Assembly (NCBI RefSeq): GCF_014201905.1
Contig: NZ_JACHFM010000001.1
Coordinates: forward strand, 1,192,994-1,256,993
Direction: 5' to 3'
DNA from: Amaricoccus macauensis
GTDB lineage: Bacteria > Pseudomonadota > Alphaproteobacteria > Rhodobacterales > Rhodobacteraceae
DNA length: 64,000 nucleotides
In this document: in pieces, positions 1-64,000 of the stretch
Layout of the letters: every line of letters begins with the position of its first letter
How positions within the stretch are numbered: the stretch's first letter is position 1
Program-made: the position numbers and the translations under genes
Notes under the pieces: generated by a model
Seen by the model: the letters and a program-made list of their open reading frames with translations, nothing else
Told to the model about the DNA's origin: nothing
Database searches by the model: none

Positions 1-1836
1 ACATCCGCCGCGCGGGCCGCAAAGGCGTCGAGGTCCTCGCGCGCATGGCCATCCAGAACCCTGGTCTCCTCAAGGGCGGCGACACGCTCGGCATCGTTCT
101 CCGGCCGCTCGGCGACGAGGTGCTCGCTCGCCTGGGCGGGCGAAAGCATCTGCCCGATCCGGTGCACCGCCTCATGGATCGACGTGACGATGGAGTCCGC
201 GCCGAGATCGGCCTCGGCGTCGGCTTCGGCCAGTGCCTCCGGCGCGTTCCAGAGCGCCAGCACGATCCGCACGTCCGGCCAGCGCTGCCGCAGGCGACGG
301 CAGAAGCCCCGCGCCGACAACTCCGGCTCGCGGCTGAAGTAGCTGAGGCAGACGATTTCGATGCCGTCGAGATCGAGCTTGTCGAGATAGCGCGCGGTCA
401 CCGCACCGGACGGACGCTCGACGGCGGCCACACCGGCGAAGCCGAGCGCATGGACCAACATCTCGCAGGCAACCGAATCGATCTCCCACTTGCCGCCGAT
501 GCAGGCGACGCGGGGCTCGCCCGCGACCACCGGCGCGGGATGATCCTCGCGCAGGTCCGCCAGCATGATGTCCATGCCGTTCACCACGCGCAGGCGATGC
601 TCCGCGCGAGCGGTGGTGAGGAAGTCCTCGCTCGCCTGCCGCAGGACCTCGATCCCGTATTCGTCGTAGAACTCGGTGACCGAGGTCGCCTCGATCGACT
701 CATCTGCGATCTCTATCGCCTCGTCGGGATCGTCCGCGATCAGCCGCTGATAGATGCGCGTCGGTATGTCGAGAACCGGTGTCGATCCGAGCAGCGTATC
801 GAAGAACTGGAGCTGCGGCAGGTTGCGCCCGACCACCAGCAGGCAGACGGTCAGCGGCGTCGACAAGATAAGCCCGACCGGCCCCCAGAGCGCCGTCCAG
901 AACGTCGCGGCGGCGATCAGCGACAGGGCTGACAGTCCGGTGCTCGACCCGTAGAGCAGCGGCTCGACAATGTTGTTGCTGATGAGCTCGAGGAAGATGA
1001 TGAGCCCGCCCGTCATCAGCACCATGTGCCATCCCGGATCGACGGCGAACGCCAGCGCCAGCGGGAAGACCGACGACAGGACCGGCCCGACGTAGGGGAT
1101 GAAGCGCATGAGCGCCGCGAGCGTGCCCCAGAGGATCCAGCCCGGCACCCCGATCGCCCAGAGACCGAGCGCCATGGGGATGCCGTAGGACCTCCTCCAT
1201 CGCGTCGGTGGAGCGGTGCAGGTTGCCGCCCAGCAGCCGGATCAGCCGGTCGCGCAGGTCGCCGCGGTCGAGCAACGCCAGGAAGACGAAGACGAGGACG
1301 ATACCGGCCGTGGCAACCGGGGCGAGCGCCGGCACGACCCACTCGGTCGCCGTCTTGAAGGGCGAGGTGGGTTCCGGGACGACTTCGACCTTCGTGGCGG
1401 GCGGCCCCTGATCGCTGCCCACCGCCTGCTGGACCTCGTCCTGCACCGCGGTCACCGTCTTCCACGCACCGTCGAACACCCCGGGCCCGGACATGCTCTG
1501 CCCGAGGTCGGCGATCTTGGTGCGGATCGTGCTCTGGTAGGTCGGGATCTCGGCACCGAGCGTGCGCACCTGCGAGCCGATGACGAGCCCGAGCATCAGC
1601 ACGAAGGTCACGACGACGATGAGCACCGCAATGACCGAGAGGACGCGCGGCAGGCCGCGCCGCGCAAGCCAGGTGACGAGCGGGCTGAGGGCGAAGCTGA
1701 TGAGAAACGCAATCGCCAGCGGGATCAGGATGTCCTTGCCGACGTAGAGGCCGAGCAGGACGAGCGCACCGACCGTCAGCCACGCCGCAAGCCTCACGAC
1801 GTCGGGCTGCTGCCCCGGGTGCTCCGGGTTGTCCAT
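1..1836 (-). pseudogene. AI-2E family transporter, interrupted by deletion/frameshift; runs off left edge
   Basis: The frame starting at 1836 gives an N-terminal half typical of the AI-2E/PerM permease family: two hydrophobic segments in residues 15-55, another at about 64-87, and a third block near 165-190. After residue 213 (MEE, 1200-1192) the reading leaves the family. Family-like sequence resumes in another frame at about 1187 (YGIPMALGLWAIGVP) and stays open to base 1. Roughly 15-17 codons that normally join these parts (the RVSRYLLMQ-type stretch) are missing, so I infer a deletion of about 50 bases that also shifts the frame. The distal part carries a long C-terminal extension with an alpha/beta look (VACIGGKWEI) resembling B12-binding-like folds. 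Either a true pseudogene or a sequencing/assembly error. Confidence 0.75.
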
Positions 1837-1995
1837 GTCGTGCCCCCCTTGCCGGCACCACTCGCATCGCGAGCCGCCGTCGCGACTTCAACTGGTGACT
1901 AACGCCGCAGGGCAGGAAGGTTCCATCCGAAGGCGGGGAACAGCGCGGGCCGGGAGCGCGGGCGCAAGAAACGGGGGCGCAATGAACGGGGGTGT

Positions 1996-2029
1996 AAAAA
2001 TGAACACGGCTCCCCGAAGGGAGCCGTGT
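1996..2029 (-). terminator. Intrinsic terminator of the cold-shock gene
   Basis: An 11-bp perfect stem (2004-2014 with 2019-2029, arm ACACGGCTCCC) closes a CGAA tetraloop. Read on the minus strand it is followed by five T residues (1996-2000). It lies about 25 bases past the stop of the cold-shock gene. Confidence 0.85.
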
Positions 2030-2053
2030 CCGAAGTCGGTCGGACGCGTTCGA

Positions 2054-2260
2054 TCAGGCGAGCGCGAGGTTCGCAGCCGATTCGCGGCCGTCGCGGCCAC
2101 GCTCGATGTCGAAGGTGACCTTCTGGCCGTCCGGCAGGCCCGAGAGGCCCGCACGCTCGACGGCGGAGATGTGGACGAAGACGTCCTTGGAGCCGCCATC
2201 GGGCTGGATGAAGCCGAAGCCCTTGGTAGCATTGAACCATTTCACGGTGCCGGTGGCCAT
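2054..2260 (-). CDS. cspA: Cold-shock protein, CspA family
   Basis: A 68-residue single cold-shock domain that binds single-stranded RNA/DNA and acts as an RNA chaperone in the cytoplasm. RNP1 (KGFGFI, residues 13-18) and RNP2 (VFVHI, about 27-31) are both intact, and the [10 protein letters not shown] start is canonical. A GAGGAG ribosome site lies upstream of the ATG. It is a single-gene unit with its own terminator, divergent from the DUF6494 gene. Which csp paralogue it is cannot be told from sequence alone. Confidence 0.93.
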
Positions 2261-2437
2261 CGTGTTGTCTCCTCAAGTAGTGCCGCCCGCAGGATGCGGC
2301 GGCCCGGCGCAGTCAGCGAACGGTCGAAGCTGAGGCCGATGGGAAACAGCAGGTCGAGCGCGTAACGTAGCCGACACAGACATGGGCAATTAACGGCGAT
2401 AAAGCAAGGAAATTGCCACAGAGGGGAGAAACCGGCG

Positions 2438-2629
2438 ATGGACGAGGAGACGTTCAACATGTCGATGCGGCAGTACCTCAAGCAGGTCGGGGTGACCTCG
2501 CAGCAGGCAATCGAGCGCCACGTACGCGAACACGGCGACCGCTCCGGCCCGCTGAAGGTCCGCACCGTCCTCACCCTCCCGGGCCACGACATGGAACACG
2601 TGGTCGAGGGCGAGATCGACCTCGGGTAA
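2438..2629 (+). CDS. DUF6494 family protein
   Basis: A 63-residue acidic cytoplasmic protein. The opening MDEETFNMSMRQYLKQVGV and the ending VEGEIDL match my recollection of DUF6494, a small alphaproteobacterial family of unknown function. A GGGGAGA ribosome site precedes the ATG. It is divergent from the cold-shock gene across a gap of about 177 bases. No membrane segment or cysteine motif is visible, and I propose no function. Confidence 0.75.
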   Translation: MDEETFNMSMRQYLKQVGVTSQQAIERHVREHGDRSGPLKVRTVLTLPGHDMEHVVEGEIDLG

Positions 2630-2954
2630 CCGGTGGCGCCGCGCGCCGGTGAAGAAGAACTACGGCCGAAGCGCACGCCCCAACGCTGACGCGAGACGGA
2701 TCCGGCAAGTGACAAAACCGTCCGCGACTGCCCCACCCGGGGCGCACACAGCCGGATGGCGCCCTCCCGCGGAAATCTGCGGCCCCTCACGGGCCTCCGC
2801 GCGTCCCGCGCTCCAGTCCGCGGCCCGGCAAACGCAGTGCGTCCGCTTGTCGGGCCGGGGAGGGCCGCACCCGTGCAGCCGCGACAGGAAGCCGGACGAG
2901 GCGGGAAACAAGGGGTCTTCCCGACAAGCAGTGCTGGCGGCCCCGGCTGGCCCC
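2630..2954. other. Intergenic stretch between convergent genes, containing a structured repeat
   Basis: No credible gene: open frames here lack family-like sequence and a ribosome site. The only recognisable content is repeat copy A at 2697-2745, listed separately. The rest is GC-rich sequence downstream of both DUF6494 and lepA. Confidence 0.6.
2697..2745. repeat. Dispersed structured repeat, copy A
   Basis: This stretch shares a near-identical core with 61716-61770: ACGGATC, then GGC, then GTGACAAA, then a 16-base identical block CCGTCCGCGACTGCCC(C). ACGG and CCGT can pair around the GTGACAAA loop, and the CCCC after the core pairs with a following GGGG. I do not recognise the family. Both copies are intergenic. 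It could be a small RNA part, a protein-binding site or a miniature repeat. Confidence 0.65.
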
Positions 2955-4754
<1,800 letters not shown>

Positions 4755-4902
4755 GCGCCCGCGTATGGGGCGGGTTGCGTCGCCGGTCAAGCGGGTCTCC
4801 CCGAAGCCGGCGACCAGATAACGAGGCTCCCGGCGGCCGCCCGCCCACGGAGGCTGCCGCGCCCGATCGGGACGAGGCTTCCGAGCGCGCGCCCCGCCGC
4901 AT

Positions 4903-7119
4903 TCAGAAGCTGGCGGAGACGCTCAGCATCGCGTTCAGCGGCTCGCCGTAGAACGACTGGTCGAGCGCCTGCTGGTAATAGGTCTTGTCGAAGAGGTTGT
5001 TTACGTTGAGCTGGGCCGACCAGCGCTCGTCGAAGTCATAGCGCGCCATCGCGTCCACCACCGTGTAGCTCGGCTGGGTGAAGCGGTGGGTCTCGTCGTT
5101 GCCGTTCGTCACGTCGACCCATGTCTTGCTCTGCCAGCGAAGACCGCCGCCGAGCGTCCACTTCGACCACGCCCCCGGAAGGGTGTAGGCGGTGAAGACC
5201 TTCAGCGTGTTGCGCGGCTGATCAGGCGCGAACTCGCCCCCGTCCGCAGCCTTGAGCGACATCGCCTGACCGCCGACGTAGACGCTCCAGCCGGGGGTGA
5301 TCTCGCCGGAGAACTCGAACTCGCCGCCCTCGGCCTTCACGCCCTTCGCCCCGCGATACGCATGGTTGATCGTGCCGGGGACCATGTGATTGCCGTCCTG
5401 CTCGGCGACGTTGTCGAGGTAGCTCCGGAACAGGGCGAATGAGGCGTTCATCCGGCCCTCGAAGATCTCGCCCTTCGCGCCGACCTCCCGACTGCGGCCG
5501 ATCACCGGGTCGAGGAAGTTGCCGTTCCGGTCCTGATAGTCCTGCGGGTTGAAGACTTCGGTGTAGCTCGCATAGAGCGACCAGTCGTCGGTCGCGTCGT
5601 AGACGACGCCGGCGAAGGGGGTGAACTTGTCGAACTCGCGGAAGCCCTCGCCGTACTCGAAGACCATGTTGCCCTTCCAGCTGGTCTGCCGCCCTCCGAG
5701 CACCAGATGCAGGTCGTCGGTCAGGTTGAACCGCCCGGAGGCGAGCGCCGAGAACTTGGTCCGGTTCTCCTCGAAGTCTGCCTCCGCCGTGCCCCACGCC
5801 GGCTTCGGATAGGCGCCGGTCCACACGAAGATGTTGCCAATGGGCGCCGGCGTCGTCTCCTCCTCCGGCCAGTCGCGCTTCATCCAGTCGCGGTCCGCGT
5901 GCAACGAGAAGTTCAGCGTGTGCTCACGCCCGAAAAGGCTGACGGGTCCGGTCAGGTTCGCGTCGAAGGCGACGAGCCGGTCGTGATCGGAGCCCTTCCA
6001 CGCCCCAGGGATGAGGCCGAGGCCAGTGGCCTGATCGAGATCGCCGTGCATGTAGAGGAGTTCGGCGTCGTACTTGCGGTCAACGCCGCTCAGGATCAGG
6101 TTGCCGCTCCAGCCGTTGTCGAACCTGTGGTCGAGACGCACCATCGCCGACGACTGGTAGCTCGACCAGTGCGACCAGTCGGGGGCGTTCGAGAAGCTGC
6201 GCGGGAAGTGGGTCGGCTCGCCGCTCGCGAACATCAGTGGCAGACCGCCCCAGGTCGACGCGCGCGGGTCGTGGTTGCGGTGCTCGAGGCTGAAGGTGAG
6301 GCGCGTGGCGTCGGTCAGGTCGGCCTCGACGGTGCCATAGTACGTCTGCTTCTTCACGCTGTAGCGGTCGACGTAGGACTCCTCGCTCGCCGCGTCCATG
6401 ATGAAGCGGCTGCGCACCGAGCCGTCGGCATTCAGCGGGGTCGAGACGTCGAGGGTGCCGCCGATGCGGTTCCAGTTGCCGTAACGCAGCGCCGCCGTGC
6501 CGCCGAAAACCGGGCTCGACGCCCGCTTGCGGGTGATCGCGACCGCCGCGCCCGGCTCGCCGGTGCCGGTCAGCAGGCCGGTCGCGCCTCGCAGCACCTC
6601 GACGCGATCGACCGTCGCCGTCGAGGACTGCATCGAGACCCCGCTGAACCAGCCCTGATAGGTCGGGATGTTCATGCCGTCGACGAGGTAGTTCGACACC
6701 CAGAAGCCGCGGGAATAGGTGCTGTCACGGTCGGTCTCGGAACCGTAGGCGTTGACGCCGGTGGTGTAGGACAGGACGTCGAGCACTGTCCCGAGGTTCT
6801 GGTCCTCGATGCGCTGTTCGGTGACGACGCTGACGGACTGCGGCGTCTCGCGAAGCGTGAGCGGGAGGCCCGTGGCGCTGGTCGCCTGAGGCGCGGCGAA
6901 GGTGCCGGTGCCCTCTGTCGCGCCGTCGGCCTCGGCCTCGACGTTGATCGGCTGGAGCATCAGGCCGGGTTTCGCCTCTCGCCCGCCCGCCTCTGCGGCC
7001 GTCTCCGGCGCAGGGGCCTCCTGCGCCGCGGCAAGGCCGGTCGTGGCGAGCACGAGGGCAAGCGCCGAAGCGGATGAAAGCCCCGCCGCCCGGCGGAGTC
7101 TGGTTGTATCTGGGATCAC
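4903..7119 (-). CDS. TonB-dependent siderophore receptor
   Basis: An outer-membrane ferric-siderophore receptor of 738 residues. The signal peptide spans about residues 1-32 (ends GLAAA, cleaved before QEA). The plug region has the [14 protein letters not shown] signature and a [18 protein letters not shown] loop, and is followed by a long beta-barrel ending in ASF with a terminal Phe. There is no N-terminal STN signalling domain. I chose GTG at 7119 because AGAGGG precedes it and the signal peptide then begins properly; the ATG at 7212 adds a non-signal Arg-rich leader. No exporter, reductase or TonB/ExbBD genes lie nearby. No convincing Fur box was found. The ligand is unknown. Confidence 0.92.
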
Positions 7120-7243
7120 ACGAGCGCCCTCTTTGTCCCCGATGAGACATTTCCGGCTGGCGGGGGGGGGCTCGCTTGCGGCACGTCTCCTGCAATCCGG
7201 CGGTACTCGCAAGAGGCGCGCAGTGATCGCGGAAGTCGATGTG

Positions 7244-7259
7244 GCTGAAATGCTTCAGC
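7244..7259. promoter_or_regulatory. Short palindrome upstream of the TonB receptor
   Basis: GCTGAAATGCTTCAGC is a palindrome with two perfect 6-base arms, about 125 bases upstream of the receptor start and just past the end of the HAD gene. It could be an operator or part of a weak hairpin. No regulator is assigned. Confidence 0.3.
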
Positions 7260-7273
7260 GACTCGGGCGCGGC

Positions 7274-7999
7274 TCAGGCGAGCCCCAGCCACCCCGGCAG
7301 CGCCTCGACCGAGGGCAGCACCACGTCGGCGTGCGGCGCGAGATCGGGTTCCGTCGCGATCCCGGTCAGGACGGCCACCGCGGTCATGCCGGCGGCGCGG
7401 CCGCTCTCGAGATCATGCGTGCTGTCGCCGATCATCGCGCAGTTCGCCGGCGCGATGCCGGTGGCGGCGCAGAACGCGGTCAGCATGCCCGGCATCGGCT
7501 TCGCGCCGTGGCCACTGTCGTAGCCCGCGACGAAGGCGAAGCGCCCGAGCACGCCGGCCCGCTCCAGATGGGCGCGCGCCGGTTCCTCGCTGTCGTTCGT
7601 GGCGAGGCCGAGCGTCATGCCGCCGGCAATCAGCCGGTCGAGCAGCGGCCCGAGCGGCGCCACCTCGACCTGCTCCGCGGCGGCGGTGCTCGCGAGGATC
7701 ATCCGCCGGAGCGGCGCCTCCTCCAGCGCCGGCAGCGTCGAGCGGATCGCGTCGATCACCACCTCCATCGTGCCGGCGATGACCGCGCTCTGCGGCAGGA
7801 AGCGCCGGGTGGCACGGTCGAAGCCCAGCCGGTCGGCAAGCCCCTCGGCCAGCAACTCGGCCTTGGACGGATCGACGCCGCTCAGCCGGTCGATGAGCCC
7901 GTTCGCCCAGACCGACCAGGTCGCGTGAAAGTCGAAGAGCGTGCCGTCCTTGTCGAAGATCAGGCCCCGGATCGTCCGGGGATCGACCACTGCTGACAT
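7274..7999 (-). CDS. HAD-superfamily phosphatase, phosphoglycolate phosphatase-like
   Basis: A 241-residue haloacid dehalogenase hydrolase, probably acting on small phosphorylated metabolites. Motif I is FDKDGTLFD with nucleophile and acid at Asp16/Asp18. Motif II is the GLATND segment. Motif III/IV is Lys (GAKPMPGM) and GDSTHDLESGRAAG near residue 190. An alpha-helical cap lies between motifs I and II. Start ATG 7999 follows GGGGGAGAAACCGG; an upstream in-frame ATG adds 26 unconserved residues. No Calvin-cycle genes are nearby, so the name gph is not assigned. Confidence 0.88.
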   Translation of the reverse strand: MSAVVDPRTIRGLIFDKDGTLFDFHATWSVWANGLIDRLSGVDPSKAELLAEGLADRLGFDRATRRFLPQSAVIAGTMEVVIDAIRSTLPALEEAPLRRMILASTAAAEQVEVAPLGPLLDRLIAGGMTLGLATNDSEEPARAHLERAGVLGRFAFVAGYDSGHGAKPMPGMLTAFCAATGIAPANCAMIGDSTHDLESGRAAGMTAVAVLTGIATEPDLAPHADVVLPSVEALPGWLGLA

Positions 8000-8142
8000 C
8001 CGGTTTCTCCCCCTCATGCCGGTGGACCCGGTTTCCCCGATGCCGGCGCTGGACGCAAGGGGCCGGACCTTGCGCATCCGTCAGGGGAGGGCCAATCTCC
8101 CGCCAGTCCCGCGCCTTCCCCGCCCCGAAGCCCGGAGGCCCC

Positions 8143-8454
8143 ATGCGCCCGCTTCCCCTGTTCGTCGCCCTCGCCGGCCTCGCGGCCTGCACCCCCGCGG
8201 CGGCCCCGCCCACTGTCCCGTCAGGAGGCAACCTGACCCCGACGCGGGCAGAGGCTTCCTGCACCCGCGCCGTCGCAGGCCAGACCGGAGGGGCCGGCGG
8301 GACGGGGCGCGCGCCGGAAACCACAGGACAGGCGACGCGGGTAACGCCCGACGCGCCCGGCGCGGCCGCCCCGTGGGAATGCGTCGCCGACCTGAGCGGC
8401 GAAACCCGGCGCGTCCACTCTTCCGGCACAATCGCCAGCGGCGCGGCGGACTGA
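8143..8454 (+). CDS. Small predicted lipoprotein, function unknown
   Basis: A 103-residue protein whose first 16 residues form a lipoprotein signal ending in LAGLAAC, so Cys16 is the predicted lipidation site. The mature part is rich in Pro, Gly, Thr and Ala and contains two cysteines (ASCTRAV and WECVADL). It resembles in style the secreted protein at 11292 (Thr/Ala-rich, one EAC-type and one C-terminal Cys) but I see no clear homology. It ends 3 bases before the thioesterase start, so the two are probably co-transcribed. Confidence 0.6.
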   Translation: MRPLPLFVALAGLAACTPAAAPPTVPSGGNLTPTRAEASCTRAVAGQTGGAGGTGRAPETTGQATRVTPDAPGAAAPWECVADLSGETRRVHSSGTIASGAAD

Positions 8455-8457
8455 CCG

Positions 8458-8892
8458 TTGCAACGCCGCCCCCCGCCAACCCGCGCGGCGTTCCGCCGTT
8501 TCGTGCGCTACGCCACCCGCTGGCGCGACAATGACGTCTACCGGCACATGAACAACGCCGTCTTCTACGAGTACGCCGACAGCGCGGTCGGAAGCTGGCT
8601 CATCGGCCCGGGCGGCCTCGCGGTCCCGGACGGGCCGGTGGTCTGCCTCGTCGCCGAGACCGCCTGCACCTACCACGCGAGCCTCGGATACCCCGACCCG
8701 GTCGACGTCGGACTGGTGCTTGACCGGCTGGGCGAGCGGTCGATGACCTGGCGGATCGGGCTCTTCCGCGGTGACGCCGACGCGGCCGCCGGCGACATCC
8801 GCTTCGTCCACGTCTGCGTCGACGCCCGCACCCACCGCCCGACTACCCTGCCCGAGTCCCTCCGCCGCGCGGCGGAGGAGATGCTCGCCTAG
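8458..8892 (+). CDS. Acyl-CoA thioesterase, 4-hydroxybenzoyl-CoA thioesterase-like hotdog fold
   Basis: A 144-residue single hotdog domain. The N-terminal TRWRDNDVYRHMNNAVFYEY segment holds the family catalytic Asp (residues 24-26) followed by the HMNN turn and long helix. Such enzymes hydrolyse short or aromatic acyl-CoAs in the cytoplasm. The start is TTG at 8458, directly after the lipoprotein stop, and matches the usual length. Its 3-prime end overlaps that of the convergent DUF3572 gene by 4 bases. The substrate cannot be told. Confidence 0.85.
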   Translation: MQRRPPPTRAAFRRFVRYATRWRDNDVYRHMNNAVFYEYADSAVGSWLIGPGGLAVPDGPVVCLVAETACTYHASLGYPDPVDVGLVLDRLGERSMTWRIGLFRGDADAAAGDIRFVHVCVDARTHRPTTLPESLRRAAEEMLA

Positions 8893-9164
8893 GTCCAGTG
8901 CGGCAGACCGCCGTCGAGGACGGCGCGCGCGCGGGCCACGTCCTCCGGTCGGAGACCCGCTTCGGCGGCGAAGTCCTCGACCCAGGCATCGCTCTGCAGC
9001 AGGAACTCCAGCAGGAAGCCAAGGAACGCCGGCTCGCTGGCACGGCCCCGCAGCTCGTCCGGGGCAAGCCCGCTCTGTACCAGACAGGCGTCGAGCAATT
9101 CGGCCCGGCCGGCGAGAAAGATCAGCGCGTCCTGTCCGATGCGCGTGGCCTGATCGAGATGCAT
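8889..9164 (-). CDS. DUF3572 family protein
   Basis: A 91-residue acidic helical protein (ALIFLAGRAELLDACLVQSG, then a FLGFLLEFLL block and an ending AGLRPEDVARARAVLDGG). This matches the alphaproteobacterial DUF3572 family as I recall it, with no known biochemical role. It has no membrane segment or signal peptide. It is a single gene convergent with the thioesterase and divergent from rpmI-rplT. The ribosome site is weak (ACCGGA). Confidence 0.8.
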   Translation of the reverse strand: MHLDQATRIGQDALIFLAGRAELLDACLVQSGLAPDELRGRASEPAFLGFLLEFLLQSDAWVEDFAAEAGLRPEDVARARAVLDGGLPHWT

Positions 9165-9291
9165 TCCGGTGGTCCCGCCGATGGCACCCGATTGTCGGGC
9201 CGGCCGAGACTAACCCGGCATGCCACCACGCGACAGTCCCGCAGGTCCGCACACCCGCGCGATCGGACGGCCTCACCCCGCGCGAGTCCCC

Positions 9292-9320
9292 TTGCTTCAG
9301 CAGCCGGGCGCCCCTATAAG
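9292..9320 (+). promoter_or_regulatory. Sigma-70-type promoter of rpmI-rplT
   Basis: TTGCTT (9292-9297) and TATAAG (9315-9320) are separated by exactly 17 bases and lie about 85 bases upstream of rpmI. Both hexamers are close to the housekeeping consensus and the position fits a strong ribosomal-protein promoter with a leader. Confidence 0.7.
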
Positions 9321-9404
9321 CCCGCGTTCTGAACCACCGCAGCGGCCGGCCGATCAGGGCTGCCGAGTCGCTGTCTGAACGCGGACCCGCGAAGGAGACC
9401 CGAA

Positions 9405-9605
9405 ATGCCCAAGATGAAGACCAAGTCGGGCGCCAAGAAGCGCTTCAAGGTGACGGCCACCGGCCGCATCCTCACTGCCCAGGCCGGCAAGCGGCACGGG
9501 ATGATCAAGCGGTCGACCAAGTTCATCCGCCAGGCCCGCGGCACCACGACCCTCTCGGCACCGGACGAGAAGATCGTGAAGTCGTACATGCCCTACGCCC
9601 GCTGA
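9405..9605 (+). CDS. rpmI: 50S ribosomal protein L35
   Basis: A 66-residue very basic protein of the large subunit. The [20 protein letters not shown] start and the Lys/Arg-rich remainder are canonical for bL35. GAAGGAGA precedes the ATG. rplT follows after 13 bases in the usual rpmI-rplT pair; infC is not within view upstream. Confidence 0.98.
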
Positions 9606-9618
9606 GGAGGCCTGACAG

Positions 9619-9981
9619 ATGTCCCGAGTCAAGGGTGGCGCCACCAGCCACGCCCGTCACCGCAAGATCATCAAGCAGGCCGCCGGCTACTATGGCGCCC
9701 GCTCGACCAACTACCGCACCGCCAAGCAGGCCGTCGACAAGGCCCTGCAGTACGCGACGCGCGACCGCAAGGTCCGCAAGCGGAACTTCCGCGCCCTCTG
9801 GATCCAGCGCATCAACGCCGCGGTCCGCGAGTACGACGCGACGCTCACCTACTCGCGCCTGATCGCCGGGCTCGCGAAGGCCGGGATCGAGGTCGATCGC
9901 AAGGTCCTCGCCGACCTCGCCGTCCACGAGCCGGCCGCGTTCAACTCGATCGTCGATCAGGCGAAGTCCGCGCTCGCCTGA
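9619..9981 (+). CDS. rplT: 50S ribosomal protein L20
   Basis: A 120-residue bL20 protein needed for early 50S assembly. It has the signature MSRVKGG start, the basic [16 protein letters not shown] segment, and the [14 protein letters not shown] and [14 protein letters not shown] motifs. GAGGAGG lies upstream. A strong terminator follows at once, so pheS, the frequent next gene in this operon, is not co-transcribed here; pheS lies 9 kb away on the other strand. Confidence 0.98.
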
Positions 9982-10015
9982 GCGCCGCCACCGACACCGA
10001 CACCTGATTCTGGAA

Positions 10016-10043
10016 GGCTCGCCCCCGGGGCGAGCCTTTTTTT
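10016..10043 (+). terminator. Intrinsic terminator of rpmI-rplT
   Basis: GGCTCGCC (10016-10023) pairs with GGCGAGCC (10029-10036) over a 5-base loop and is followed by seven T residues (10037-10043). Textbook rho-independent form, 35 bases after the rplT stop. Confidence 0.95.
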
Positions 10044-10071
10044 CGTCTCGCCGGCCGTCAGTCGTCGGCCG

Positions 10072-10275
10072 TCAGTCGCCGATGTCCATCAGGATGATGC
10101 GATACTTGCCATCGATCTTGAAGTCGTACTGGCCAGCGGTGCACGTGGCATCGTTGATCTCGAAGCGGTTGTCAGTCTCCTTGTTCACCTCGGTGAAGGT
10201 GCAGCCGAGCGGCGCGACCGCCTCCTGAAGCCCCTTCAGTTCGTTGGCTCTCGGGGGTCCGCAAACGTGCCGCAA
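10072..10275 (-). pseudogene. Fragment of a small secreted protein, N-terminus lost
   Basis: Residues from about ANELKGLQEAVAPLGC onward read like a small periplasmic PepSY-like protein (EVNKETDNRFEINDATC, then a C-terminal YRIILMD strand). Two cysteines that could form a disulfide are kept. The stretch before it has no signal peptide, and the nominal start is a TTG without a ribosome site. The natural N-terminus therefore appears deleted; the lyase gene ends 42 bases upstream. The family assignment is tentative. Confidence 0.45.
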
Positions 10276-10316
10276 TCATCCGGCCCGCGAGGCGCCCATG
10301 CGGACCCGTCGGGTCG

Positions 10317-11153
10317 TCACCCCCGATCGACGGGCCTTGCCCCCGTCATGAGCCGTGCGACGGTCGCACCGGGGATCGCGTCGGCCGCATAGGTGAAGGT
10401 GCCCGCCGTCCGCACCTCCTCCGCCGCGCGCATCAGCCCGCCGAGCGCGGCGCGCGCGAACGAGCCGCCGACGCTGATGCGCCGCACGCCCGCGGCCGTG
10501 AGCTCCGCCACCGAATACGTCGGCCCCGACAACCCCATGACGACGTTCACCGGGCGATCGACGGCGCCGCATACCGCCCGGATCGCCTCGATGTCCGGCA
10601 GGCCCGGCGCATAGAGCACGTCGGCTCCGGCCCCGGAAAACGCCTGAAGCCGCCGGATCGTGTCGTCGAGATCCGGACGCCCCCAGAGAAAGTTCTCCGC
10701 CCGCGCCGTCAGCACGAATGGCAGGTCACGCGCGGCCTCCGCCGCCGCGTGAACGCGCTCCACCGCCAGCGCGATGTCATGGATCGGCGCGGCCGGATCG
10801 CCCGTCGCATCCTCGATCGACCCGCCGACGAGGCCCACCTCACAGGCCATGCGGATCGTCTCGGCGCAGGTCTCGGGCGCTACGCCAAAGCCGTCCTCGA
10901 GATCGGCCGAGACCGGCAAGTCCGTCGCCCCGACGATCTCGGCGGCATTGGCGAGGATGTCCCCGCGCCCGAGGGTCGAGTCCCGCCTGCCCTTCGAGAA
11001 GGCGTAGCCCGCGCTCGTGGTCGCAAGCGCCTCGAACCCGAGGCTGGCGAGCAGCCGCGCCGACCCCGCGTCCCACGGATTCGGGATGACGAAGGCCCGA
11101 TCTCCGAAGTGCAGCGCCTTCAGCCGTTCGAACCTGCTCTGCTGGTCGGTCAT
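10317..11153 (-). CDS. Isocitrate lyase/PEP mutase superfamily protein
   Basis: A 278-residue TIM-barrel enzyme of the PEP mutase/2-methylisocitrate lyase group, which makes or breaks C-C or P-C bonds in alpha-hydroxy or oxo acids. Diagnostic parts are VIPNPWDAGSARLLASLGF at the start, PVSADLEDGFG (metal-binding acids), GGSIEDATGD and the FVLTARAENFLWG strand. The KKCGH cysteine loop of true isocitrate lyases is absent. The start is ATG 11153. It belongs to the common oxidoreductase-like branch whose substrates are mostly unknown. No phosphonate or methylcitrate genes are adjacent. Confidence 0.85.
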   Translation of the reverse strand: MTDQQSRFERLKALHFGDRAFVIPNPWDAGSARLLASLGFEALATTSAGYAFSKGRRDSTLGRGDILANAAEIVGATDLPVSADLEDGFGVAPETCAETIRMACEVGLVGGSIEDATGDPAAPIHDIALAVERVHAAAEAARDLPFVLTARAENFLWGRPDLDDTIRRLQAFSGAGADVLYAPGLPDIEAIRAVCGAVDRPVNVVMGLSGPTYSVAELTAAGVRRISVGGSFARAALGGLMRAAEEVRTAGTFTYAADAIPGATVARLMTGARPVDRG

Positions 11154-11291
11154 GCGCTTCCCTTTCGCGTTCGCCCCCATCCCCTGCCGGTAACGATAGC
11201 GCCCGGCGCACCGGAACCAACTTTCGCCGGAACGGTGCCGGAACCACCCCGACACCGGGCCGTTGCCATTCTTTGCTCGCGAGGAACCCCG

Positions 11292-11660
11292 ATGCCCGCT
11301 CCGCTGGTCCATGCCCTCCTGCTCACCATGGGCCTGCTCACGGCCAGCCTCGTCCCCGCCACTGCCGCCGACGCGCCCGCGTCTCCCTCGACCGCCGCGC
11401 CCTCTCCGGCGGACACCGAGGCCGCGGCGCGCGAAGCCTGCGAGGCTGCGGCTCTGGCCGAGATGCAGGCGCGCCAGCCGAACGCTGTCGAGGTGCAGGC
11501 GCTCGAGGATCAGATGTCGGTCACCGGGACCCCGGGCGGACAGACCGAGGTCAGGGGCAACGGCCAGTTCGCCCCCGATATCGGCGAGTGGACGCCCTTC
11601 ACCTACACCTGCGCCTTCAGCGCGACCACCGGACAGGTGACGAGCCTGCGCATCCCGTGA
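11292..11660 (+). CDS. Hypothetical secreted protein
   Basis: A 122-residue protein with a Sec signal peptide (about residues 1-25, ending VPATAAD), a Pro/Ser/Ala linker and a C-terminal block PFTYTCAFSATTGQVTSLRI. Two cysteines (REACEAA and YTCAF) suggest one disulfide in the periplasm. No domain is named with confidence. GAGGAACCCCG precedes the ATG. It lies 99 bases upstream of preT on the same strand but shows no functional link to it. Confidence 0.6.
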   Translation: MPAPLVHALLLTMGLLTASLVPATAADAPASPSTAAPSPADTEAAAREACEAAALAEMQARQPNAVEVQALEDQMSVTGTPGGQTEVRGNGQFAPDIGEWTPFTYTCAFSATTGQVTSLRIP

Positions 11661-11759
11661 GCGGCTCCCACACCCGGCCGTTCACCTTGCCATGAACTTC
11701 CCGATTGCGAAGTGAACGGCCGCGTGCAAGCCTCTCTCCAAGACGCATTGGAGAGGTCC

Positions 11760-13079
11760 ATGGCACCCAGTCCGCAGACGCCGGGCATCGTCGCCGGGCG
11801 GCTGACCGAAGACGCGCTTCGGGAGAATTTCGCCGATATCGCGCCGCCCCTCACCGCGCACGAGGCGCTTGTCGCCGCCGATCGCTGCTATTTCTGCTAC
11901 GATGCGCCTTGCACCGAGGCGTGTCCCACCTCGATCGACGTGCCGCTCTTCATCCGGCAGATCCAGTCGGGCCAGCCGGAGGCTTCGGCCCGCACCATCC
12001 TCTCCCAGAACATCCTCGGCGGCATGTGCGCCCGGGTCTGCCCCACCGAAACGCTCTGTGAAGAGGCCTGCGTCCGCGAGGCGGCGGAGGGCAAGCCGGT
12101 GGAGATCGGCCGGCTGCAACGCTTCGCCACCGACGCGGCCATGGGCCGCGCCCAACCCTTCCGGCGCGCGGCCCCGACCGGCCGGCGCATCGCCGTGGTC
12201 GGCGCCGGTCCGGCCGGGCTCGCCTGCGCCCACCGCCTCGCGCTCCTCGGCAACGAGGTGACGCTCTTCGACGCCCGGCCAAAGCCCGGCGGCCTCAACG
12301 AATTCGGCATCGCCGCCTACAAGAGCGTCGACAACTTCGCCCAGGCGGAAGTCGACTGGCTCCTCGACGTCGGTGGCATCACCCTGCGCTGCGGCGAGCG
12401 CCTCGGCGAGACCGTGAGCCTCGAAACCCTCCGCGCCGGGCATGACGCGGTCTTCCTCGGCATCGGCCTCTCCGGCGTCCGCGCGCTCGGGCTCACGCCG
12501 GCCGGCGCGCGCATCCGCCCGGCCGTCGAGTTCATCGCCGAGGTGCGGCAGGCGGACGACCTTGGCGGCGTGCCGGTCGGCCGGCGCGTCGTGGTGATCG
12601 GCGGCGGCATGACCGCGATCGACGCGGGCGTGCAGGCGAAGAAGCTCGGCGCCGACGAGGTGACGATCGCCTACCGCCGCGGCCGGGAGAAGATGTCCGC
12701 CAGCAGCTATGAACAGGAACTCGCCGCCACCGAGGGCGTGCGCATCCTCACCGACTCCGTGCCCGTGGGGGTGAAGCTCAACGGCACCGGCAGCCTCGTG
12801 GAGTTCGCCCGGCCGGACGGCGAAACCTTCACGCTCCACGCCGACGAAGTCCTGACCGCCATCGGCCAGACCCTCGGCGCGACCCCCGAGGCGCTCGCGC
12901 TCTCGGGCGGCAAGATCGCCGTCACCGGCGCGGGACGCACCAGCCTGCCCGGCGTCTGGGCCGGCGGCGACTGCGCCGAGGGCGGCGACGACCTGACCGT
13001 CACCGCCGTGGCCGAGGGCCGCGACGCAGCCCTCGACATTCATGCGAGCTTTGGCGATGCGGGCCTCAGCGGAAGCTGA
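11760..13079 (+). CDS. preT: NAD-dependent dihydropyrimidine dehydrogenase, PreT subunit
   Basis: A 439-residue FAD/iron-sulfur subunit that passes electrons between NAD(H) and PreA for reduction of uracil and thymine. N-terminal cysteines for two [4Fe-4S] clusters are seen in CYFCYDAPCTEACP and GGMCARVCPTETLCEEAC. They are followed by the FAD dinucleotide fold (GAGPAGLACAHRLA) and the NAD fold (VIGGGMTAIDAG), and a C-terminal GDCAEGGDDLTVTAVAEGR. ATG 11760 has GGAGAGG just upstream; an in-frame ATG 16 codons earlier lacks one. A DedA gene separates it from preA. Confidence 0.93.
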   Translation: MAPSPQTPGIVAGRLTEDALRENFADIAPPLTAHEALVAADRCYFCYDAPCTEACPTSIDVPLFIRQIQSGQPEASARTILSQNILGGMCARVCPTETLCEEACVREAAEGKPVEIGRLQRFATDAAMGRAQPFRRAAPTGRRIAVVGAGPAGLACAHRLALLGNEVTLFDARPKPGGLNEFGIAAYKSVDNFAQAEVDWLLDVGGITLRCGERLGETVSLETLRAGHDAVFLGIGLSGVRALGLTPAGARIRPAVEFIAEVRQADDLGGVPVGRRVVVIGGGMTAIDAGVQAKKLGADEVTIAYRRGREKMSASSYEQELAATEGVRILTDSVPVGVKLNGTGSLVEFARPDGETFTLHADEVLTAIGQTLGATPEALALSGGKIAVTGAGRTSLPGVWAGGDCAEGGDDLTVTAVAEGRDAALDIHASFGDAGLSGS

Positions 13080-13165
13080 CCGATCAGACCCGAAACCGGC
13101 ACGCCGCGATTGCGCGGCGCCGCCACCATCCTTATGTGTCGCGGTGCCCACCGCAGGGGAGTACC

Positions 13166-13711
13166 GTGTTCGAGAGTATCGTCCAGTTCGCGACCGATTT
13201 CGTCGCGACCCACAGCCATTGGGCACCCGTCCTCGCCTTCCTTCTCGCCTTCTTCGAGACGCTCGCCTTCATCTCGCTGCTGGTGCCATCGACGGTGATC
13301 CTCGTCGCGGTCGGCACGCTGATCGCCGCCGGGGCGCTCGACATGCTGCCGATCTGGATCGGTGCCTCGGCCGGCGCGCTCACCGGCTCGACCCTGTCCT
13401 TCGCCCTCGGCCGGCGCTTCGGCCCGGCGGTCCTCTCCGCGTGGCCGATGAACCGCGATCCCTCGCTCGTGGAGCGCGGCCGCGCCGCCTTCGCCCGCTG
13501 GGGGACACCCGCCGTCCTCGTGTCGCATTTCTTCGGGCCGCTGCGCTCGGTTGCGTTCATCATTGCCGGCGCCTCGGCGATGCGGCTGCTCGCCTTCCAG
13601 CTGGTGAACGTGCCGGGCTCGCTTGCCTGGGCCTACCTCACGCCCAAGTCCGGCGAGATCGGCGGCGAGATCGTCGGTGCGGTCTGGCGAGCCGTATCCG
13701 GCGGGAGCTGA
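13166..13711 (+). CDS. DedA family membrane protein
   Basis: A 181-residue inner-membrane protein with hydrophobic segments at about residues 15-60 (VLAFLLAFFETLAFISLLVP), 65-90 and in the C-terminal third. The FETLAFISLLVPSTVIL stretch, the LGRRFGP loop and the VSHFFGPLRSVAFIIAGAS block match the DedA/SNARE-associated family, linked to membrane homeostasis and lipid-carrier flipping. The start is GTG 13166, preceded by AGGGGA; an upstream ATG adds ten unlikely residues. It sits between preT and preA on the same strand, with 86 and 42 bases on either side. Confidence 0.85.
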   Translation: MFESIVQFATDFVATHSHWAPVLAFLLAFFETLAFISLLVPSTVILVAVGTLIAAGALDMLPIWIGASAGALTGSTLSFALGRRFGPAVLSAWPMNRDPSLVERGRAAFARWGTPAVLVSHFFGPLRSVAFIIAGASAMRLLAFQLVNVPGSLAWAYLTPKSGEIGGEIVGAVWRAVSGGS

Positions 13712-13753
13712 CCATCACCCCATCCGAGCCCTGATCGAGGAGGACCGACCCCC

Positions 13754-15055
13754 ATGGCTGATCTTCGCAGCGACTTCGTCGGCATCCGCTCCCCGAACCC
13801 GTTCTGGCTCGCCTCCGCGCCGCCTACCGACAAGGAGGTGAACGTCCGTCGCGCCTTCGCCGCCGGCTGGGGTGGCGTGGTCTGGAAGACGCTGGGGCTC
13901 GACCCGCACATCGTCAACGTCAACGGCCCGCGGTATGGCGCGATCTGGGGCGCCGACCGGCGCCTTCTCGGCCTCAACAACATCGAGCTCATCACCGACC
14001 GGCCGCTCGACGTGAACCTGCGCGAGATCAAGGCGGTGAAGCGCGACTGGCCCGACCGGGCGATGGTCGTCTCGCTCATGGTGCCCTGCGACGAAGAGAG
14101 CTGGCGCTCGATCCTGCCGCTGGTGGAGGAAACCGGCGCAGATGGCGTGGAGCTCAACTTCGGCTGCCCGCACGGCATGAGCGAGCGCGGCATGGGCTCG
14201 GCGGTCGGGCAGGTGCCCGAATACATCGAAATGGTCGCCCGCTGGTGCAAGGCCGCGACCCGGATGCCGGTCATCGTCAAGCTCACGCCCAACATCACCG
14301 ACATTCGCCAGCCGGCCGGCGCCGCGAAGGCCGGCGGCGCCGACGCGGTCAGCCTCATCAACACGGTAAGCTCCATCACCAGCGTCAACCTCGACAACTT
14401 CAGCCCCGAGCCCTCCATCGACGGCAAGGGCAGCCACGGCGGCTACTGCGGCCCGGCGGTGAAGCCGATCGCGCTCAACATGGTGGCCGAGATCGCCCGC
14501 GACCCCGCGACCCGCGGCCTGCCGATCTCCGGCATCGGCGGCGTCACCACGTGGCGCGACGCGGCCGAGTTCATGGCGCTCGGCTCGGGAACCGTGCAGG
14601 TCTGCACCGCGGCGATGACCTACGGCTTCCGCATCGTCGAGGAACTCGTCGCCGGGCTTGCGACCTGGATGGACGAGAAGGGCCACGCCGACCTCGACGA
14701 CTTCCGCGGCCGCGCGGTGCCGAACATCACCGACTGGCAGTACCTGAACCTCAACTACGTGGCCAAGGCCCGGATCGACCAGTCGCTCTGCATCCACTGC
14801 GGCCGCTGCTACGCCGCCTGCGAGGACACCTCGCATCAGGCCATCGCCATGAAACCCGGCCGGGTCTTCGAGGTGAAGGACGACGAATGCGTGGCCTGCA
14901 ACCTCTGCGTCAACGTCTGCCCGGTGGAAGACTGCATCTCCATGGTTGAGCTCGCGCCAGGCGAGATCGACGCGCGCACCGGCAAGGTGGTGAGCCCGGA
15001 CTACGCCAACTGGACGAGCCACCCCAACAACCCGGCGGCAAAGGCGGCGGAATAG
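13754..15055 (+). CDS. preA: NAD-dependent dihydropyrimidine dehydrogenase, PreA subunit
   Basis: A 433-residue FMN/iron-sulfur catalytic subunit that reduces uracil or thymine at C5-C6. The dihydroorotate-dehydrogenase-like barrel has WKTLGLDPHIVNVNGPRYG, ELNFGCPHGMSERGMG and SSITSVNLDNF motifs. Two ferredoxin clusters close the protein: CIHCGRCYAACED and CVACNLCVNVCPVED. GAGGAGGACC precedes the ATG. PreT is two genes upstream. A dihydropyrimidinase gene, the usual neighbour, is absent; RTX genes follow instead. Confidence 0.95.
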   Translation: MADLRSDFVGIRSPNPFWLASAPPTDKEVNVRRAFAAGWGGVVWKTLGLDPHIVNVNGPRYGAIWGADRRLLGLNNIELITDRPLDVNLREIKAVKRDWPDRAMVVSLMVPCDEESWRSILPLVEETGADGVELNFGCPHGMSERGMGSAVGQVPEYIEMVARWCKAATRMPVIVKLTPNITDIRQPAGAAKAGGADAVSLINTVSSITSVNLDNFSPEPSIDGKGSHGGYCGPAVKPIALNMVAEIARDPATRGLPISGIGGVTTWRDAAEFMALGSGTVQVCTAAMTYGFRIVEELVAGLATWMDEKGHADLDDFRGRAVPNITDWQYLNLNYVAKARIDQSLCIHCGRCYAACEDTSHQAIAMKPGRVFEVKDDECVACNLCVNVCPVEDCISMVELAPGEIDARTGKVVSPDYANWTSHPNNPAAKAAE

Positions 15056-15292
15056 CGTCGTGCCTGCGCTTCCGTTGGGAACTTGCAGCAATCCGCCGTA
15101 ATCAGCGGGAAGCACCCGCCACGGGGGCAATGCTCCGCGCCACCTTGCTGAGCGACACCGATCAGGCTCCCGGATGTGCCGGAAGGACACACTGATCCCC
15201 TTCAGCGACGCCCCCTGGTCGGCGGACCCTTGCTCGGCGGAAATCCGCCGAATATACCCGTCCCGTGTAGGGAGAGTATCGGGGGAAGCCCT

Positions 15293-17482
15293 TTGGCAAT
15301 CATCAATGGAAATCCGCGCGACAACCGGCTGATCGGGACATCGTCCGCCGATCAGATCCTGGGGTTCGCGGGAAATGACACGCTCATGGGTCTCAGGGGC
15401 GCTGACCGGCTTTTCGGCGGCGCGGGCGACGACCTGCTTGATGGTGGCCCCGGCCTCGATGTGCTGAACGGCGGCGCCGGCCACGATATGGTGACCTACG
15501 CCGGCACCGCGCGGCCGATCGCTGCCGACCTCGCACTCGGAGTCATCGAGTACCGAAGCGGGAACCGCATCGCGGACCGTATCCACTCCATCGAAGGGGT
15601 GATCGGCAGTTCCGGCGACGACTACATCATGGGCAACGCCGAGCGGAACGAACTGCACGGCGGAGACGGGAACGACGACCTTGACGGGCGCGTCGGTGCC
15701 GATCTGCTGTTCGGCGGTGCCGGAGACGACTGGCTGGCTGGCGGCCTCGGGTCGGACACCATCGACGGAGGCGCGGGCAGCGACAGTCTCAATGGCGACG
15801 GCGGCGAGACGGACGTCGACGGGTCCTCGAACGCGGTGGCCATCGGGCGTGCGAAGCCGGACACGGTGAGCTTCGCCAGCGGCACGGCGGGGGTGACGCT
15901 GACCCTCGGCGAAGGCGACGAAGAGACAACCGCCACGCACGCCGGCTCCGAAGACGTCGACTCGCTTCAGGGCTTTGACAACGTGATCGGCAGCAGTGGC
16001 GCCGACCGCATCACCGGCAACAGCGGCGACAACCTCCTCATCGGCGGCCGTGGCAACGACATCCTCATCGGTGGCGCGGGCGACGATACGCTGGCGGGCG
16101 GTGCCGGCACCGACAGGCTCGACGGCGGCGCTGGCCGCGACACGATCGACTACTCCGAGAACACCAACGCCCTGCGCCTCGATCTCGCCACCCAGACCGT
16201 CACCTTCCCGGGCAAGACCTGGACCCCGGAGGTGTTCAAGTCCATCGAGAACGCGACGACGGGCAGCGGCAACGACACGCTCCTCGGCGACTCGGGCGCC
16301 AACGTCCTCGACGGCGGCCTCGGGTCCGACCTGATCAGGGGCGGCGCCGGCCACGACACCGTGTCCTACGCCTCGCACGATGTGGCCGTCTCGGTCAGCC
16401 TGCTCACCGGCGTGGGCACCATCATCGGCAGCAACGTCCGCGACAGGCTCATCGGCATCGAGAACATCACCGGCGGCGACGGCAACGACCTGCTGCGCGG
16501 CAGCGCCGGGGCCAACGTGCTCGACGGCGGCGATGGCAATGACACCGTGATCGCCGGTGCCGGGAACGACACGATCCATCTGACCGCGGGGTCGGACATC
16601 ATCAACGGCGGCGCGGGCTCGGACACCGTGGTGGTCGATCTCGGGTATGACGCCTACCCGGATCTCGACTTCAGCGAGTGGTGGGACGAATCGAACGGCC
16701 TCGCGACGGTTACCTACGATGGCGGCACCGAGGTGGATCTGCTGGCGGATCTCGCGAACGGCAGGATCATCTCCTACACTGGCCCGGCGGTGCGCGGCAG
16801 GCTGACGAACGTCGAGAACGTCACGACCGGCGCCGGCAACGACATCGTCATCGGCTCGGACGCGGCCAACGTGATCTCGGTCGGCCACGGCGCCAATGTG
16901 GTGGACGCCGGGCGCGGCAACGACCTCATCCTCGGCAGCAACACTCAGACCGAATGGTCGGCGTGGGGCGACTATGAGGAGAAGCCTGACCTGACCGACG
17001 CGCGGGATGCCGGCGAAGTCCTGCGCGGCGGGATGGGCGCCGATACGATCGTCGGCGGCATGAGCATGTTCGGACAGGGCGGTGACGACCGGCTCGTCGC
17101 CGCACTCGTCGACGGCGAGACCCGCATGAGCGGCGGCCGCGGCGCCGACAGCTTCGTCTTCTCCGACAAGGTGGAAAGCGTCGGCTGGCACGAGACCTAT
17201 CTCCGGGTCCAGCATGTCACGATCACCGACTTCGACGGCGGCGAGGGCGACCGTATCATCATCGAGCGGGCCGACCCCGACTCTCCCGACCCGGTCTTCG
17301 TCGGCACTGTCACCGACCGGAACGACATCGACGTCGGCGAGTGGGGTTTCCACGACGACAAGCTCTTCATCGGTCTGGCGTACGAGGCCTTCTCCGGCAA
17401 CGACTACGAGCAGACCCCCGGCGGGTTGGATATCACCATCCTGGGCGGCAACATCAGCGAGAGCGACGTCCTCTTCGTGTGA
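15293..17482 (+). CDS. Large RTX (hemolysin-type calcium-binding) repeat protein
   Basis: 729 residues built almost entirely of GGxGxDxLx nonapeptide arrays, for example FGGAGDDLLDGG and IGGAGDDTLAGG, which fold into Ca-binding beta-rolls after export. Spaced between arrays is a longer unit: DTVSYA-type strand, V-x-V-x-L-x-x-G, RDRLIGIENI, then GGDGNDLLRG. It occurs about four times. Proteins of this kind leave by type I secretion without a signal peptide. No catalytic domain is visible. I chose TTG 15293 (MAIINGNP) because GGGGGAAG precedes it and family members start this way. No type I exporter is nearby. It converges on another RTX gene. Confidence 0.85.
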   Translation: MAIINGNPRDNRLIGTSSADQILGFAGNDTLMGLRGADRLFGGAGDDLLDGGPGLDVLNGGAGHDMVTYAGTARPIAADLALGVIEYRSGNRIADRIHSIEGVIGSSGDDYIMGNAERNELHGGDGNDDLDGRVGADLLFGGAGDDWLAGGLGSDTIDGGAGSDSLNGDGGETDVDGSSNAVAIGRAKPDTVSFASGTAGVTLTLGEGDEETTATHAGSEDVDSLQGFDNVIGSSGADRITGNSGDNLLIGGRGNDILIGGAGDDTLAGGAGTDRLDGGAGRDTIDYSENTNALRLDLATQTVTFPGKTWTPEVFKSIENATTGSGNDTLLGDSGANVLDGGLGSDLIRGGAGHDTVSYASHDVAVSVSLLTGVGTIIGSNVRDRLIGIENITGGDGNDLLRGSAGANVLDGGDGNDTVIAGAGNDTIHLTAGSDIINGGAGSDTVVVDLGYDAYPDLDFSEWWDESNGLATVTYDGGTEVDLLADLANGRIISYTGPAVRGRLTNVENVTTGAGNDIVIGSDAANVISVGHGANVVDAGRGNDLILGSNTQTEWSAWGDYEEKPDLTDARDAGEVLRGGMGADTIVGGMSMFGQGGDDRLVAALVDGETRMSGGRGADSFVFSDKVESVGWHETYLRVQHVTITDFDGGEGDRIIIERADPDSPDPVFVGTVTDRNDIDVGEWGFHDDKLFIGLAYEAFSGNDYEQTPGGLDITILGGNISESDVLFV

Positions 17483-17492
17483 CGGCGAAAAC

Positions 17493-17525
17493 CCCGTTCA
17501 CCAGTTCTGAGAACTGGTGAACGGG
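17493..17525. terminator. Perfect 15-bp hairpin shared by two convergent RTX genes
   Basis: CCCGTTCACCAGTTC (17493-17507) pairs perfectly with 17511-17525 over the loop TGA. It starts 10 bases after the stop of the plus-strand RTX gene. On the minus strand the stem is followed by GGTTTT, and on the plus strand a CCCTTTTATTT tract lies 10 or more bases later. Probably a bidirectional terminator. Confidence 0.75.
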
Positions 17526-17586
17526 ATCCAACCTGTCCCTTTTATTTCAACACCTTGTCAAAGCCGCGCAACCTGCGCACCCCGGC

Positions 17587-18939
17587 TCAGAGGATGAAGT
17601 CGATCGCCGCGTAGTCGCTGGCCGTGACGCCCGCGCCGTCATGGATCGCGAGATCGAACTCGGGCCCGCCGCCGCCGGTGGTATTGCCCCGGATATGGGT
17701 CACATCCCCCACGTCCATCGCCCAGAGATCACCAACGCCGCGCGTGGTGCCAAAGCTGAAGTGCTGTTGCCCGGCCGCCGCCGTGTCCGCATCGATCGCC
17801 GAGACATCAACCCGGTCGCCCCCGGCAACGCCCGCGCCGGCAAAGGCGACCACACCCGCAGCGCCAATGATCCTGTCCCCCGCGGCGTCGCTTGCCACGG
17901 CAAAGCGGAACACGTCGGCTCCGGCGCCACCCACCATCCGGTCGGCTCCTCCCGCCCCGGTCAGCGTATCGGCCCCGCCGCCGCCCAGCAGCGTGTCGTT
18001 TCCGCTGCCACCGCCAAGGACGTCGGCAGAGTTGCCGCCCGCGAGAAGGTCGCGACCGCTGTTGCCCCAGACCGGCCCAGTGACCCGGCCGAGCTCGCCG
18101 TGATAGACGTCATTACCTCCTCCAAGGAGCACGCCACCCTCCAGAAGGCCATCGTTCGTCACCGAATCCGCGCCCCGGGAAAGCGACAGGGCGCCCCTTG
18201 CCCCCGAGATCGTGCCGTCGTTGCCGATGTCGAGCGACGCCGCTCCCTCGCCGATCACTCCCCAGTAGCGGCTCGACCCGATCGTCCCGGTGTTCTGGAT
18301 CGAAGCCGACCCGTCGACGATCATGACACCGGCGCCCACCCTGTCGGCCGCGTGAATCGTACCTGCGTTGACGATCGTCGTCGTTTCCACCTGGCTGTAG
18401 ACGGCCTGGTTCTGGCCCGAGCCGAGAACGCCGTCGTCCGAACCGCCGCCGGCCTCCAGCGTGCCATGGTTCACGACCGTCGCCGCGCTGCCCGGAAACC
18501 TGTCGGGGACGAATTCGATTGCGCCGACCTCGCCGAAGATCGTGCCCCAGTTCTGGACAGTGGCGTCCGTGACGTCGGTCAGGACCACTCCGAAGCCGCG
18601 CCCAGCGTGCAGCACGCCGTGGTTCGCGAGACTGCTCCCGTAGCTCGCCTCGAACGCCATGGCCCCGGTGCTCTCGAGCCGGCCAGTGGCACCCACGGTC
18701 AGGTCGATCGAGGCGGTGAAGGCGTCGACCGCGGCCCATCCCGGCGCGGAGACCGTGCCGTTGATGTGCGCTGTCAGGTCGCGCAACTCGCCTTCCCCGC
18801 GTCCGTCGACCGCCCAGTCGCCCTGGTTCGCGAGGGTGACACCGGCCCTGACGATCAGCATGTCGCCGGACTCTGCGAAAGAGAATATCGGGTCGTAGCC
18901 ATCCGTGATGACGGACTTGGTGAAGATCGTGGTGGTCAT
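17587..18939 (-). CDS. Secreted beta-helix plus RTX protein with M10-type C-terminal secretion domain
   Basis: 450 residues in three parts. Residues about 1-270 hold degenerate repeats of the form V-x-N-x-G-T-I (VNHGTLEAG, VNAGTIHAAD, IQNTGTIGSS, IGNDGTISGA), typical of a right-handed beta-helix or adhesin passenger. About 290-340 are RTX nonapeptides (GGGSGNDTLLGGGGADTL). The end (DRVDVSAIDADTAAAGQQHF to DYAAIDFIL) resembles the serralysin C-terminal domain that carries the type I secretion signal. No metalloprotease HExxH was found. ATG 18939 follows GGGGAGCG. It lies directly downstream of pheS on the same strand, where pheT might be expected. Confidence 0.82.
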   Translation of the reverse strand: MTTTIFTKSVITDGYDPIFSFAESGDMLIVRAGVTLANQGDWAVDGRGEGELRDLTAHINGTVSAPGWAAVDAFTASIDLTVGATGRLESTGAMAFEASYGSSLANHGVLHAGRGFGVVLTDVTDATVQNWGTIFGEVGAIEFVPDRFPGSAATVVNHGTLEAGGGSDDGVLGSGQNQAVYSQVETTTIVNAGTIHAADRVGAGVMIVDGSASIQNTGTIGSSRYWGVIGEGAASLDIGNDGTISGARGALSLSRGADSVTNDGLLEGGVLLGGGNDVYHGELGRVTGPVWGNSGRDLLAGGNSADVLGGGSGNDTLLGGGGADTLTGAGGADRMVGGAGADVFRFAVASDAAGDRIIGAAGVVAFAGAGVAGGDRVDVSAIDADTAAAGQQHFSFGTTRGVGDLWAMDVGDVTHIRGNTTGGGGPEFDLAIHDGAGVTASDYAAIDFIL

Positions 18940-19038
18940 GAGCGCTCCCCCCAGGATGGGTGGGAAACGCGCGAGCCCGGACATTGGCTGCACGGGGCCG
19001 GACGTAAAACGCCTCTCCCTCCGTGCAGATCGCCAGCT

Positions 19039-20121
19039 TTAGCGGCTCAGCCCCGCCACGAGCGTCGGCAGGTCGAGGGAGGCGAAGCCGTAGTGGCGGA
19101 GCCAGCGCAGGTCGCTCTCGAAGAACGAGCGCAGGTCGGGGATGCCGTACTTCAACATGGCGATCCGGTCGATGCCCATGCCGAAGGCGAAGCCCTGCCA
19201 CTTCTCCGGGTCGACGCCGGCGGCGGCCAGCACCTTCGGGTGGACCATGCCGGAGCCGAGGATCTCGAGCCAGTCGTCGCCCTCGCCGATCTTGAGCTGC
19301 CCGCCGGCCCATGAACAGCGGATGTCGACCTCCGCCGAGGGCTCGGTGAACGGGAAGTGGCTGGCGCGGAACTTCAGCTCCACCCCGTCCACCTCGAAGA
19401 ATGCCCGGCAGAACTCTTCCAGCACCCACTTCAGGTTCGCCATCGACACATCGCGGTCGATGCAGAGACCCTCGATCTGATGGAACATCGGCGTGTGGGT
19501 CTGATCGTAGTCGGCGCGGTAGACCCGGCCGGGCGCGATGACGCGGATCGGCACGCCACGCGCTTCCATGGCGCGGATCTGCACCGGCGAGGTGTGGGTC
19601 CGCAGCACGTGGGGCGGGCGATTGTCGCCGCCGGAGCGCGCCATGTAGAAGGTATCGTGATCCTGCCGCGCCGGATGCTCGGCCGGAATGTTGAGCGCGT
19701 CGAAGTTGTACCAGTCGCTTTCGACCTGCGGCCCTTCGGCGACGGCGAAGCCGAGGTCGGCGAAGATCGCCGCGACCTCCTCCATCACCTGGCTGACCGG
19801 GTGGATCGTGCCTTCCCGCTCGGGCCGGGGGGCGAGCGTCACATCGGCCCATTCGGACGCGAGGCGCGCATCGAGCGCCGCGTCGGCAAGGCGGCCCTTG
19901 GCCTCGGTGAGCGCGTCGGCGATCTCGTCGCGCAGGCCGTTCAGCGCCGGGCCCGCGACCTGACGCTCCTCGGGTGACATGGCGCCGAGGCCGCGCATCA
20001 GCAGCGAGACTTCGCCCTTCTTGCCGAGGGCGGCGAGGCGCACGGCCTCGAGGCCCGCCTCGTCGGGCGCATCGGCGATCGCCGCCAGATACCGCGTCTT
20101 GATGTCGCTGATGCCGTCCAT
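19039..20121 (-). CDS. pheS: Phenylalanyl-tRNA synthetase alpha subunit
   Basis: The 360-residue alpha chain of the class II (alpha-beta)2 enzyme that charges tRNA-Phe. The N-terminal coiled-coil arm precedes the catalytic core, with motif 2 in the [10 protein letters not shown] region and motif 3 [17 protein letters not shown]. The [10 protein letters not shown] segment is also diagnostic. ATG 20121 follows GAGGGGACGGC; the longer open frame upstream is unrelated sequence. Neither rplT upstream nor pheT downstream accompanies it. pheT must be elsewhere, since the alpha subunit is not active alone. Confidence 0.97.
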
Positions 20122-20223
20122 TGCCGTCCCCTCGGGCGCCGCCGCGGCTGGCCTAGCCTTGCGGCCGGGGAAATTCAAGGCTTCCGGCTGGCCCGGCGCG
20201 GCCAGCGTTGCTATGCGGGACGC

Positions 20224-20982
20224 ATGGCACACGATTTCCTCGATCTGCCCGGCGGCCGGCGCATCGCCTACGCGCTCCGGGAGGGCGGAAGCCCGACAGT
20301 GGTCTTTCTCGGCGGCTTCCGCTCGGACATGACCGGCACCAAGGCGAGCTTTCTCGACGGCTGGGCCTCCGGCGCCGGCCTCGGGTTCCTGAGGTTCGAC
20401 TACACCGGGCACGGCGCATCGTCCGGGCGCTTCGAGGACGGGGCGATCGGCGACTGGGTGCAGGACGCCGCCGAGACGATCGGCGCGCTGACCCGCGGGC
20501 CGCTGATCCTTGTCGGATCGAGCATGGGCGGGTGGATCGCGCTCCGTCTGGTGGCGCTGCTCGGCGAGCGCGTCGCCGGCCTCATCGGCATCGCCGCGGC
20601 GCCGGATTTCACCGAAGATTCCATGTGGGCCGAGATGGACGAGCCGACGCGGGCGCGCCTCATCACCGAGGGACAGGTCGAGGTGCCATCGGACTATGAG
20701 GCGCCGTACCCGATCACCCGGCGGCTGATCGAGGACGGGCGGGAGAACCTCGTCCTGCGCACGCCGCTCCGCCTGCCGTTTCCGGTCCGCCTGCTGCACG
20801 GGACGGCGGACACCGACGTGGAACAGGCGGTGGCGCTCAGGCTGCTCGACCACGCGGAAGGGCCGGACATCCGCCTGACGCTGGTGAAGGACGCCGACCA
20901 CCGCTTCAGCAGCGAGGCGACGCTCGCGCTGCTCGCATCGACGCTGGCGGAAGTCGTTTCGGACGCTGCGGACCGGACGTAG
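20224..20982 (+). CDS. Alpha/beta hydrolase
   Basis: A 252-residue alpha/beta hydrolase of the family that includes ABHD10-like thioesterases. The nucleophile elbow is [13 protein letters not shown] (Ser about 100), the acid lies in [10 protein letters not shown], and the base is the His in [12 protein letters not shown]. An oxyanion strand ([16 protein letters not shown]) and the FDYTGHGAS turn are also typical. It has no signal peptide, so it acts in the cytoplasm on an unknown ester or thioester. It is divergent from pheS with about 100 bases between. Confidence 0.88.
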
Positions 20983-20995
20983 ATCCAACCTCATA

Positions 20996-21034
20996 GCCCG
21001 TGCCCGAGCTCGGGGGGGAGCTCCGGGCACGGGC
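20996..21034. terminator. Long hairpin between convergent genes
   Basis: GCCCGTGCCCGAGCTC (20996-21011) pairs with 21018-21034 with a single bulged base over a 6-G loop. No T tract follows on either strand, so it may be a structural or weak bidirectional terminator separating the hydrolase from the ten-gene operon. Confidence 0.5.
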
Positions 21035-21100
21035 CCTCGCGGCGGCCTGCGCAGCACCACGGGCCCCGGCCTCCCGGAGGAGGCCATGAGGCCGCGGGTT

Positions 21101-21373
21101 TCAGCTGCGCAGGCTCACGAGATTGTGGACGTGGACGTGATCGCCCGCCGACGCCGCGGCCGTCATCCGGCCGATCACCTCGCCGTACTTTCGCACCGGT
21201 TCCCCCTCCCCCAGCGCGCGAACCGCGACCTTGTGCCCGAGCGGCAGCGCCTCCGCGGCGGTCAGGCTCAGGGTGCCGTGGGCGCCGATGAGCATGATCT
21301 CGGCCCCGGAGGCCACCGCTTCGACGAGCACCGCCACGTCGTCGCGCGGGTCGAGGAGAACCGCGCGACTCAC
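21101..21373 (-). CDS. UxaA-family small subunit (SAF domain)
   Basis: A 90-residue stand-alone SAF domain equivalent to the N-terminal domain of altronate dehydratase UxaA and to SuyA of sulfolactate sulfo-lyase. Conserved pieces are [35 protein letters not shown] and GDHVHVHN. The start is GTG 21373, overlapping the stop of the upstream dehydrogenase by 4 bases (GTGA), which implies translational coupling. Its large partner is probably the product of 25936-27117, five genes earlier in the same operon. It is the last gene of that operon. The substrate is not settled (see findings). Confidence 0.88.
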
Positions 21374-22278
21374 GCGGCCTCGCCTGCGCCGAGCCGGATG
21401 CTGACGCCCGCGGCATCCTCGCGCAGCTTCAGGACCGCGCCCACGTCGGCACCGGCGAGCCCGCGATCCATCGCCTCCTGAAGCGTCGCGACGGTCGCCG
21501 CCCCGATCGGCGCATCAAGGCCAAGCGCCGCGTTCATCGCCATGGCGAGCCGGCAGTCCTTGTGCGCGAGCTTGACCATGAAGCCCGGCTCGAAGTCGCC
21601 CTTGAGCGCGCGGTTGTGCATGGCGACGGCGAGTTGCTGGTTCCACGCCATCGTCGTCTTCAGCACGCTGATCATCGTATCGAGCGTCAATCCGGCCTTC
21701 GCGCCAGCGACCAGCGCCTCGGAGCTTGCGGCGATGAGCACGCTCGCGAGGAGGTTGTTCGTGAGCTTCATCGCCTGGCCCATGCCAAGATCGCCGCAGC
21801 GGATGAGGTCGCTGCCCATGCAGGCGAGGACCGGGCGCGCCGTCTCGATCGCCTCCGGATCGCCGCCGAGCATCAGGGTCGAGGTCCCGGCGATCGCGTG
21901 CTCCACGGTCTTGCCAACCGGGCTGTCGATCATCGCGGCGCCCCTGGCCGCCACCTTCGCGCCGACGCGCTTCGTGGTCTCCGGGTCGATGGTGCTGAGG
22001 TCCACGTAGATCGCGCCCGGCCGGAGCCCGGCGACGATTCCGTCGGGTCCATCCGCCGTCGCCTCGACATCGGGTGCGTCCGGCAGGCTGGTGATGACGA
22101 TGTCCGACGCCTCCGCCACCGCGCGCGGGCTCGCGGCCGCAACGGCGCCCGCCGCGACGAGGGCCTCCACCGCCTGCGTGTTGAGATCATAAACGGTGAG
22201 CGAGTGCCCACCCTTCATCACGTTGCGCGCCATGGGAGCGCCCATGGTTCCCAGCCCTATGAAACCGACCGATGCCAT
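21370..22278 (-). CDS. NAD(P)-dependent beta-hydroxyacid dehydrogenase, YihU-like
   Basis: 302 residues. A Rossmann domain (GFIGLGTMGAPMARN, residues 5-19) is followed by an all-helical domain with the catalytic Lys at 171 (AMKLTNN). The substrate loop reads DSPVGKT (residues 118-124) where classical 3-hydroxyisobutyrate dehydrogenases have PVSGG. From memory, E. coli sulfolactaldehyde reductase YihU has PVGRT there, with Arg123 binding the sulfonate; here residue 123 is Lys. Length and spacing align without gaps as far as I can judge. It may act on sulfolactaldehyde or a related C3/C4 aldehyde acid. It is translationally coupled to the small UxaA gene and 56 bases downstream of the ABC binding protein. 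Confidence 0.85.
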   Translation of the reverse strand: MASVGFIGLGTMGAPMARNVMKGGHSLTVYDLNTQAVEALVAAGAVAAASPRAVAEASDIVITSLPDAPDVEATADGPDGIVAGLRPGAIYVDLSTIDPETTKRVGAKVAARGAAMIDSPVGKTVEHAIAGTSTLMLGGDPEAIETARPVLACMGSDLIRCGDLGMGQAMKLTNNLLASVLIAASSEALVAGAKAGLTLDTMISVLKTTMAWNQQLAVAMHNRALKGDFEPGFMVKLAHKDCRLAMAMNAALGLDAPIGAATVATLQEAMDRGLAGADVGAVLKLREDAAGVSIRLGAGEAA

Positions 22279-22334
22279 TTTTCTTCTTCCTTCGAGGTCT
22301 TTGCCGGCCCCCGGACGGGGCCGGCGTCAGGTGT

Positions 22335-23579
22335 TCAGCCCGCCGGCTTCCAGCCGTCCATCTTCCAGACCGGCAGGCCGCGCAGGTCGGTCGCCGCCGG
22401 GTCGGTGAAGTCCGCGTCAGGGGGAAGCGCGCCGGACGCGGCATAAGCCTTCTCGGCGATCGGCGCTGCCTTGGCGAACGCGCCCTTCACCTGCTCGTCG
22501 CTGAGCGGCGCGGGAATGAGCTTGCCCGCGACCATGTAGTCCGAGATCTGCCGGATCGCCGCCGCGTCGCCCTCGGTCGGCCAGGCCCAGCCGCGCTGGA
22601 TCAGCACCTCGTCCGCCACGATCTTCGCGCCAAGCTCGGGCGGCAGCTCCCAGTACGTCTTCGCCAGGTCCGACACCGCTTCCGGCGCCTCGGCCTTCAG
22701 CGCCACGACGGCGCGCTGGCTCGCGATCAGGAAGGCCTGCCCCACCGCGGCGTTTTCGCCGACGATGTCGTCCGTGCAGATCCAGAACGAGCGGTGCAGG
22801 TAGTAGCCGTCCGGGTAGAAGGCCGACTTCTTCACGCCGGGCAGCAGATGGCCCGCCCCCTCGCCCGCCGGCCCGGAATAGCCGTCCTCGGTGTAGCCGA
22901 AGGAGTTCATGATCCCCTTCACCCCGATCTCCGCCTGCGCCTTCAGGAAGGCCGGGTAGCCCGCGATAGCCGCGTCCATGCCGGTGGGCACCGAAGCCGC
23001 CTGCGCCTGCGTCGGCGTGTTGACGACGGTGATGCCGTGCGCCTTCGGATCGGCGTCCCCGAGTTCCAGCGCCAGCATCTGCGACAGGGCGTTGGCCGGG
23101 TCACCGCCGACGAGCGCGCCCACCGTCTTGCCCTTCAGGTCGTCGATCGTCCTGATGGGCGAGTCCTTCGGCACCGTCAGGACGAAGCGCATGTGCCCCT
23201 CGCCGAGGGTCAGCACATTCAGCGGCTGCTCCTGCGAGAGAAGGCGCACGATCGGGGTATTGCCCCACATCCCGATGTCGAGATCGCCCGCGAGGAACGC
23301 CTCGACCTGCGGCAGCGCTGAAGGGTAGTCGCGCCAGTCGACGGTAAGATCGACGCCGAGTTCCTTCGCCGCCGCCTCGAAGAGGCCGTCGTTCATCATC
23401 TTCTGGGTGATCGGCGAGTTGCCCGCCGCCCACGGCTGGCGCCCGACCGAGACCTTCACGGAAGAGCCCTGCGCCCGCACCAGCGCCGGAGCAAACAGCG
23501 CCCCGGCCGCTGCCGCCGCGACGAAGCCGCGACGGCCCATCTGCGGGCCTTTCCAGCCAGACATTCCGGTCTTTCTCAT
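22335..23579 (-). CDS. ABC transporter substrate-binding protein, NMT1/SsuA-TauA type
   Basis: A 414-residue periplasmic binding protein. The N-terminus has a Tat-like signal (MGRRGFVAAAAAGALFAPAL, cut near VRAQG). The mature part begins VKVSVGRQPW and keeps the typical FLAGDLDIGMWGNTPIV, PKDSPIRTIDDLKGKTVGA and MDAAIAGYPAFLKA elements of sulfonate, taurine or thiamine-precursor binding proteins. ATG 23579 follows GGGAGGGG. It is encoded last among the ABC genes, after the ATPase, an order less common than binding protein first. The ligand is probably an anionic small molecule, a sulfonate being the family-based guess. Confidence 0.88.
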   Translation of the reverse strand: MRKTGMSGWKGPQMGRRGFVAAAAAGALFAPALVRAQGSSVKVSVGRQPWAAGNSPITQKMMNDGLFEAAAKELGVDLTVDWRDYPSALPQVEAFLAGDLDIGMWGNTPIVRLLSQEQPLNVLTLGEGHMRFVLTVPKDSPIRTIDDLKGKTVGALVGGDPANALSQMLALELGDADPKAHGITVVNTPTQAQAASVPTGMDAAIAGYPAFLKAQAEIGVKGIMNSFGYTEDGYSGPAGEGAGHLLPGVKKSAFYPDGYYLHRSFWICTDDIVGENAAVGQAFLIASQRAVVALKAEAPEAVSDLAKTYWELPPELGAKIVADEVLIQRGWAWPTEGDAAAIRQISDYMVAGKLIPAPLSDEQVKGAFAKAAPIAEKAYAASGALPPDADFTDPAATDLRGLPVWKMDGWKPAG

Positions 23580-23616
23580 TGGTTCCCCTCCCTGTTGCGC
23601 CATCGTTGCCGGCGTC

Positions 23617-24426
23617 TCATTCCACCGTCGCCCGGATGGCCTCGTCGCGGATCAGTTCCCAGATCGAGCGCGAGAGATCGGCGAAGGCCGCCGTCGCGCG
23701 CGTCGCCTCGTTGCGCGGTCGCGGCAGATCGACATCGACGATCGCCTTCAGCCGGCCCGGCCGGCTGCCGAGGACCACCACCCGGTCGGCGAGATAGACC
23801 GCCTCGTCGATGCCATGGGTGATGAAGACCACCGTCCGCCGCTCCGCCGCCGGCTGGTCCTGCCGCCAGATGCGCAGGATCTCGTCCTGCAGCACCAGCC
23901 GGGTCTGGGCGTCGAGTGCGGCAAGCGGCTCGTCCATCAGCAGGACTTCCGGCTCGTTGGCGATGAGCCGCCCCAGCGCCACGCGCTGGCGCATTCCGCC
24001 CGAGAGCTGGTGCGGGTAGCGCTCTTCCGCGCCACCGAGGTTCACGAGATCGATCACCCGCGCCACCCGCGCCTCGCGCGCGGCGCGGTCGAGCCCGGCG
24101 CCCGCCGGCCCGTGGGTGAGCCCGAAGCCGACGTTGCCGCGCACCGTCTGCCACGGGAAGAGCGCGTAGTCCTGAAACATCACCCCCCGGTCCGGGCCGG
24201 GGCCGGCGATCGGCTTGCCGTCGAGCAGGATCGTGCCCGAGCTTTGCCGGTCGAGCCCGGCGAGCATGTTGAGGACGGTCGTCTTGCCCGAGCCGGACGG
24301 CCCGACGATGGCGAGGAACTCGCCCGGGCGGATGTCGAGGCTCAGGTCATCGAGGGCGACGAAGCTGTCGAACATCTTGCCCACATGCTCGAGGCGGATC
24401 TTCGGCTCGTTCGGGACGGTCATCAT
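23617..24426 (-). CDS. ABC transporter ATP-binding protein, SsuB/TauB type
   Basis: A 269-residue nucleotide-binding subunit. Walker A is GPSGSGKTT, the Q-loop is VMFQDYALFPW, the signature is LSGGMRQR and Walker B is VLLMDEPLAALDA with the switch His in VFITHGIDEAV. These are features of the nitrate/sulfonate/taurine subfamily. I chose ATG 24426 because GGAG lies 6 bases upstream and it overlaps the permease stop as ATGA; a GTG at 24438 is possible. It serves the two permeases encoded immediately upstream. Confidence 0.93.
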   Translation of the reverse strand: MMTVPNEPKIRLEHVGKMFDSFVALDDLSLDIRPGEFLAIVGPSGSGKTTVLNMLAGLDRQSSGTILLDGKPIAGPGPDRGVMFQDYALFPWQTVRGNVGFGLTHGPAGAGLDRAAREARVARVIDLVNLGGAEERYPHQLSGGMRQRVALGRLIANEPEVLLMDEPLAALDAQTRLVLQDEILRIWRQDQPAAERRTVVFITHGIDEAVYLADRVVVLGSRPGRLKAIVDVDLPRPRNEATRATAAFADLSRSIWELIRDEAIRATVE

Positions 24427-25178
24427 GGGTGGCTCCACGGAAAGGCCCGCGCGAGCAGCGCACGGAGGCCGCGGTCTAGGAGCATCGCGACGAGGCCGAC
24501 GGCGGCCATGCAGACGACGATGCCCGAAAGCTGGATGGAATAGGCGTAGAAGACGAACATCATCTGCCCGATGCCACCGGAGGTGCCGGCCTTGGCGCCG
24601 ACCGCGAGCTCGGCGGCGATGATCGCCGTCCAGGCGATCCCGAGACCGATCCGCATTCCCACGAGGATCGAGGGGAGCGCCGCCGGCAGGACCACGGTGC
24701 GGAGCCGGGTGAGCGGCGAGATGCCCATGGTTCGCGCCGCCCGGATGAGGCTCCGGTCGATACGCTTCACGCCCGCGATCGTGTTGATCAGGATCGGGAA
24801 GAACGCCGCGTAGGCGACAATCGTCACCGCCGCGAGGTTGCCGGTGCCGATCCAGAGGATGACGAGCGGCAGGATGGCGATGGCGGCGATCGGCCGGAAG
24901 CTCTCGACCAGCGGATCGAGGTTGCGCTCGACCACCGGCAGCGTCCCCATGGCGAGCCCGAGCGGCACCGCGAGCAGGGTGGCGAGGACGAAGCCGCCGA
25001 AGACCCGGCCGAGGCTCGTCGCGAGCGCCGCGAGGAGCGTGCCGTCCGCCAGCATCTCGACCGCCTTCAGTGCCGTCGTCGACGGGCGCGGCGCGCGCGG
25101 CGAGCCCGACAGGGCCACGAGAATTTCCCAGAGCACGATCAGCGCCAGCGGCAGCGCGAGTTGCCGAAGCGTCCTCAT
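24423..25178 (-). CDS. ABC transporter permease, SsuC/TauC type (second permease)
   Basis: A 251-residue inner-membrane permease with five to six hydrophobic helices. The coupling (EAA-like) loop is AARTMGISPLTRLRTVVLPA, followed by LPSILVGMRIGLG. Start ATG 25178 overlaps the preceding permease stop (ATGA), with GAAGGA about 10 bases upstream. It differs clearly in sequence from its neighbour at 25175-25936, so the transporter is probably a heterodimer, whereas TauC and SsuC usually work as homodimers. Confidence 0.92.
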   Translation of the reverse strand: MRTLRQLALPLALIVLWEILVALSGSPRAPRPSTTALKAVEMLADGTLLAALATSLGRVFGGFVLATLLAVPLGLAMGTLPVVERNLDPLVESFRPIAAIAILPLVILWIGTGNLAAVTIVAYAAFFPILINTIAGVKRIDRSLIRAARTMGISPLTRLRTVVLPAALPSILVGMRIGLGIAWTAIIAAELAVGAKAGTSGGIGQMMFVFYAYSIQLSGIVVCMAAVGLVAMLLDRGLRALLARAFPWSHP

Positions 25179-25936
25179 GGCCGGATGTCCTTCGCCCACG
25201 GCATGAGGCGCGCCTCGAGCGCGCGGAGGCCGGCGTCGGTCAGGAAGCCCAGCACGCCGATCATCGCGATGAATGCCATCACCGTCGGCGTTGCGAGCAT
25301 CGAGCGGTAGTATTCGATCGCGTAGCCGAGACCGCTCGGCGCACCGACGAGCTCCGCCGCGACCACCGCCGTCCAGGACGCCGCCACCGCGAGGCGGAGC
25401 GAGACCATGATCGCCGGCAGTGCCGCCGGCAGCACCACATGGCGGATGCGCGTGACCCCGGTGACACCCATGGTGGCGGACGCCGCGAGAAGCCTCGCGT
25501 CAACGTTGCGCACGCCGGCGGCGGTGCCGATCACCAGCGGAAAGAACGCCGAATAGAACATGATGAAGATCGGCAGGCGGCTGCCGATGCCGAAGATGAA
25601 GAGCGCGAGCGGGATCCAGGCGATGCCGGCGACCGGCCGGAGCATCTCGACGAGCAGGTCGAAGGCATCGCGCCACGCCCGGCTGAGGCCCATGGCGATG
25701 CCGAGCGGGATCGCCGTCAGCGCCGCCACCGCGACCGCCAGCACGAGGCGCAGCAGGCTGATCCCGGCGTTGCGAAGGAGCTCACCGTCGAGCGCCGACT
25801 GGCGGACCGCGTCGAGCACGAGGAGCGGCGAGGGCAGGAGCAACCGGCTCCCGACGAGGAGCGAAAGCCCGTACCAGGCGAGGGCGAAGATCGCCATCGT
25901 CCTCAGGTAGACGAGAAGGCCACCGACCCGTGCCAT
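25175..25936 (-). CDS. ABC transporter permease, SsuC/TauC type (first permease)
   Basis: A 253-residue inner-membrane permease. Hydrophobic helices begin at residue about 8 (LLVYLRTMAIFALAWYGLSL). The coupling loop SATMGVTGVTRIRHVVLPAA and the following LPAIMVSLRLAVAASW identify the family. The ATG at 25936 shares its A with the stop of the UxaA-like gene (TGATG). The same motif pattern as in the next permease supports a heterodimer. Confidence 0.92.
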   Translation of the reverse strand: MARVGGLLVYLRTMAIFALAWYGLSLLVGSRLLLPSPLLVLDAVRQSALDGELLRNAGISLLRLVLAVAVAALTAIPLGIAMGLSRAWRDAFDLLVEMLRPVAGIAWIPLALFIFGIGSRLPIFIMFYSAFFPLVIGTAAGVRNVDARLLAASATMGVTGVTRIRHVVLPAALPAIMVSLRLAVAASWTAVVAAELVGAPSGLGYAIEYYRSMLATPTVMAFIAMIGVLGFLTDAGLRALEARLMPWAKDIRP

Positions 25937-27117
25937 CAGAGCGCCCCCCTGAGCCGCGTCGGGACTTCCAGCCCCTCGCCCAGCGCCTCGCCCCAGGTGA
26001 GCGTGCCGCCCGCGATCTCGCCGGCGAGCCCCAGCAGCCGCCCGGCCGCCGCCTCTGCCGTCTCGGTCCCGGAAAAGACCGGGCTCGCGTCGAAGTCGAT
26101 CTGCTCGGGCAGCCGCGCCGCCGTCCCGGCGTTCGCGGTGAGCTTGATCGTCGGTGCGATCGCGCTCGCGTAGCTGTTGCCCGGTCCGGTGGAGAAGACC
26201 ATGAGCTGCGCCCCGACCGCCGCGAACGCGGTCATGGAGACCGGCGAGAACGACGGCCCGTCCATCAGCCAGAGCCCGGGCCGCCCCGGCCGCTCGGTCA
26301 GCCCGACCAGCCCCTCGATCGGCCGCGACCCGGCCTTCGCCACGGCGCCGAGCGCCTTTTCCTCGATGGTCGAGAGGCCGCCGCGGATGTTCTCCTCGCC
26401 CGGGTTGTTGCCGGTGAGGCTCGCGCCGCTGGCCGCGACCATAGCCTGCCGCGCCGCCACGGCGCCGACGATCGCGGCCCCGGTCCCGGGCGTCCGGGCG
26501 CGGGCGGCGAGCAGGTGTTCGGCACCCAGCCACTCGACCGTCTCGCCCACGAGCACGGTGGCTCCCATGTCGACCAGCCGGTCGACCAGCGCGCCGATCA
26601 CCCGGTTCCCCGCGATCCCCGAGGTTGCGTCCGAATGCCCGCACTCGACGCCCACGGTCAGCGCCGACAGCTGCACCGGCCCGCGCCGTGCCGCCGATGC
26701 CGCGCGCGCCAGCGTCGCGAGGCGGCGGCAGCCGAGGTCCATCACCGCGAACGCGTCCTCACCGGTCTCGGCGAAGCTCACCGCATCGACCGGCCGCCCG
26801 GCCCTCGCGATCGCGTCGCGATAGCCCTCGGTCGCCTCTTCGTCGACACCGACGATGAGCACCCCGCCAACGTTCGGGTTGAGTGCGAGGCCGAGCATCT
26901 GGGCCCGGTGGCTCGCGATGTCCGGCTCGATCTGCCCGCGCCCGTCCCGCGAGGCAACGCAGACGACGCCGGGCAGCGCGGCGGCGATCCGCTCCGCGAC
27001 CCGTGCCGCCAGCCCGTTCACCCCGAGCACCAGCACGCGGTTGCGGATGCCGACGCCGCCGTCGGCCCGCGTGAAGCCGCCGAACCCTCCGGCGATTCCG
27101 TCTCCGACCCCGACCAT
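25936..27117 (-). CDS. UxaA-family large subunit, divergent at conserved cysteines
   Basis: A 393-residue homologue of the catalytic part of altronate/galactarate dehydratase and SuyB. Family marks are FTRADGGVGIRNRVLVL (15-31), VECGHSDATSGIAGN (about 155), GETVEWLGAEHLLA, NNPGEENIRGGL, EEKALGAVAKAGS, FSTGPGNSYAS and PTIKLTAN. Compared with E. coli UxaA as I remember it, three conserved cysteines are replaced: HTYGCSQ reads SRDGRGQ (56-62), IGLGCEN reads VGVDEEA (89-95), and PTVGCVNG lacks its Cys. Metal or cluster binding and chemistry may therefore differ. Its SAF domain is on a separate gene (21101-21373). Starts and stops overlap those of tctA and the permease by one base. Confidence 0.85.
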   Translation of the reverse strand: MVGVGDGIAGGFGGFTRADGGVGIRNRVLVLGVNGLAARVAERIAAALPGVVCVASRDGRGQIEPDIASHRAQMLGLALNPNVGGVLIVGVDEEATEGYRDAIARAGRPVDAVSFAETGEDAFAVMDLGCRRLATLARAASAARRGPVQLSALTVGVECGHSDATSGIAGNRVIGALVDRLVDMGATVLVGETVEWLGAEHLLAARARTPGTGAAIVGAVAARQAMVAASGASLTGNNPGEENIRGGLSTIEEKALGAVAKAGSRPIEGLVGLTERPGRPGLWLMDGPSFSPVSMTAFAAVGAQLMVFSTGPGNSYASAIAPTIKLTANAGTAARLPEQIDFDASPVFSGTETAEAAAGRLLGLAGEIAGGTLTWGEALGEGLEVPTRLRGAL

Positions 27118-28619
27118 CAATCCTCCTCGCCGAGCGCAAGCGGCGGCGCGCCCCGCCATGCGCGCCACGCCGAAAGGAGGATCACCGCAACGATGAACGC
27201 CATCACCGTGGCGCTGATCGGCCGCTCGAAGAACGTCAGGAGATCGCCGCGCGACAGCATCAGGGCCCGGCGGAAGTGCTCCTCCATCATCGGCCCGAGC
27301 ACGAAGCCGAGCAGCATCGGCGCCGCCGGCAACTCGACGAGCCGCGCCAGCCAGCCGAAAGCCCCGATCACCACCACCATCCAGACGTCGAAGATGCTGT
27401 TGTCGACGGCGTAGACCCCGATGCAGATGAACATGAGGATCGCCGGATAGAGCAGCCCGAACGGGATCGTCAGCAGCCGCACCCAGATGCCGATGAGCGG
27501 CGCGGACATCGCGAAGAGGATCAGGTTGCCGATCCAGAAGCTCATGACGAGCCCCCAGAACAGCGTCGGCGCCTGCGTCATGATCGTCGGCCCGGGCGCG
27601 ATCCCCTGGATCATCAGCATGGCGATCATGATCGCCATCGCCGCGCTTCCCGGGATGCCGAGCATCAGGGTCGGGATGAACGCGGTCTGCACCGCGGCGT
27701 TGTTCGCGGCCTCCGGGCTCGCGACGCCCTCGATCGCCCCGCGCCCGAAACGCGAGGGATCGCGCGCCACCCGCTTCTCCGCCGCATAGGCGAAGAACGT
27801 CGAGATCGCCGGCCCGGTGCCCGGCAGCGTCCCGAAGAACGAGCCGATGGCCGACCCGCGCAGCGTCGGCCAGAGGCTCTGCCGCAGGTCGTCCCGCGTC
27901 GGCCACATCGAGCGCAGGGTGATCCCCTTCGCGCTCACGGTGGCCGCCCCGGCGACGCGCACGCTCATGATGATCTCGGCGACCCCGAAGAGGCCCATGG
28001 CGAGCGCGGCGATGTCGATGCCGTCGGCCAAGCTCGGCACCCCGAAGACGAAGCGGTAGGCGCCGGTGGAGAGGTCGGTCCCGACGGTCCCGAGCAGCAC
28101 CCCGAAGGCGACCATGGCGAGGCCTTTCGCGAGCGACCCCGCCGACATCGACGCCGCCGCGACGAGCCCGAGCAGCATGAGCGAGAAGTATTCCGTCGGC
28201 CCGAAGGCGATGGCGTAGGTGGCGATCGCCGGCGCGAAGGCCATCAGCACCACGATGCCGATGCTGCCGCCGACCAGCGAGGACAGCGCCGCGACGAAAA
28301 GCGCCACACCCGCGCGCCCCTGCTTCGCCATGGGATAGCCGTCGAGGCTCGTCACCGCCGACGACGCCTCGCCCGGCACGTTGAGCAGGATCGCCGCGGT
28401 CGAACTGCCGTAGGCGGTGCCGTACCAGATGCCCGCGAGCATGATCAGCGCCTGCGTCGCATCGAGGTGGAAGGTGAAGGGAAAGAGCATCGACAGCGCC
28501 GCGAGTGGCCCGATGCCCGGCAGCACACCGACGAGCATCCCGAGCGTCACGCCGACGAAACAGTAGAGCAGGCTCATTCCCGAGGTGGCGATGGCGAGCC
28601 CTGCGAGCACGTTCTCCAT
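27117..28619 (-). CDS. tctA: Tripartite tricarboxylate transporter, large membrane subunit TctA
   Basis: A 500-residue inner-membrane protein with about twelve hydrophobic segments. The diagnostic N-terminal block is PGIGPLAALSMLFPFTFHLD followed by LIMLAGIWYGTAYGSSTAAI and LNVPGEASS; a mirrored block near residue 250 reads GTLPGTGPAISTFFAYAAEK. With TctB and a TctC binding protein it forms a proton- or sodium-coupled importer for carboxylates or related anions. Its ATG (28619) shares a base with the tctB stop, and its stop shares a base with the next start, so the group is tightly coupled. Confidence 0.95.
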   Translation of the reverse strand: MENVLAGLAIATSGMSLLYCFVGVTLGMLVGVLPGIGPLAALSMLFPFTFHLDATQALIMLAGIWYGTAYGSSTAAILLNVPGEASSAVTSLDGYPMAKQGRAGVALFVAALSSLVGGSIGIVVLMAFAPAIATYAIAFGPTEYFSLMLLGLVAAASMSAGSLAKGLAMVAFGVLLGTVGTDLSTGAYRFVFGVPSLADGIDIAALAMGLFGVAEIIMSVRVAGAATVSAKGITLRSMWPTRDDLRQSLWPTLRGSAIGSFFGTLPGTGPAISTFFAYAAEKRVARDPSRFGRGAIEGVASPEAANNAAVQTAFIPTLMLGIPGSAAMAIMIAMLMIQGIAPGPTIMTQAPTLFWGLVMSFWIGNLILFAMSAPLIGIWVRLLTIPFGLLYPAILMFICIGVYAVDNSIFDVWMVVVIGAFGWLARLVELPAAPMLLGFVLGPMMEEHFRRALMLSRGDLLTFFERPISATVMAFIVAVILLSAWRAWRGAPPLALGEED

Positions 28620-29065
28620 CACGGCCACCTGAACGCGGTGAGGGGCACGCCAAGCGCCAGCACGAAGACGCCCCATGCCAGCGCGCTGAGGCCCGCGGCC
28701 AGCGCCAGCGTCCCCCACGGCCGTGCCCGCCGGTCGGCGAGCCGCGAGACCACGACAAGCACCACCGTCGCCGGCACCAGCCCGAGGAGCGGGAGCGCCA
28801 CGGCGAAGGCCGCGACGGAGGCGAGCACCGCGGCGGCGACGTCGAACTCCACCACGGGGCGCTTCCCCGCCCGACCGAGCGCCGGCGCGAGGATCGCGAG
28901 GCCGAGCACCGCGACGACGATCCCGGCTCCGGTCGGGAACATGCCCGGCCCGATGTTGCGCAGGCTCCCCATGGCATAGTGCGTCATGGCGTAGAGAGCC
29001 GCGGCCCCGCCGACGACGAGGAAGAACCCTCCGGCCGCGATGTCGCGATAGTCGCGCTTCCACAT
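28619..29065 (-). CDS. tctB: Tripartite tricarboxylate transporter, small membrane subunit TctB
   Basis: A 148-residue protein with four hydrophobic segments. The opening DIAAGGFFLVVGGAAALYA, the GSLRNIGPGMFPTGAGIVVA motif and the later TVVLVVVSRLADRRARPW stretch are those of TctB. ATG 29065 lies 4 bases after the sulfatase stop; the longer open frame upstream overlaps the sulfatase gene and lacks a ribosome site. It works with TctA next to it and probably with TctC at 31665-32636, which is on a separate transcript. Confidence 0.9.
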   Translation of the reverse strand: MWKRDYRDIAAGGFFLVVGGAAALYAMTHYAMGSLRNIGPGMFPTGAGIVVAVLGLAILAPALGRAGKRPVVEFDVAAAVLASVAAFAVALPLLGLVPATVVLVVVSRLADRRARPWGTLALAAGLSALAWGVFVLALGVPLTAFRWP

Positions 29066-29069
29066 CGGA

Positions 29070-30494
29070 TCAGGCCGGGACCGGGTCGCGCCGCGCCCGC
29101 GCAGCGTTCCCGGCAAGCTGCGCGCGCAGCCGCGCCGCGACCTCCGGCTGCTCGCCCGCCAGGTCCCGCCCCTCGCAAGGATCGCGTGCCGGATCGACCA
29201 GCGGTGCCGTGCGGATCGTGGCCGGATCGAACCGCGCGTCCTCCATCTCGCGCCGCGCCACGCCCGGATCCCAGCCCGCGACGAGCTTGAGCTTGCCGTC
29301 GAAGGCGATCCGCCACTGGCCGAGCCCCGAGAAGACCACCTCGCGCGGCCGGATGCCCGGATCGGCGAGTGCCGGCACCAGCGACACGCTGTCGGTGCCC
29401 GGGATCGCCTCGGCCCCGGCGAGTTCGAGCACCGTCGCGTGCAGGTCGAGCAGGCTGACCGGCCCGGTGCATTCCCCTGTCGCCACGCCCGGACCCGCGA
29501 TGATCAGCGGCACCCCGATCGAGGACTGGTAGGGCACGAACTTTTCCCAGCGGCCGCAGTCGCCGAGCATCTCGCCGTGATCGCTCGTCATCACGATCAC
29601 CGTCCGCTCGAGCTGGCCGGTCTCGGCGAGCGCCGCGACGAAGCGGCCGAAAATCTCGTCAAGCCGCTCGACCATCGCGGTGTAGATCCGCCGGATCCCG
29701 GTGTGCGGCGCCTCCGGGTCGGCGTTGCCCACGGGCGGCGGCATCTCGCGCCCGGCGACCGAGGCCGCCATCGCCTCGGTGATGTTCATCGGCTCATGCG
29801 GCCCGGCGAGGTTCACCTGCAGGAACCACGGACGTTCCCCCTGCCCCGCCTCGCGCACGAGATCGAGCCCGCAGTCACCGATCCAGTCGTCCTGATACGC
29901 GTCATCCGGCAGCGGCGACGCCGCGAGGTTGCGGAAGTTCGGTCCCGCACCCGGGTGGCTTTCCGCGGCCACCCCGAGCGCCGGGTTGCGACGTTCGGCA
30001 AAATCCGCCACATGCGCCTCGGCGAGCCCGCGTTCGCGCAGGAAATCGAGGTAGGGCTCCGGCGCACCGGCCCTGTGCGCGATCAGGACCGCGTGCTTGC
30101 CGCCACTGTCGAGCCCGCCGGTGAAGCCGAGTTCGCCAAGACGCCCATCATGCTGTCCGTCCGTGCCCCAGTCGAGTTCGCCCTTCAGCAGGTCGAGCTT
30201 GCCGCAGGTCAGCACCTGATATCCCGACGCGGCGAGCTGGCGATAGAAGTTCGGCTCTTCGATCCCGACACTGAAGCGATTGTTCGGCACCGTGCAGCGA
30301 TCGTACTCGTAGCCGGTGGCGAGCGAGGCCCGCGACGGCCCGCAGATCGGCGACGGGCAGATCGCCGACGAGAAGCTCACGCCGCGCGCGGCGAGGGCGT
30401 CGATATTCGGCGTGCGCGCGCCCCCACGATTCGCCGGGCCAACCCAGTCAGGCCGCAGCTGATCGGGCATGAAGATCAGGACATTTGGCCGCAT
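29070..30494 (-). CDS. Sulfatase, formylglycine-dependent, cytoplasmic
   Basis: A 474-residue alkaline-phosphatase-superfamily sulfatase. The activation motif is CGPSR with the nucleophile Cys51, matured to formylglycine, followed by ASLATG. Asp10-11 region metal ligands are in PDQLRPDWVG, and the second metal site is VIVMTSDHGEMLGDCGRWEK. No signal peptide is present, so the substrate should be hydrolysed in the cytoplasm after import. GGAGG precedes the ATG at 30494. It is the first gene of the ten-gene operon leading to two transporters. The substrate is unknown; choline-sulfatase-like or sugar-sulfate enzymes are alternatives, as are phosphonate monoester hydrolases. Confidence 0.9.
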   Translation of the reverse strand: MRPNVLIFMPDQLRPDWVGPANRGGARTPNIDALAARGVSFSSAICPSPICGPSRASLATGYEYDRCTVPNNRFSVGIEEPNFYRQLAASGYQVLTCGKLDLLKGELDWGTDGQHDGRLGELGFTGGLDSGGKHAVLIAHRAGAPEPYLDFLRERGLAEAHVADFAERRNPALGVAAESHPGAGPNFRNLAASPLPDDAYQDDWIGDCGLDLVREAGQGERPWFLQVNLAGPHEPMNITEAMAASVAGREMPPPVGNADPEAPHTGIRRIYTAMVERLDEIFGRFVAALAETGQLERTVIVMTSDHGEMLGDCGRWEKFVPYQSSIGVPLIIAGPGVATGECTGPVSLLDLHATVLELAGAEAIPGTDSVSLVPALADPGIRPREVVFSGLGQWRIAFDGKLKLVAGWDPGVARREMEDARFDPATIRTAPLVDPARDPCEGRDLAGEQPEVAARLRAQLAGNAARARRDPVPA

Positions 30495-30525
30495 CGCACT
30501 GGGGCCTCCATGGTTGACAGGAATC

Positions 30526-30587
30526 TTTGATCATATAGTCAGGAATAGCGCAAGGCTGCGGCACGCAAACCTGCATGATTTGATCAA
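30526..30587. promoter_or_regulatory. Two TTTGATCA operator-like sites in the sulfatase/aldo-keto reductase divergent region
   Basis: TTTGATCAT at 30526-30534 and TTTGATCAA at 30579-30587 sit between two divergent start codons. A TTGACA box at 30514-30519 precedes the first site. The same word recurs in the gntR/tctC gap, so these are probable binding sites for the GntR protein encoded at 32777. Confidence 0.6.
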
Positions 30588-30597
30588 GGACCATGGA

Positions 30598-31596
30598 ATG
30601 AAACGCAATCGGCTCGGCGGCACGTCGGTCGAGGTCTCGGCTCTCGGGCTCGGCTGCGGGCCGCTCGGCGGGCTGTTCGGGCGGATCGACGACGACACGG
30701 CCAGCGCCACCGTCACCGCCGCACTCGACGCCGGCATCAGCTATTTCGATACCTCGCCCCTCTACGGCCACGGTCTCTCCGAGCACCGCCTCGGCACCGG
30801 CCTGCGCCACACCCGCGACCGGGCGGTGATCTCGACCAAGGTCGGCCGCCTCCTCCGCCCTGCCGGTCCCGCCGGGCCGGAGCCCAGCATGTTCCGCGAA
30901 AAGCTGCCCTTCGACGTCGTCTGCGACTACAGCCGCGACGGTGTCCTGCGCTCGTTCGAGGACAGTCTTCAGCGCCTCGGCACCGATCGCGTCGAAATCC
31001 TCTATGTCCACGACCTCAGCCGGCAGTGGCTCGGTGACGCGGTCGAAGACCGCTTTCGCGAGCTGATGGACGGCGGCTATCCGGCGCTGGTCGAACTGCG
31101 CGCCGCGGGTGTCATCGGCGCGATCGGCGTCGGCATGAACGACACCGCCATGCTGACGCGCTTCGCGGCGGCCGGCGACTTCGATGTCTTCATGCTGGCC
31201 GGCCGGTACACGCTGCTCGACCAGTCGGCCCTCGACGAGCTGTTCCCGGCCTGTACCGCCCGCGGCGTCTCGATCGTTGCCGCCGGGCCCTTCAACTCCG
31301 GGATCCTCGCGACGGGCGCGACGGCGGGCGCGAAGTTCTTCTATTCCGACGCCCCGGCTGAGGTCCTCGAGCGCACCCGTCGCATCGAGGCGATCTGCGC
31401 AGACAATCGCGTGCCGCTTGCCACCGCCGCGCTCCAGTTCGCGCTCCGTCATCCCGTGGTGGCGAGCGTGGCGACCGGCATGGTCACGCCGGAGGAAGTC
31501 GCCCGGAACGTCGCCGCCTTCGCGGCAGCGGTACCCGACGCCCTCTGGACCGATCTCGCGACGTCTGGACTGCTCCATCCCGATACGCCCGTCTGA
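30598..31596 (+). CDS. Aldo/keto reductase, aldose (L-fucose/D-threo-aldose) dehydrogenase-like
   Basis: A 332-residue (alpha/beta)8 barrel NAD(P) oxidoreductase. The active-site tetrad is visible: Asp51 and Tyr56 in FDTSPLYGHGLSEHRLG, Lys81 in ISTKVGRLL, and His138 in ILYVHDL. The overall pattern (VSALGLGCGPLGGLF, and the C-terminal LQFALRHPVVASVATGM) fits the branch with D-threo-aldose 1-dehydrogenase, L-galactose/L-fucose dehydrogenase and pyridoxal dehydrogenase. Such enzymes make aldonolactones, which would suit the SMP-30 lactonase two genes away. AAGGA precedes the ATG. It is divergent from the sulfatase operon and ends in a terminator. Confidence 0.88.
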   Translation: MKRNRLGGTSVEVSALGLGCGPLGGLFGRIDDDTASATVTAALDAGISYFDTSPLYGHGLSEHRLGTGLRHTRDRAVISTKVGRLLRPAGPAGPEPSMFREKLPFDVVCDYSRDGVLRSFEDSLQRLGTDRVEILYVHDLSRQWLGDAVEDRFRELMDGGYPALVELRAAGVIGAIGVGMNDTAMLTRFAAAGDFDVFMLAGRYTLLDQSALDELFPACTARGVSIVAAGPFNSGILATGATAGAKFFYSDAPAEVLERTRRIEAICADNRVPLATAALQFALRHPVVASVATGMVTPEEVARNVAAFAAAVPDALWTDLATSGLLHPDTPV

Positions 31597-31636
31597 GCCG
31601 CGCCCACCGGCCTGAGCGGCCGCGGGAGTGAGCAAC

Positions 31637-31660
31637 GCGGCCGGCGCACCGGCCGCTTTT
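31637..31660 (+). terminator. Intrinsic terminator of the aldo/keto reductase gene
   Basis: GCGGCCGG (31637-31644) pairs perfectly with 31649-31656 over the loop CGCA and is followed by TTTT. It lies between the convergent aldo/keto reductase and tctC ends. Confidence 0.85.
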
Positions 31661-31664
31661 CCGC

Positions 31665-32636
31665 TCAGTTGGTCTCGACGCCGGCCTTTTCGATCACCGC
31701 GGCCCAGCGCTTCATCTCGGCCTCGAGGAACGTCCCGAACTCGGCCGGCGACTGCGGCGGCACCACCTGCCAGCCGATCTTCTCGATCTGCTCCACGACC
31801 ACCGGGTCAGTCACGACCTGCGCCACCGTCGCGTTGATCTTCTCGATCACCGCGTCAGGGGTTCCCGCGGGCACGTTGAACCCGGCCCAGCCATTCGCGA
31901 CGAGCCCCGGAAACCCGGCCTCGCCGATCGTCGGCACATCCGGGATCACCTTCGAGCGCTCCGCATCGAAGATCGCCAGCGCCTTCAGCTTGCCTTCGTC
32001 GACGAGCGGCTTCGCCAGCGAGACCCCGAGCACCATGAACTGGACCCGGTTCGCCAGCAGATCGGCGATCGCCGGGGGCTGGCCGTTGTAGGGGATCATC
32101 TGCACGTCGATGCCAGCCTCGAGCTTGAAGAGTTCGCTCACCAGATGCACCAGCGACCCGATTCCCGACCCGGCGTACGAAAGCTCGCCCTCATGCTCCT
32201 TCGCGTACGCGACGAACTCCGCGACGCTCGCCACCGGCAGCTCCGCCGGCACCGCGAAGACGAATGACGTCGATCCGAACCGGATCACCGGCGCCAGATC
32301 CTTCATGGGATCAAAGCTGAGGCTCGTCGGATACATTGCCGGTGCCGTGGTGAGCGGCACCCCCGAGCTCAGCCACGTGTTCCCGTCCGGCGCGGCCTTT
32401 GCCGCCTCGTCGGTGCCGATGTTGCCGCCTGCCCCGGGTTTGGCCTCCACCAGGATCGGCTGGCCGAGGATTGGCGCCATCTTCTCGGTCACGACCCGGG
32501 TGACGATGTCGGCCTGCCCGCCGGCCGGGAACGGAATGATCACCCTGATCGGCGACCCCGGCCAGTCCGCGGCGACGGCGAGACCCGGCACCGCGAGCGC
32601 CACTGCAAACGCGGCTATCCTCAGACCTTCGAGCAT
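31665..32636 (-). CDS. tctC: Tripartite tricarboxylate transporter binding protein TctC (Bug family)
   Basis: A 323-residue periplasmic binding protein with a Sec signal (residues 1-22, ending GLAVAADW). The mature start PIRVIIPFPAGGQADIVTR, the KPGAGGNIGTDEAAKAAPDG loop that contacts the ligand carboxylate, and the AGTPDAVIEKINATV block are typical of Bug proteins. ATG 32636 follows GGGAGAAC. It is separated from tctBA by the sulfatase and aldo/keto reductase genes and is divergent from gntR, with TTTGATC sites in the shared gap. The ligand is probably an anionic organic acid, to be imported by TctAB. Confidence 0.93.
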   Translation of the reverse strand: MLEGLRIAAFAVALAVPGLAVAADWPGSPIRVIIPFPAGGQADIVTRVVTEKMAPILGQPILVEAKPGAGGNIGTDEAAKAAPDGNTWLSSGVPLTTAPAMYPTSLSFDPMKDLAPVIRFGSTSFVFAVPAELPVASVAEFVAYAKEHEGELSYAGSGIGSLVHLVSELFKLEAGIDVQMIPYNGQPPAIADLLANRVQFMVLGVSLAKPLVDEGKLKALAIFDAERSKVIPDVPTIGEAGFPGLVANGWAGFNVPAGTPDAVIEKINATVAQVVTDPVVVEQIEKIGWQVVPPQSPAEFGTFLEAEMKRWAAVIEKAGVETN

Positions 32637-32701
32637 GCGACGTTCTCCCTGCTTGCGCCGGTACGGGCCGGCTCTCCCTGTTTTGCCACGCCCTACCATC
32701 G

Positions 32702-32764
32702 TTGATCAAATCTGCCAAGCTTGATCCCGAACGCACCAGCCTGTAGACCCATGTTTGATCTAAA
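32702..32764. promoter_or_regulatory. TTGATCAA-type operator cluster between tctC and gntR
   Basis: Three copies lie in the 140-base gap: 32702-32710 (TTGATCAAA, i.e. TTTGATCAA on the minus strand), 32721-32726 (TTGATC, weaker) and 32754-32764 (TTTGATCTAAA). Presumed sites for autoregulation by GntR and control of tctC. Confidence 0.6.
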
Positions 32765-32776
32765 CCCCAAAGGCCC

Positions 32777-33433
32777 ATGACGAGAAACGCCGACATAGAA
32801 AGCCGCATCCGCGACGACATCCTCCGTGGCCGCATCGGCTTCGGTGATCGCCTGCGGATCGACGATTTCGCGACCCGCTACGGCGTCAGCCACATGCCCG
32901 TGCGCGAAGCACTGCGCGTGCTGGCCGGCGAGGGGCTCATCGTCACCGAGCGGAACCGGGGGGCGCACCTGCGCCCGGTGAACCGGGAGTTCGTCGAGGA
33001 TCTCTTCGACATCCGCTCGGCCATCGAGATGATGCTGGCGCGGCGCGCAGCCGAGCGCCGGAGCCCGGAACAGCTTCGCCAGCTCGTCGAGATCGAGCAG
33101 GAGATCGAAGCCCTCGTGGAGAGGGAAGATTTCGCTGCGATCCCGACAGTCAATCGTGACTTCCATCAGGTGATCAATCAGGCCGCGCGGCACCCGGGCG
33201 CCCTGTCGGTCGTCGACGGTCAGGGACTCCTGGTCGCGGCGCTCTGGAACAAGGTCGGCAACCCGCCGGCCCGGTTCCAGTCGGTGATAGACGACCACCG
33301 CCACCTGATCATCGCCATCGAGCGCCGCGACGGCGCGGGCGCCGCCGCGCTGATGGGCGCCCACATCGAGAAATCCCGTCAGGACCTGCTGGCCCGCATG
33401 GCGATGCTCGACGCCGAGAGCGGCTCGGGATGA
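32777..33433 (+). CDS. GntR-family transcriptional regulator with FCD effector domain
   Basis: A 218-residue repressor-type protein. The winged helix spans about residues 5-70 (IDDFATRYGVSHMPVREALRVL is the recognition region). The all-helical FCD domain carries potential metal ligands in NRDFHQV, DDHRHLI and MGAHIEKS, as in FadR/VanR-like regulators of organic-acid use. It is divergent from tctC across a gap with TTTGATCAA-like sites and is translationally coupled to the lactonase gene (ATGA at 33430). The effector is probably an intermediate of the island pathway. Confidence 0.92.
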   Translation: MTRNADIESRIRDDILRGRIGFGDRLRIDDFATRYGVSHMPVREALRVLAGEGLIVTERNRGAHLRPVNREFVEDLFDIRSAIEMMLARRAAERRSPEQLRQLVEIEQEIEALVEREDFAAIPTVNRDFHQVINQAARHPGALSVVDGQGLLVAALWNKVGNPPARFQSVIDDHRHLIIAIERRDGAGAAALMGAHIEKSRQDLLARMAMLDAESGSG

Positions 33434-34347
33434 CATCCGTCGTCCCCCCGGTTGCCGCCGCTTCGATTTCCACGGCTTCGATTTCCACGGCTTCGGTTTT
33501 CACGGCCGCGGACGCCGCCGACACGCTCGGGGAGTCGCCCTGGTGGGACGTGGGCTCCGGGCGGCTCTGGTGGATCGACCTGCGTGCCCCGGCCCTGCGC
33601 AGCCTCGACGCGGCGACCGGTGACGTCGCGAGCTGGCCGATGCCCTCCCTCGTTGGTGCCGTCGTCGGCCGGCGCGCGGGCGGCGTCGTCCTCGCCCTCA
33701 CCGATGGCATCCACGGCTTCGATCCGGTGACCGGCAGCCTCGATCGCATCGCCACGGTCGATCTTCCCGGCCCATCCATGCGCCTCAACGACGCCAAGGC
33801 CGACACCGACGGCACGCTCTGGTTCGGCGCCATGCGCGACTTCGGTGCGGACGACTCCGGCGGGCTCTGGCGCCTCGTGCCGGGAGGCGTCCCCGAGCGG
33901 GTCCGAAGCGGCGTGCGGGTGCCGAATGCCATCGCCTTCGCGCCCGATGGCAACCTCTTCTTCTGCGACACGAAGGCCGGGACCATCGAGCGGGCCGCGC
34001 CTGCCACCGGGCGCCTCGACTGGGCGCCGTTCGCGGCACCGGACGTGGCGCCGGGCGCGCCGGACGGGGCGGCGGTCGACGCCGAGGGGTTCCTCTGGAA
34101 TGCCCGCTGGGGCGGCGGCGCGCTGGCGCGCATCGCGCTTGACGGCACGCTCGACCGCCTCGTCCCGCTGCCGGTGACAAACCCGACGTCCTGCGCCTTT
34201 GGCGGCGCGGAGCTCGCAACGCTTTACGTGACCACCGCCCGACAGGGCCTCTGCCCGGAACGCCTCGCCCGGGAGCCGCTCGCGGGCGCGCTGCTGGCCC
34301 TCGACGTCGGCGTTCGCGGGGTGCCCGAGCCGGCCTTCGCGGGATGA
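33430..34347 (+). CDS. SMP-30/gluconolactonase family lactonase
   Basis: A 305-residue six-bladed beta-propeller that opens sugar lactones. The divalent-metal ligands of the family are all present: Glu35 (LGESPWWD), Asn121 (MRLNDAKAD), Asn167 (VPNAIAFAPDG) and Asp213 (APDGAAVDAEG). There is no signal peptide, so it is cytoplasmic. Its ATG overlaps the gntR stop. It would hydrolyse the lactone made by the aldo/keto reductase. The N-terminus holds three 15-base tandem repeats, listed separately. Sulfogluconolactonases belong to this family, so a sulfosugar substrate is possible but not shown. Confidence 0.92.
   Translation: MTSVVPPVAAASISTASISTASVFTAADAADTLGESPWWDVGSGRLWWIDLRAPALRSLDAATGDVASWPMPSLVGAVVGRRAGGVVLALTDGIHGFDPVTGSLDRIATVDLPGPSMRLNDAKADTDGTLWFGAMRDFGADDSGGLWRLVPGGVPERVRSGVRVPNAIAFAPDGNLFFCDTKAGTIERAAPATGRLDWAPFAAPDVAPGAPDGAAVDAEGFLWNARWGGGALARIALDGTLDRLVPLPVTNPTSCAFGGAELATLYVTTARQGLCPERLAREPLAGALLALDVGVRGVPEPAFAG
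33460..33504 (+). repeat. Three in-frame 15-base tandem repeats in the lactonase N-terminus
   Basis: Units GCTTCGATTTCCACG (33460-33474 and 33475-33489, identical) and GCTTCGGTTTTCACG (33490-33504) encode SIST-A, SIST-A, SVFT-A. Copy changes would stay in frame. They precede the first propeller strand, so they probably form a flexible leader. Confidence 0.85.
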
Positions 34348-34357
34348 GGAGACATGC

Positions 34358-35800
34358 GTGACTGACCGCCCCAACATCGTCTGGATCATGGGAGACGAGT
34401 TCCGCACCGACTCGCTCTCGTGCTACGGCACTCCGTTCCCGGAGGTGGTGACCCCGCACATCGACCGCATCGCGGCGTCCGGCGTCCGGTTCACCAACTG
34501 CTACTGCAATTCCCCCATCTGCGTGCCGGCGCGCACCAGCTTCATGACCGCGACCCTGCCCGAGACCAACGGCGTCTATGGCAACGAAGGCTCATGGGCG
34601 TCCTTCCCGTGGGACCGCGACCTCGTGACCCTGCCGGAAGTCTTCACCGCCGCGGGATATCGCACGATCAACTTCGGCAAGACCCACCTGCCGCGGGCGC
34701 TCCACGCCTGGGAGACCGACGAGCACGACGGGGCAGACCTCGGCAACTTCTATGTCGGAACCGATCCGTCGCTTCGCGATGACGAAATCTACACCCCGAC
34801 GCTGAAAGCCGCGATCGGCGGCACATTCCGCGGGCCGGCCGAGTTTCCCGGCAACCGCGTCACGCGCAATGCCGTGCGCTGGCTCGGGGAGGAGGCGCGG
34901 GCGGGCGAGCCGTTCTTCCTCGGCGTCGGCTATCTGCAACCGCACAGCCCCGTGGTGCCGCCCGCGCCCTATGCCGGCCTCTACGACGCGCTGCCGTGGC
35001 CCGAGGGCGTGGGCGACGCGCCGCCGGGCTCGGACTACGAGCGTGTCTTCGCCGGTGAGCTTCGCACCGACGCGCTCTCGCCGGACGAGTTCCGCCGCAT
35101 TCATGCGGACTATCACGCGCTGGTCCGTTGGCTCGATGATCAGGTTGGCGCCGTGCTCGATGCGCTGGAGGCGAGCGGCCTCGCGGAGAATACCATCGTC
35201 GTGCTCGAAGCCGACCACGGGGTGTCGCTGGGCGAGAGCGGACGGCTGCAGAAGCACACCTTCTCTCCCGAGGTGCACCGCATCCCGCGCCTGATCGCGT
35301 GGCCGGGCAGGCTTCCGGCGGGCCAGGTGCGGGGCGATCTCGTGCAGTCCCTCGACCTCGCGCGCACCCTCTGCGGTCTCGCCGGAGTGGAGCCGGCGCC
35401 GACCTTTCAGGGGCGCGACCTCTTCGGCGCGGAGACTCCGCCGGAGATGATCTTCTCGACCATCGGCTTCGGCGAGCCGGAGAGCCGCGCCCTGCCGAAC
35501 CAGGTCGTCGGCACATGGAGCGACGGCACCGGCTGGCCGCGCCGATCCTGCGTGCGCACCGCGCGCTACCGCCTCGACATGACCGTCCGGCGCAATGGCG
35601 CGATGGTTTCGCCGGAGGAGGAAGACCCCTGCCTCGTCGACCTCGCCCTCGACCCCCGCGAGACCGTGAACCGCGCTGGCGATCCGCACTATGCGGGGGT
35701 GCTCGAAACCCTCCGCGCCGCGCTCCGGGCCCACGCCGCGACCGCGCACGCCCCCGCGTACGTTCCGACCTATTCCGCCGTGGAACGCGGAGTGAACTGA
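34358..35800 (+). CDS. Second sulfatase, CxPAR-type, cytoplasmic
   Basis: A 480-residue sulfatase of the alkaline phosphatase superfamily. The nucleophile Cys55 lies in CVPAR (CxPSR in most aerobic sulfatases) followed by TSFMTATLPETNG. Metal ligands are near Asp13 (MGDEFRTDSL) and in VVLEADHGVSLGESGRLQKH. No signal peptide is seen. The start is GTG 34358 preceded by GAGGAG; the nearby ATG at 34354 reads into a stop. It is 10 bases after the lactonase, so gntR, lactonase and sulfatase form one operon. It is distinct from the sulfatase at 29070 and may act on a different linkage or intermediate. Confidence 0.88.
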   Translation: MTDRPNIVWIMGDEFRTDSLSCYGTPFPEVVTPHIDRIAASGVRFTNCYCNSPICVPARTSFMTATLPETNGVYGNEGSWASFPWDRDLVTLPEVFTAAGYRTINFGKTHLPRALHAWETDEHDGADLGNFYVGTDPSLRDDEIYTPTLKAAIGGTFRGPAEFPGNRVTRNAVRWLGEEARAGEPFFLGVGYLQPHSPVVPPAPYAGLYDALPWPEGVGDAPPGSDYERVFAGELRTDALSPDEFRRIHADYHALVRWLDDQVGAVLDALEASGLAENTIVVLEADHGVSLGESGRLQKHTFSPEVHRIPRLIAWPGRLPAGQVRGDLVQSLDLARTLCGLAGVEPAPTFQGRDLFGAETPPEMIFSTIGFGEPESRALPNQVVGTWSDGTGWPRRSCVRTARYRLDMTVRRNGAMVSPEEEDPCLVDLALDPRETVNRAGDPHYAGVLETLRAALRAHAATAHAPAYVPTYSAVERGVN

Positions 35801-35804
35801 CGGC

Positions 35805-36986
35805 TCACCCGACGAAGACTTCGCGCGGCACTTCCATCACCGGCTCGGCGCCGTCCTTCGTGACGATGACGGTTTCCGAGATGATGAGCCCGAAGCGGCG
35901 GGGCAGGTAGATGCCGGGGACGAGGTGGAAGACCATGCCTTCCGCCAGTTCCCGGGTCTCGCCGGCCTGAATCGACAAAAGATCGCCCTCGCCCCAGTCC
36001 GGCGCGTAGTTGACCCCGACCGAGTATCCCGTCCGGTGAGCAAGCTCGAAGCCATGCCGGGCGAAGTTTGCGACGTTCAGGCGGTGGATCTCGTCGAGGC
36101 GCACGCCGGGGCGCATGGCGTCGATCACGAGATCGAGCGACGAGAGACAGGCCGCCTCGATCGCCAGCATCTCCGGCGACGGATCGCCGATCGAGCCGGT
36201 GCGGAAGAGCGGCGCCACGTAGCGCGCGACCACACCGGGGATCTCGAAATTCACCGCATCGCCCACCTCGAAACGCCGGCCGCTCCAGGTGGCATGCCCG
36301 AGGCTGCTGCGCGGACCGCTGACGATGAAGGGCGGCAGACCGGGGAATTCGCCGCCGTTGCTGACCAGTGCGGCCCAGACCGCGGCGGCAATGTCGTTCT
36401 CGCTCGTCCCCTCGGCGGTGCAGTGCATCGCGGCCTGCATCGCCCGCTCGGTGATCCGGCCGGCGGCGCGGATCACCGCGATCTCCTCGGCCGACTTGAC
36501 GAGGCGCAGCGGCTCCACCAACTGGGCGGCGACCAGCGTGTAACCCGCCGCCGCCAGCCCCGCCGCAAGCTCGGCATATCTCCGCGGCGTCACGAAGAAT
36601 GCCCGATCCTCCGCACCGATACGTGCGGGTGGTGGAATTAGTTCCCTCAGTGATGATATAACAGTCTGCACCGGATCATCATGGTCGGCGTAGATCACGG
36701 CCCGTCGTGACCATGACCGCAGCAGCGTGTTGCTGGCGTCGATCGAGCGCAGGACGGTGACCGGCGCACCGTCGTGCGTAACGATCGACGCCTGAAGATA
36801 CTGATACGCTGGAGTGTCGTGGCCTGTCAGATAGTTGATGTTCTCCGGCCCGAACGCGACGAACGCATCGAGCCCCGCAGCGGTCATCTCGCCACGCAGT
36901 GCTGCCAGCCGGCGGGCATACTCTCCTTCAGTGAACGGAAGCGCGGCGACAAGCGGCCCCGTGCCTTCTACAACCTCGACTGACAT
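35805..36986 (-). CDS. M24-family protein, creatinase/ectoine hydrolase-like, without metal ligands
   Basis: A 393-residue pita-bread fold protein. An N-terminal creatinase domain (FGPENINYLTGHDTPAYQYL) is followed by the C-terminal M24 domain. Where metal-dependent members have a D-x-G...D-I-T-R-T pattern, this reads GDAVNFEIPGVVARYVAPLFRT, so both Asp ligands are missing. That is expected of non-metal enzymes such as creatinase or ectoine hydrolase DoeA. The His in SSLGHATWSG could be catalytic. The start ATG 36986 is chosen over an upstream in-frame ATG lacking conservation. It converges on the second sulfatase and may or may not belong to the island. Confidence 0.8.
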   Translation of the reverse strand: MSVEVVEGTGPLVAALPFTEGEYARRLAALRGEMTAAGLDAFVAFGPENINYLTGHDTPAYQYLQASIVTHDGAPVTVLRSIDASNTLLRSWSRRAVIYADHDDPVQTVISSLRELIPPPARIGAEDRAFFVTPRRYAELAAGLAAAGYTLVAAQLVEPLRLVKSAEEIAVIRAAGRITERAMQAAMHCTAEGTSENDIAAAVWAALVSNGGEFPGLPPFIVSGPRSSLGHATWSGRRFEVGDAVNFEIPGVVARYVAPLFRTGSIGDPSPEMLAIEAACLSSLDLVIDAMRPGVRLDEIHRLNVANFARHGFELAHRTGYSVGVNYAPDWGEGDLLSIQAGETRELAEGMVFHLVPGIYLPRRFGLIISETVIVTKDGAEPVMEVPREVFVG

Positions 36987-37121
36987 CACCGCCCCCTCGC
37001 TCCTGTCGAAGCCATAGACACCATCGACAGTCAGGCGCAACCGTTTCGCAGCGAGAACGCACCTCCGCTCCCCGCTCAGTCTCAGTGCGACGCGCGGGCG
37101 CCGTCATCCGGCAGGAGGGCG

Positions 37122-37486
37122 TCAGGCGATGGCCACGGGACGGACAGCGTCATCGACGGTGACGATCTCGAAGCGGCCGGCGATCGCAGGGGGTCGCCTG
37201 CCGGTCTTGAACTCCTCGGCGGTCGCGGTGACGCTGACCGTCACCGATGTGCGGCCAACGCGCTCGACACGGGCCATCAGGTCGAGGATCTCGCCGAGGC
37301 GCGCCGGCACGTCGAATCGACGCGCTCGGTGGCCGCCATCACGACCGACCGGCGCGAACGGCGCGTCGCGGTGGCGAAGGCAGCCCTGGCCATCGACGCC
37401 GGCCCGTTGCCGCCGAAGAGCGCCCCGTAGTGGTTGGTCTGCTCGGGAACGATCATCTCGACGAAGCGGGTCTCGGCCGTGTCCAT
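37122..37486 (-). pseudogene. Acyl-CoA thioesterase (YciA-like), one-base frameshift
   Basis: The first frame reads VEMIVPEQTNHYGALFGGNG to ATERVDS; the hotdog fold resumes in another frame as FDVPARLGEILDLMARVERVGRTS. Restoring one T in GTCGATTCGACG (about 37316) would rejoin them as VDFDVP. The catalytic helix also looks decayed: the usual WMDxAA or LMDKAAF reads SMARAAF, so the Asp is lost. The gene is downstream of aceA and a 78-residue unknown gene. Sequencing error is the alternative for the frameshift, but not for the missing Asp. Confidence 0.8.
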
Positions 37487-37488
37487 CG

Positions 37489-37725
37489 TCAGGCGCTCTG
37501 GTCCGGCATGGTGGCGCGGATCGTCGGCACCACCTGATCACCCCAGTGGCCGGTCCCGTCGTGGTGGCGTGAGACGCGGACGAGTTCGACCGAGACCCCG
37601 GCGGCGACCGCGCGCTGTACGGCCTCGTTCAGGCGGTGGGTCGCTTCGGCGACGCGGTGGATGGCGCGGTCGATCTGGGCATTCTCCGGCAGGTCGACGC
37701 GGCGGAACTCGGGCTGGGCGGTCAT
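37489..37725 (-). CDS. Hypothetical small protein downstream of aceA
   Basis: A 78-residue charged, mostly helical protein (NAQIDRAIHRVAEATHRLNE and a C-terminal GTGHWGDQVVPTIRATM). No signal peptide, membrane segment or known motif was recognised. GAGAGAAAGC precedes the ATG. It lies between aceA (71 bases upstream) and the thioesterase pseudogene (2 bases downstream) in a probable operon. Its coding character is supported by operon position and the ribosome site only. Confidence 0.55.
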   Translation of the reverse strand: MTAQPEFRRVDLPENAQIDRAIHRVAEATHRLNEAVQRAVAAGVSVELVRVSRHHDGTGHWGDQVVPTIRATMPDQSA

Positions 37726-37796
37726 GGCTTCGCTTTCTCTCTCAGGTGGAGCCGCCGCGCGGGACGGCGCGGCGGCGGATGCTTCACTCGGTCAGA

Positions 37797-39401
37797 TCAC
37801 TCGGCCGCGAACTGGTTCATGGTGTTGGCGTGGCCGCCGGCCTTCAGCGCCCGGTCGCCGGAAACCATCTCCTTGAACGTGTCGCCAAGATCCGAGCCCA
37901 CCTCGTGCTGGTGCCTGACCGCCGAGACGCCGCGCCGGATCTCCTCACGCTGCACCGTGGCGACATAGGCGAGCATCTTGTCCTCGCCGAAATAGCCGCG
38001 GCTGAGCTCGTCCATCGACTTCGCCGTCAGGTGGAAGGTCGGCAGCGTGATGAGGTTGTGGAACACCCCCGCCCGCGCGGCGATGTCGGTCTGGAACGCC
38101 TTGAGGCGACGGTCGGCCTCCTGCCCGAGTTCGGTCAGGTCGAGATCAGCCGACATGAGACCGGCCCCGTCGGGATAATCGGCCTCCGCGATCCGGCCCT
38201 CCCCGATCCACTGGGCGCGGACCTGCTTGCGCAGGTTCAGCGTCCAGTTGAACGACGGCGAGTTGTTGTAGGTGAGCTTCGCCTTCGGTGCCGCCTTGCG
38301 GATCTCCGCGACCATCGAGGCGATCTCGTCGACGTTCGGCGTGTCGGTCTCGATCCACACGAGATCGGCGCCGCCCTCGTTCAGCGACGAAATGCAGTCC
38401 TCGATGACCCGCGCGCGCCCGGTGCCTTCCCGGAACGCGAAGAGGCCGTTCGGCATCCGCACCGGGCGGACGAACGCGCCGTCCTTCCAGATCGCCAGCT
38501 CGCCCTCGGCCGGCGCCCCCATCGGCTCGGTCTTCAGCCACTTGATGTAGTCGGACGCGAGATCGCCGGGGCGCTGGCTGACCGGCACCTTCTGGGTGAG
38601 GCCGGCGCCGAGCGAGTCGGTGCGGGCGACGATGACGCCATCGTCGACACCCAGCTCCTCGAAGGCGAGGCGGCAGGCGCGCAGCTTCTCGATGAAGTCC
38701 TCTCGCGGGACGGTGACCTTGCCGTCCTGATGGCCGCACTGCTTGGCGTCCGAGACCTGGTTCTCGATCTGCAACGCACAGGCACCGGCCTTGATGAGCT
38801 CCTTCGCGAGCAGGTAGGTCGCGTGCTCGTTGCCGAAGCCCGCGTCGATATCGGCGATGATCGGCACCACGTGGCTCTCGAAACCGTCGATCTCGGCGAT
38901 CGCCGCCGCCTCCGCCGCCGCGTCGCCGGCCGCCCGCGCCGCCTTGAGCTTCGCGAAGAGATCGTTCAGCGCCACCTCGTCGGCCTGCCGCAGCGAGACG
39001 TAGATCTCCTCGATCAGATCGGCGACGGCGGTCTTCTCGTGCATCGACTGGTCGGGCAGATGGCCCCAGCGGTTGCGAAGCCCCGCGACCATCCAGCCGG
39101 ACAGATAGACATACGTCCCCTTCGCCGTGCCGCGCAGCCGCTTCACGGCCTTGATCATCTGCTGGGCGTGGAAGCCCGACCAGCAGCCGAGACTTTGCGT
39201 GAACTTCGACACGTCGGCGTCATAAGCCGCCATGTCGGCGCGCATGACCTTCGCCATGGCACGGGCGATGTCGAGATGCGTGTCGTAGGTGTTCTGCACC
39301 TTGAGCTGGACGATGTCATCGACGCCGACCCCGCCGGGCGCGGCACCCTTGGGATAGCGGGCAAGCGCCTCGGCACGGAGCGCGGAATAGCTTCTGGTCA
39401 T
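37797..39401 (-). CDS. aceA: Isocitrate lyase, long (about 534-residue) type
   Basis: Cleaves isocitrate to glyoxylate and succinate, first step of the glyoxylate shunt for growth on acetate or fatty acids. The active-site loop is AKQCGHQDGKV, a variant of KKCGH used by the long alphaproteobacterial and pseudomonad lyases. Other barrel motifs are IADIDAGFGNEHA, IENQVSDAK and WIETDTPNVDEI. ATG 39401 with GAGAGGA upstream gives 534 residues; an open frame extending to 39548 has no family similarity. It is divergent from an ScfR regulator that probably controls it. Confidence 0.96.
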   Translation of the reverse strand: MTRSYSALRAEALARYPKGAAPGGVGVDDIVQLKVQNTYDTHLDIARAMAKVMRADMAAYDADVSKFTQSLGCWSGFHAQQMIKAVKRLRGTAKGTYVYLSGWMVAGLRNRWGHLPDQSMHEKTAVADLIEEIYVSLRQADEVALNDLFAKLKAARAAGDAAAEAAAIAEIDGFESHVVPIIADIDAGFGNEHATYLLAKELIKAGACALQIENQVSDAKQCGHQDGKVTVPREDFIEKLRACRLAFEELGVDDGVIVARTDSLGAGLTQKVPVSQRPGDLASDYIKWLKTEPMGAPAEGELAIWKDGAFVRPVRMPNGLFAFREGTGRARVIEDCISSLNEGGADLVWIETDTPNVDEIASMVAEIRKAAPKAKLTYNNSPSFNWTLNLRKQVRAQWIGEGRIAEADYPDGAGLMSADLDLTELGQEADRRLKAFQTDIAARAGVFHNLITLPTFHLTAKSMDELSRGYFGEDKMLAYVATVQREEIRRGVSAVRHQHEVGSDLGDTFKEMVSGDRALKAGGHANTMNQFAAE

Positions 39402-39620
39402 GTTCGGTCCTCTCGGTTGCGCCTCGGGGGACACCTCGCCCCACGACGGGTCGGGCCCGAAGGCGGAGAAGTAGACGTCGGGCCGCTCGACAGGCGCGGA
39501 GACGGCCGGCTCGACGAGGCTCACCATCTGAAAACCCCTTTGCGACATCGGCGCGTCTCCCTGCTTGCGGTTCGATGAGGGGGACGCTATCCGCAGGCTG
39601 GATGCGCCTAAATGGCTGAA

Positions 39621-39669
39621 TTTGCGTAATAATGCGAACGAGGGGGCTCGGGTTTGCGAATGTTGCGAA
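39621..39669. promoter_or_regulatory. Repeated TTGCGAA boxes between aceA and the ScfR gene
   Basis: TTTGCG (39621-39626) faces TGCGAA (39633-39638) as an imperfect inverted repeat. TTTGCGAA (39653-39660) and TTGCGAA (39663-39669) follow as direct copies just before the regulator start. They are probable binding sites for the ScfR/RamB-like protein. Confidence 0.5.
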
Positions 39670-39679
39670 GGATGTGGCG

Positions 39680-41077
39680 ATGAAGAAGGCCTTCATGGGC
39701 GTGCGCCTGCGCCGGCTCCGCGAGGAGCGCGGCCTGACACAGGCGGCGCTGGCGCGCACCCTCGAACTGAGCCCGAGTTATCTGAACCAGATCGAGCAGA
39801 ACCAGCGGCCGCTGACCGTGCCCGTGCTCCTGAAGCTGAACGCGGTCTTCGGCCTCGACGTCCAGCTCTTCGCCGAGGCCGAGGAAGCGCGGCTCGTGGC
39901 CGACCTGCGCGCGGTGCTCTCCGAGCAGGGGCCGGCTGCCGCGCTCGCGGAAGTGCGGGAGATCGCCGGGAACATGCCGGGCATTGCCCGGGCAATCCTC
40001 GCGCTGCACCGGGGCGCGCGCGAGGCGAACGAGCGGGCGGACGCGCTCGCGGCGCGGCTCGGCGCCGGCACCGGAACCGGCGTGACGACGCCAGCGCCCT
40101 TCGAGGAGGTGCGCGACTTCTTCTTCGCCCGACGCAACTACCTCGCGCCGCTCGACACGGCCGCCGAGCGGCTCGCGGACGAGGCCGCGCTGCCCGTCGG
40201 TCGGATGGCCGAGGGCCTCGCGGCGCGGCTCGGCGCGCAGCACGGCGTGCGGATCGAGGAGGCGGTCTCCGGCACGCTCCGCGCCTGGGATCCCGCCTCT
40301 CGGGCGCTCAGGCTGTCGCCACGGATTTCCCTCGGTCAGCGGGCCTTTCAGATGGCAACGCAGCTCGCGTTCCTCGAATGCGGCGGGATCATCGACACCC
40401 TTGCCGGCGAGGCCGAGTTTCGCAGCGCCGAGGCGGACCGGCTGGTGCGGACCGGCCTCGCCAACTACTTCGCCGGCGCCCTCCTGATGCCGTACGGGGC
40501 GTTCCTCGATGCGGCCGAGGCGGTCGGCTATGACATCGACCTGCTCGGCCGCCGCTTCGGCGTCGGCTTCGAGACCACCTGCCACCGGCTCTCGACGCTG
40601 CAGCGTCCCGAAGCGCGCGGCGTGCCGTTCTTCTTCATCCGCACCGACCGCGCCGGGAACATCTCCAAGCGGCAGTCGGCAACGGACTTCCATTTCTCCC
40701 GGATCGGCGGCAACTGCCCGCTGTGGACGATCTACGCGGCCTTCGCCCGGCCGGGCGAGATCCTGACCCAGATCGCGCAGATGCCGGACGGGCGAAGCTA
40801 TCTCTGGATCGCCCGCACCGTCAGCCGCAGCACCGGCGGCTTCGGCGCGCCGGAAAAGACCTTCGCCATCGCCATGGGGTGCGATCTGCGCCACGCCGAC
40901 CGGCTGGTCTATTCCCGCGGCCTCGACCTGCGCGATCCGGCCGCGGCAACGCCGATCGGCGCGGGGTGCCGGATCTGCGACCGGCCGGCGTGCCCGCAAC
41001 GCGCCTTCCCGCCCTCCGGCCGCCCACTGGCCGCCGACGCAGGCGTCAGCCGCTTCGCACCCTACTCGGCGGGCTGA
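39680..41077 (+). CDS. ScfR-type short-chain acyl-CoA regulator (XRE + ImmA/IrrE-like + DUF2083)
   Basis: A 465-residue regulator. The N-terminal XRE helix-turn-helix is at residues about 8-65 (LREERGLTQAALARTLELSP, YLNQIEQNQRPLT). The middle IrrE-like domain contains AFQMATQLAFLE and LVRTGLANYFAGALLMPY, without a clear HExxH. The C-terminal cysteine-rich tail reads GCRICDRPACPQRAFP. This layout is that of RamB/PrpC2-type regulators of acetate and propionate metabolism, and ScfR in Rhodobacterales. ATG 39680 follows GAAGGA. It is divergent from aceA; its 3-prime end overlaps metE by 16 bases. Confidence 0.9.
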   Translation: MKKAFMGVRLRRLREERGLTQAALARTLELSPSYLNQIEQNQRPLTVPVLLKLNAVFGLDVQLFAEAEEARLVADLRAVLSEQGPAAALAEVREIAGNMPGIARAILALHRGAREANERADALAARLGAGTGTGVTTPAPFEEVRDFFFARRNYLAPLDTAAERLADEAALPVGRMAEGLAARLGAQHGVRIEEAVSGTLRAWDPASRALRLSPRISLGQRAFQMATQLAFLECGGIIDTLAGEAEFRSAEADRLVRTGLANYFAGALLMPYGAFLDAAEAVGYDIDLLGRRFGVGFETTCHRLSTLQRPEARGVPFFFIRTDRAGNISKRQSATDFHFSRIGGNCPLWTIYAAFARPGEILTQIAQMPDGRSYLWIARTVSRSTGGFGAPEKTFAIAMGCDLRHADRLVYSRGLDLRDPAAATPIGAGCRICDRPACPQRAFPPSGRPLAADAGVSRFAPYSAG

Positions 41078-43371
41078 GCGGTGATCGAGCTCCCGGAGTC
41101 CGCAAACGTCGCGCGCAACTGCCGGGCGGCGGCGACCATGTTACGGGTTGCCGCCTCGGCCTCTGCCCATCCACGGGTCTTGAGGCCGCAGTCCGGGTTC
41201 ACCCAGAGCCGTTCCGCCGGGATGACCGCGAGCGCCTTTCGCAGGAGACCGACGATCTCCTCCTCGTCCGGGACGCGCGGCGAGTGGATGTCCCAGACGC
41301 CGGGGCCGATTTCGTTCGGATAGGCAAAATCGGAGAACGCGGCGAGCAGTTCCATGTCCGAGCGCGAGGTCTCGATCGAGATCACGTCGGCGTCCATCCG
41401 GGCGATCGCCGGCATGATGTCGTTGAACTCGGAGTAACACATGTGGGTGTGGATCTGCGTCTCGTCCCGCACGCCGGCGGCGCTGAGGCGGAAGGCGTCG
41501 ACAGCCCAGCCCAGATAGGCCTCCCAGTCGGCGCGCCGAAGCGGCAGCCCCTCGCGCAGCGCCGGCTCGTCGATCTGGATCGCGGGCAGGCCGGCGGCTT
41601 CGAGATCGACGACTTCGTCACGGATCGCAAGTGCGATCTGGCGGCAGGTGACGCTCCGCGGCTGGTCATCCCGCACGAACGACCATTGCAGGATGGTGAC
41701 CGGGCCAGTCAGCATTCCTTTCATCGGCCGGTCGGTCAACGATTGCGCGAACCGCGACCAGCGCACGGTCATTGGTTCGGGGCGCGCGACGTCACCGAAG
41801 ATCAGCGGCGGCTTCACACAGCGCGAGCCGTAGGACTGGACCCAGCCGTGGCGGGTGAAGGCGAAGCCCGAGAGCTGCTCGCCGAAGCACTCCACCATGT
41901 CGTTCCGCTCGAACTCGCCATGCACCAGCATGTCGAGCCCGGCCGCCTCCTGAAAGCGGACGCAGGCCTCGGTCTCGCGTTCGAGGAAGGCGTCGTAGTC
42001 GGCGGCGGTGATCCGGCCCTTGCGGGCGTCGGCCCGGGCGCGGCGCACCTCGGCGGTCTGCGGGAAGGAGCCGATGGTGGTGGTTGGCAGGATCGGCAGA
42101 CCGAGCCGCGCGTCCTGCACCACGGCGCGCGTCGCGTAGGGACTGCGCCGGGCGAGGTCATCGGCTCCGACGCCGGCGACCCGCGCCTTCACCCCTGCGT
42201 TGTGGATTCGGCGCGAGGACGCCCGCGCCATGGCGACGACCGCGCTCCGCTCGAACGCCAGTGCGACGGCCGCGCGATCGCCGTTGGCGGCGGCGGTGAG
42301 CGCCGCCACCTCCTCAAGCTTCTGGTGCGCGAAGGCGAGCCAGGAATGAACCTCGGCATCCAGCTCCTTTTCGAGCCCCGTGTCGAAGGGCACGTGCAGC
42401 AGCGAGCACGACGGCGCGACCTCGACCCGATCGGTGCCGAGAACGGCGACCGCACGGGCGACCGGCGCAAGCGCCGCCTCCAGGCTCGCACGCCAGACGT
42501 TGCGGCCGTCTACCACCCCGAGCGAGAGCCGGGCACCGGGGGCAAGCGCGGCAAGGACCGGCTCCAGTTGCTCGGGCGCGCGCACGAGGTCGACATGCAG
42601 ACCGTCCACCGGCAGCTTCGTCGCCACATCGAGGTTCGGGCCAAGCGCGCCGAAGTACGTCGCGACCATGAGCTTCGGCGCGGCGTTCGCCAGTTCGTCG
42701 TAGGCGGTCCAGAAGGCGGCGCGGTGGAATTCCCCGAGGTCGGTGGCGAGGATCGGCTCGTCGACCTGCACACGGTCGGCGCCGGCGGCCGCGAGGCGGT
42801 CCAGCAGCTCGCGGTAGACCGGCAGGACCGCCGGCAGCAGCTCCAGCGGCGCAAGGCCCGGCGTACGGCTCTTGGCGAGGGCGAGCCAGGTGACCGGGCC
42901 GATGATCACCGGACGGGTGTGGATGCCGAGGGCCTTCGCCTCCTCGAACTCGCGCACCGCCTTCAGGCTCGCGAGGCGGAAGCTCTGCCCGGCGCTCACC
43001 TCCGGCACGATGAAGTGGTAGTTCGTATCGAACCACTTCGTCATCTCCATCGCCGGCACGCCCTTGGCGCCCCGGGCCATGGCAAAGTACGTGGTGAGGC
43101 TCACCTCGCCCCCGATCGGGCCGAAGCGGGCCGGCACCGCACCGAGGGTCGCGGTCATGTCGAGCATCTGATCGTAGAGCGAGAAGTCGTTCGACGGAAT
43201 CACCGTGATCCCGGCCGCCCGCTGCGTCGTCCAGTGCCGGGCGCGCAGGTCCGCCGCCGTCGCGGCGAGCGCCGCCGCATCGGTCTCGCCCTTCCAATAC
43301 GCCTCGATGGCGGCCTTCAGCTCGCGGTGCGCGCCGATGCGCGGGAAGCCCAGATTCGCCGCAATGGCCAT
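41062..43371 (-). CDS. metE: Cobalamin-independent methionine synthase
   Basis: 769 residues, two fused barrel domains, transferring the methyl of 5-methyltetrahydrofolate (polyglutamate) to homocysteine. The N-terminus [19 protein letters not shown] is canonical. The zinc ligands are in [12 protein letters not shown] (His and Cys) and [12 protein letters not shown] (Cys). Other marks are [15 protein letters not shown] and [18 protein letters not shown] 43371 is the usual start. It is divergent from metR over 90 bases with palindromic operator sequence. No cobalamin riboswitch fits in that gap, so control is through MetR. Confidence 0.97.
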
Positions 43372-43410
43372 TGTCTCTCTCCATCCTTGATGGCGCGAAC
43401 CATAGGGATG

Positions 43411-43437
43411 GCATTTCATGATTAGAAATGGCATTTC
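43411..43437. promoter_or_regulatory. MetR operator-like palindromes between metE and metR
   Basis: GCATTTC (43411-43417) faces GAAATGGC (43425-43432). The second arm is itself the left half of GAAATGGCATTTC (43425-43437), which has two perfect 6-base arms around one G. The three alternating half-sites lie midway between the two start codons, as LysR-type sites do. Confidence 0.65.
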
Positions 43438-43461
43438 CTCCGGTGTCTATGACTTGGAGTC

Positions 43462-44346
43462 ATGCGAATGATCGAGCGCCAGCACCTCGCGATCCTGCGC
43501 GAGACCGATCGGCTCGGCAGCGTCACCGCCGCCGCCGATGTCCTGAACCTCACGCAGTCGGCGCTCAGCCATGCCATCCGCCGGCTGGAGGCACAGGCCG
43601 GTGTGGCGCTCTGGGAGAAGGAGGGCCGCGGCCTCCGGGCGACACAGGCGGGGCGCCACCTGATCGCGCTCGCCGCCCGGGTGCTGCCGCAGCTCGAACA
43701 GGCCGAGGCGACGCTGAAGGACTTCGCGCGCGGCCAGAGGGGGATGCTCCGGATCGGGATGGAGTGCCACCCCTGCTACCGCTGGCTGCTCAGGGTCGTC
43801 GAGCCCTACCTGCGCGACTGGCCACAGGTCGATGTGGACGTACGCCAGGCGTTCCAGTTCGGCGGCGTCGGCGCGCTCCTCGGCCACGAGATCGACCTTC
43901 TGATCACCCCCGACCCGGTAGAGCGGCCGGGCCTCGCCTACCAGCCGGTCTTCGACTACGAGATGCGCCTCGCGGTGGCCGAGGGGCATCCGCTGGCGGG
44001 CGACGTGGCCGAGCCTTCCGACCTGACGGGCGAAGTTCTCATCACCTACCCGGTCTCGCCCGAGCGGCTCGATGTCTACACGCAGTTTCTCGTCCCCGGC
44101 CGGTGCCTGCCCAGCGCGGTGAAGGTGATCGAGACAACCGACATCATGTTGCAGATGGTCGCGGCCGGGCGCGGAGTGACCGCCCTGCCCGACTGGCTGA
44201 TCGAGGAGTATCGCGCGAGCCTCGCCATCCGCTCGCTGCGGCTCGGGCCGGAGGGGATCGCCAAGAGCATCCACATCGGCCGCCGCACCGGCGATACGCC
44301 GATTGACTACGTGGAGGCCTTCATCGACCTCGCCGGATCGGCCTGA
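43462..44346 (+). CDS. metR: LysR-family regulator MetR
   Basis: A 294-residue LysR regulator. The helix-turn-helix is at residues about 8-65 (GSVTAAADVLNLTQSALSHA, RRLEAQAGVALWEK). The effector domain begins near residue 92 (GMLRIGMECHPCYRWLLRVV), with the CHPCYRWL element characteristic of homocysteine-responsive MetR. Divergent orientation from metE supports the assignment. Its last 40 bases overlap the end of the convergent cobalamin-binding protein gene. Confidence 0.93.
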   Translation: MRMIERQHLAILRETDRLGSVTAAADVLNLTQSALSHAIRRLEAQAGVALWEKEGRGLRATQAGRHLIALAARVLPQLEQAEATLKDFARGQRGMLRIGMECHPCYRWLLRVVEPYLRDWPQVDVDVRQAFQFGGVGALLGHEIDLLITPDPVERPGLAYQPVFDYEMRLAVAEGHPLAGDVAEPSDLTGEVLITYPVSPERLDVYTQFLVPGRCLPSAVKVIETTDIMLQMVAAGRGVTALPDWLIEEYRASLAIRSLRLGPEGIAKSIHIGRRTGDTPIDYVEAFIDLAGSA

Positions 44347-45122
44347 CCGTCGAGCGCGGCGATGATGGCATCGAGCCCGTCAGTCAGCGCCGCCGGGCCG
44401 GGCTGGAGGATGATCGGTGACTTGATCTCGACGATGCGCCCGTCGCGAACGGCGGGGATCGTCGGGAAGCCGGGACGGGCGGCGATCCGCTCGGCCCGCA
44501 CCTTCTTGCCGCACCACGACGCGAGGATCACCTCGGGCGCCGCAGCAATCACCGCCTCGGGCGTCACGATGCGGCCGGTCGCCTCCGGCGCGCGGGCGAG
44601 TTCGGCGAAGACATCCTCGCCGCCGGCGATGGCCACGAGTTCCGACACCCAGCCGATGCCGGAGATCATCGGCTCGTCCCACTCCTCGAAGTAGACCCGC
44701 AGGCGCGGCCCCGCAGCGCGGGCGGCGCGGATTTCCTCCAGCCGCCGCTCGTAGCCGGTGGCGAGCGCCTCGGCCCGGTCGCTGGCCCCGACGAGCGCCC
44801 CTAGGGTGCGGATCATCGCGAGGATGCCGGCGAGATCACGCTGGTTGAAGGCGTGAACCGCGATGCCGGCCCGGACGATCTCGGCGACGATCGGCGCCTG
44901 AAGATCGGAGAACGTCAGCACGAGATCGGGTTCGAGTGCGCGGATCGCCGGCACATCGGCGGAGGTGAAGGCCGAGACCCGCGGCTTCTCGCGCCGGACG
45001 CGGGGCGGGCGCACCGCGTAGCCCGAAATGCCGACGATGCGCGCATCCTCGCCAAGGAGATAAAGGGTCTCCACGGTCTCCTCGGTCAGGCAGACGATGC
45101 GTTCGGGCGGAAAGCGGCGCAT
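44307..45122 (-). CDS. Cobalamin-binding protein, BtuF-like, without signal peptide
   Basis: A 271-residue class III binding-protein fold: IVCLTEETVETLYLLGEDAR, then the VPAIRALEPDLVLTFSDLQ block, and GYERRLEEIRAA in the backbone helix. The C-terminal lobe has EWDEPMISGIGWVSELVAIAGG and EVILASWCGKKVRAER. It matches proteins annotated as cobalamin-binding ABC components, but starts MRRFPPERIV with no signal peptide and no permease or ATPase nearby, so it may stay in the cytoplasm or have another role. It is the last gene of the nrdA-nrdB operon behind the cobalamin riboswitch. This supports a link to B12. Confidence 0.82.
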   Translation of the reverse strand: MRRFPPERIVCLTEETVETLYLLGEDARIVGISGYAVRPPRVRREKPRVSAFTSADVPAIRALEPDLVLTFSDLQAPIVAEIVRAGIAVHAFNQRDLAGILAMIRTLGALVGASDRAEALATGYERRLEEIRAARAAGPRLRVYFEEWDEPMISGIGWVSELVAIAGGEDVFAELARAPEATGRIVTPEAVIAAAPEVILASWCGKKVRAERIAARPGFPTIPAVRDGRIVEIKSPIILQPGPAALTDGLDAIIAALDGQADPARSMKAST

Positions 45123-45132
45123 GGCCTGCCTC

Positions 45133-45360
45133 TCAGTTCGCGGACCGGCGGCGCCTCCGGCCGCGCGGCATCGCGGCGCCGGTCCGCGCCGCGGTCGCAA
45201 GATACCCGCGCAGGCGGAGAAGGTCAGCCCCGCCGGCTGATGGCAGTGCCGCGAGCGCGAGGCGGGCGGCCGCCCGGGCGTCGGCCCCCGCCGGCAGTGC
45301 CAGCGACCATGCGAGGAACGCCGCCTCGGCGTTCGCCGGGACTGGCCCGTTCAGTCCCAC
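45133..45360 (-). CDS. Hypothetical small protein between nrdB and the cobalamin-binding protein
   Basis: About 75 residues from GTG 45360, whose first codons overlap the nrdB stop (GTGGGACTGA). The sequence is Ala/Leu/Arg-rich and helical ([30 protein letters not shown]) with a basic tail [10 protein letters not shown]. The next gene starts 10 bases after its stop. I recognise no family. Tight packing in the operon is the main evidence that it is expressed. Confidence 0.5.
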
Positions 45361-46427
45361 GACAACGCGCCACCGGTCTGGTACTCGGTCACACGGGTCT
45401 CGAAGAAGTTCTTCTCCTTCCGGAGGTCGATCGTCTCGGACATCCACGGGAACGGGTTCTCGGTGGGCGCGAACAGCGCGCCGAGGCCAAGCTGCGCGCA
45501 GCGGCGGTTGGCGATGAAGCGCATGTAGTCGCCGCAAAGCTCCGCCGTCAGCCCGAGCAGCCCGGTCGGCATCGTGTCGCGCGCGTAGGCCGCTTCGAGC
45601 TCCGCCGCCTCGCCGATCATCGCGCGCACCTCCGCCTGAAAGGCGTCGCTCCAGAGGCGGGGGTTCTCCGCCTTGATCTGGTTGATGACGTCGATCCCGA
45701 AGTTCAGATGCAGGCTCTCGTCGCGCAGGATGTACTGGTACTGCTCGGCGATCCCGACCATGCGGTTGCGCCGGCCGAGCGAGAGGATCTGCGCGAAGCC
45801 GGTGTAGAACCACATCCCCTCGAAGACGACGTAGAACGCGACGAGATCCCGCAGGAACGCCCGGTCGGCAGCCTCCGTGCCGGTCCGAAAGCCCGGATCC
45901 TCCAGCGCCTTCGTGTGCTCGAGCGCCCACGCCGCCTTGTCGGTGATCGAGGGCACCTCGCGGTACATGTTGAAGAGCTCGCCCTCGTCGAGCCCGAGGC
46001 TCTCGACGATGTACTGGAAGGTGTGGGTGTGCACCGCCTCCTCGAACGCCTGCCGGAGCAGATACTGCCGGCATTCGGGGTTCGTGAGATTGCGGTAGAC
46101 CGCGAGGACGATGTTGTTCGCGACGAGGCTTTCGGACGCGGCAAAGAAGCCGAGGTTGCGCTTCACCATCCGCCGCTCGTCGTCGGAGAGCGCGTTGCCC
46201 TTCCAGAGCGCGATATCGGCCTGCATGGAGACCTCGGTCGGCATCCAGTGGTTGTTGCACGCCGAAAGGTATTTCTCCCACGCCCAGCGGTACTTGAGCG
46301 GCAGGAGCTGGTTCACGTCGGCCCGGGCGTTGATCATCGCCTTGTCCGAGACGGTGACGCGGCCGCCCGTGCGGTCGATCGCGCCCAGACCGGTGGCGCT
46401 TGGCCCGGTTGCGTTGAGGTCGAGCAT
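45351..46427 (-). CDS. nrdB: Ribonucleotide reductase small subunit, class Ic type
   Basis: 358-residue R2 protein that generates the radical-initiating cofactor for NrdA. Dimetal ligands can be placed as Glu99 (AASES), Glu130 and His133 (EEAVHTHTF), Glu203 (VFEGMWF), Glu237 and His240 ([10 protein letters not shown]). The residue seven after Glu130 is Phe137 where class Ia enzymes carry the radical Tyr (Y122 in E. coli). The first ligand is Glu, not Asp. Both features and the spacing match Chlamydia trachomatis R2 (E89, E120, H123, F127 by memory), the Mn(IV)/Fe(III) class Ic prototype. ATG 46427 lies 12 bases after the nrdA stop. Confidence 0.93.
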
Positions 46428-46438
46428 TGTCGGATCCG

Positions 46439-49183
46439 TCACTGGCAGGCCTCGCAGGTCGGATCGTCGAGCGAGCAGACGCCCGAGACCATCACGGCGT
46501 TGAGGGTGTTGTCGGCACCGGAGAGCGTCGACTTCTCGACCCGCGTCGCCGCCTTGGCGCGCAGGTAGTAGGTGGTCTTGAGGCCCGACTTCCACGCGAG
46601 GCGATAGAGCGCGTCGAGCTTCCGGCCCGAGGGCTCGGCCATGTAGAGGTTGAGGCTCTGCGCCTGATCGATCCACTTCTGCCGGCGGGCCGCCGCGCGG
46701 ACCAGCCAGTCCGGCGCGATCTCGAACGCGGTTGCGTAGAGCGCCTTCAGATCCTCCGGCACCCGCGCAATCGGGCCGAGCGCGCCGTCGTGGTACTTCA
46801 GATCCGAGATCATCACCTCGTCCCAGAGGCCGCGGACCTTGAGATCGGCGACGAGGGCGGCGTTCACCTGGGTGAACTCGCCCGACATGTTCGACTTCAC
46901 GTAGAGGTTCTGGAACGCCGGCTCGATCGACTGGCTGACACCGCAGATGTTCGAGATCGTCGCCGTCGGCGCGATCGCGAGGCAGTTCGAGTTGCGCATG
47001 CCCCGCTTCACCCGCTCCCGGAGCCCGGTCCAGTCGAGCCGGGCGCTCGTGTCGAAGACCGCGCCGCCCCGCGCCTCGGCGAGCAGTTCGAGCGAGTCGC
47101 ACGGCAGGACGCCCCGGCTCCAGAGCGAGCCCGCGAAGCTCGCGTAGGCACCGCGCTCGTCGGCGAGATCGCAGGACGCGGTGATCGCGTGGAAGGAGAT
47201 CGCCTCCATGCTCTCGTCCGCGAACGCGACCGCCGCCTCGGAGGAATACGGGATGCACAGGGTCTGGAGCGCGTCCTGGAAGCCCATGAGCCCGAGCCCG
47301 ACCGGCCGGTGGCGCAGGTTCGAGCGTTCGGCCTGCGGGATCGTGTAGAGGTTCACGTCGATGACGTTGTCGAGCATCCGCATCGCCGTCGCCACGGTCC
47401 GCGCGAGTTTCGCCCGGTCGAGCCCGTCCGGCGTCACATGCGCGGCGAGGTTGACCGAGCCGAGGTTGCAGACTGCGACCTCGTCCGTCGAGGTGTTGAG
47501 GGTGATCTCGGTGCAGAGGTTCGAGGAATGCACCGTGCCCACGTGTCCCTGCGGCGAGCGGATGTTGCAGGGATCCTTGAAGGTGATCCACGGATGACCG
47601 GTCTCGAACAGCATCGAGAGCATCCGCCGCCAGAGATCGACCGCCCGGGTGCGGCGGTGGACGCGGAGTCCCCCCGCGGCGGCGCGCGCCTCGGCGGCCT
47701 CGTAGGCGGCGCGGAACGCGGAGCCGGTCAGCTCGTGCAGTTCCGGCACCTCGTCGGGCGAGGACAGCGTCCACGGCCCGTCGGCCTCCACCCGCTCCAT
47801 GAAGAGATCGGGCACCCAGTTCGCGGTGTTCATGTCATGGGTGCGGCGCCGGTCATCGCCGGTGTTCTTGCGCAGGTCGAGGAACTCCTCGACGTCGATA
47901 TGCCACGTCTCGAGGTAGGCACAGACCGCGCCCTTGCGCTTGCCGCCCTGATTGACCGCGATCGCCGTATCGTTCGCGACCTTCAGAAACGGAACGATCC
48001 CCTGGCTCTCGCCGTTCGTCCCCCTGATGTGGGCACCGAGGCCCCGCACCGGGGTCCAGTCGTTGCCGATGCCGCCGGAATACTTCGCGAGCAGCGCGTT
48101 GTCGCGGATGCCGCTGAAGATCGCGTCGAGATCGTCGGGGATCGTCGTCAGGAAGCAGGATGAAAGCTGCGGGCGCGGCGTGCCGGAGTTGAACAGCGTC
48201 GGCGTCGAGGCCATGAAATCGAACGACGAGAGCAGTTCGTAGAACTCGATCGCCCGCCCGTCGCGGAACTTCTCACGCAGCGCCAGCCCCATGGCGACGC
48301 GCATGAAGAACGCCTGGGGCAGCTCGAAGCGCACGCCGTCCTCATGCAGGAAGTAGCGATCGTGCAGCGTCTGGAGCCCGAGATACTGGAAGCGCCGGTC
48401 GCGCTCCGGCCTGAGGGCCGCCGCAAGCCGGGGCAGGTCGAACGCCGCGAGCGCCGGGTCGAGCAGGCCCGCCCGGATGCCATGCGCGACGAACGCCGGG
48501 AAGTAGACCGCGAGGTCGGTCTCTTCGGCCCGACCGAGCACCGCCGCCATCGCCTCGCCCCGGATGCGGTCGGCAAGCAGCCGCGCGGCGACGAAGCTGT
48601 AACCGGGATCGGTCTCGATCAGGCTCCGCGCCCCGAGGATCAGCGCCTCGTCGAGTTCCGCCGCCGTCACCCCGTCATAAAGCGTGTTCAGCACCCGGTC
48701 CGTCACCGCCTCGGCCGAGACGTCCGCGAGCCCGTCGCAGGCCGCCTCGACCCGCGCCCGCAGCGCCGCGACGTCAAGCGGCACCCGCGCGCCCGCGGCA
48801 TCGTGCATCCAGCGCTGCGGCGCGGGCGCGGCCTCGGCCGCACGTCCGGCGGCGCGGGCCTCGCGCCAGAGCACATAGGCGCGGGCGATCTTGTGGTGAC
48901 CGCCGCGCATCAGCGCCAGCTCCGCGAGGTCCTGGATGTCCTCGATCGCGATCCGTGCCACCTGCCGGCGCGCGATGGCGGCCGAGATCGCTACGGTCAT
49001 CGCCTCGACCAGATCATGCACCCGCTCCGAGCCACGGGCGCCCTCGCCTTCCACGGCGAGGAACGCCTTGCCGAGCGCCACCGCGATCTTGGTCGCGTCG
49101 AACGGCACGAGGCGGCCGTCGCGCTTGATGACCTGAAGACCCGCCTGCTGGTGGGTGGGGTGAGAGAGTTCCGTCGCCTGCAT
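46439..49183 (-). CDS. nrdA: Ribonucleotide reductase large subunit
   Basis: 914-residue R1 protein that reduces ribonucleoside diphosphates. The N-terminus holds an ATP-cone ([19 protein letters not shown], residues about 16-110), followed by a second, degenerate cone (about 120-220). Catalytic residues are in [11 protein letters not shown] (Asn, radical Cys, Glu). The redox pair is in [11 protein letters not shown] and [11 protein letters not shown], and the C-terminal shuttle pair is CEACQ at the very end. ATG 49183 follows GGGGAAG. A cobalamin riboswitch lies about 100 bases upstream, so high B12 should shut the operon down, presumably in favour of a B12-dependent NrdJ elsewhere. Confidence 0.97.
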
Positions 49184-49280
49184 CAGCTTCCCCGCTGCGT
49201 TGGGTCGGGGCGTCGCGGGGCGCACGGGCGCGGGGCGCGGGCCCCATGCACGACTCCCGCGGGGCACCCCGCCCGGGTTC

Positions 49281-49460
49281 ATGTCCTGTCACGGCAGGTC
49301 TCCTGGCTCGCGGCTCTTGCCGCCTCTCCCCGCCTTCCCGGCCTCGGCCAGTGGCATCATGGAGAGGGCGCGCCGCTTACAGTTGCGGGGGCAGCACCGG
49401 ATTTTCACCGGCTTCCCTATTCTCCGACGCGGGATCATGCCCGAGCCGGCACCGTGACAA
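49281..49460 (-). ncRNA. Cobalamin riboswitch controlling nrdAB
   Basis: Read on the minus strand the leader contains GGGAAGCCGGTGAAAATCC (49417-49399), then CTGCCCCCGCAACTGTAAGC (49394-49375), a GC-rich variable stem, and the B12 box AGCCAGGAGACCTGCCGTGA (about 49307-49288). These are the conserved core elements of the AdoCbl riboswitch class in the right order. About 100 bases with GCGGGGTGCCCCGC-type hairpins separate it from the nrdA start and could form the expression platform. Binding of cobalamin should reduce nrdAB expression. Confidence 0.95.
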
Positions 49461-49464
49461 CAAC

Positions 49465-49494
49465 ATATTGGGCCATTTGCCGTGCCGGCGTCAA
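49465..49494 (-). promoter_or_regulatory. Putative promoter of the riboswitch-nrdAB operon
   Basis: On the minus strand TTGACG (49494-49489) is followed after 18 bases by CAATAT (49470-49465). Transcription would begin near 49458, just at the 5-prime edge of the riboswitch. The -10 match is modest. Confidence 0.45.
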
Positions 49495-49731
49495 CACCTT
49501 GACAAGCGGGCGTCCCCTGAACTCCGGGCTGCGAAGGCGTCGCCCTCCAATGCCGGGTGAGGTACCTGAGCTTTCGAGGTCAAATCCTGGAAACTCGTGA
49601 AGCTCGCAGCATGGGTGCGGTCTAGGAGACGATGAACCAGAGCGGGCGAACCGGCGCGTCGGATCGACCGCTCCAGGCCATCAGGTTCCGGCGATCACCA
49701 TCGGACGGATTCCGTCCGACCGGACAACGCT
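49495..49731. other. Intergenic stretch between the nrdA promoter and the end of aroC
   Basis: No gene recognised. It contains a 19-base perfect palindrome at 49701-49719 (TCGGACGGA, central T, TCCGTCCGA) that may help terminate aroC, though no T tract follows. Nothing else stands out. Confidence 0.5.
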
Positions 49732-50847
49732 TCAGGCGCGCGGCTTGCCGATGTGGCCACCGGCGTCGCCGATCTGGCCGCGGTGGAGCAGGAGGTGGTC
49801 GAGGAGGCAGCAGGCGAGCATAGCCTCGCCGACCGGCACCGCGCGGATGCCGACGCAGGGGTCGTGGCGGCCCCTGGTGATGATGTCGGTCTCCTCGCCG
49901 CTGACGGTGATCGTCTTGCGCGGCGAGAGGATCGAGGATGTGGGCTTCACGGCGAAGCGCACGACGATGTCCTGGCCTGACGAGATGCCGCCGAGGATGC
50001 CGCCGGCGTGATTCGAGCTGAAGCGCGGCTGGCCGTCGTTGCCCATGAAGATTTCGTCGGCGTTGGCCGATCCGGTGAGGGCGGCCGCCTCGAAGCCCGC
50101 GCCGATCTCGACGCCCTTCACGGCGTTGATCGTCATCATGAGGCCGGCGATGTCGCTGTCGAGCTTGCCGTAGATCGGCGCACCAAGGCCGGCAGGGACG
50201 CCTTCGGCGACAAGTTCGATGACGGCCCCGATCGAGTTGCCGGACTTGCGCAGGCCGTCAAGGTAGCTGGCCCAGTCGGCGGCGGCTGCGCGGTCGGGGC
50301 ACCAGAACGGGTTGTTGCCGATCTCGTCCCAGTTCCAGGCCGCGCGGTCGATCCGGCGCTCGCCCATCTGCACCAGGGCGCCGCGGATGCGAACCGCCGG
50401 GGCGAGAGCGGCAAGCGCTGCGCGGGCGACGCCGCCGGCGGCGACGCGGGCCGCCGTTTCGCGCGCTGAAGAGCGCCCACCGCCGCGATAGTCCCGGAGA
50501 CCGTACTTCAGGTGATAGGTGATGTCGGCGTGGCCGGGGCGGAACTTCGGTGCGATCTCGGAATAGTCCCTGGACCGCTGGTCGGTGTTGCGGATCAGGA
50601 GCGAGATCGGCGCGCCCGTGGTGCGGCCATCGAAAGTACCGGACAGGATCTCGACCTGATCGGCCTCCTGCCGCTGGGTCGTGTAGCGGCTCTGGCCGGG
50701 GCGGCGGGCGTCGAGCCACGGCTGGATCGACGCTTCGGTGAGCGCGATGCCGGGCGGGCAGCCGTCGACGACGCAGCCGAGGGCCGGCCCGTGGCTCTCG
50801 CCCCAGGTGGTGACGCGGAAGAGGTGGCCGAAGCTGTTCATGGACAT
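49732..50847 (-). CDS. aroC: Chorismate synthase
   Basis: A 371-residue FMN-dependent enzyme making chorismate from EPSP, last step of the shikimate pathway. [53 protein letters not shown] and the [17 protein letters not shown] block are diagnostic. ATG 50847 gives the usual start; a second ATG two codons later is possible, and the longer open frame to 51030 is not homologous. It appears monocistronic. Confidence 0.97.
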
Positions 50848-51008
50848 GGCGAGGCTCTTAGCGCAGGGCGTGGCTCCCGGGAAGGGGTGGCGACGTCGGC
50901 TGGTGCCGACATCCGGGCGCAACTGGCTGGAACACGCGATTCGCCGAGGAGAGGACGCGGCTGTTGCCGCGACAAGGTGCGCGCGATGCGCGCAGAGTCT
51001 CTTGACTT

Positions 51009-51032
51009 GTTTGCCGGCTGTTGCCGGCAAAC
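51009..51032. repeat. Perfect 10-bp hairpin between aroC and the HipA-like gene
   Basis: GTTTGCCGGC (51009-51018) pairs perfectly with GCCGGCAAAC (51023-51032) over TGTT. No T tract follows on either strand. It lies about 60 bases past the end of the HipA-like gene and 160 bases upstream of aroC, so it may mark the end of the petABC transcript. Confidence 0.5.
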
Positions 51033-51090
51033 CGACTGCTCTCCAGGTTTCAAGGCCGTATGAAGACCCGGGCCGCGCGTGTGCGTGGCC

Positions 51091-51744
51091 TCAGGGGGCG
51101 AGCCACGCGGCGAGGGCCGCGGCTAGGCCGTCCCGGGTGGTGCTGGCGCAGTCGAGCCAGTCGTCGGGCGCGAGAGCGGCGAGGGCCGTCGCGTCGATCG
51201 CCGGCAGGGGTGTGGGCGGCAGAGGGCGGCCGGCGAGCAGGTGTCCGGCGGGGAGCGTCATGCTGCGCGGGCGTCCGGCGAGTGCGCGGGAGAGGTAGAG
51301 GCAGGCATCGTAGTCGATGGCGTGAAGCTGGCCGTCCGCGATCAGGAGATTGGGGTTCTGCGCGGTGCGATCCATGTTCTGGAGCAGGGCGTCGGCGCGG
51401 GCGATGGCGTCGAGGGTGGCCGGGTCGGCCGCGGCGATGTCTTCCGGCGTGGCCGGGCGAGCGCCGGGGATGAGGGCGATGCCGAGGTTCCAGCCGGTGC
51501 TGCGCAGGAGCATGCCATCGAATTCGTCGGTGCCGACGGTCCACGGCATTCCGGCAGGAAGCCAAAGCGGCCGGGCGGCTGGCGCAGGGGCGCCGAGGGC
51601 GGCAGCCAGCTTGAGGGCAAGGAGTTCCACGAGGAGGCCGAAGGGGCCTGGCCCGGCGCCGGAGAACTTCAGGACCGTCTCGGTGCCGGTCGTGGTCTCG
51701 ATCAGGGCCGGGGTGGTGCTCGCCGCCGTGAAGACGGCGAGCAC
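51091..51744 (-). CDS. HipA-like kinase domain protein
   Basis: About 217 residues resembling the stand-alone HipA-like kinase family (PF20613-type). An ATP-binding strand with Lys (TVLKFSGAGPG), a helix with LVELLALKLAAALGAPAP, the catalytic-loop stretch NMDRTAQNPNLLI and a metal-binding DYDACLYL are in kinase order. It lacks a HipB antitoxin partner and follows petC by only 29 bases, so it is probably part of the petABC transcript. The start is uncertain; GTG 51744 is the best fit just before the first strand but has no strong ribosome site. The substrate is unknown. Confidence 0.65.
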   Translation of the reverse strand: MLAVFTAASTTPALIETTTGTETVLKFSGAGPGPFGLLVELLALKLAAALGAPAPAARPLWLPAGMPWTVGTDEFDGMLLRSTGWNLGIALIPGARPATPEDIAAADPATLDAIARADALLQNMDRTAQNPNLLIADGQLHAIDYDACLYLSRALAGRPRSMTLPAGHLLAGRPLPPTPLPAIDATALAALAPDDWLDCASTTRDGLAAALAAWLAP

Positions 51745-51773
51745 GCGGGCGACGGTGGTGTCCGCCGCGGGTG

Positions 51774-52559
51774 TCAGACGTGCTTGCCCTTGTGGGGCGC
51801 CCAGATCTTCTTGTTGGTGAACCACAGGAGCACCGTCAGGCCGGCGAGGAAGAGCACGGCGGTGAGGCCGGCTTCCTTGCGGGCCATCATCTTCGGCTCC
51901 GCGGACCACATGAGGAATGCGGCCACGTCCTGCGACATCTGCTCAAGGGTCGCGGGGGTGCCGTCCTCGTAGGTCACCTGGTCGTCGGAGAGCGGCGGCG
52001 GCATGGAGATCCAGCCACCCGGGAAGGTGTGGTTCTCGTAGAGCGTGGCGCCGGCCTCTTCGCGGGTCTCGCCGGTGTAGCCGTGCAGCAGCGAGGCGAT
52101 GTACTCCGGCCCGCCGATGCCGTGCAGCAGCTGGTTGATGCCGAGGCCGATCGGGCCGTGGAAGCCCGCCCGTGCCTTGGCCATCAGCGTCAGGTCCGGC
52201 GCGTTCGGGTCGTTGGACGCGGCGAAGTGGTCCGACGGGATCGCCGGGCGGTCTTCGCCGGTTTCCGCGTCGGTCACCGAGTGCTGCGCGGCGAAGGCGC
52301 GCATCTGGTCCTCGGGGAGCGCCGGCCCGCCTTCTTCCGCGAGCTCGCGGTAGGGCAGGAACTTCAGCCCGTGGCAGGCTGCGCAGACTTCGGAGTAGAC
52401 CTGCAGGCCCCGCTGCAGCTGCCCCTGGTCGAACCGGCCAAACGGCCCTTCGAAGGAGAAGCTGTAGTCGGTGACGTGGGCCTCCTCGGCCGCCATCGCC
52501 GCGCCGCCGGTGAGGGTGGTGGCCGCAAGGGCGGCAATGAGCGTGGTCTTGAGCTTCAT
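51774..52559 (-). CDS. petC: Cytochrome c1 of the bc1 complex
   Basis: A 261-residue periplasmic haem protein anchored in the membrane. Signal peptide residues 1-23 (ending GGAAMAAEE), haem site CAACHGLKF, axial Met in the PPPL/MSQ region ([13 protein letters not shown]), and a C-terminal anchor ([20 protein letters not shown]) with a basic tail. ATG 52559 is placed 6 bases after GAGGG; an ATG two codons earlier abuts that site. Third gene of petABC; with PetA and PetB it oxidises ubiquinol and reduces cytochrome c2. Confidence 0.96.
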
Positions 52560-52572
52560 GATCATCCCTCGC

Positions 52573-53889
52573 TCATTCGGCCGGCTTGCCGAGCGCGGCG
52601 TTGGCCGTGCCTTCTCCGCCCGTGCCGTAGTGGGCGACGAAATCTTCCTCGATGGTCGCTGGCGGCGTGCCCGGCTTCTCGACGATGCCGAGGACCGGCA
52701 GGATCACCAGGAAGAACACGAACCAGTAGAGCGTGCCGAGCTGGCTCATGATCACGAAGGGCTGCTCCGGTGGCATGGAGCCGCACCACATCAGGATCAT
52801 GAAGTCGGCCACGAGGAGCCAGAACCAGACCTTGAACATCGGCCGGTAGCGCCCCGAGCGGGTGCGGCTCGTGTCGAGCCACGGCAGCAAGGCGAGGACG
52901 GCGATCGAGCCGAACATCACCAGCACGCCGGCGAGCTTCGAGTTGATGAAGAGGATGTCGAAGGTGATGGCGCGCAGCATCGCGTAGAACGGCAGGAAGT
53001 ACCATTCGGGCACGATGTGGGCCGGAGTCTTCAGCGCGTTCGCTTCGATGTAGTTGTCCGGGTGGCCGAAGAAGTTCGGCATGAACCCGACGATCGCCGC
53101 GAAGATCGTGAGGACGAACAGGAGCGCGAAAAGGTCCTTGATCACGAAGTAGGGCCAGAAGGGCAGCGTGTCCTTCTTCACCTCTTCCTTCGAGCCGCGC
53201 CGCACTTCAACGCCGGTCGGGTTGTTGTTGCCCGTGGTGTGGAAGGCCCAGATGTGGACGATCACGAGGCCGGCAATCACGAACGGCAGGAGATAGTGCA
53301 GCGAGAAGAAGCGGTTGAGCGTGGCGTTATCGACCGCCGGCCCGCCGAGGAGCCAGGTCTGGATATCGGGGCCGACGAGCGGCAGCGCCGAGAAGAGCCC
53401 GGTGATGACCGTGGCGCCCCAGAACGACATCTGGCCCCAGGGCAGAACGTAGCCCATGAACGCCGTTGCCATCATCAGCAGGTAGATGAGCATGCCGATG
53501 ATCCAGGTGATCTCGCGCGGTGCCTTGTAGGAGCCGTAGAAGATGCCCCGGAAGATGTGCAGGTAGACCGCGAGGAAGAACAGCGACGCGCCGTTGGAAT
53601 GCACGTAGCGCAGCGCCCAGCCGGCGTTCACGTCCCGCATGATGTGCTCGACGGAGGCAAAGGCGAGGGTCACGTGCGGGGTGTAGTGCATGACCAGCGC
53701 AACGCCGGTGGCGATCTGCAGCACGAGGCAGAACGCGAGCACGATACCCCAGATCCACATCCAGTTGAGGTTCTTCGGGGTGGGGATGAAAAGGGTGGAG
53801 TGGATCAGCGAGAGAACCGGAAGCCGGGTCTCGACCCATTTCGCGAAGCCGGACTTCGGCTCGTAGTGATCGTGCGGGATGCCGCTCAT
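52573..53889 (-). CDS. petB: Cytochrome b of the bc1 complex
   Basis: A 438-residue membrane protein with eight transmembrane helices carrying haems bL and bH. Haem ligand His pairs lie in [17 protein letters not shown]-type and [19 protein letters not shown] helices and in [14 protein letters not shown] with [10 protein letters not shown]. The quinol site [15 protein letters not shown] (PEWY) is intact. Its start is 9 bases downstream of the petA stop. Length and order match Rhodobacter-type enzymes. Confidence 0.98.
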
Positions 53890-53898
53890 CTTGCTTCC

Positions 53899-54471
53899 TC
53901 AGCCGAGCTGGATGACGGTGTCGGAGACGAACGACGCCACCGGGATGTGCAGGTTCTCGGGGGCCGGGCCTTTGCGGATGCGGCCGGCCGTGTCGTAGTG
54001 CGAGCCGTGGCAAGGGCAGAACCAGCCGTCGTAGTCGCCGGCCTCACCGATCGGCACGCAGCCGAGGTGGGTGCAGACGCCGGTCATCAGCAGCCAGATG
54101 CCCGCCTCGTCCATCGAGCGGTTCTCGTCGGTCGCGGGTGCATCGGCGGGTTTGTTGGCGTTGCGCGCCAGCGTGTCGGGAAGCTGGCCCATCGGCGTTT
54201 CGCGCGCGGCGGAGATGTCTTCCGGCGTGCGGCGACGGATGAACACCGGCTTGCCGAGGAACTTGACGGTGAGCTGGCTGCCTTCCTCGACGGCCGAGAC
54301 ATCGACCTGGATCGAGGCGAGAGCCTGTACGTCGGCGCTCGGGTTCATCTGATTGATGAGCGGCCAGACCGCCGCGGCTGTTGCAATACCACCCGCCGCG
54401 CCGGTGGCGACATAGAGGAAATCTCTGCGGGTGACCGCCGGCTCGTGGGCGTGCTCGTCTACCTGGGCCAC
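53899..54471 (-). CDS. petA: Rieske iron-sulfur protein of the bc1 complex
   Basis: A 190-residue protein with an N-terminal Tat-type anchor ([19 protein letters not shown]) and the [2Fe-2S] loops CTHLGCVP and CPCHGSHYD, each giving one Cys and one His. [11 protein letters not shown] stretch follows. The start is GTG 54471 preceded by AAGGAGCGC. First gene of petABC. A long loop between the anchor and the cluster domain ([20 protein letters not shown]) is usual in alphaproteobacteria. Confidence 0.97.
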
Positions 54472-54860
54472 GCGTTTGCGCTCCTTAGCTTATTCTCGTG
54501 CCCGCCCGGGGGCACCCCTCGTTGGCGCGCTCACGAACGAGAGAGCGGCTTATCCGGGATTAAAGCCTAAGGCGGCGCGGGTCCAGCCGGTTTGATACCG
54601 AGCCGGCGAGGGCCGGCGGGCTGAGGACGCGGTTCTGAGGGCGCTGACGGCGGCGAGGCCTCATTGGCGGGCTCGCCATGGCCGATCCATTTGCCGGCAT
54701 TGGACGGCGGCCGGGTGATTCGGCTCCACAGTCACCGGAAGACGTCGAGCGCGATGAGAGCGAACATCGCGGCGGCGAAGAGCAGCGGGGGGCAGAGGCG
54801 GCCTCCCGATGGGGTCGGTTCCGGGCGAACTCCGGGCCGGGTGCCGGAGTCCCCTCCGGT
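54472..54860. other. petABC leader and intergenic stretch
   Basis: No gene recognised. The part next to petA should hold the petABC promoter, but I see no strong hexamer pair (GATAAG and GAATAAG occur on the minus strand). Directly after the rlmH stop the same minus-strand frame stays open for 42 more codons, ending in a hydrophobic run (LLFAAAMFALIALDVFR, stop 54732-54734), without its own start codon at the beginning. Confidence 0.5.
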
Positions 54861-55334
54861 TCAGCCGCCGCGGTGGTAGGGGGAGCCGGCGAGGATGGAG
54901 GCCGCGCGGTAGAGCTGCTCGGCCAGCATGACCCGGGCCAGCATGTGTGGCCAGACCATGCGACCAAAGGAGAATGAGAGGCTTGCCTGGGTCCGGAAGC
55001 TCGGGTCGAGGCCGTCGGCGCCGCCGATCGCGATCGCGAGGTCGCGGGTGCCGTTGTCGGCGAGACGGCGGAGGTGGCGCGCGAAGCCGGGCGAGTCGGG
55101 GGTTTCGCCGCGCTCGTCGAGGATTGCGAGCGTCGCCCCGCGAGGGAGTGCCGCTGTGAGAAGGGCCGCCTCCGCGGGTGGGCCGCCGTTCTTCCTGTCC
55201 TCGACCTCGACCACATGGGCGGGACCGAGACCGAGGGGGCGGCCGGTGCGGTCGAAGCGGGTGAGATAGTCGGCGACGAGATCCGCCTCGGGGCCGGCGC
55301 GCACGCGGCCCACGGCGAGAATCGTCACCCGCAT
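54861..55334 (-). CDS. rlmH: 23S rRNA (pseudouridine1915-N3)-methyltransferase RlmH
   Basis: A 157-residue SPOUT methyltransferase that modifies pseudouridine 1915 in helix 69. It has the MRVTILAVGRVRAGPE start, the LDERGETPDSPGFA strand, the SAM-binding IAIGGADGLDPSFR knot and the C-terminal EQLYRAASILAGSPYHRG. It ends HRGG, slightly longer than the usual YH-R-G end. rsfS lies 36 bases upstream, the common rsfS-rlmH pair. Confidence 0.96.
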   Translation of the reverse strand: MRVTILAVGRVRAGPEADLVADYLTRFDRTGRPLGLGPAHVVEVEDRKNGGPPAEAALLTAALPRGATLAILDERGETPDSPGFARHLRRLADNGTRDLAIAIGGADGLDPSFRTQASLSFSFGRMVWPHMLARVMLAEQLYRAASILAGSPYHRGG

Positions 55335-55370
55335 CGGTTCAGCGCGGGCTCAGATGGGCTCGAGCTGCGG

Positions 55371-55823
55371 TCACGCCGTCGCGGCGGTCTGCGGCTGCCA
55401 CATCTTCTCGAGCTGGTAGAACTCGCGGACTTCGGGGCGGAACACGTGGACGATGACATCGCCCGCGTCGATCAGCACCCAGTCGCCCACGTCCTTGCCC
55501 TCGATGCGCGGCACGACCCGGGCATCGGTCTTGAGCCGGTCGGCGAGCTTCTCCGAGATCGCCGACACCTGACGCGTCGAGCGACCGCTGGCGATCACCA
55601 TGTGATCGGCCATCTCGGATTTGCCTGCGAGAGGGATCGAAACGATGTCCTCGGCCTTGTCGTCATCGAGCGAGGCGAGGATCAGCGACAGCAGTGCGCT
55701 GCTGTCCGTTCGTTCCCCGAGAGGCAGGAAGGCCCCTTCGGGGGTGGTGGCCGAGGCCACCGGAGCATGATGAGTCAGCTCGACTCCTCCTAGCGGTTGC
55801 GCCGCGAAGCCCGGCGCGAGCAT
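55371..55823 (-). CDS. rsfS: Ribosomal silencing factor RsfS
   Basis: Binds L14 and blocks subunit joining when nutrients are scarce. The family core starts at LLSLILASLDDDKAEDIVSI and includes KSEMADHMVIASGRSTRQVS, EGKDVGDWVLIDAGDVIVHV and FRPEVREFYQLEKMW. The start is uncertain: ATG 55823 gives 150 residues with an unconserved leader; a GTG within APVASATTPEG is an alternative. Next gene is rlmH. Confidence 0.92.
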   Translation of the reverse strand: MLAPGFAAQPLGGVELTHHAPVASATTPEGAFLPLGERTDSSALLSLILASLDDDKAEDIVSIPLAGKSEMADHMVIASGRSTRQVSAISEKLADRLKTDARVVPRIEGKDVGDWVLIDAGDVIVHVFRPEVREFYQLEKMWQPQTAATA

Positions 55824-56112
55824 GAGTAATGTAGGGGAGATCCGGCCATTTCTCAAGGATGCGAATAGTCAAGGAAATATGTCATGCCGCGGTTGCCATG
55901 TCGGCGCCAGCGACACGTGCTTCGGGTCCGGTCCTCTCGTGCCAGGATGAGCGGCCCCGCCGCAGCAGCCGCCTGTGTTTCGCTCTGGCGGAGGCTGCCG
56001 GCCAAGAGCTCTCGAAGGCAGGTCAGCCGGTGCCTGCAGGCGCGTCAATCCCGGACGCAAGCGGTTCCCGCCGGGTCCCGGGGCAGCCGCGACCGGCTGC
56101 CCCGAAGGTCTC

Positions 56113-56997
56113 CTATGCCGCGACGAGCTGGCCGCGGACGAGCTTTTCGTAGTCGCCGGCGATCGACCGGGTGAGCTCGCCGACCTCGAAGGAGTAGTCG
56201 CCGATCGAGCCGACCGGGGTCACCTCGGCGGCGGTGCCGGTGAGCCAGCACTGCTGGAAGTCGGCCATCTCGGCGGGCTCGATGTGGCGCTCGTGCACCG
56301 TGACGCCGCGCTCCTTCAGCATCTGGACCACGGTCTGGCGGGTGATGCCATTCAGGAAGCAGTCGGGCTTCGGGGTGTGGACCTCGCCGTCCTTCACGAA
56401 GAACACGTTGGCACCGGTCGCCTCGGCGACGTAGCCGCGGTAGTCCATCATCAGCGCATCGGAGCAGCCCTTCGCCTCGGCGGCGTGCTTCGACATGGTG
56501 CAGATCATGTAGAGGCCGCCGGCCTTGGCCCGGCAGGGGATGGTCTCCGGGCTCGGGCGCTTCCACTTGGAGATGTCGAGCTTCGCGCCCTTCATCTTGG
56601 CGTCGCCGTAATAGGCGCCCCACTCCCAGACGGCGATCGCCATGCGGACCGGGTTGCGCGCGGCGGCAACGCCCATGTCCTCGCCCGAGCCGCGCCAGAT
56701 GACCGGGCGGACGTAGGCGTCGGTGAAGCCGTTCTTCTCGAGGGTCGCGACCTTCGCCGCCTCGATCTCGTCGGCGGAGAAGGGATGCGGCATGTCGAGC
56801 AGGTCGCAGGAGGCGAGCAGGCGGTCGGTATGCTCGCGGCTCTTGAAGATCGTGCCGTTGTAGCAGCGCTCGCCCTCGAAGACCGAGCTGGCGTAGTGCA
56901 TTGCATGGGTCAGCACGTGCACCTTTGCATCACGCCACGGCACGAAGCCCCCATCCATCCAGATGAAGCCATCCCGGTCGTCGTATGCACCTGCCAT
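56113..56997 (-). CDS. ilvE: Branched-chain amino acid aminotransferase
   Basis: A 294-residue fold-type IV PLP enzyme for the last step of Leu, Ile and Val synthesis. The PLP lysine is in PCRAKAGGLYMICTMSK, the phosphate-binding and carboxyl-binding elements in VFEGERCYNGTIF and VAEATGANVFFVKDGEVHTP, and the C-terminal LTGTAAEVTPVGSIGDYSF is typical. GGAGAGGACG lies upstream of ATG 56997. It is divergent from petP-petR, a neighbourhood I remember from Rhodobacter relatives. Confidence 0.95.
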   Translation of the reverse strand: MAGAYDDRDGFIWMDGGFVPWRDAKVHVLTHAMHYASSVFEGERCYNGTIFKSREHTDRLLASCDLLDMPHPFSADEIEAAKVATLEKNGFTDAYVRPVIWRGSGEDMGVAAARNPVRMAIAVWEWGAYYGDAKMKGAKLDISKWKRPSPETIPCRAKAGGLYMICTMSKHAAEAKGCSDALMMDYRGYVAEATGANVFFVKDGEVHTPKPDCFLNGITRQTVVQMLKERGVTVHERHIEPAEMADFQQCWLTGTAAEVTPVGSIGDYSFEVGELTRSIAGDYEKLVRGQLVAA

Positions 56998-57166
56998 GGC
57001 GGGCGTCCTCTCCTCGAAATAGATTGCGCGTTCCCGGTCGATTGCGACCGTTTGTTGCGTGCGGCGCCGGCCGGCGTATCATTTGGTTCTTGGAATGTCA
57101 ACATCCCTGACATAAAGTGTGACCAAGACCCGGGAGTGGGACCGAAGCGGGGGGCGGAAAATCCAG

Positions 57167-57676
57167 ATGGCGGCCGGCTTTACCACCAATCCGACGCGAA
57201 GCGAGCAGCTCCTGTTCCTGACGGACGACCAGCTCCGGCAGGGGATCGAACTCATGTACTTCGCCTATCGCGGCTTCACCGCCGACCCGGACCGAATCCT
57301 CGAAGAGCGGGAGTACGGCCGGGCGCACCACCGGGCGATCCACTTCATCAACCGCCGGCCGGGGCTGACGGTGAACGAACTCATCGACCTGCTCGGGGTG
57401 ACGAAGCAGAGCCTGAACCGGGTGCTGCGCCAACTGGTCGAGGATGGTCTCGTGGACAGCCGCGTGGGCGTCGAGGACCGCCGACACCGGAATCTCTATC
57501 TCACGGAGCCGGGACAGGCGCTGGAGCAGGAGCTGTCGGCGGCGCAGCGGCGGCGGATGCGGGCCGCGTTCTCGAACGCCGGGCCGGAGGCGGTCGCGGG
57601 CTTTCGCAAGGTGCTGGAGCAGATGATCGACCCGGAGCTGCGCGCCCGGGTGGTCGGCTGGCTCGACCGGCCGTGA
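57167..57676 (+). CDS. petP: MarR-family regulator PetP
   Basis: A 169-residue winged-helix MarR regulator: LMYFAYRGFTADPDRILEER in the dimer helix, the recognition region LTVNELIDLLGVTKQSLNRV, and a wing GVEDRRHRNLYLTEPG. With petR immediately downstream (18 bases) and petABC close by, it corresponds to PetP of Rhodobacter capsulatus. I chose ATG 57167 with GGCGGAAAA upstream; a GTG at 57119 would add 16 residues without a ribosome site. Confidence 0.88.
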   Translation: MAAGFTTNPTRSEQLLFLTDDQLRQGIELMYFAYRGFTADPDRILEEREYGRAHHRAIHFINRRPGLTVNELIDLLGVTKQSLNRVLRQLVEDGLVDSRVGVEDRRHRNLYLTEPGQALEQELSAAQRRRMRAAFSNAGPEAVAGFRKVLEQMIDPELRARVVGWLDRP

Positions 57677-57694
57677 CGCGCGGGTGAGGGGAAG

Positions 57695-58402
57695 ATGAAC
57701 GAGACCCAGACCCAGACGCACATCCTTGTTGTCGATGACGACCCGCGCCTGCGCGCGCTGCTCCAGAAGTTCCTGACGCGCAACGGGTTCATGGTGAGCG
57801 GCGCGCGCGACGCCCGGCACGCGCGCAACCTGCTCCTGAGCCTTGAGGTCGACCTCATCGTCCTCGACGTGATGATGCCGGGCGAGGACGGGATGGCGCT
57901 TACCGGCTCGCTTCGCGAGACGATGACGACGCCGATCCTGCTGCTGACCGCGCGGGGCGACGCGGAGGACCGGATTCGCGGGCTCGAGGCCGGGGCCGAC
58001 GACTATCTCGGCAAGCCGTTCGAGCCGCGCGAGCTGCTCTTGCGGATCAACGCGATCCTCCGGCGGGCGCCGAAGCCCGTGCCGCGCAACGAGCCGCCGC
58101 GCACGCTGCATCTGGGCGCCATGCGCTACGACATGGGCCGGGGCGAGCTCTGGCGCGGGCCGGAGATGATCCGGCTGACCGCCACCGAATCGATGCTCAT
58201 GCGGATGCTGGCGGCGCGGCCGCACGAGCCGGTGAGCCGGCAGGAGCTGGTAGAGGATCTGGGCGGCGGCATTGCCGAGGCGCAGGAGCGGGCGGTCGAC
58301 GTGCAGATCACCCGGCTTCGGCGCAAGCTTGAGGATGACCCGAAGGCGCCGCGCTATCTCCAGACGGTGCGGGGTTCGGGCTACATGCTGGCGCCGGACT
58401 GA
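57695..58402 (+). CDS. petR: OmpR-family response regulator PetR
   Basis: A 235-residue two-component response regulator. The receiver domain has DDD (residues 14-16), the phospho-acceptor in IVLDVMMPGEDG (Asp near 58), Thr in LLLTARG and Lys in YLGKPFEP. The C-terminal winged helix (LTATESMLMRMLAARPHEPV, AVDVQITRLRRKLEDDP) binds DNA. It is co-transcribed with petP. A histidine kinase is not encoded in this window. Its last 22 bases overlap the convergent CPBP gene. Confidence 0.92.
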   Translation: MNETQTQTHILVVDDDPRLRALLQKFLTRNGFMVSGARDARHARNLLLSLEVDLIVLDVMMPGEDGMALTGSLRETMTTPILLLTARGDAEDRIRGLEAGADDYLGKPFEPRELLLRINAILRRAPKPVPRNEPPRTLHLGAMRYDMGRGELWRGPEMIRLTATESMLMRMLAARPHEPVSRQELVEDLGGGIAEAQERAVDVQITRLRRKLEDDPKAPRYLQTVRGSGYMLAPD

Positions 58403-59283
58403 GGCGCGAGGATCCGGCGCCGGAGCGCGATCCAGACGCCCCAGGCGGCGAGGGTCAACGCGAGGTCGAGGGCGATGAGGGGGCCGGTGCCGCCTGCTCC
58501 GCCGCTGCCGGGGACGAGGATGAAGAGCGCGAGGCCGTCGAGCGTCGAGGGCGGCGAGACGACGAGGATCGCCACGACGTTCGTCGCGATGTGGATGCCG
58601 ATCGCGGCGGAGAGGTTGCCGGTGCGCACGGTGATGTCGGCAAAGAGCAGTCCCGAGAGCGTGATGGAGGCGACCGCGAGTGGCGCCGCGGCACCGTAGT
58701 CGGCCGGGTTCCAGTGCAGCGCGCCGAAGATGACGGCCGGAAGCACGAACCAGACGAGCCGCGAGCGGAAACGGGCGGCGAGGCCCTGCAACAGGTAGCC
58801 GCGAAAGAGCAACTCCTCCGCCGTGCTTTGCAGCGCGATGAGCGGCAGCGCCACGAGGGCGGTCCGGAGCCATGCGGCCACGGGCTGGCCCTGCACCGGC
58901 GGCGCGATCGCGACCGCGACGGTGCCCGAGACGGCGGCAACGCCGAGCGCGGCGCCCGCGCCGATCGCGAGCGGCCGGAGGCGGAGGCCGCCCGGCCCGA
59001 CGAGGCTCGCGAAGCTGCGGCGGTGCAGGAGCCTCACGGCGACGGAAAGACCGAGGACGAGACCGCCGAAGCTCGCGAGGAAGAGGAGAACGCCACTTGC
59101 GCCGTCGCCGGCGCGGGGCATGACGACGAGGGCCGCGCCAAACCAGCCCGCGAGGGCGAAGCCGGTGCCGGTGACGAGGCGCCAGAGTGCCGGGCGGGGG
59201 CGGGCCGGTGCCACGAAGGCCGCGAAGCGGCTGGTCAGGTGGGTGGTCGGCCGGGTGGTCCGGATGGATGGGTCAGCAGGCAT
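58381..59283 (-). CDS. CPBP-family intramembrane metalloprotease
   Basis: A 300-residue membrane protein with about eight hydrophobic segments. The three CPBP/Abi motifs are EELLFRG (EExxxR), FGALHWN (FxxxH) and HIATN (HxxxN), spaced as in type II CAAX-prenyl-endopeptidase-like proteins. The N-terminal 40 residues are basic and cytosolic. Bacterial members process or protect against peptides, but the target here is unknown. It overlaps the end of petR tail to tail. Confidence 0.88.
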   Translation of the reverse strand: MPADPSIRTTRPTTHLTSRFAAFVAPARPRPALWRLVTGTGFALAGWFGAALVVMPRAGDGASGVLLFLASFGGLVLGLSVAVRLLHRRSFASLVGPGGLRLRPLAIGAGAALGVAAVSGTVAVAIAPPVQGQPVAAWLRTALVALPLIALQSTAEELLFRGYLLQGLAARFRSRLVWFVLPAVIFGALHWNPADYGAAAPLAVASITLSGLLFADITVRTGNLSAAIGIHIATNVVAILVVSPPSTLDGLALFILVPGSGGAGGTGPLIALDLALTLAAWGVWIALRRRILAPQSGASM

Positions 59284-59411
59284 TTACGGGCCGCGGCGTT
59301 GTGACTTGAGTCCGCCCGGGGGCTCGCCTAATCCGGACGGGTCTGACGGAACGCGTCTAGACGGGATGGGGCCGGACGAGAAGCCCCCGGGTGGCGAACG
59401 GGAGGACTGCG

Positions 59412-60056
59412 ATGCGGATCGGTCGATTCGGGCGAGTGGCCTTCTGGCTTGCCGGTCTTTCGGCGCTGGCGGCCTGCGACCCGTCGATGCTGCCGGGCGG
59501 CTCGCCGAGCCGGGCGCAGTTCGACGTGGGCGGTGCGGCGGTGACGATTGCGGCGCCCCGGGGCTGGTGCCTCGATCCGTCGACGGCGCGCAAGTCCGCG
59601 GGCGGGGCGTTCGTGTTGCTGACCGACTGCGGCTTGCTCGGCAAGCCCGGGGTCGTCGACGGCCGCAAGGGCGTGGCGCTGACCGCGAGCATTTCGGACG
59701 GCAGCCTGCTCGCCGCCGAGGGCGACGCCGACGCATCGAGCGACTTCGAGGATTTCGTCACGAGCCGCGAGGGCCGCGAGGTGCTCGGGCGGAGCGGCCA
59801 GCCGGATCGGGTGCGCATCCTCGCCACACGCTCGAGTGGCGGGGTCTATTATGTGCTGGTGGAGGATCGCGGGAGGCTGCCGATCGCTGGTCTCGACCGG
59901 CAGTTCTGGCGGGCGTTTCTCGACGTGAACGGCCGCACGGTGGCGTTGTCGAGCCTCGGCTTCACCGGCGAGTCCGACGCGCAGGCCAGCCTCAACGAGC
60001 TGGCATCGCTCGCGAAGGCGATTCAGGCGGCGAACCGGGGGCGAGCCCCGGCGTGA
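59412..60056 (+). CDS. Hypothetical lipoprotein
   Basis: A 214-residue protein with a lipoprotein signal (MRIGRFGRVAFWLAGLSALAAC, Cys22) and a mature globular part: AAVTIAAPRGWCLDPSTARK, a TDCGLLGKPGVV loop, and a DFEDFVTSREGREVLGRSGQ helix. I recall similar unnamed Rhodobacterales proteins. GGGAGGAC precedes ATG 59412. It is a single gene convergent with the sugar operon at 60067. Function unknown; location predicted to be the outer or inner membrane facing the periplasm. Confidence 0.75.
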   Translation: MRIGRFGRVAFWLAGLSALAACDPSMLPGGSPSRAQFDVGGAAVTIAAPRGWCLDPSTARKSAGGAFVLLTDCGLLGKPGVVDGRKGVALTASISDGSLLAAEGDADASSDFEDFVTSREGREVLGRSGQPDRVRILATRSSGGVYYVLVEDRGRLPIAGLDRQFWRAFLDVNGRTVALSSLGFTGESDAQASLNELASLAKAIQAANRGRAPA

Positions 60057-60066
60057 CGCGGCCCGG

Positions 60067-60882
60067 TCAGTAGCCGAATTCCCGCATGGTGGCGCGGTTC
60101 GCCTTCACCGCGGCGGCAGGGTCGTCCCCGGCGGTGGCGGATTCCTCCTCGACCACGAGCCAGCCGTTGAAGCGCGGCGCGTCTGCGACGATGTCGATCA
60201 CCGCGGGAATGTCGCAGGCGCCCTCGCCCAGCATCGTCCAGGTGCCGCTGGTGTCTACATCCTTCAGGTGCAGGTATCGGATGCGCGCCTGGTGGGCGCG
60301 AAGCGTGTCGAGGATGTCCGGGTGGCCGCGCAGGATGTGCCCGGTGTCGGGGACCCAGCCCACGAGGTCGGGGTCGAGCAGGGCGAAGATCGCGTCATAG
60401 TCGGCCCGTCCGAAGAGCAGCGTGCCGTGGTGCGAACTCGGGTGCAGCGCGATCTCCACCCCGGCTGCGCGGCCGAGTTCGCCCGCGCGGTTATAGATGT
60501 CGGCGGCGACGGTGAGCTTCTCGTCGCGCGGCCCGTCGTCGACCGCGGTGGCGGAGCCGAGCGAGACCACCGCGCCGGGGAAGCGGGCGGCGAAGTCGAC
60601 CCAGCGGCGGATCGCCGCGAGGTCGGCCGCGGCCGCCGCGCCCGGGACGGTGAAGCCGGTGGGCGAGGCCACGGCGAAGGCGACGAGCGTGAGGCCGCGG
60701 GCGTCGAGCGCGCGGGCGAACGCCTCCGGCTCGTCGGCATAGGTGCCGATCATCGTGTCGGTGATCTCGATGCCGGTGTAGCCGCCGGCCGAGATCACGG
60801 CGAGAAGCTCGTCGGGCCCGCCGGTGAAGGCGGGTCCGAGCATCTCCCAGGTGAAGGTCTGGCAGGCGATGTTGAAGCTCAT
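60067..60882 (-). CDS. Sugar phosphate isomerase/epimerase family TIM barrel
   Basis: A 271-residue AP-endonuclease-2-like TIM barrel. Metal ligand regions are GYTGIEITDTMIG, VEIALHPSSHHGTL, VGWVPDTGHILRGHPDILD, YLHLKDVDT and VVEEE near the end. Such enzymes isomerise or epimerise ketoses and inositols in the cytoplasm. ATG 60882 with GGGGGGAACCGG is chosen. It is the last gene of the operon after an SDR and a CUT1 ABC transporter, so it probably acts on the imported sugar or polyol. Confidence 0.88.
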   Translation of the reverse strand: MSFNIACQTFTWEMLGPAFTGGPDELLAVISAGGYTGIEITDTMIGTYADEPEAFARALDARGLTLVAFAVASPTGFTVPGAAAAADLAAIRRWVDFAARFPGAVVSLGSATAVDDGPRDEKLTVAADIYNRAGELGRAAGVEIALHPSSHHGTLLFGRADYDAIFALLDPDLVGWVPDTGHILRGHPDILDTLRAHQARIRYLHLKDVDTSGTWTMLGEGACDIPAVIDIVADAPRFNGWLVVEEESATAGDDPAAAVKANRATMREFGY

Positions 60883-60896
60883 CCGGTTCCCCCCGG

Positions 60897-61625
60897 TTAC
60901 CGGCAGGTGTAGCCACCATCGATCGGCAGCGTGACTCCTGTGATCATGGACGCGGCGTCGGAGAGAAGGAAGGCGATTGGCGCCGCGATCTCCTCCTCGG
61001 TGGCCCAGCGGCCGAGCGGCATCTGTTCGATGAACGGGCCGGCGATCTCCGGGCGGCCCCAGTACCATGCGGAAATCGGCGTCATCACCACGGTCGGGTT
61101 CACGCTGTTCACCCGGATGCTGTACTTGCCGAGTTCGAGTGCCGAGACGCGGGTGATGCTGTCGAGGGCCGCCTTCGACGCGGCGTAGGAGATGTGGCCC
61201 CAGAGGGCCACGAGGCCGGCCTGGCTCGAGACGTTGACGATGGAGCCGCCCTTGCCGAGGCGCACCATCGACTGCGAGGCGTACTTGGTGGCGAGGAGCG
61301 CGCCCCGGGTGTTGATGGCGATGACCTTGTCGAAGACGGCGATGTCGGTCTCCATCGGTGTCGCGATCTCGCCGCCGAAGCCGCCGCAGTTGACGAGCCC
61401 CCAGAGGTCGAGGCCCTCCATCGCGCCTTTCACCTCGTCCTCGTTCGCGAGGTCGAATTGAAGGGTGCGGCAGCCGGTCTCGGCGGCGATCTTGTCGAGT
61501 GCCTCCGCCGAGCGGCCGGTGGCGATGACGTCGGCGTTCGCAGCGACGAGCTGGCGCACCGTCGCGCCGCCAATGCCGCCGCTGCCGCCGGTGACGAGGA
61601 TGGTGCGTCCGTTGAAGTCGGTCAT
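60897..61625 (-). CDS. Short-chain dehydrogenase/reductase, L-xylulose reductase/carbonyl reductase-like
   Basis: A 242-residue SDR. The cofactor site is TGGSGGIG (TGxxxGxG), Arg in ATGRSAEAL suggests NADP, and the catalytic set is Ser in VSSQAG and Tyr-Lys in YAASKAALD. The short AMEGLDLWGLVNCGGF region and the C-terminal GPFIEQMPLGRWATEEEIAA resemble the dicarbonyl/L-xylulose reductase branch, which interconverts sugars and polyols. It lies 14 bases upstream of the TIM-barrel gene and downstream of the sugar ABC genes. Confidence 0.88.
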   Translation of the reverse strand: MTDFNGRTILVTGGSGGIGGATVRQLVAANADVIATGRSAEALDKIAAETGCRTLQFDLANEDEVKGAMEGLDLWGLVNCGGFGGEIATPMETDIAVFDKVIAINTRGALLATKYASQSMVRLGKGGSIVNVSSQAGLVALWGHISYAASKAALDSITRVSALELGKYSIRVNSVNPTVVMTPISAWYWGRPEIAGPFIEQMPLGRWATEEEIAAPIAFLLSDAASMITGVTLPIDGGYTCR

Positions 61626-61715
61626 GTGGGGATTCCGAAGGGCTTGGGGTGGAGAGGGGTCGTCGGTTGGTCGGTCGCGGGAGAAGTGGCGGGGTATCGG
61701 GCGGGACGGTGCCTG

Positions 61716-61770
61716 AGCGACGGATCTGGCGGGTGACAAATCCGTCCGCGACTGCCCCTGCGAGGGGTCG
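61716..61770. repeat. Dispersed structured repeat, copy B
   Basis: This carries the same core as 2697-2745: ACGGATC, GGC, GTGACAAA, then CCGTCCGCGACTGCCC(C). ACGGAT pairs with ATCCGT around the conserved loop, and CCCC pairs with GGGG after TGCGA. It lies between the SDR start and the ABC ATPase end within one minus-strand operon. Confidence 0.65.
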
Positions 61771-61797
61771 ACGTCGACTTCTGTTGGTCGGGGGGCC

Positions 61798-62928
61798 TCA
61801 CGCAGGCACCAGTGCCGGACGGGGGGCGGGGTCGGCGGAGACGCGGCCGCCGTCGGCGTGGAAGAGGTGGCAGGCGGCCGAGGGGAAGGCGACCGGCACG
61901 CGATCGCCCGCCCGGAGCCTGCGGCCGGCGCTGTCGCGGACCACGAGAGTGCCGGCATCGGTCGCGAGGTGGATGAAGGTGTCGCTGCCGAGCATCTCGA
62001 CGAGTGCCGCCGGCGCGGTAAAGACGGGCGCCTCCGGCGTGGTGGACCCGCCCTCCGCACCGACACGCACATGCTCCGGCCGGATACCGAGCGTGACGGC
62101 GTCGCCGACCTCGACCCGGCGGGCGAGCGGCACCGCAACGGGCGTGCCAAGCCCGAGGTCGATGAGCGCGATCCGGCCGGAAAGCTCCGCCACCCTGCCG
62201 GGGAGGAAGTTCATCGCCGGTGATCCGATGAAACCCGCCACGAACAGGTTCTCCGGCCGCTCGTAGAGATCGAGCGGGCTGCCGACCTGCTCGATCCGGC
62301 CGGCGTTCATCACCACGATGCGATCGGCGAGCGTCATTGCCTCCACCTGATCGTGGGTGACGTAGATCATCGTCGAGGCAAGCTCGGCCTTCAGGCGGGC
62401 GATCTCGACCCGCATCCCCACGCGCAGCGCGGCGTCGAGGTTCGACAGCGGCTCGTCGAGCAGGAAAAGCCTCGGCTTGCGGGTGATTGCCCGGCCGATC
62501 GCCACGCGCTGGCGCTGGCCGCCGGAAAGTTCGCCCGGCCGCCGGCCGAGGAGCCGCAGGAGGCGCAGCTTTTCCGCCGCCCCGGTCACGCGCTCGCGGA
62601 TGTCGGGCCTCGGCGTCCGGGCGATCTCGAGCCCGAAGCCCATGTTCCGCTCCACGGTCATGTGCGGATAGAGCGCGTAGGACTGGAAGACCATGGCAAC
62701 TCCGCGCTCGATCGGCTCGGCCTCGCTCACGTCCTCGCCGTCGAGCCGGATGCGGCCCGAGCTGATGGATTCGAGGCCGGCGATGATGCGGAGCAGCGTC
62801 GACTTGCCGCAGCCCGACGGGCCGACGAGGACGCAGAACTCGCCGTCGCGGACCAGGAGCGACAGCTCCGGGATGACGGTGAGGGCGCCGTATCGCTTGG
62901 TGATCCGCTCGATCGAAAGCGTCGACAT
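61798..62928 (-). CDS. Sugar ABC transporter ATPase, UgpC/MsmX type
   Basis: A 376-residue ATPase. The N-terminal nucleotide-binding domain has GPSGCGKST, the signature LSGGQRQR, Walker B LFLLDEPLSNLDA and switch His in VTHDQVEA. The C-terminal OB-fold (TOBE) domain includes GIRPEHVRV and FIHLATDAGTLVVRD. It energises the two CUT1 permeases encoded just upstream; its start is 4 bases after the permease stop. The binding protein is presumably beyond the right edge. Confidence 0.95.
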   Translation of the reverse strand: MSTLSIERITKRYGALTVIPELSLLVRDGEFCVLVGPSGCGKSTLLRIIAGLESISSGRIRLDGEDVSEAEPIERGVAMVFQSYALYPHMTVERNMGFGLEIARTPRPDIRERVTGAAEKLRLLRLLGRRPGELSGGQRQRVAIGRAITRKPRLFLLDEPLSNLDAALRVGMRVEIARLKAELASTMIYVTHDQVEAMTLADRIVVMNAGRIEQVGSPLDLYERPENLFVAGFIGSPAMNFLPGRVAELSGRIALIDLGLGTPVAVPLARRVEVGDAVTLGIRPEHVRVGAEGGSTTPEAPVFTAPAALVEMLGSDTFIHLATDAGTLVVRDSAGRRLRAGDRVPVAFPSAACHLFHADGGRVSADPAPRPALVPA

Positions 62929-62932
62929 GGGG

Positions 62933-63766
62933 TCAGCCTTTCACCGCGCCGGCGAGCAACCCGCCCACGAACGCGCGCTGCACGATGATATAGAGCAGGA
63001 CCAGCGGCAGCGCGATCAGCGTCAGCACGGCGAAGAGCGCGCCGGGGTTCGACATGTAAAGACCCGAGTACTGCATCGGCACGATCGTCAACGTCTTCAT
63101 CTCCGCCTCGGTCATCACGATGAGGGCAAGGAAGAACTCGTTCCACGTGACGATGAACTGCCAGATCGCCACGAAGACGAGGGCGGGACGCACCAGCGGC
63201 AGTGCCACGTGCCAGTAGGTCTGCCACGCGGTGCAGCCATCGACGCGCGCCGCCTCGAAGAGCTCGGAGGGCGCGTCCTCCATGAACGCCTTGAGGATGA
63301 CGATGCCGAAGGGCACGCCGAGGGCGGCATAGGGAAAGATCAGGCCCCAGTAGGTGTTCACCCAGCCGAAGGTCCTGAGCAGGATCGCGAGCGGCAGGAC
63401 CAGCGAGGCGAGCGGCACCATGAGCGTGGTCAGGAGCGTCGCATAGAGCACCGTCACGCCGCGCAGCCGCAGCACCGCCGCGGCGAAGGCAAAGAGCGAC
63501 GAGGCGGCGACGACGATGGCGACGGTTGCGAGAGTGACAACGAGGGTGTTGAGAAAGATCCGCCCGAGCGGGTTGTCGCGGATCACCATGACGAAGTTGT
63601 CGAAGGTGACGGGCCAGGTGAAGAGCGCGGGGTCGAACGCCTGCGCCGGTGTGCGCAGGCCGACCGACAGCATGTAGATCTGCGGCACCATCCAGAGCGC
63701 GAGGACGAGAAAGAGCACCGCATGGACGGTGAGGCTGCGGAGCCTGGCGCGGGTGGCAGGGGTCAT
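62933..63766 (-). CDS. Carbohydrate ABC transporter permease, MalG type
   Basis: A 277-residue permease with six membrane segments (VHAVLFLVLALWMVPQIYML first). The EAA coupling loop is EAARVDGCTAWQTYWHVALP, followed by LVRPALVFVAIWQFIVTWNE, typical of MalG/UgpE CUT1 proteins. The start overlaps the stop of the upstream permease (ATGA). Its partners are the MalF-like fragment at the window edge and the UgpC-type ATPase. Confidence 0.95.
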   Translation of the reverse strand: MTPATRARLRSLTVHAVLFLVLALWMVPQIYMLSVGLRTPAQAFDPALFTWPVTFDNFVMVIRDNPLGRIFLNTLVVTLATVAIVVAASSLFAFAAAVLRLRGVTVLYATLLTTLMVPLASLVLPLAILLRTFGWVNTYWGLIFPYAALGVPFGIVILKAFMEDAPSELFEAARVDGCTAWQTYWHVALPLVRPALVFVAIWQFIVTWNEFFLALIVMTEAEMKTLTIVPMQYSGLYMSNPGALFAVLTLIALPLVLLYIIVQRAFVGGLLAGAVKG

Positions 63767-64000
63767 GCGCCCCCCTTCGCGGGTGCGAGGCGCGCGCCGA
63801 GGACGGCAATCTGCACCAGCGACAGCGCGAGGGCGAGCAGGAGCACGATCACCGAGAGCGTCGCGCCCTGTCCGGTGTCGCCGAGCACGAAGCTCTGCCT
63901 GAAGATATGGGTGCCGAAGACTTCGCTGGCGTGGTTCGGGCCGCCGCCGGTCATCAGGTGGACGATGGGAAAGGTCTGGAGCGTGCCGATGATGCCGAGG
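63763..64000 (-). CDS. Carbohydrate ABC transporter permease, MalF type (C-terminal part only)
   Basis: The gene continues past the right edge. The visible C-terminal part reads TFPIVHLMTGGGPNHASEVF and then LSVIVLLLALALSLVQIAVL, the usual end of MalF/UgpA permeases (MTGGGP motif and final helix). It overlaps the MalG-like start by 4 bases. Confidence 0.9.
   Translation of the reverse strand, partial: LGIIGTLQTFPIVHLMTGGGPNHASEVFGTHIFRQSFVLGDTGQGATLSVIVLLLALALSLVQIAVLGARLAPAKGGA

Follow-up and report, generated by a model that had tools for sequence, protein, structure and literature searches.

Much of the carbon and sulfur in algae and plants is present as sulfated and sulfonated sugars. 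In well-known routes for their use, either polysaccharides lose their sulfate outside the cytoplasm or glycolysis-like steps process a sugar that retains its C6 sulfonate. Sulfofucose breakdown in the sulfofucolytic Entner-Doudoroff (ED) cluster of Paracoccus wurundjeri (SfcH, SfcD, SfcF, and SfcE) relies on an ABC importer together with an SDR, an SMP-30 protein, an aldolase, and a dehydratase of the enolase type (PMC12421959). In the sulfo-ED pathway of Pseudomonas putida SQ1, the SG dehydratase belongs to PF00920 (PMC12421959), and SlaB oxidizes SLA to sulfolactate (PMC12890257).

We analyzed a 64,000-nucleotide stretch of the Amaricoccus macauensis genome (the window), whose catabolic island combines genes in a set that, as an initial annotation had supposed, we found in no described pathway in the open-licence literature. 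By family only, it has in common with the P. wurundjeri cluster a clustered sugar dehydrogenase, SMP-30-type lactonase, acid-sugar dehydratase, and ABC importer. The P. wurundjeri cluster alone has an enolase-type dehydratase, an in-cluster PF03328 aldolase, and SlcC/ComC/SuyAB (PMC12421959), whereas the window has a split UxaA, an AKR, two sulfatases, a tripartite tricarboxylate transporter (TTT), a YihU-like enzyme, and no aldolase in the cluster. NCBIfam and Pfam scans found no PF00920 or enolase-type dehydratase in the island, where the split UxaA stands instead. The window holds no PF03328 aldolase, and the genome encodes four PF03328 and six PF00701 proteins elsewhere. The reaction logic of the P. 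putida SQ1 pathway is alike in outline, although neither its PF00920 dehydratase nor SlaB was seen in the island.

The core of the island is a tightly packed minus-strand operon of ten genes (21101-30494; coordinates and start and stop codons rechecked), in which neighboring genes overlap by 1-16 bases at six of nine junctions and stand 4, 13, and 56 bp apart at the other three. In order of transcription, it encodes a sulfatase, sulf1 (29070-30494; FGly motif CGPSR); the small and large TTT membrane subunits, tctB (28619-29065; PF07331) and tctA (27117-28619; PF01970, 499.9 bits); uxaA_L, the large half of a split UxaA/GarD-superfamily lyase (25936-27117; PF04295 and PF20629); two SsuC/TauC-type ABC permeases, perm1 (25175-25936; PF00528) and perm2 (24423-25178; NCBIfam and Pfam scans); an ABC ATPase (23617-24438); a solute-binding protein (SBP; 22335-23603); a YihU-like beta-hydroxyacid dehydrogenase with a DSPVGKT motif (21370-22278); and uxaA_S, the SAF-domain small half of the split UxaA (21101-21373, scanned as 21101-21370; PF08666), which has a GTG start and overlaps the preceding dehydrogenase gene by four bases.

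A second arm lies next to the operon (30598-35800). It comprises an AKR of the L-galactose/aldose 1-dehydrogenase type (30598-31596, plus strand), with an alternative in-frame start upstream at 30469; tctC, a TTT solute-binding protein read from the sequence and set apart from tctAB (31665-32699, minus strand); a GntR-family regulator (32777-33433, plus strand; GntR-type NCBIfam models, all below cut-off); an SMP-30/regucalcin-type lactonase (33430-34347, plus strand), whose top PDB sequence match is the SMP-30/Cgr1 family protein 7plb, followed by regucalcins; and a second sulfatase, sulf2 (34358-35800, plus strand; FGly motif CVPAR). TctC had no match in the NCBIfam scan, and a 51% homologue adjoins tctB/tctA in the related island L037. 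Every gene that the initial annotation named in the two arms is present, in the order it gave.

Both sulfatases carry the C-x-P/A-x-R motif and the PF00884 domain of type I (FGly) sulfatases. Judged by eye, neither N-terminus has a visible signal peptide; both run straight into the catalytic domain. Sulf1 has a 59% identical counterpart in an island from the Rhizobiales (2SD), with an FGE gene just outside it. PF03781, the FGE family, which also holds other enzymes, has two matches in the A. macauensis genome and was matched in seven of seven island genomes searched versus 4 of 14 controls. Sulfatase genes themselves are present in 10 of the 14 control genomes.

We give about an even chance (0.5) to the reading that the island serves, as one regulon, the uptake and degradation of a small sugar with a negative charge, most probably an aldose or sugar acid that is O-sulfated. 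The breakdown is best read as non-phosphorylative and of the ED type, a variation on the sulfosugar-ED theme (sulfofucose, 2025) that uses another class of lyase and adds cytoplasmic sulfatases. We infer the substrate, the order of steps, the direction of the YihU-like reaction, the UxaA leaving group, and the aldolase as follows. The SsuA-like ABC importer, aided here by the TTT system, would import the sugar with its charge still attached, and the cytoplasmic sulfatases would take off sulfate at some stage. An aldose dehydrogenase (the AKR here, an SDR elsewhere) would form a lactone for SMP-30 to open, and the split UxaA would then eliminate water, or some other leaving group, from the position beta to the carboxylate. 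Cleavage of the resulting 2-keto-3-deoxy acid by an aldolase encoded elsewhere would yield pyruvate plus a short aldehyde. This aldehyde might be reduced, or interconverted with its alcohol, by the YihU-like enzyme, whose basic residue would suit an anionic substrate. If true, an island whose shared operators govern anionic-sugar import through a sulfonate-like ABC system, sulfatases in the cytoplasm, and a non-canonical lyase would constitute an additional route. It would also give a role to a group of cysteine-poor UxaA homologues and to a YihU-like clade, for both of which we found none.

In a tree of 114 rows (a quick method, with one locus, L117 of Cupriavidus pinatubonensis, as SuyB reference), uxaA_L falls in a clade of 19 rows (SH-aLRT 97), outside the 76-row clade that contains C. 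pinatubonensis SuyB. With its two halves encoded by separate genes, the lyase has superfamily and domains in common with the dehydratases UxaA, GarD, and D-arabinonate dehydratase, in which four cysteines are thought to bind iron (PMC6336799). The UxaA/GarD clade keeps all four (132, 166, 199, and 264 in Escherichia coli UxaA numbering) in each of its 13 rows, whereas the window's clade keeps only the last in all 18 rows that could be scored (the remaining row, L081, is truncated). We therefore rejected uxaA_L as a four-cysteine UxaA/GarD dehydratase. SuyB likewise lacks three of the four, has an arginine in one such column as uxaA_L does, and pairs with a small SAF subunit; against this stand the separate clade, other neighbors, and the fact that the window's halves flank the transporter block. 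Of the split protein initially likened to SuyAB, the two halves in one operon thus stand, but the SuyAB identity does not. Plain dehydration by the enzyme is also uncertain, because three of the four iron-ligand cysteines are absent and it falls outside the SuyB clade.

These features bear on a C3-sulfonate pathway (DHPS or sulfolactate), in which the YihU-like enzyme would be DhpA-like and the split UxaA a SuyAB-like sulfo-lyase. Desulfovibrio DF1 uses DhpA, a YihU homologue, followed by SlaB and SuyAB (review PMC9594981); the common cysteine-poor pattern and arginine column are in keeping with such a lyase, as is the finding of just one other UxaA-type match in the genome, a 548-aa open frame at 35% identity (12 of 22 candidates scored). 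We nevertheless regard this pathway as quite improbable: besides the placement of uxaA_L, the island has no aldehyde dehydrogenase, and the sugar dehydrogenase and lactonase would be left without a role. Two other loci, L041 and L046, have an enolase-type gene immediately before the split UxaA (Pfam for L041 only), pointing to a different step in those loci.

The dehydrogenase is related to YihU: sulfolactaldehyde reductase is its nearest NCBIfam model (PRK15461), YihU 6sm7 is its best PDB sequence match, and YihU is the top Foldseek match of a moderate-quality model, with other beta-hydroxyacid dehydrogenases close behind. At 254.9 bits, it falls 93 bits short of the NCBIfam cut-off of 348, and its neighbors differ from those of YihU. 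The residue at YihU position 123 is basic in both, being lysine in nine of nine island proteins versus arginine in two of two YihU rows and glycine in GarR; Arg123 of YihU has a role in sulfonate binding. The SPVGKT motif, versus VPVGRT in E. coli YihU, is likewise invariant in nine of nine islands. The YihU relationship first noted thus holds, but with the missed cut-off and the lysine we rejected the enzyme as a true YihU. The split lyase and this dehydrogenase are new branches within families that are known from the breakdown of sulfonates.

An alternative is a pathway for a sulfonated sugar (sulfoquinovose, sulfofucose, or similar). The AKR or SDR, SMP-30, and an aldolase would take part, UxaA would serve as the sulfo-aldonate dehydratase, the YihU-like enzyme would reduce 3-sulfolactaldehyde to DHPS, and the sulfatases would be a side addition in some lineages. 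The sulfofucose route likewise has an SDR, SMP-30, a dehydratase (of the enolase type), an aldolase, and an ABC importer (PMC12421959), and YihU is the dehydrogenase's nearest relative by sequence and model. Island L052 shows no sulfatase in the 15.9 kb covered, yet it contains an importer, an AKR, a lactonase, UxaA, a YihU-like gene, and an RraA-like aldolase. Although the strongest of the rivals, this pathway is unlikely: both the window and 2SD have two sulfatases under shared sites, with an FGE gene near those of 2SD; no PF03328 aldolase, SlaB-like gene, or YihP-like gene was seen in the window's island; and the dehydrogenase is not YihU by cut-off.

The importer bears only a weak resemblance to sulfonate systems. 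The SBP appears to be a distant SsuA/TauA relative, scoring 72.1 bits against SsuA_fam (cut-off 163.5), and its best PDB sequence matches include SsuA and TauA, weakly. The best NCBIfam matches of perm1 (SaoP, TauC, and SsuC) and the nearest models for the ATPase (SaoA, nitrate, and taurine) all score below cut-off. Another alternative is a pathway for an ordinary neutral sugar of the L-fucose, L-galactose, or D-arabinose type. The sulfatases would then only clean up decorations, and the YihU-like enzyme would act on lactaldehyde, glycolaldehyde, or a keto-acid. Against it stand the importer, which is sulfonate-like rather than sugar-like, the YihU-like gene with its invariant basic residue, the importer's partner in nine of nine islands, and a UxaA without three dehydratase cysteines. 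In favor are the AKR, whose best PDB sequence matches are L-galactose dehydrogenases; D-arabinonate dehydratase in the UxaA superfamily, with a heteromeric L-fuconate dehydratase by gene context only (PMC6336799); and cultured SAR202 bacteria, for which PMC10444878 reports many sulfatases and proposed non-phosphorylative L-fucose/L-rhamnose routes. We rank this pathway just below the sulfonated-sugar one and hold it improbable.

The two arms are joined by their promoters, both divergent, which bear paired TTTGATCAAA-like sites with partners 53 bp apart: TTTGATCATA (30526-30535) and TTTGATCAAG (30579-30588) in pair A, and GTTGATCAAA (32701-32710) and TTTGATCTAA (32754-32763) in pair B. The motif was discovered by comparing eight intergenic regions from five GntR-bearing islands, and counts allow at most one mismatch unless stated. 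The window has four matches against 0.21 expected, a count reached in 0 of 100 shuffles; the whole 4.83-Mb genome has only 13 places, four of them in the island (control pattern, two), and none of the four PF03328 or six PF00701 genes lies at any of them. Site pairs also occur in five related islands. Seven of the eight compared regions have two sites, and the eighth, L037_B, has one plus another with two mismatches (0.0185 expected); two sites were reached in 0 of 2,000 shuffles for six regions and in 1 of 2,000 for L147. In L145, outside the motif-finding set, sites lie by the yihU-like gene and a pair precedes the GntR gene, whereas the LacI-linked uxaA promoter of L146 has none.

We propose that GntR binds these sites, and the island is probably one regulon controlled by its own GntR through the paired operators. 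The motif is not specific to this regulator, since there are many matches in genomes G516 (60; control 24), G1146 (66; control 9), and G828 (27; control 11), some beside other GntR genes. At the sequence level, the paired sites speak against a lack of co-expression of the two arms, which the initial annotation had named as refuting its reading, and they offer a direct reporter handle for finding the substrate. With their identical spacing in both promoters, and with 2SD keeping both sulfatases, SMP-30, and GntR together with uxaA-importer-yihU, we consider it very improbable that two unrelated catabolic arms are neighbors by accident, even with the arms on opposite strands and sulfatases absent near most related islands.

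The island is rare among bacteria, but more than chance, because large parts of its gene set recur in eight other genomes, the conserved synteny that the initial annotation had asked for. Defined by the importer, with SBPs 56-67% identical to the window's, the set of nine comprises the window, L037, L042, L047, L052, L123, L125/126, L145, and L146/147. The YihU-like gene is contiguous with the importer in all nine, and an AKR or SDR is nearby in all nine; the SDRs of L037, L042, L047, L126, and L147 are candidate sugar dehydrogenases. A lactonase candidate (SMP-30, ApnL-like, or amidohydrolase) and split UxaA parts are each nearby in eight. Since sulfatases are near only three of the nine and TTT genes near four, the sulfatases and tctABC are accessory. 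The suggested series of import, desulfation, oxidation, lactone opening, and elimination is thus upheld in the dehydrogenase, lactonase candidate, and split UxaA that travel together, but not in desulfation or TTT as common elements. Given the 3 of 9 islands and the frequency of sulfatases in controls, the substrate common to the islands is not necessarily a sulfate ester.

A further reading is a sulfate-ester analogue of the ED pathway, with import of a sugar sulfate, its oxidation while sulfate is attached, elimination by a SuyB-like lyase, and the sulfatases last. Here the split lyase, without the iron-cysteine set, would carry out a beta-elimination, possibly expelling sulfate itself; the Lys123 YihU-like enzyme would handle a sulfated C3 aldehyde such as glyceraldehyde sulfate; and the sulfatases would act on a small sulfate ester. 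To our knowledge, such an elimination is known for no characterized UxaA enzyme, and we hold this reading doubtful.

The related islands vary in their enzymes. In L052 the SAF domain is fused to SMP-30. L145 lacks UxaA and SMP-30 and has an enolase-type protein plus an amidohydrolase in their place. A Sulfitobacter plasmid carries a distantly related importer (SBP, 32%), whose neighbors are a sulfatase, TTT, an SDR, an enolase-type protein, and two DHDPS-family proteins.

The island comprises a minus-strand operon of ten genes, running from 30494 down to 21101, and a second arm beside it. From the reading frames, family scans, and PDB sequence matches, the operon encodes, in order, a sulfatase, TctB, TctA, the large half of a split UxaA (UxaA_L), two ABC permeases, an ABC ATPase, a solute-binding protein (SBP), a YihU-like dehydrogenase, and the small SAF-domain half (UxaA_S; end at 21373, minus strand). 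Six junctions overlap by 1–16 bases; the other three are gaps of 4, 13, and 56 bp. An aldo/keto reductase (AKR) gene adjoins the operon on the plus strand, starting at 30598 (family scans used limits for AKR and uxaA_S that differ from these by one residue). Next to AKR is tctC, on the minus strand, assigned by eye and from its homologue in L037, a locus of Rhizobiales bacterium 2SD; beside tctC is a plus-strand unit of GntR, SMP-30 lactonase, and second sulfatase genes, assigned by family scans and PDB sequence matches. Every gene named in the initial annotation is present. Both sulfatases carry the formylglycine motif, and neither has a visible signal peptide. The parts belong to known families. 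A word search of open-licence papers found none describing the gene set, in agreement with the initial statement that no described pathway has exactly this set; the combination, the presence of a Cys-poor UxaA clade within a sugar island, and a clade of dehydrogenases with a GKT motif look to be new.

Convergent with the second sulfatase gene is one for an M24-family protein (35805–37040), nearest to ectoine hydrolase DoeA models at scores far under the cut-off. An isocitrate lyase gene (37797–39548; PRK06498 type, over the cut-off) is divergent from that of a RamB-like regulator (39632–41077; 589 bits versus a cut-off of 700).

The importer is rare. At an E of 1e-40 or better, the SBP was matched, besides in its own genome, once in a class draw of 385 and once in a phylum draw of 398. 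Among 347 members of the order of genome G516, the one match was G516 itself; among 23 of the order of G319 there were four, three of them with close copies (60–62%). Close importers, with SBPs at 56–67% (alignment A3), occur in nine islands: the window, L037, L125/L126 (G516), L042, L047, L052, L123 (G319), L145 (G1146), and L146/L147 (G1134). The stretches read span 9.9 to 36 kb, and absences refer to those stretches. Synteny, proposed initially as a test, is conserved in large part: the YihU-like gene adjoins the importer genes in all nine islands, an AKR or SDR (the latter of putative sugar activity) is near in all nine, and a lactonase candidate is near in eight. Six of these candidates are SMP-30 proteins; that of L047 is ApnL-like (299.8 bits versus a cut-off of 750), and that of L145 belongs to the amidohydrolase family. 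UxaA_S is near in eight and UxaA_L in seven (in L123 the contig stops within the importer, and L145 lacks the gene), sulfatases in three (window, L037, L145), and tripartite tricarboxylate transporter (TTT) genes in four. L037 is almost the same island as that in the window, with an SDR replacing AKR and an extra FGE-family gene (PF03781, 236 bits); the G516 island has no sulfatases or TTT genes in 36 kb. Sulfatase and PF03781 matches occur somewhere in each of the seven island genomes covered (G1134 and G1146 excepted), against 10/14 and 4/14 control genomes, respectively; given the sulfatases of the controls, only the PF03781 pattern says much.

In L052 the small UxaA (SAF) domain is fused to an SMP-30 lactonase in one ORF (8748–9983), with an RraA-like aldolase in the same gene run, and in L145 an enolase-type protein and the amidohydrolase take the place of the missing UxaA and SMP-30. 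Plasmid relatives of the SBP numbered 65 records, the top one of 20 listed being examined as a locus; in this locus, on a plasmid of Sulfitobacter mediterraneus, a distant importer copy is accompanied by a sulfatase, TTT, an SDR, two DHDPS-family proteins, and a protein of the enolase type. The replacements in this plasmid and in L145 argue for a shared purpose in sugar-acid breakdown. At the end of the split-UxaA operon of G516 is an opposite-strand gene (L125 12757–13812), metallocarboxypeptidase/succinylglutamate desuccinylase-like by eye.

The sulf1/AKR and tctC/GntR divergent intergenic regions each contain two near-copies of a palindrome with consensus TTTGATCAAA, spaced 53 bp in both promoters. 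Within one mismatch, it occurs in the 64-kb window at these four places only (0.21 expected; 0 of 100 shuffles reach four) and in the whole 4.83-Mb assembly at 13 places, four of them in the island, compared with two for a control pattern. Motif discovery used eight regions of five GntR-bearing islands: two each from the window (sulf1/AKR promoter test region, 30495–30594), L037, and L126, and one each from L147 and L123. Two sites within one mismatch are present in seven of the eight, and L037_B has one such site and a second that departs at two positions; shuffling yielded two sites in 0 of 2,000 trials for six of the seven two-site regions and in one for the seventh (L147). Because these regions served for discovery, L145 and the scans of the entire window and genome give a fairer test. 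In L145 a single site lies between the yihU-like and LacI genes, and a pair precedes the GntR gene; L042, L047, and L052 have no site within one mismatch, and the LacI-linked promoter of L146 has none even within two.

Motif and control places number 60 versus 24 in G516, 66 versus 9 in G1146, 27 versus 11 in G828, 13 versus 4 in G319, and 7 versus 3 in G1134. The motif also lies beside other GntR genes in relatives (L172, L173, and L174, the last with an enolase-type gene by eye) and so belongs to a wider GntR group; since it is both common in some relatives and found beside these genes, we infer rather than observe which GntR protein binds the sites. At the sequence level, the paired, equally spaced sites support the initial treatment of the two arms as one unit, and we take both as putative targets of one GntR-type regulator; that the arms are unrelated seems very improbable. 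No gene clearly of the island pathway was seen at operator-like places L169, L170, and L171 of the same genome (a reading that excluded C3:245591, C3:348941, and the two places on C6) or at L172–L175 of relatives, and none of the aldolases found in the own genome lies at any of its 13 places. The sole other closely paired sites in that genome, 64 bp apart (G000:C2:285646 and 285710; L168 9646 and 9710), lie upstream of an ABC operon of the oligopeptide type (SBP_bac_5), which extends into genes for a GDPD-family protein and a HAD hydrolase.

Among NCBIfam models the dehydrogenase is closest to YihU (254.9 bits versus a cut-off of 348), which is also its nearest PDB sequence; the initial label of YihU-like stands as a statement of likeness, but the score rules out membership of YihU. 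An 18-row tree unites the nine island dehydrogenases in a single clade (97/98) and places YihU in a different group. Foldseek against the PDB, with a five-sequence model as the query (mean pLDDT 71.5; C-terminal, substrate half poor), ranked YihU first, with other beta-hydroxyacid dehydrogenases closely behind. All nine island proteins have SPVGKT, with Lys at position 123, where YihU has VPVGRT, including Arg123, which we take to contact the sulfonate, and GarR has APVSGG. Plasmid relatives numbered 2,071 records; seven loci of 30 listed were examined. GRL-motif YihU-like proteins lie near paired short TPP-binding proteins, in a layout resembling that of sulfopyruvate decarboxylase, in Paracoccus yeei (L129 8001–10231) and Methylobacterium currus (L152 2516–4900).

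The split UxaA had been likened to SuyAB. The likeness holds for the split and the missing cysteines, but by its place in the tree UxaA_L is not a SuyB. At least 569 relatives were found among 595 candidates listed from named genomes, and the best 80 were kept. In a 114-row tree (quick method, long branches present), UxaA_L belongs to a distinct clade of 19 rows, which is separate from E. coli UxaA and GarD and lies outside a 76-row clade with SuyB; this placement is what rules out SuyAB membership. The reference SuyB, from the hpsN–hpsO locus of Cupriavidus pinatubonensis, is annotated only as UxaA family and was taken as SuyB by its neighbours; a Variovorax protein (L118; slcC- and comC-like neighbours), tried as a second SuyB, was placed by the tree beyond the SuyB clade and dropped as a reference. 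UxaA/GarD enzymes, SuyAB excepted, are reported to conserve four cysteines (PMC6336799). With their columns assigned by spacing, all four are present in 13/13 rows of the UxaA/GarD clade; the window's clade (18/18 scorable rows) and the remaining 82 rows retain only the last. Arg in the second column accompanies a nearby sulfatase (five of six Arg rows of the window's clade, 0 others), a pattern mostly from one clade, with some loci short, and not counted as evidence. The 312 plasmid records of relatives (two loci examined) are all below 60% identity, the best among matches listed being 41.5%. In L041 (8871–11421, by Pfam) and L046 (8874–11418), an enolase-type gene directly 5' of the large UxaA gene overlaps it in one apparent operon, a warning against assuming plain dehydration everywhere; candidate leaving groups for UxaA_L are water, sulfite, or sulfate.

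The proposed order of steps would be dehydrogenase, lactonase, acid-sugar lyase, possibly an aldolase, and short-aldehyde reductase, a logic that most likely matches non-phosphorylative Entner-Doudoroff routes. The nearest described cluster is that of the Paracoccus wurundjeri sulfofucose pathway, with an SDR, SMP-30, an enolase-type dehydratase, a PF03328 aldolase, an ABC importer, and SuyAB (PMC12421959). A sulfonated sugar, as in that precedent, seems rather unlikely. Both the sulfonate-like importer and the dehydrogenase, with its basic residue, point to an anionic substrate; a neutral sugar is a little less probable again. For a C3-sulfonate, the precedent is DhpA, the DHPS dehydrogenase and YihU homologue that, according to a review, precedes SlaB and SuyAB in Desulfovibrio (PMC9594981); we hold a C3-sulfonate improbable. 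For the window and 2SD, the cytoplasmic sulfatases under shared sites speak in favour of a sulfate ester, and we put the probability that the island substrate is an O-sulfated sugar at about one in two.

A second importer subfamily, 33–35% related, was found at L147 3893–7550, L148 10439–14030, and L149 154–3745, which suggests that importers of this kind form a wider family; in L147 and L148 it adjoins enolase-type and GntR genes.
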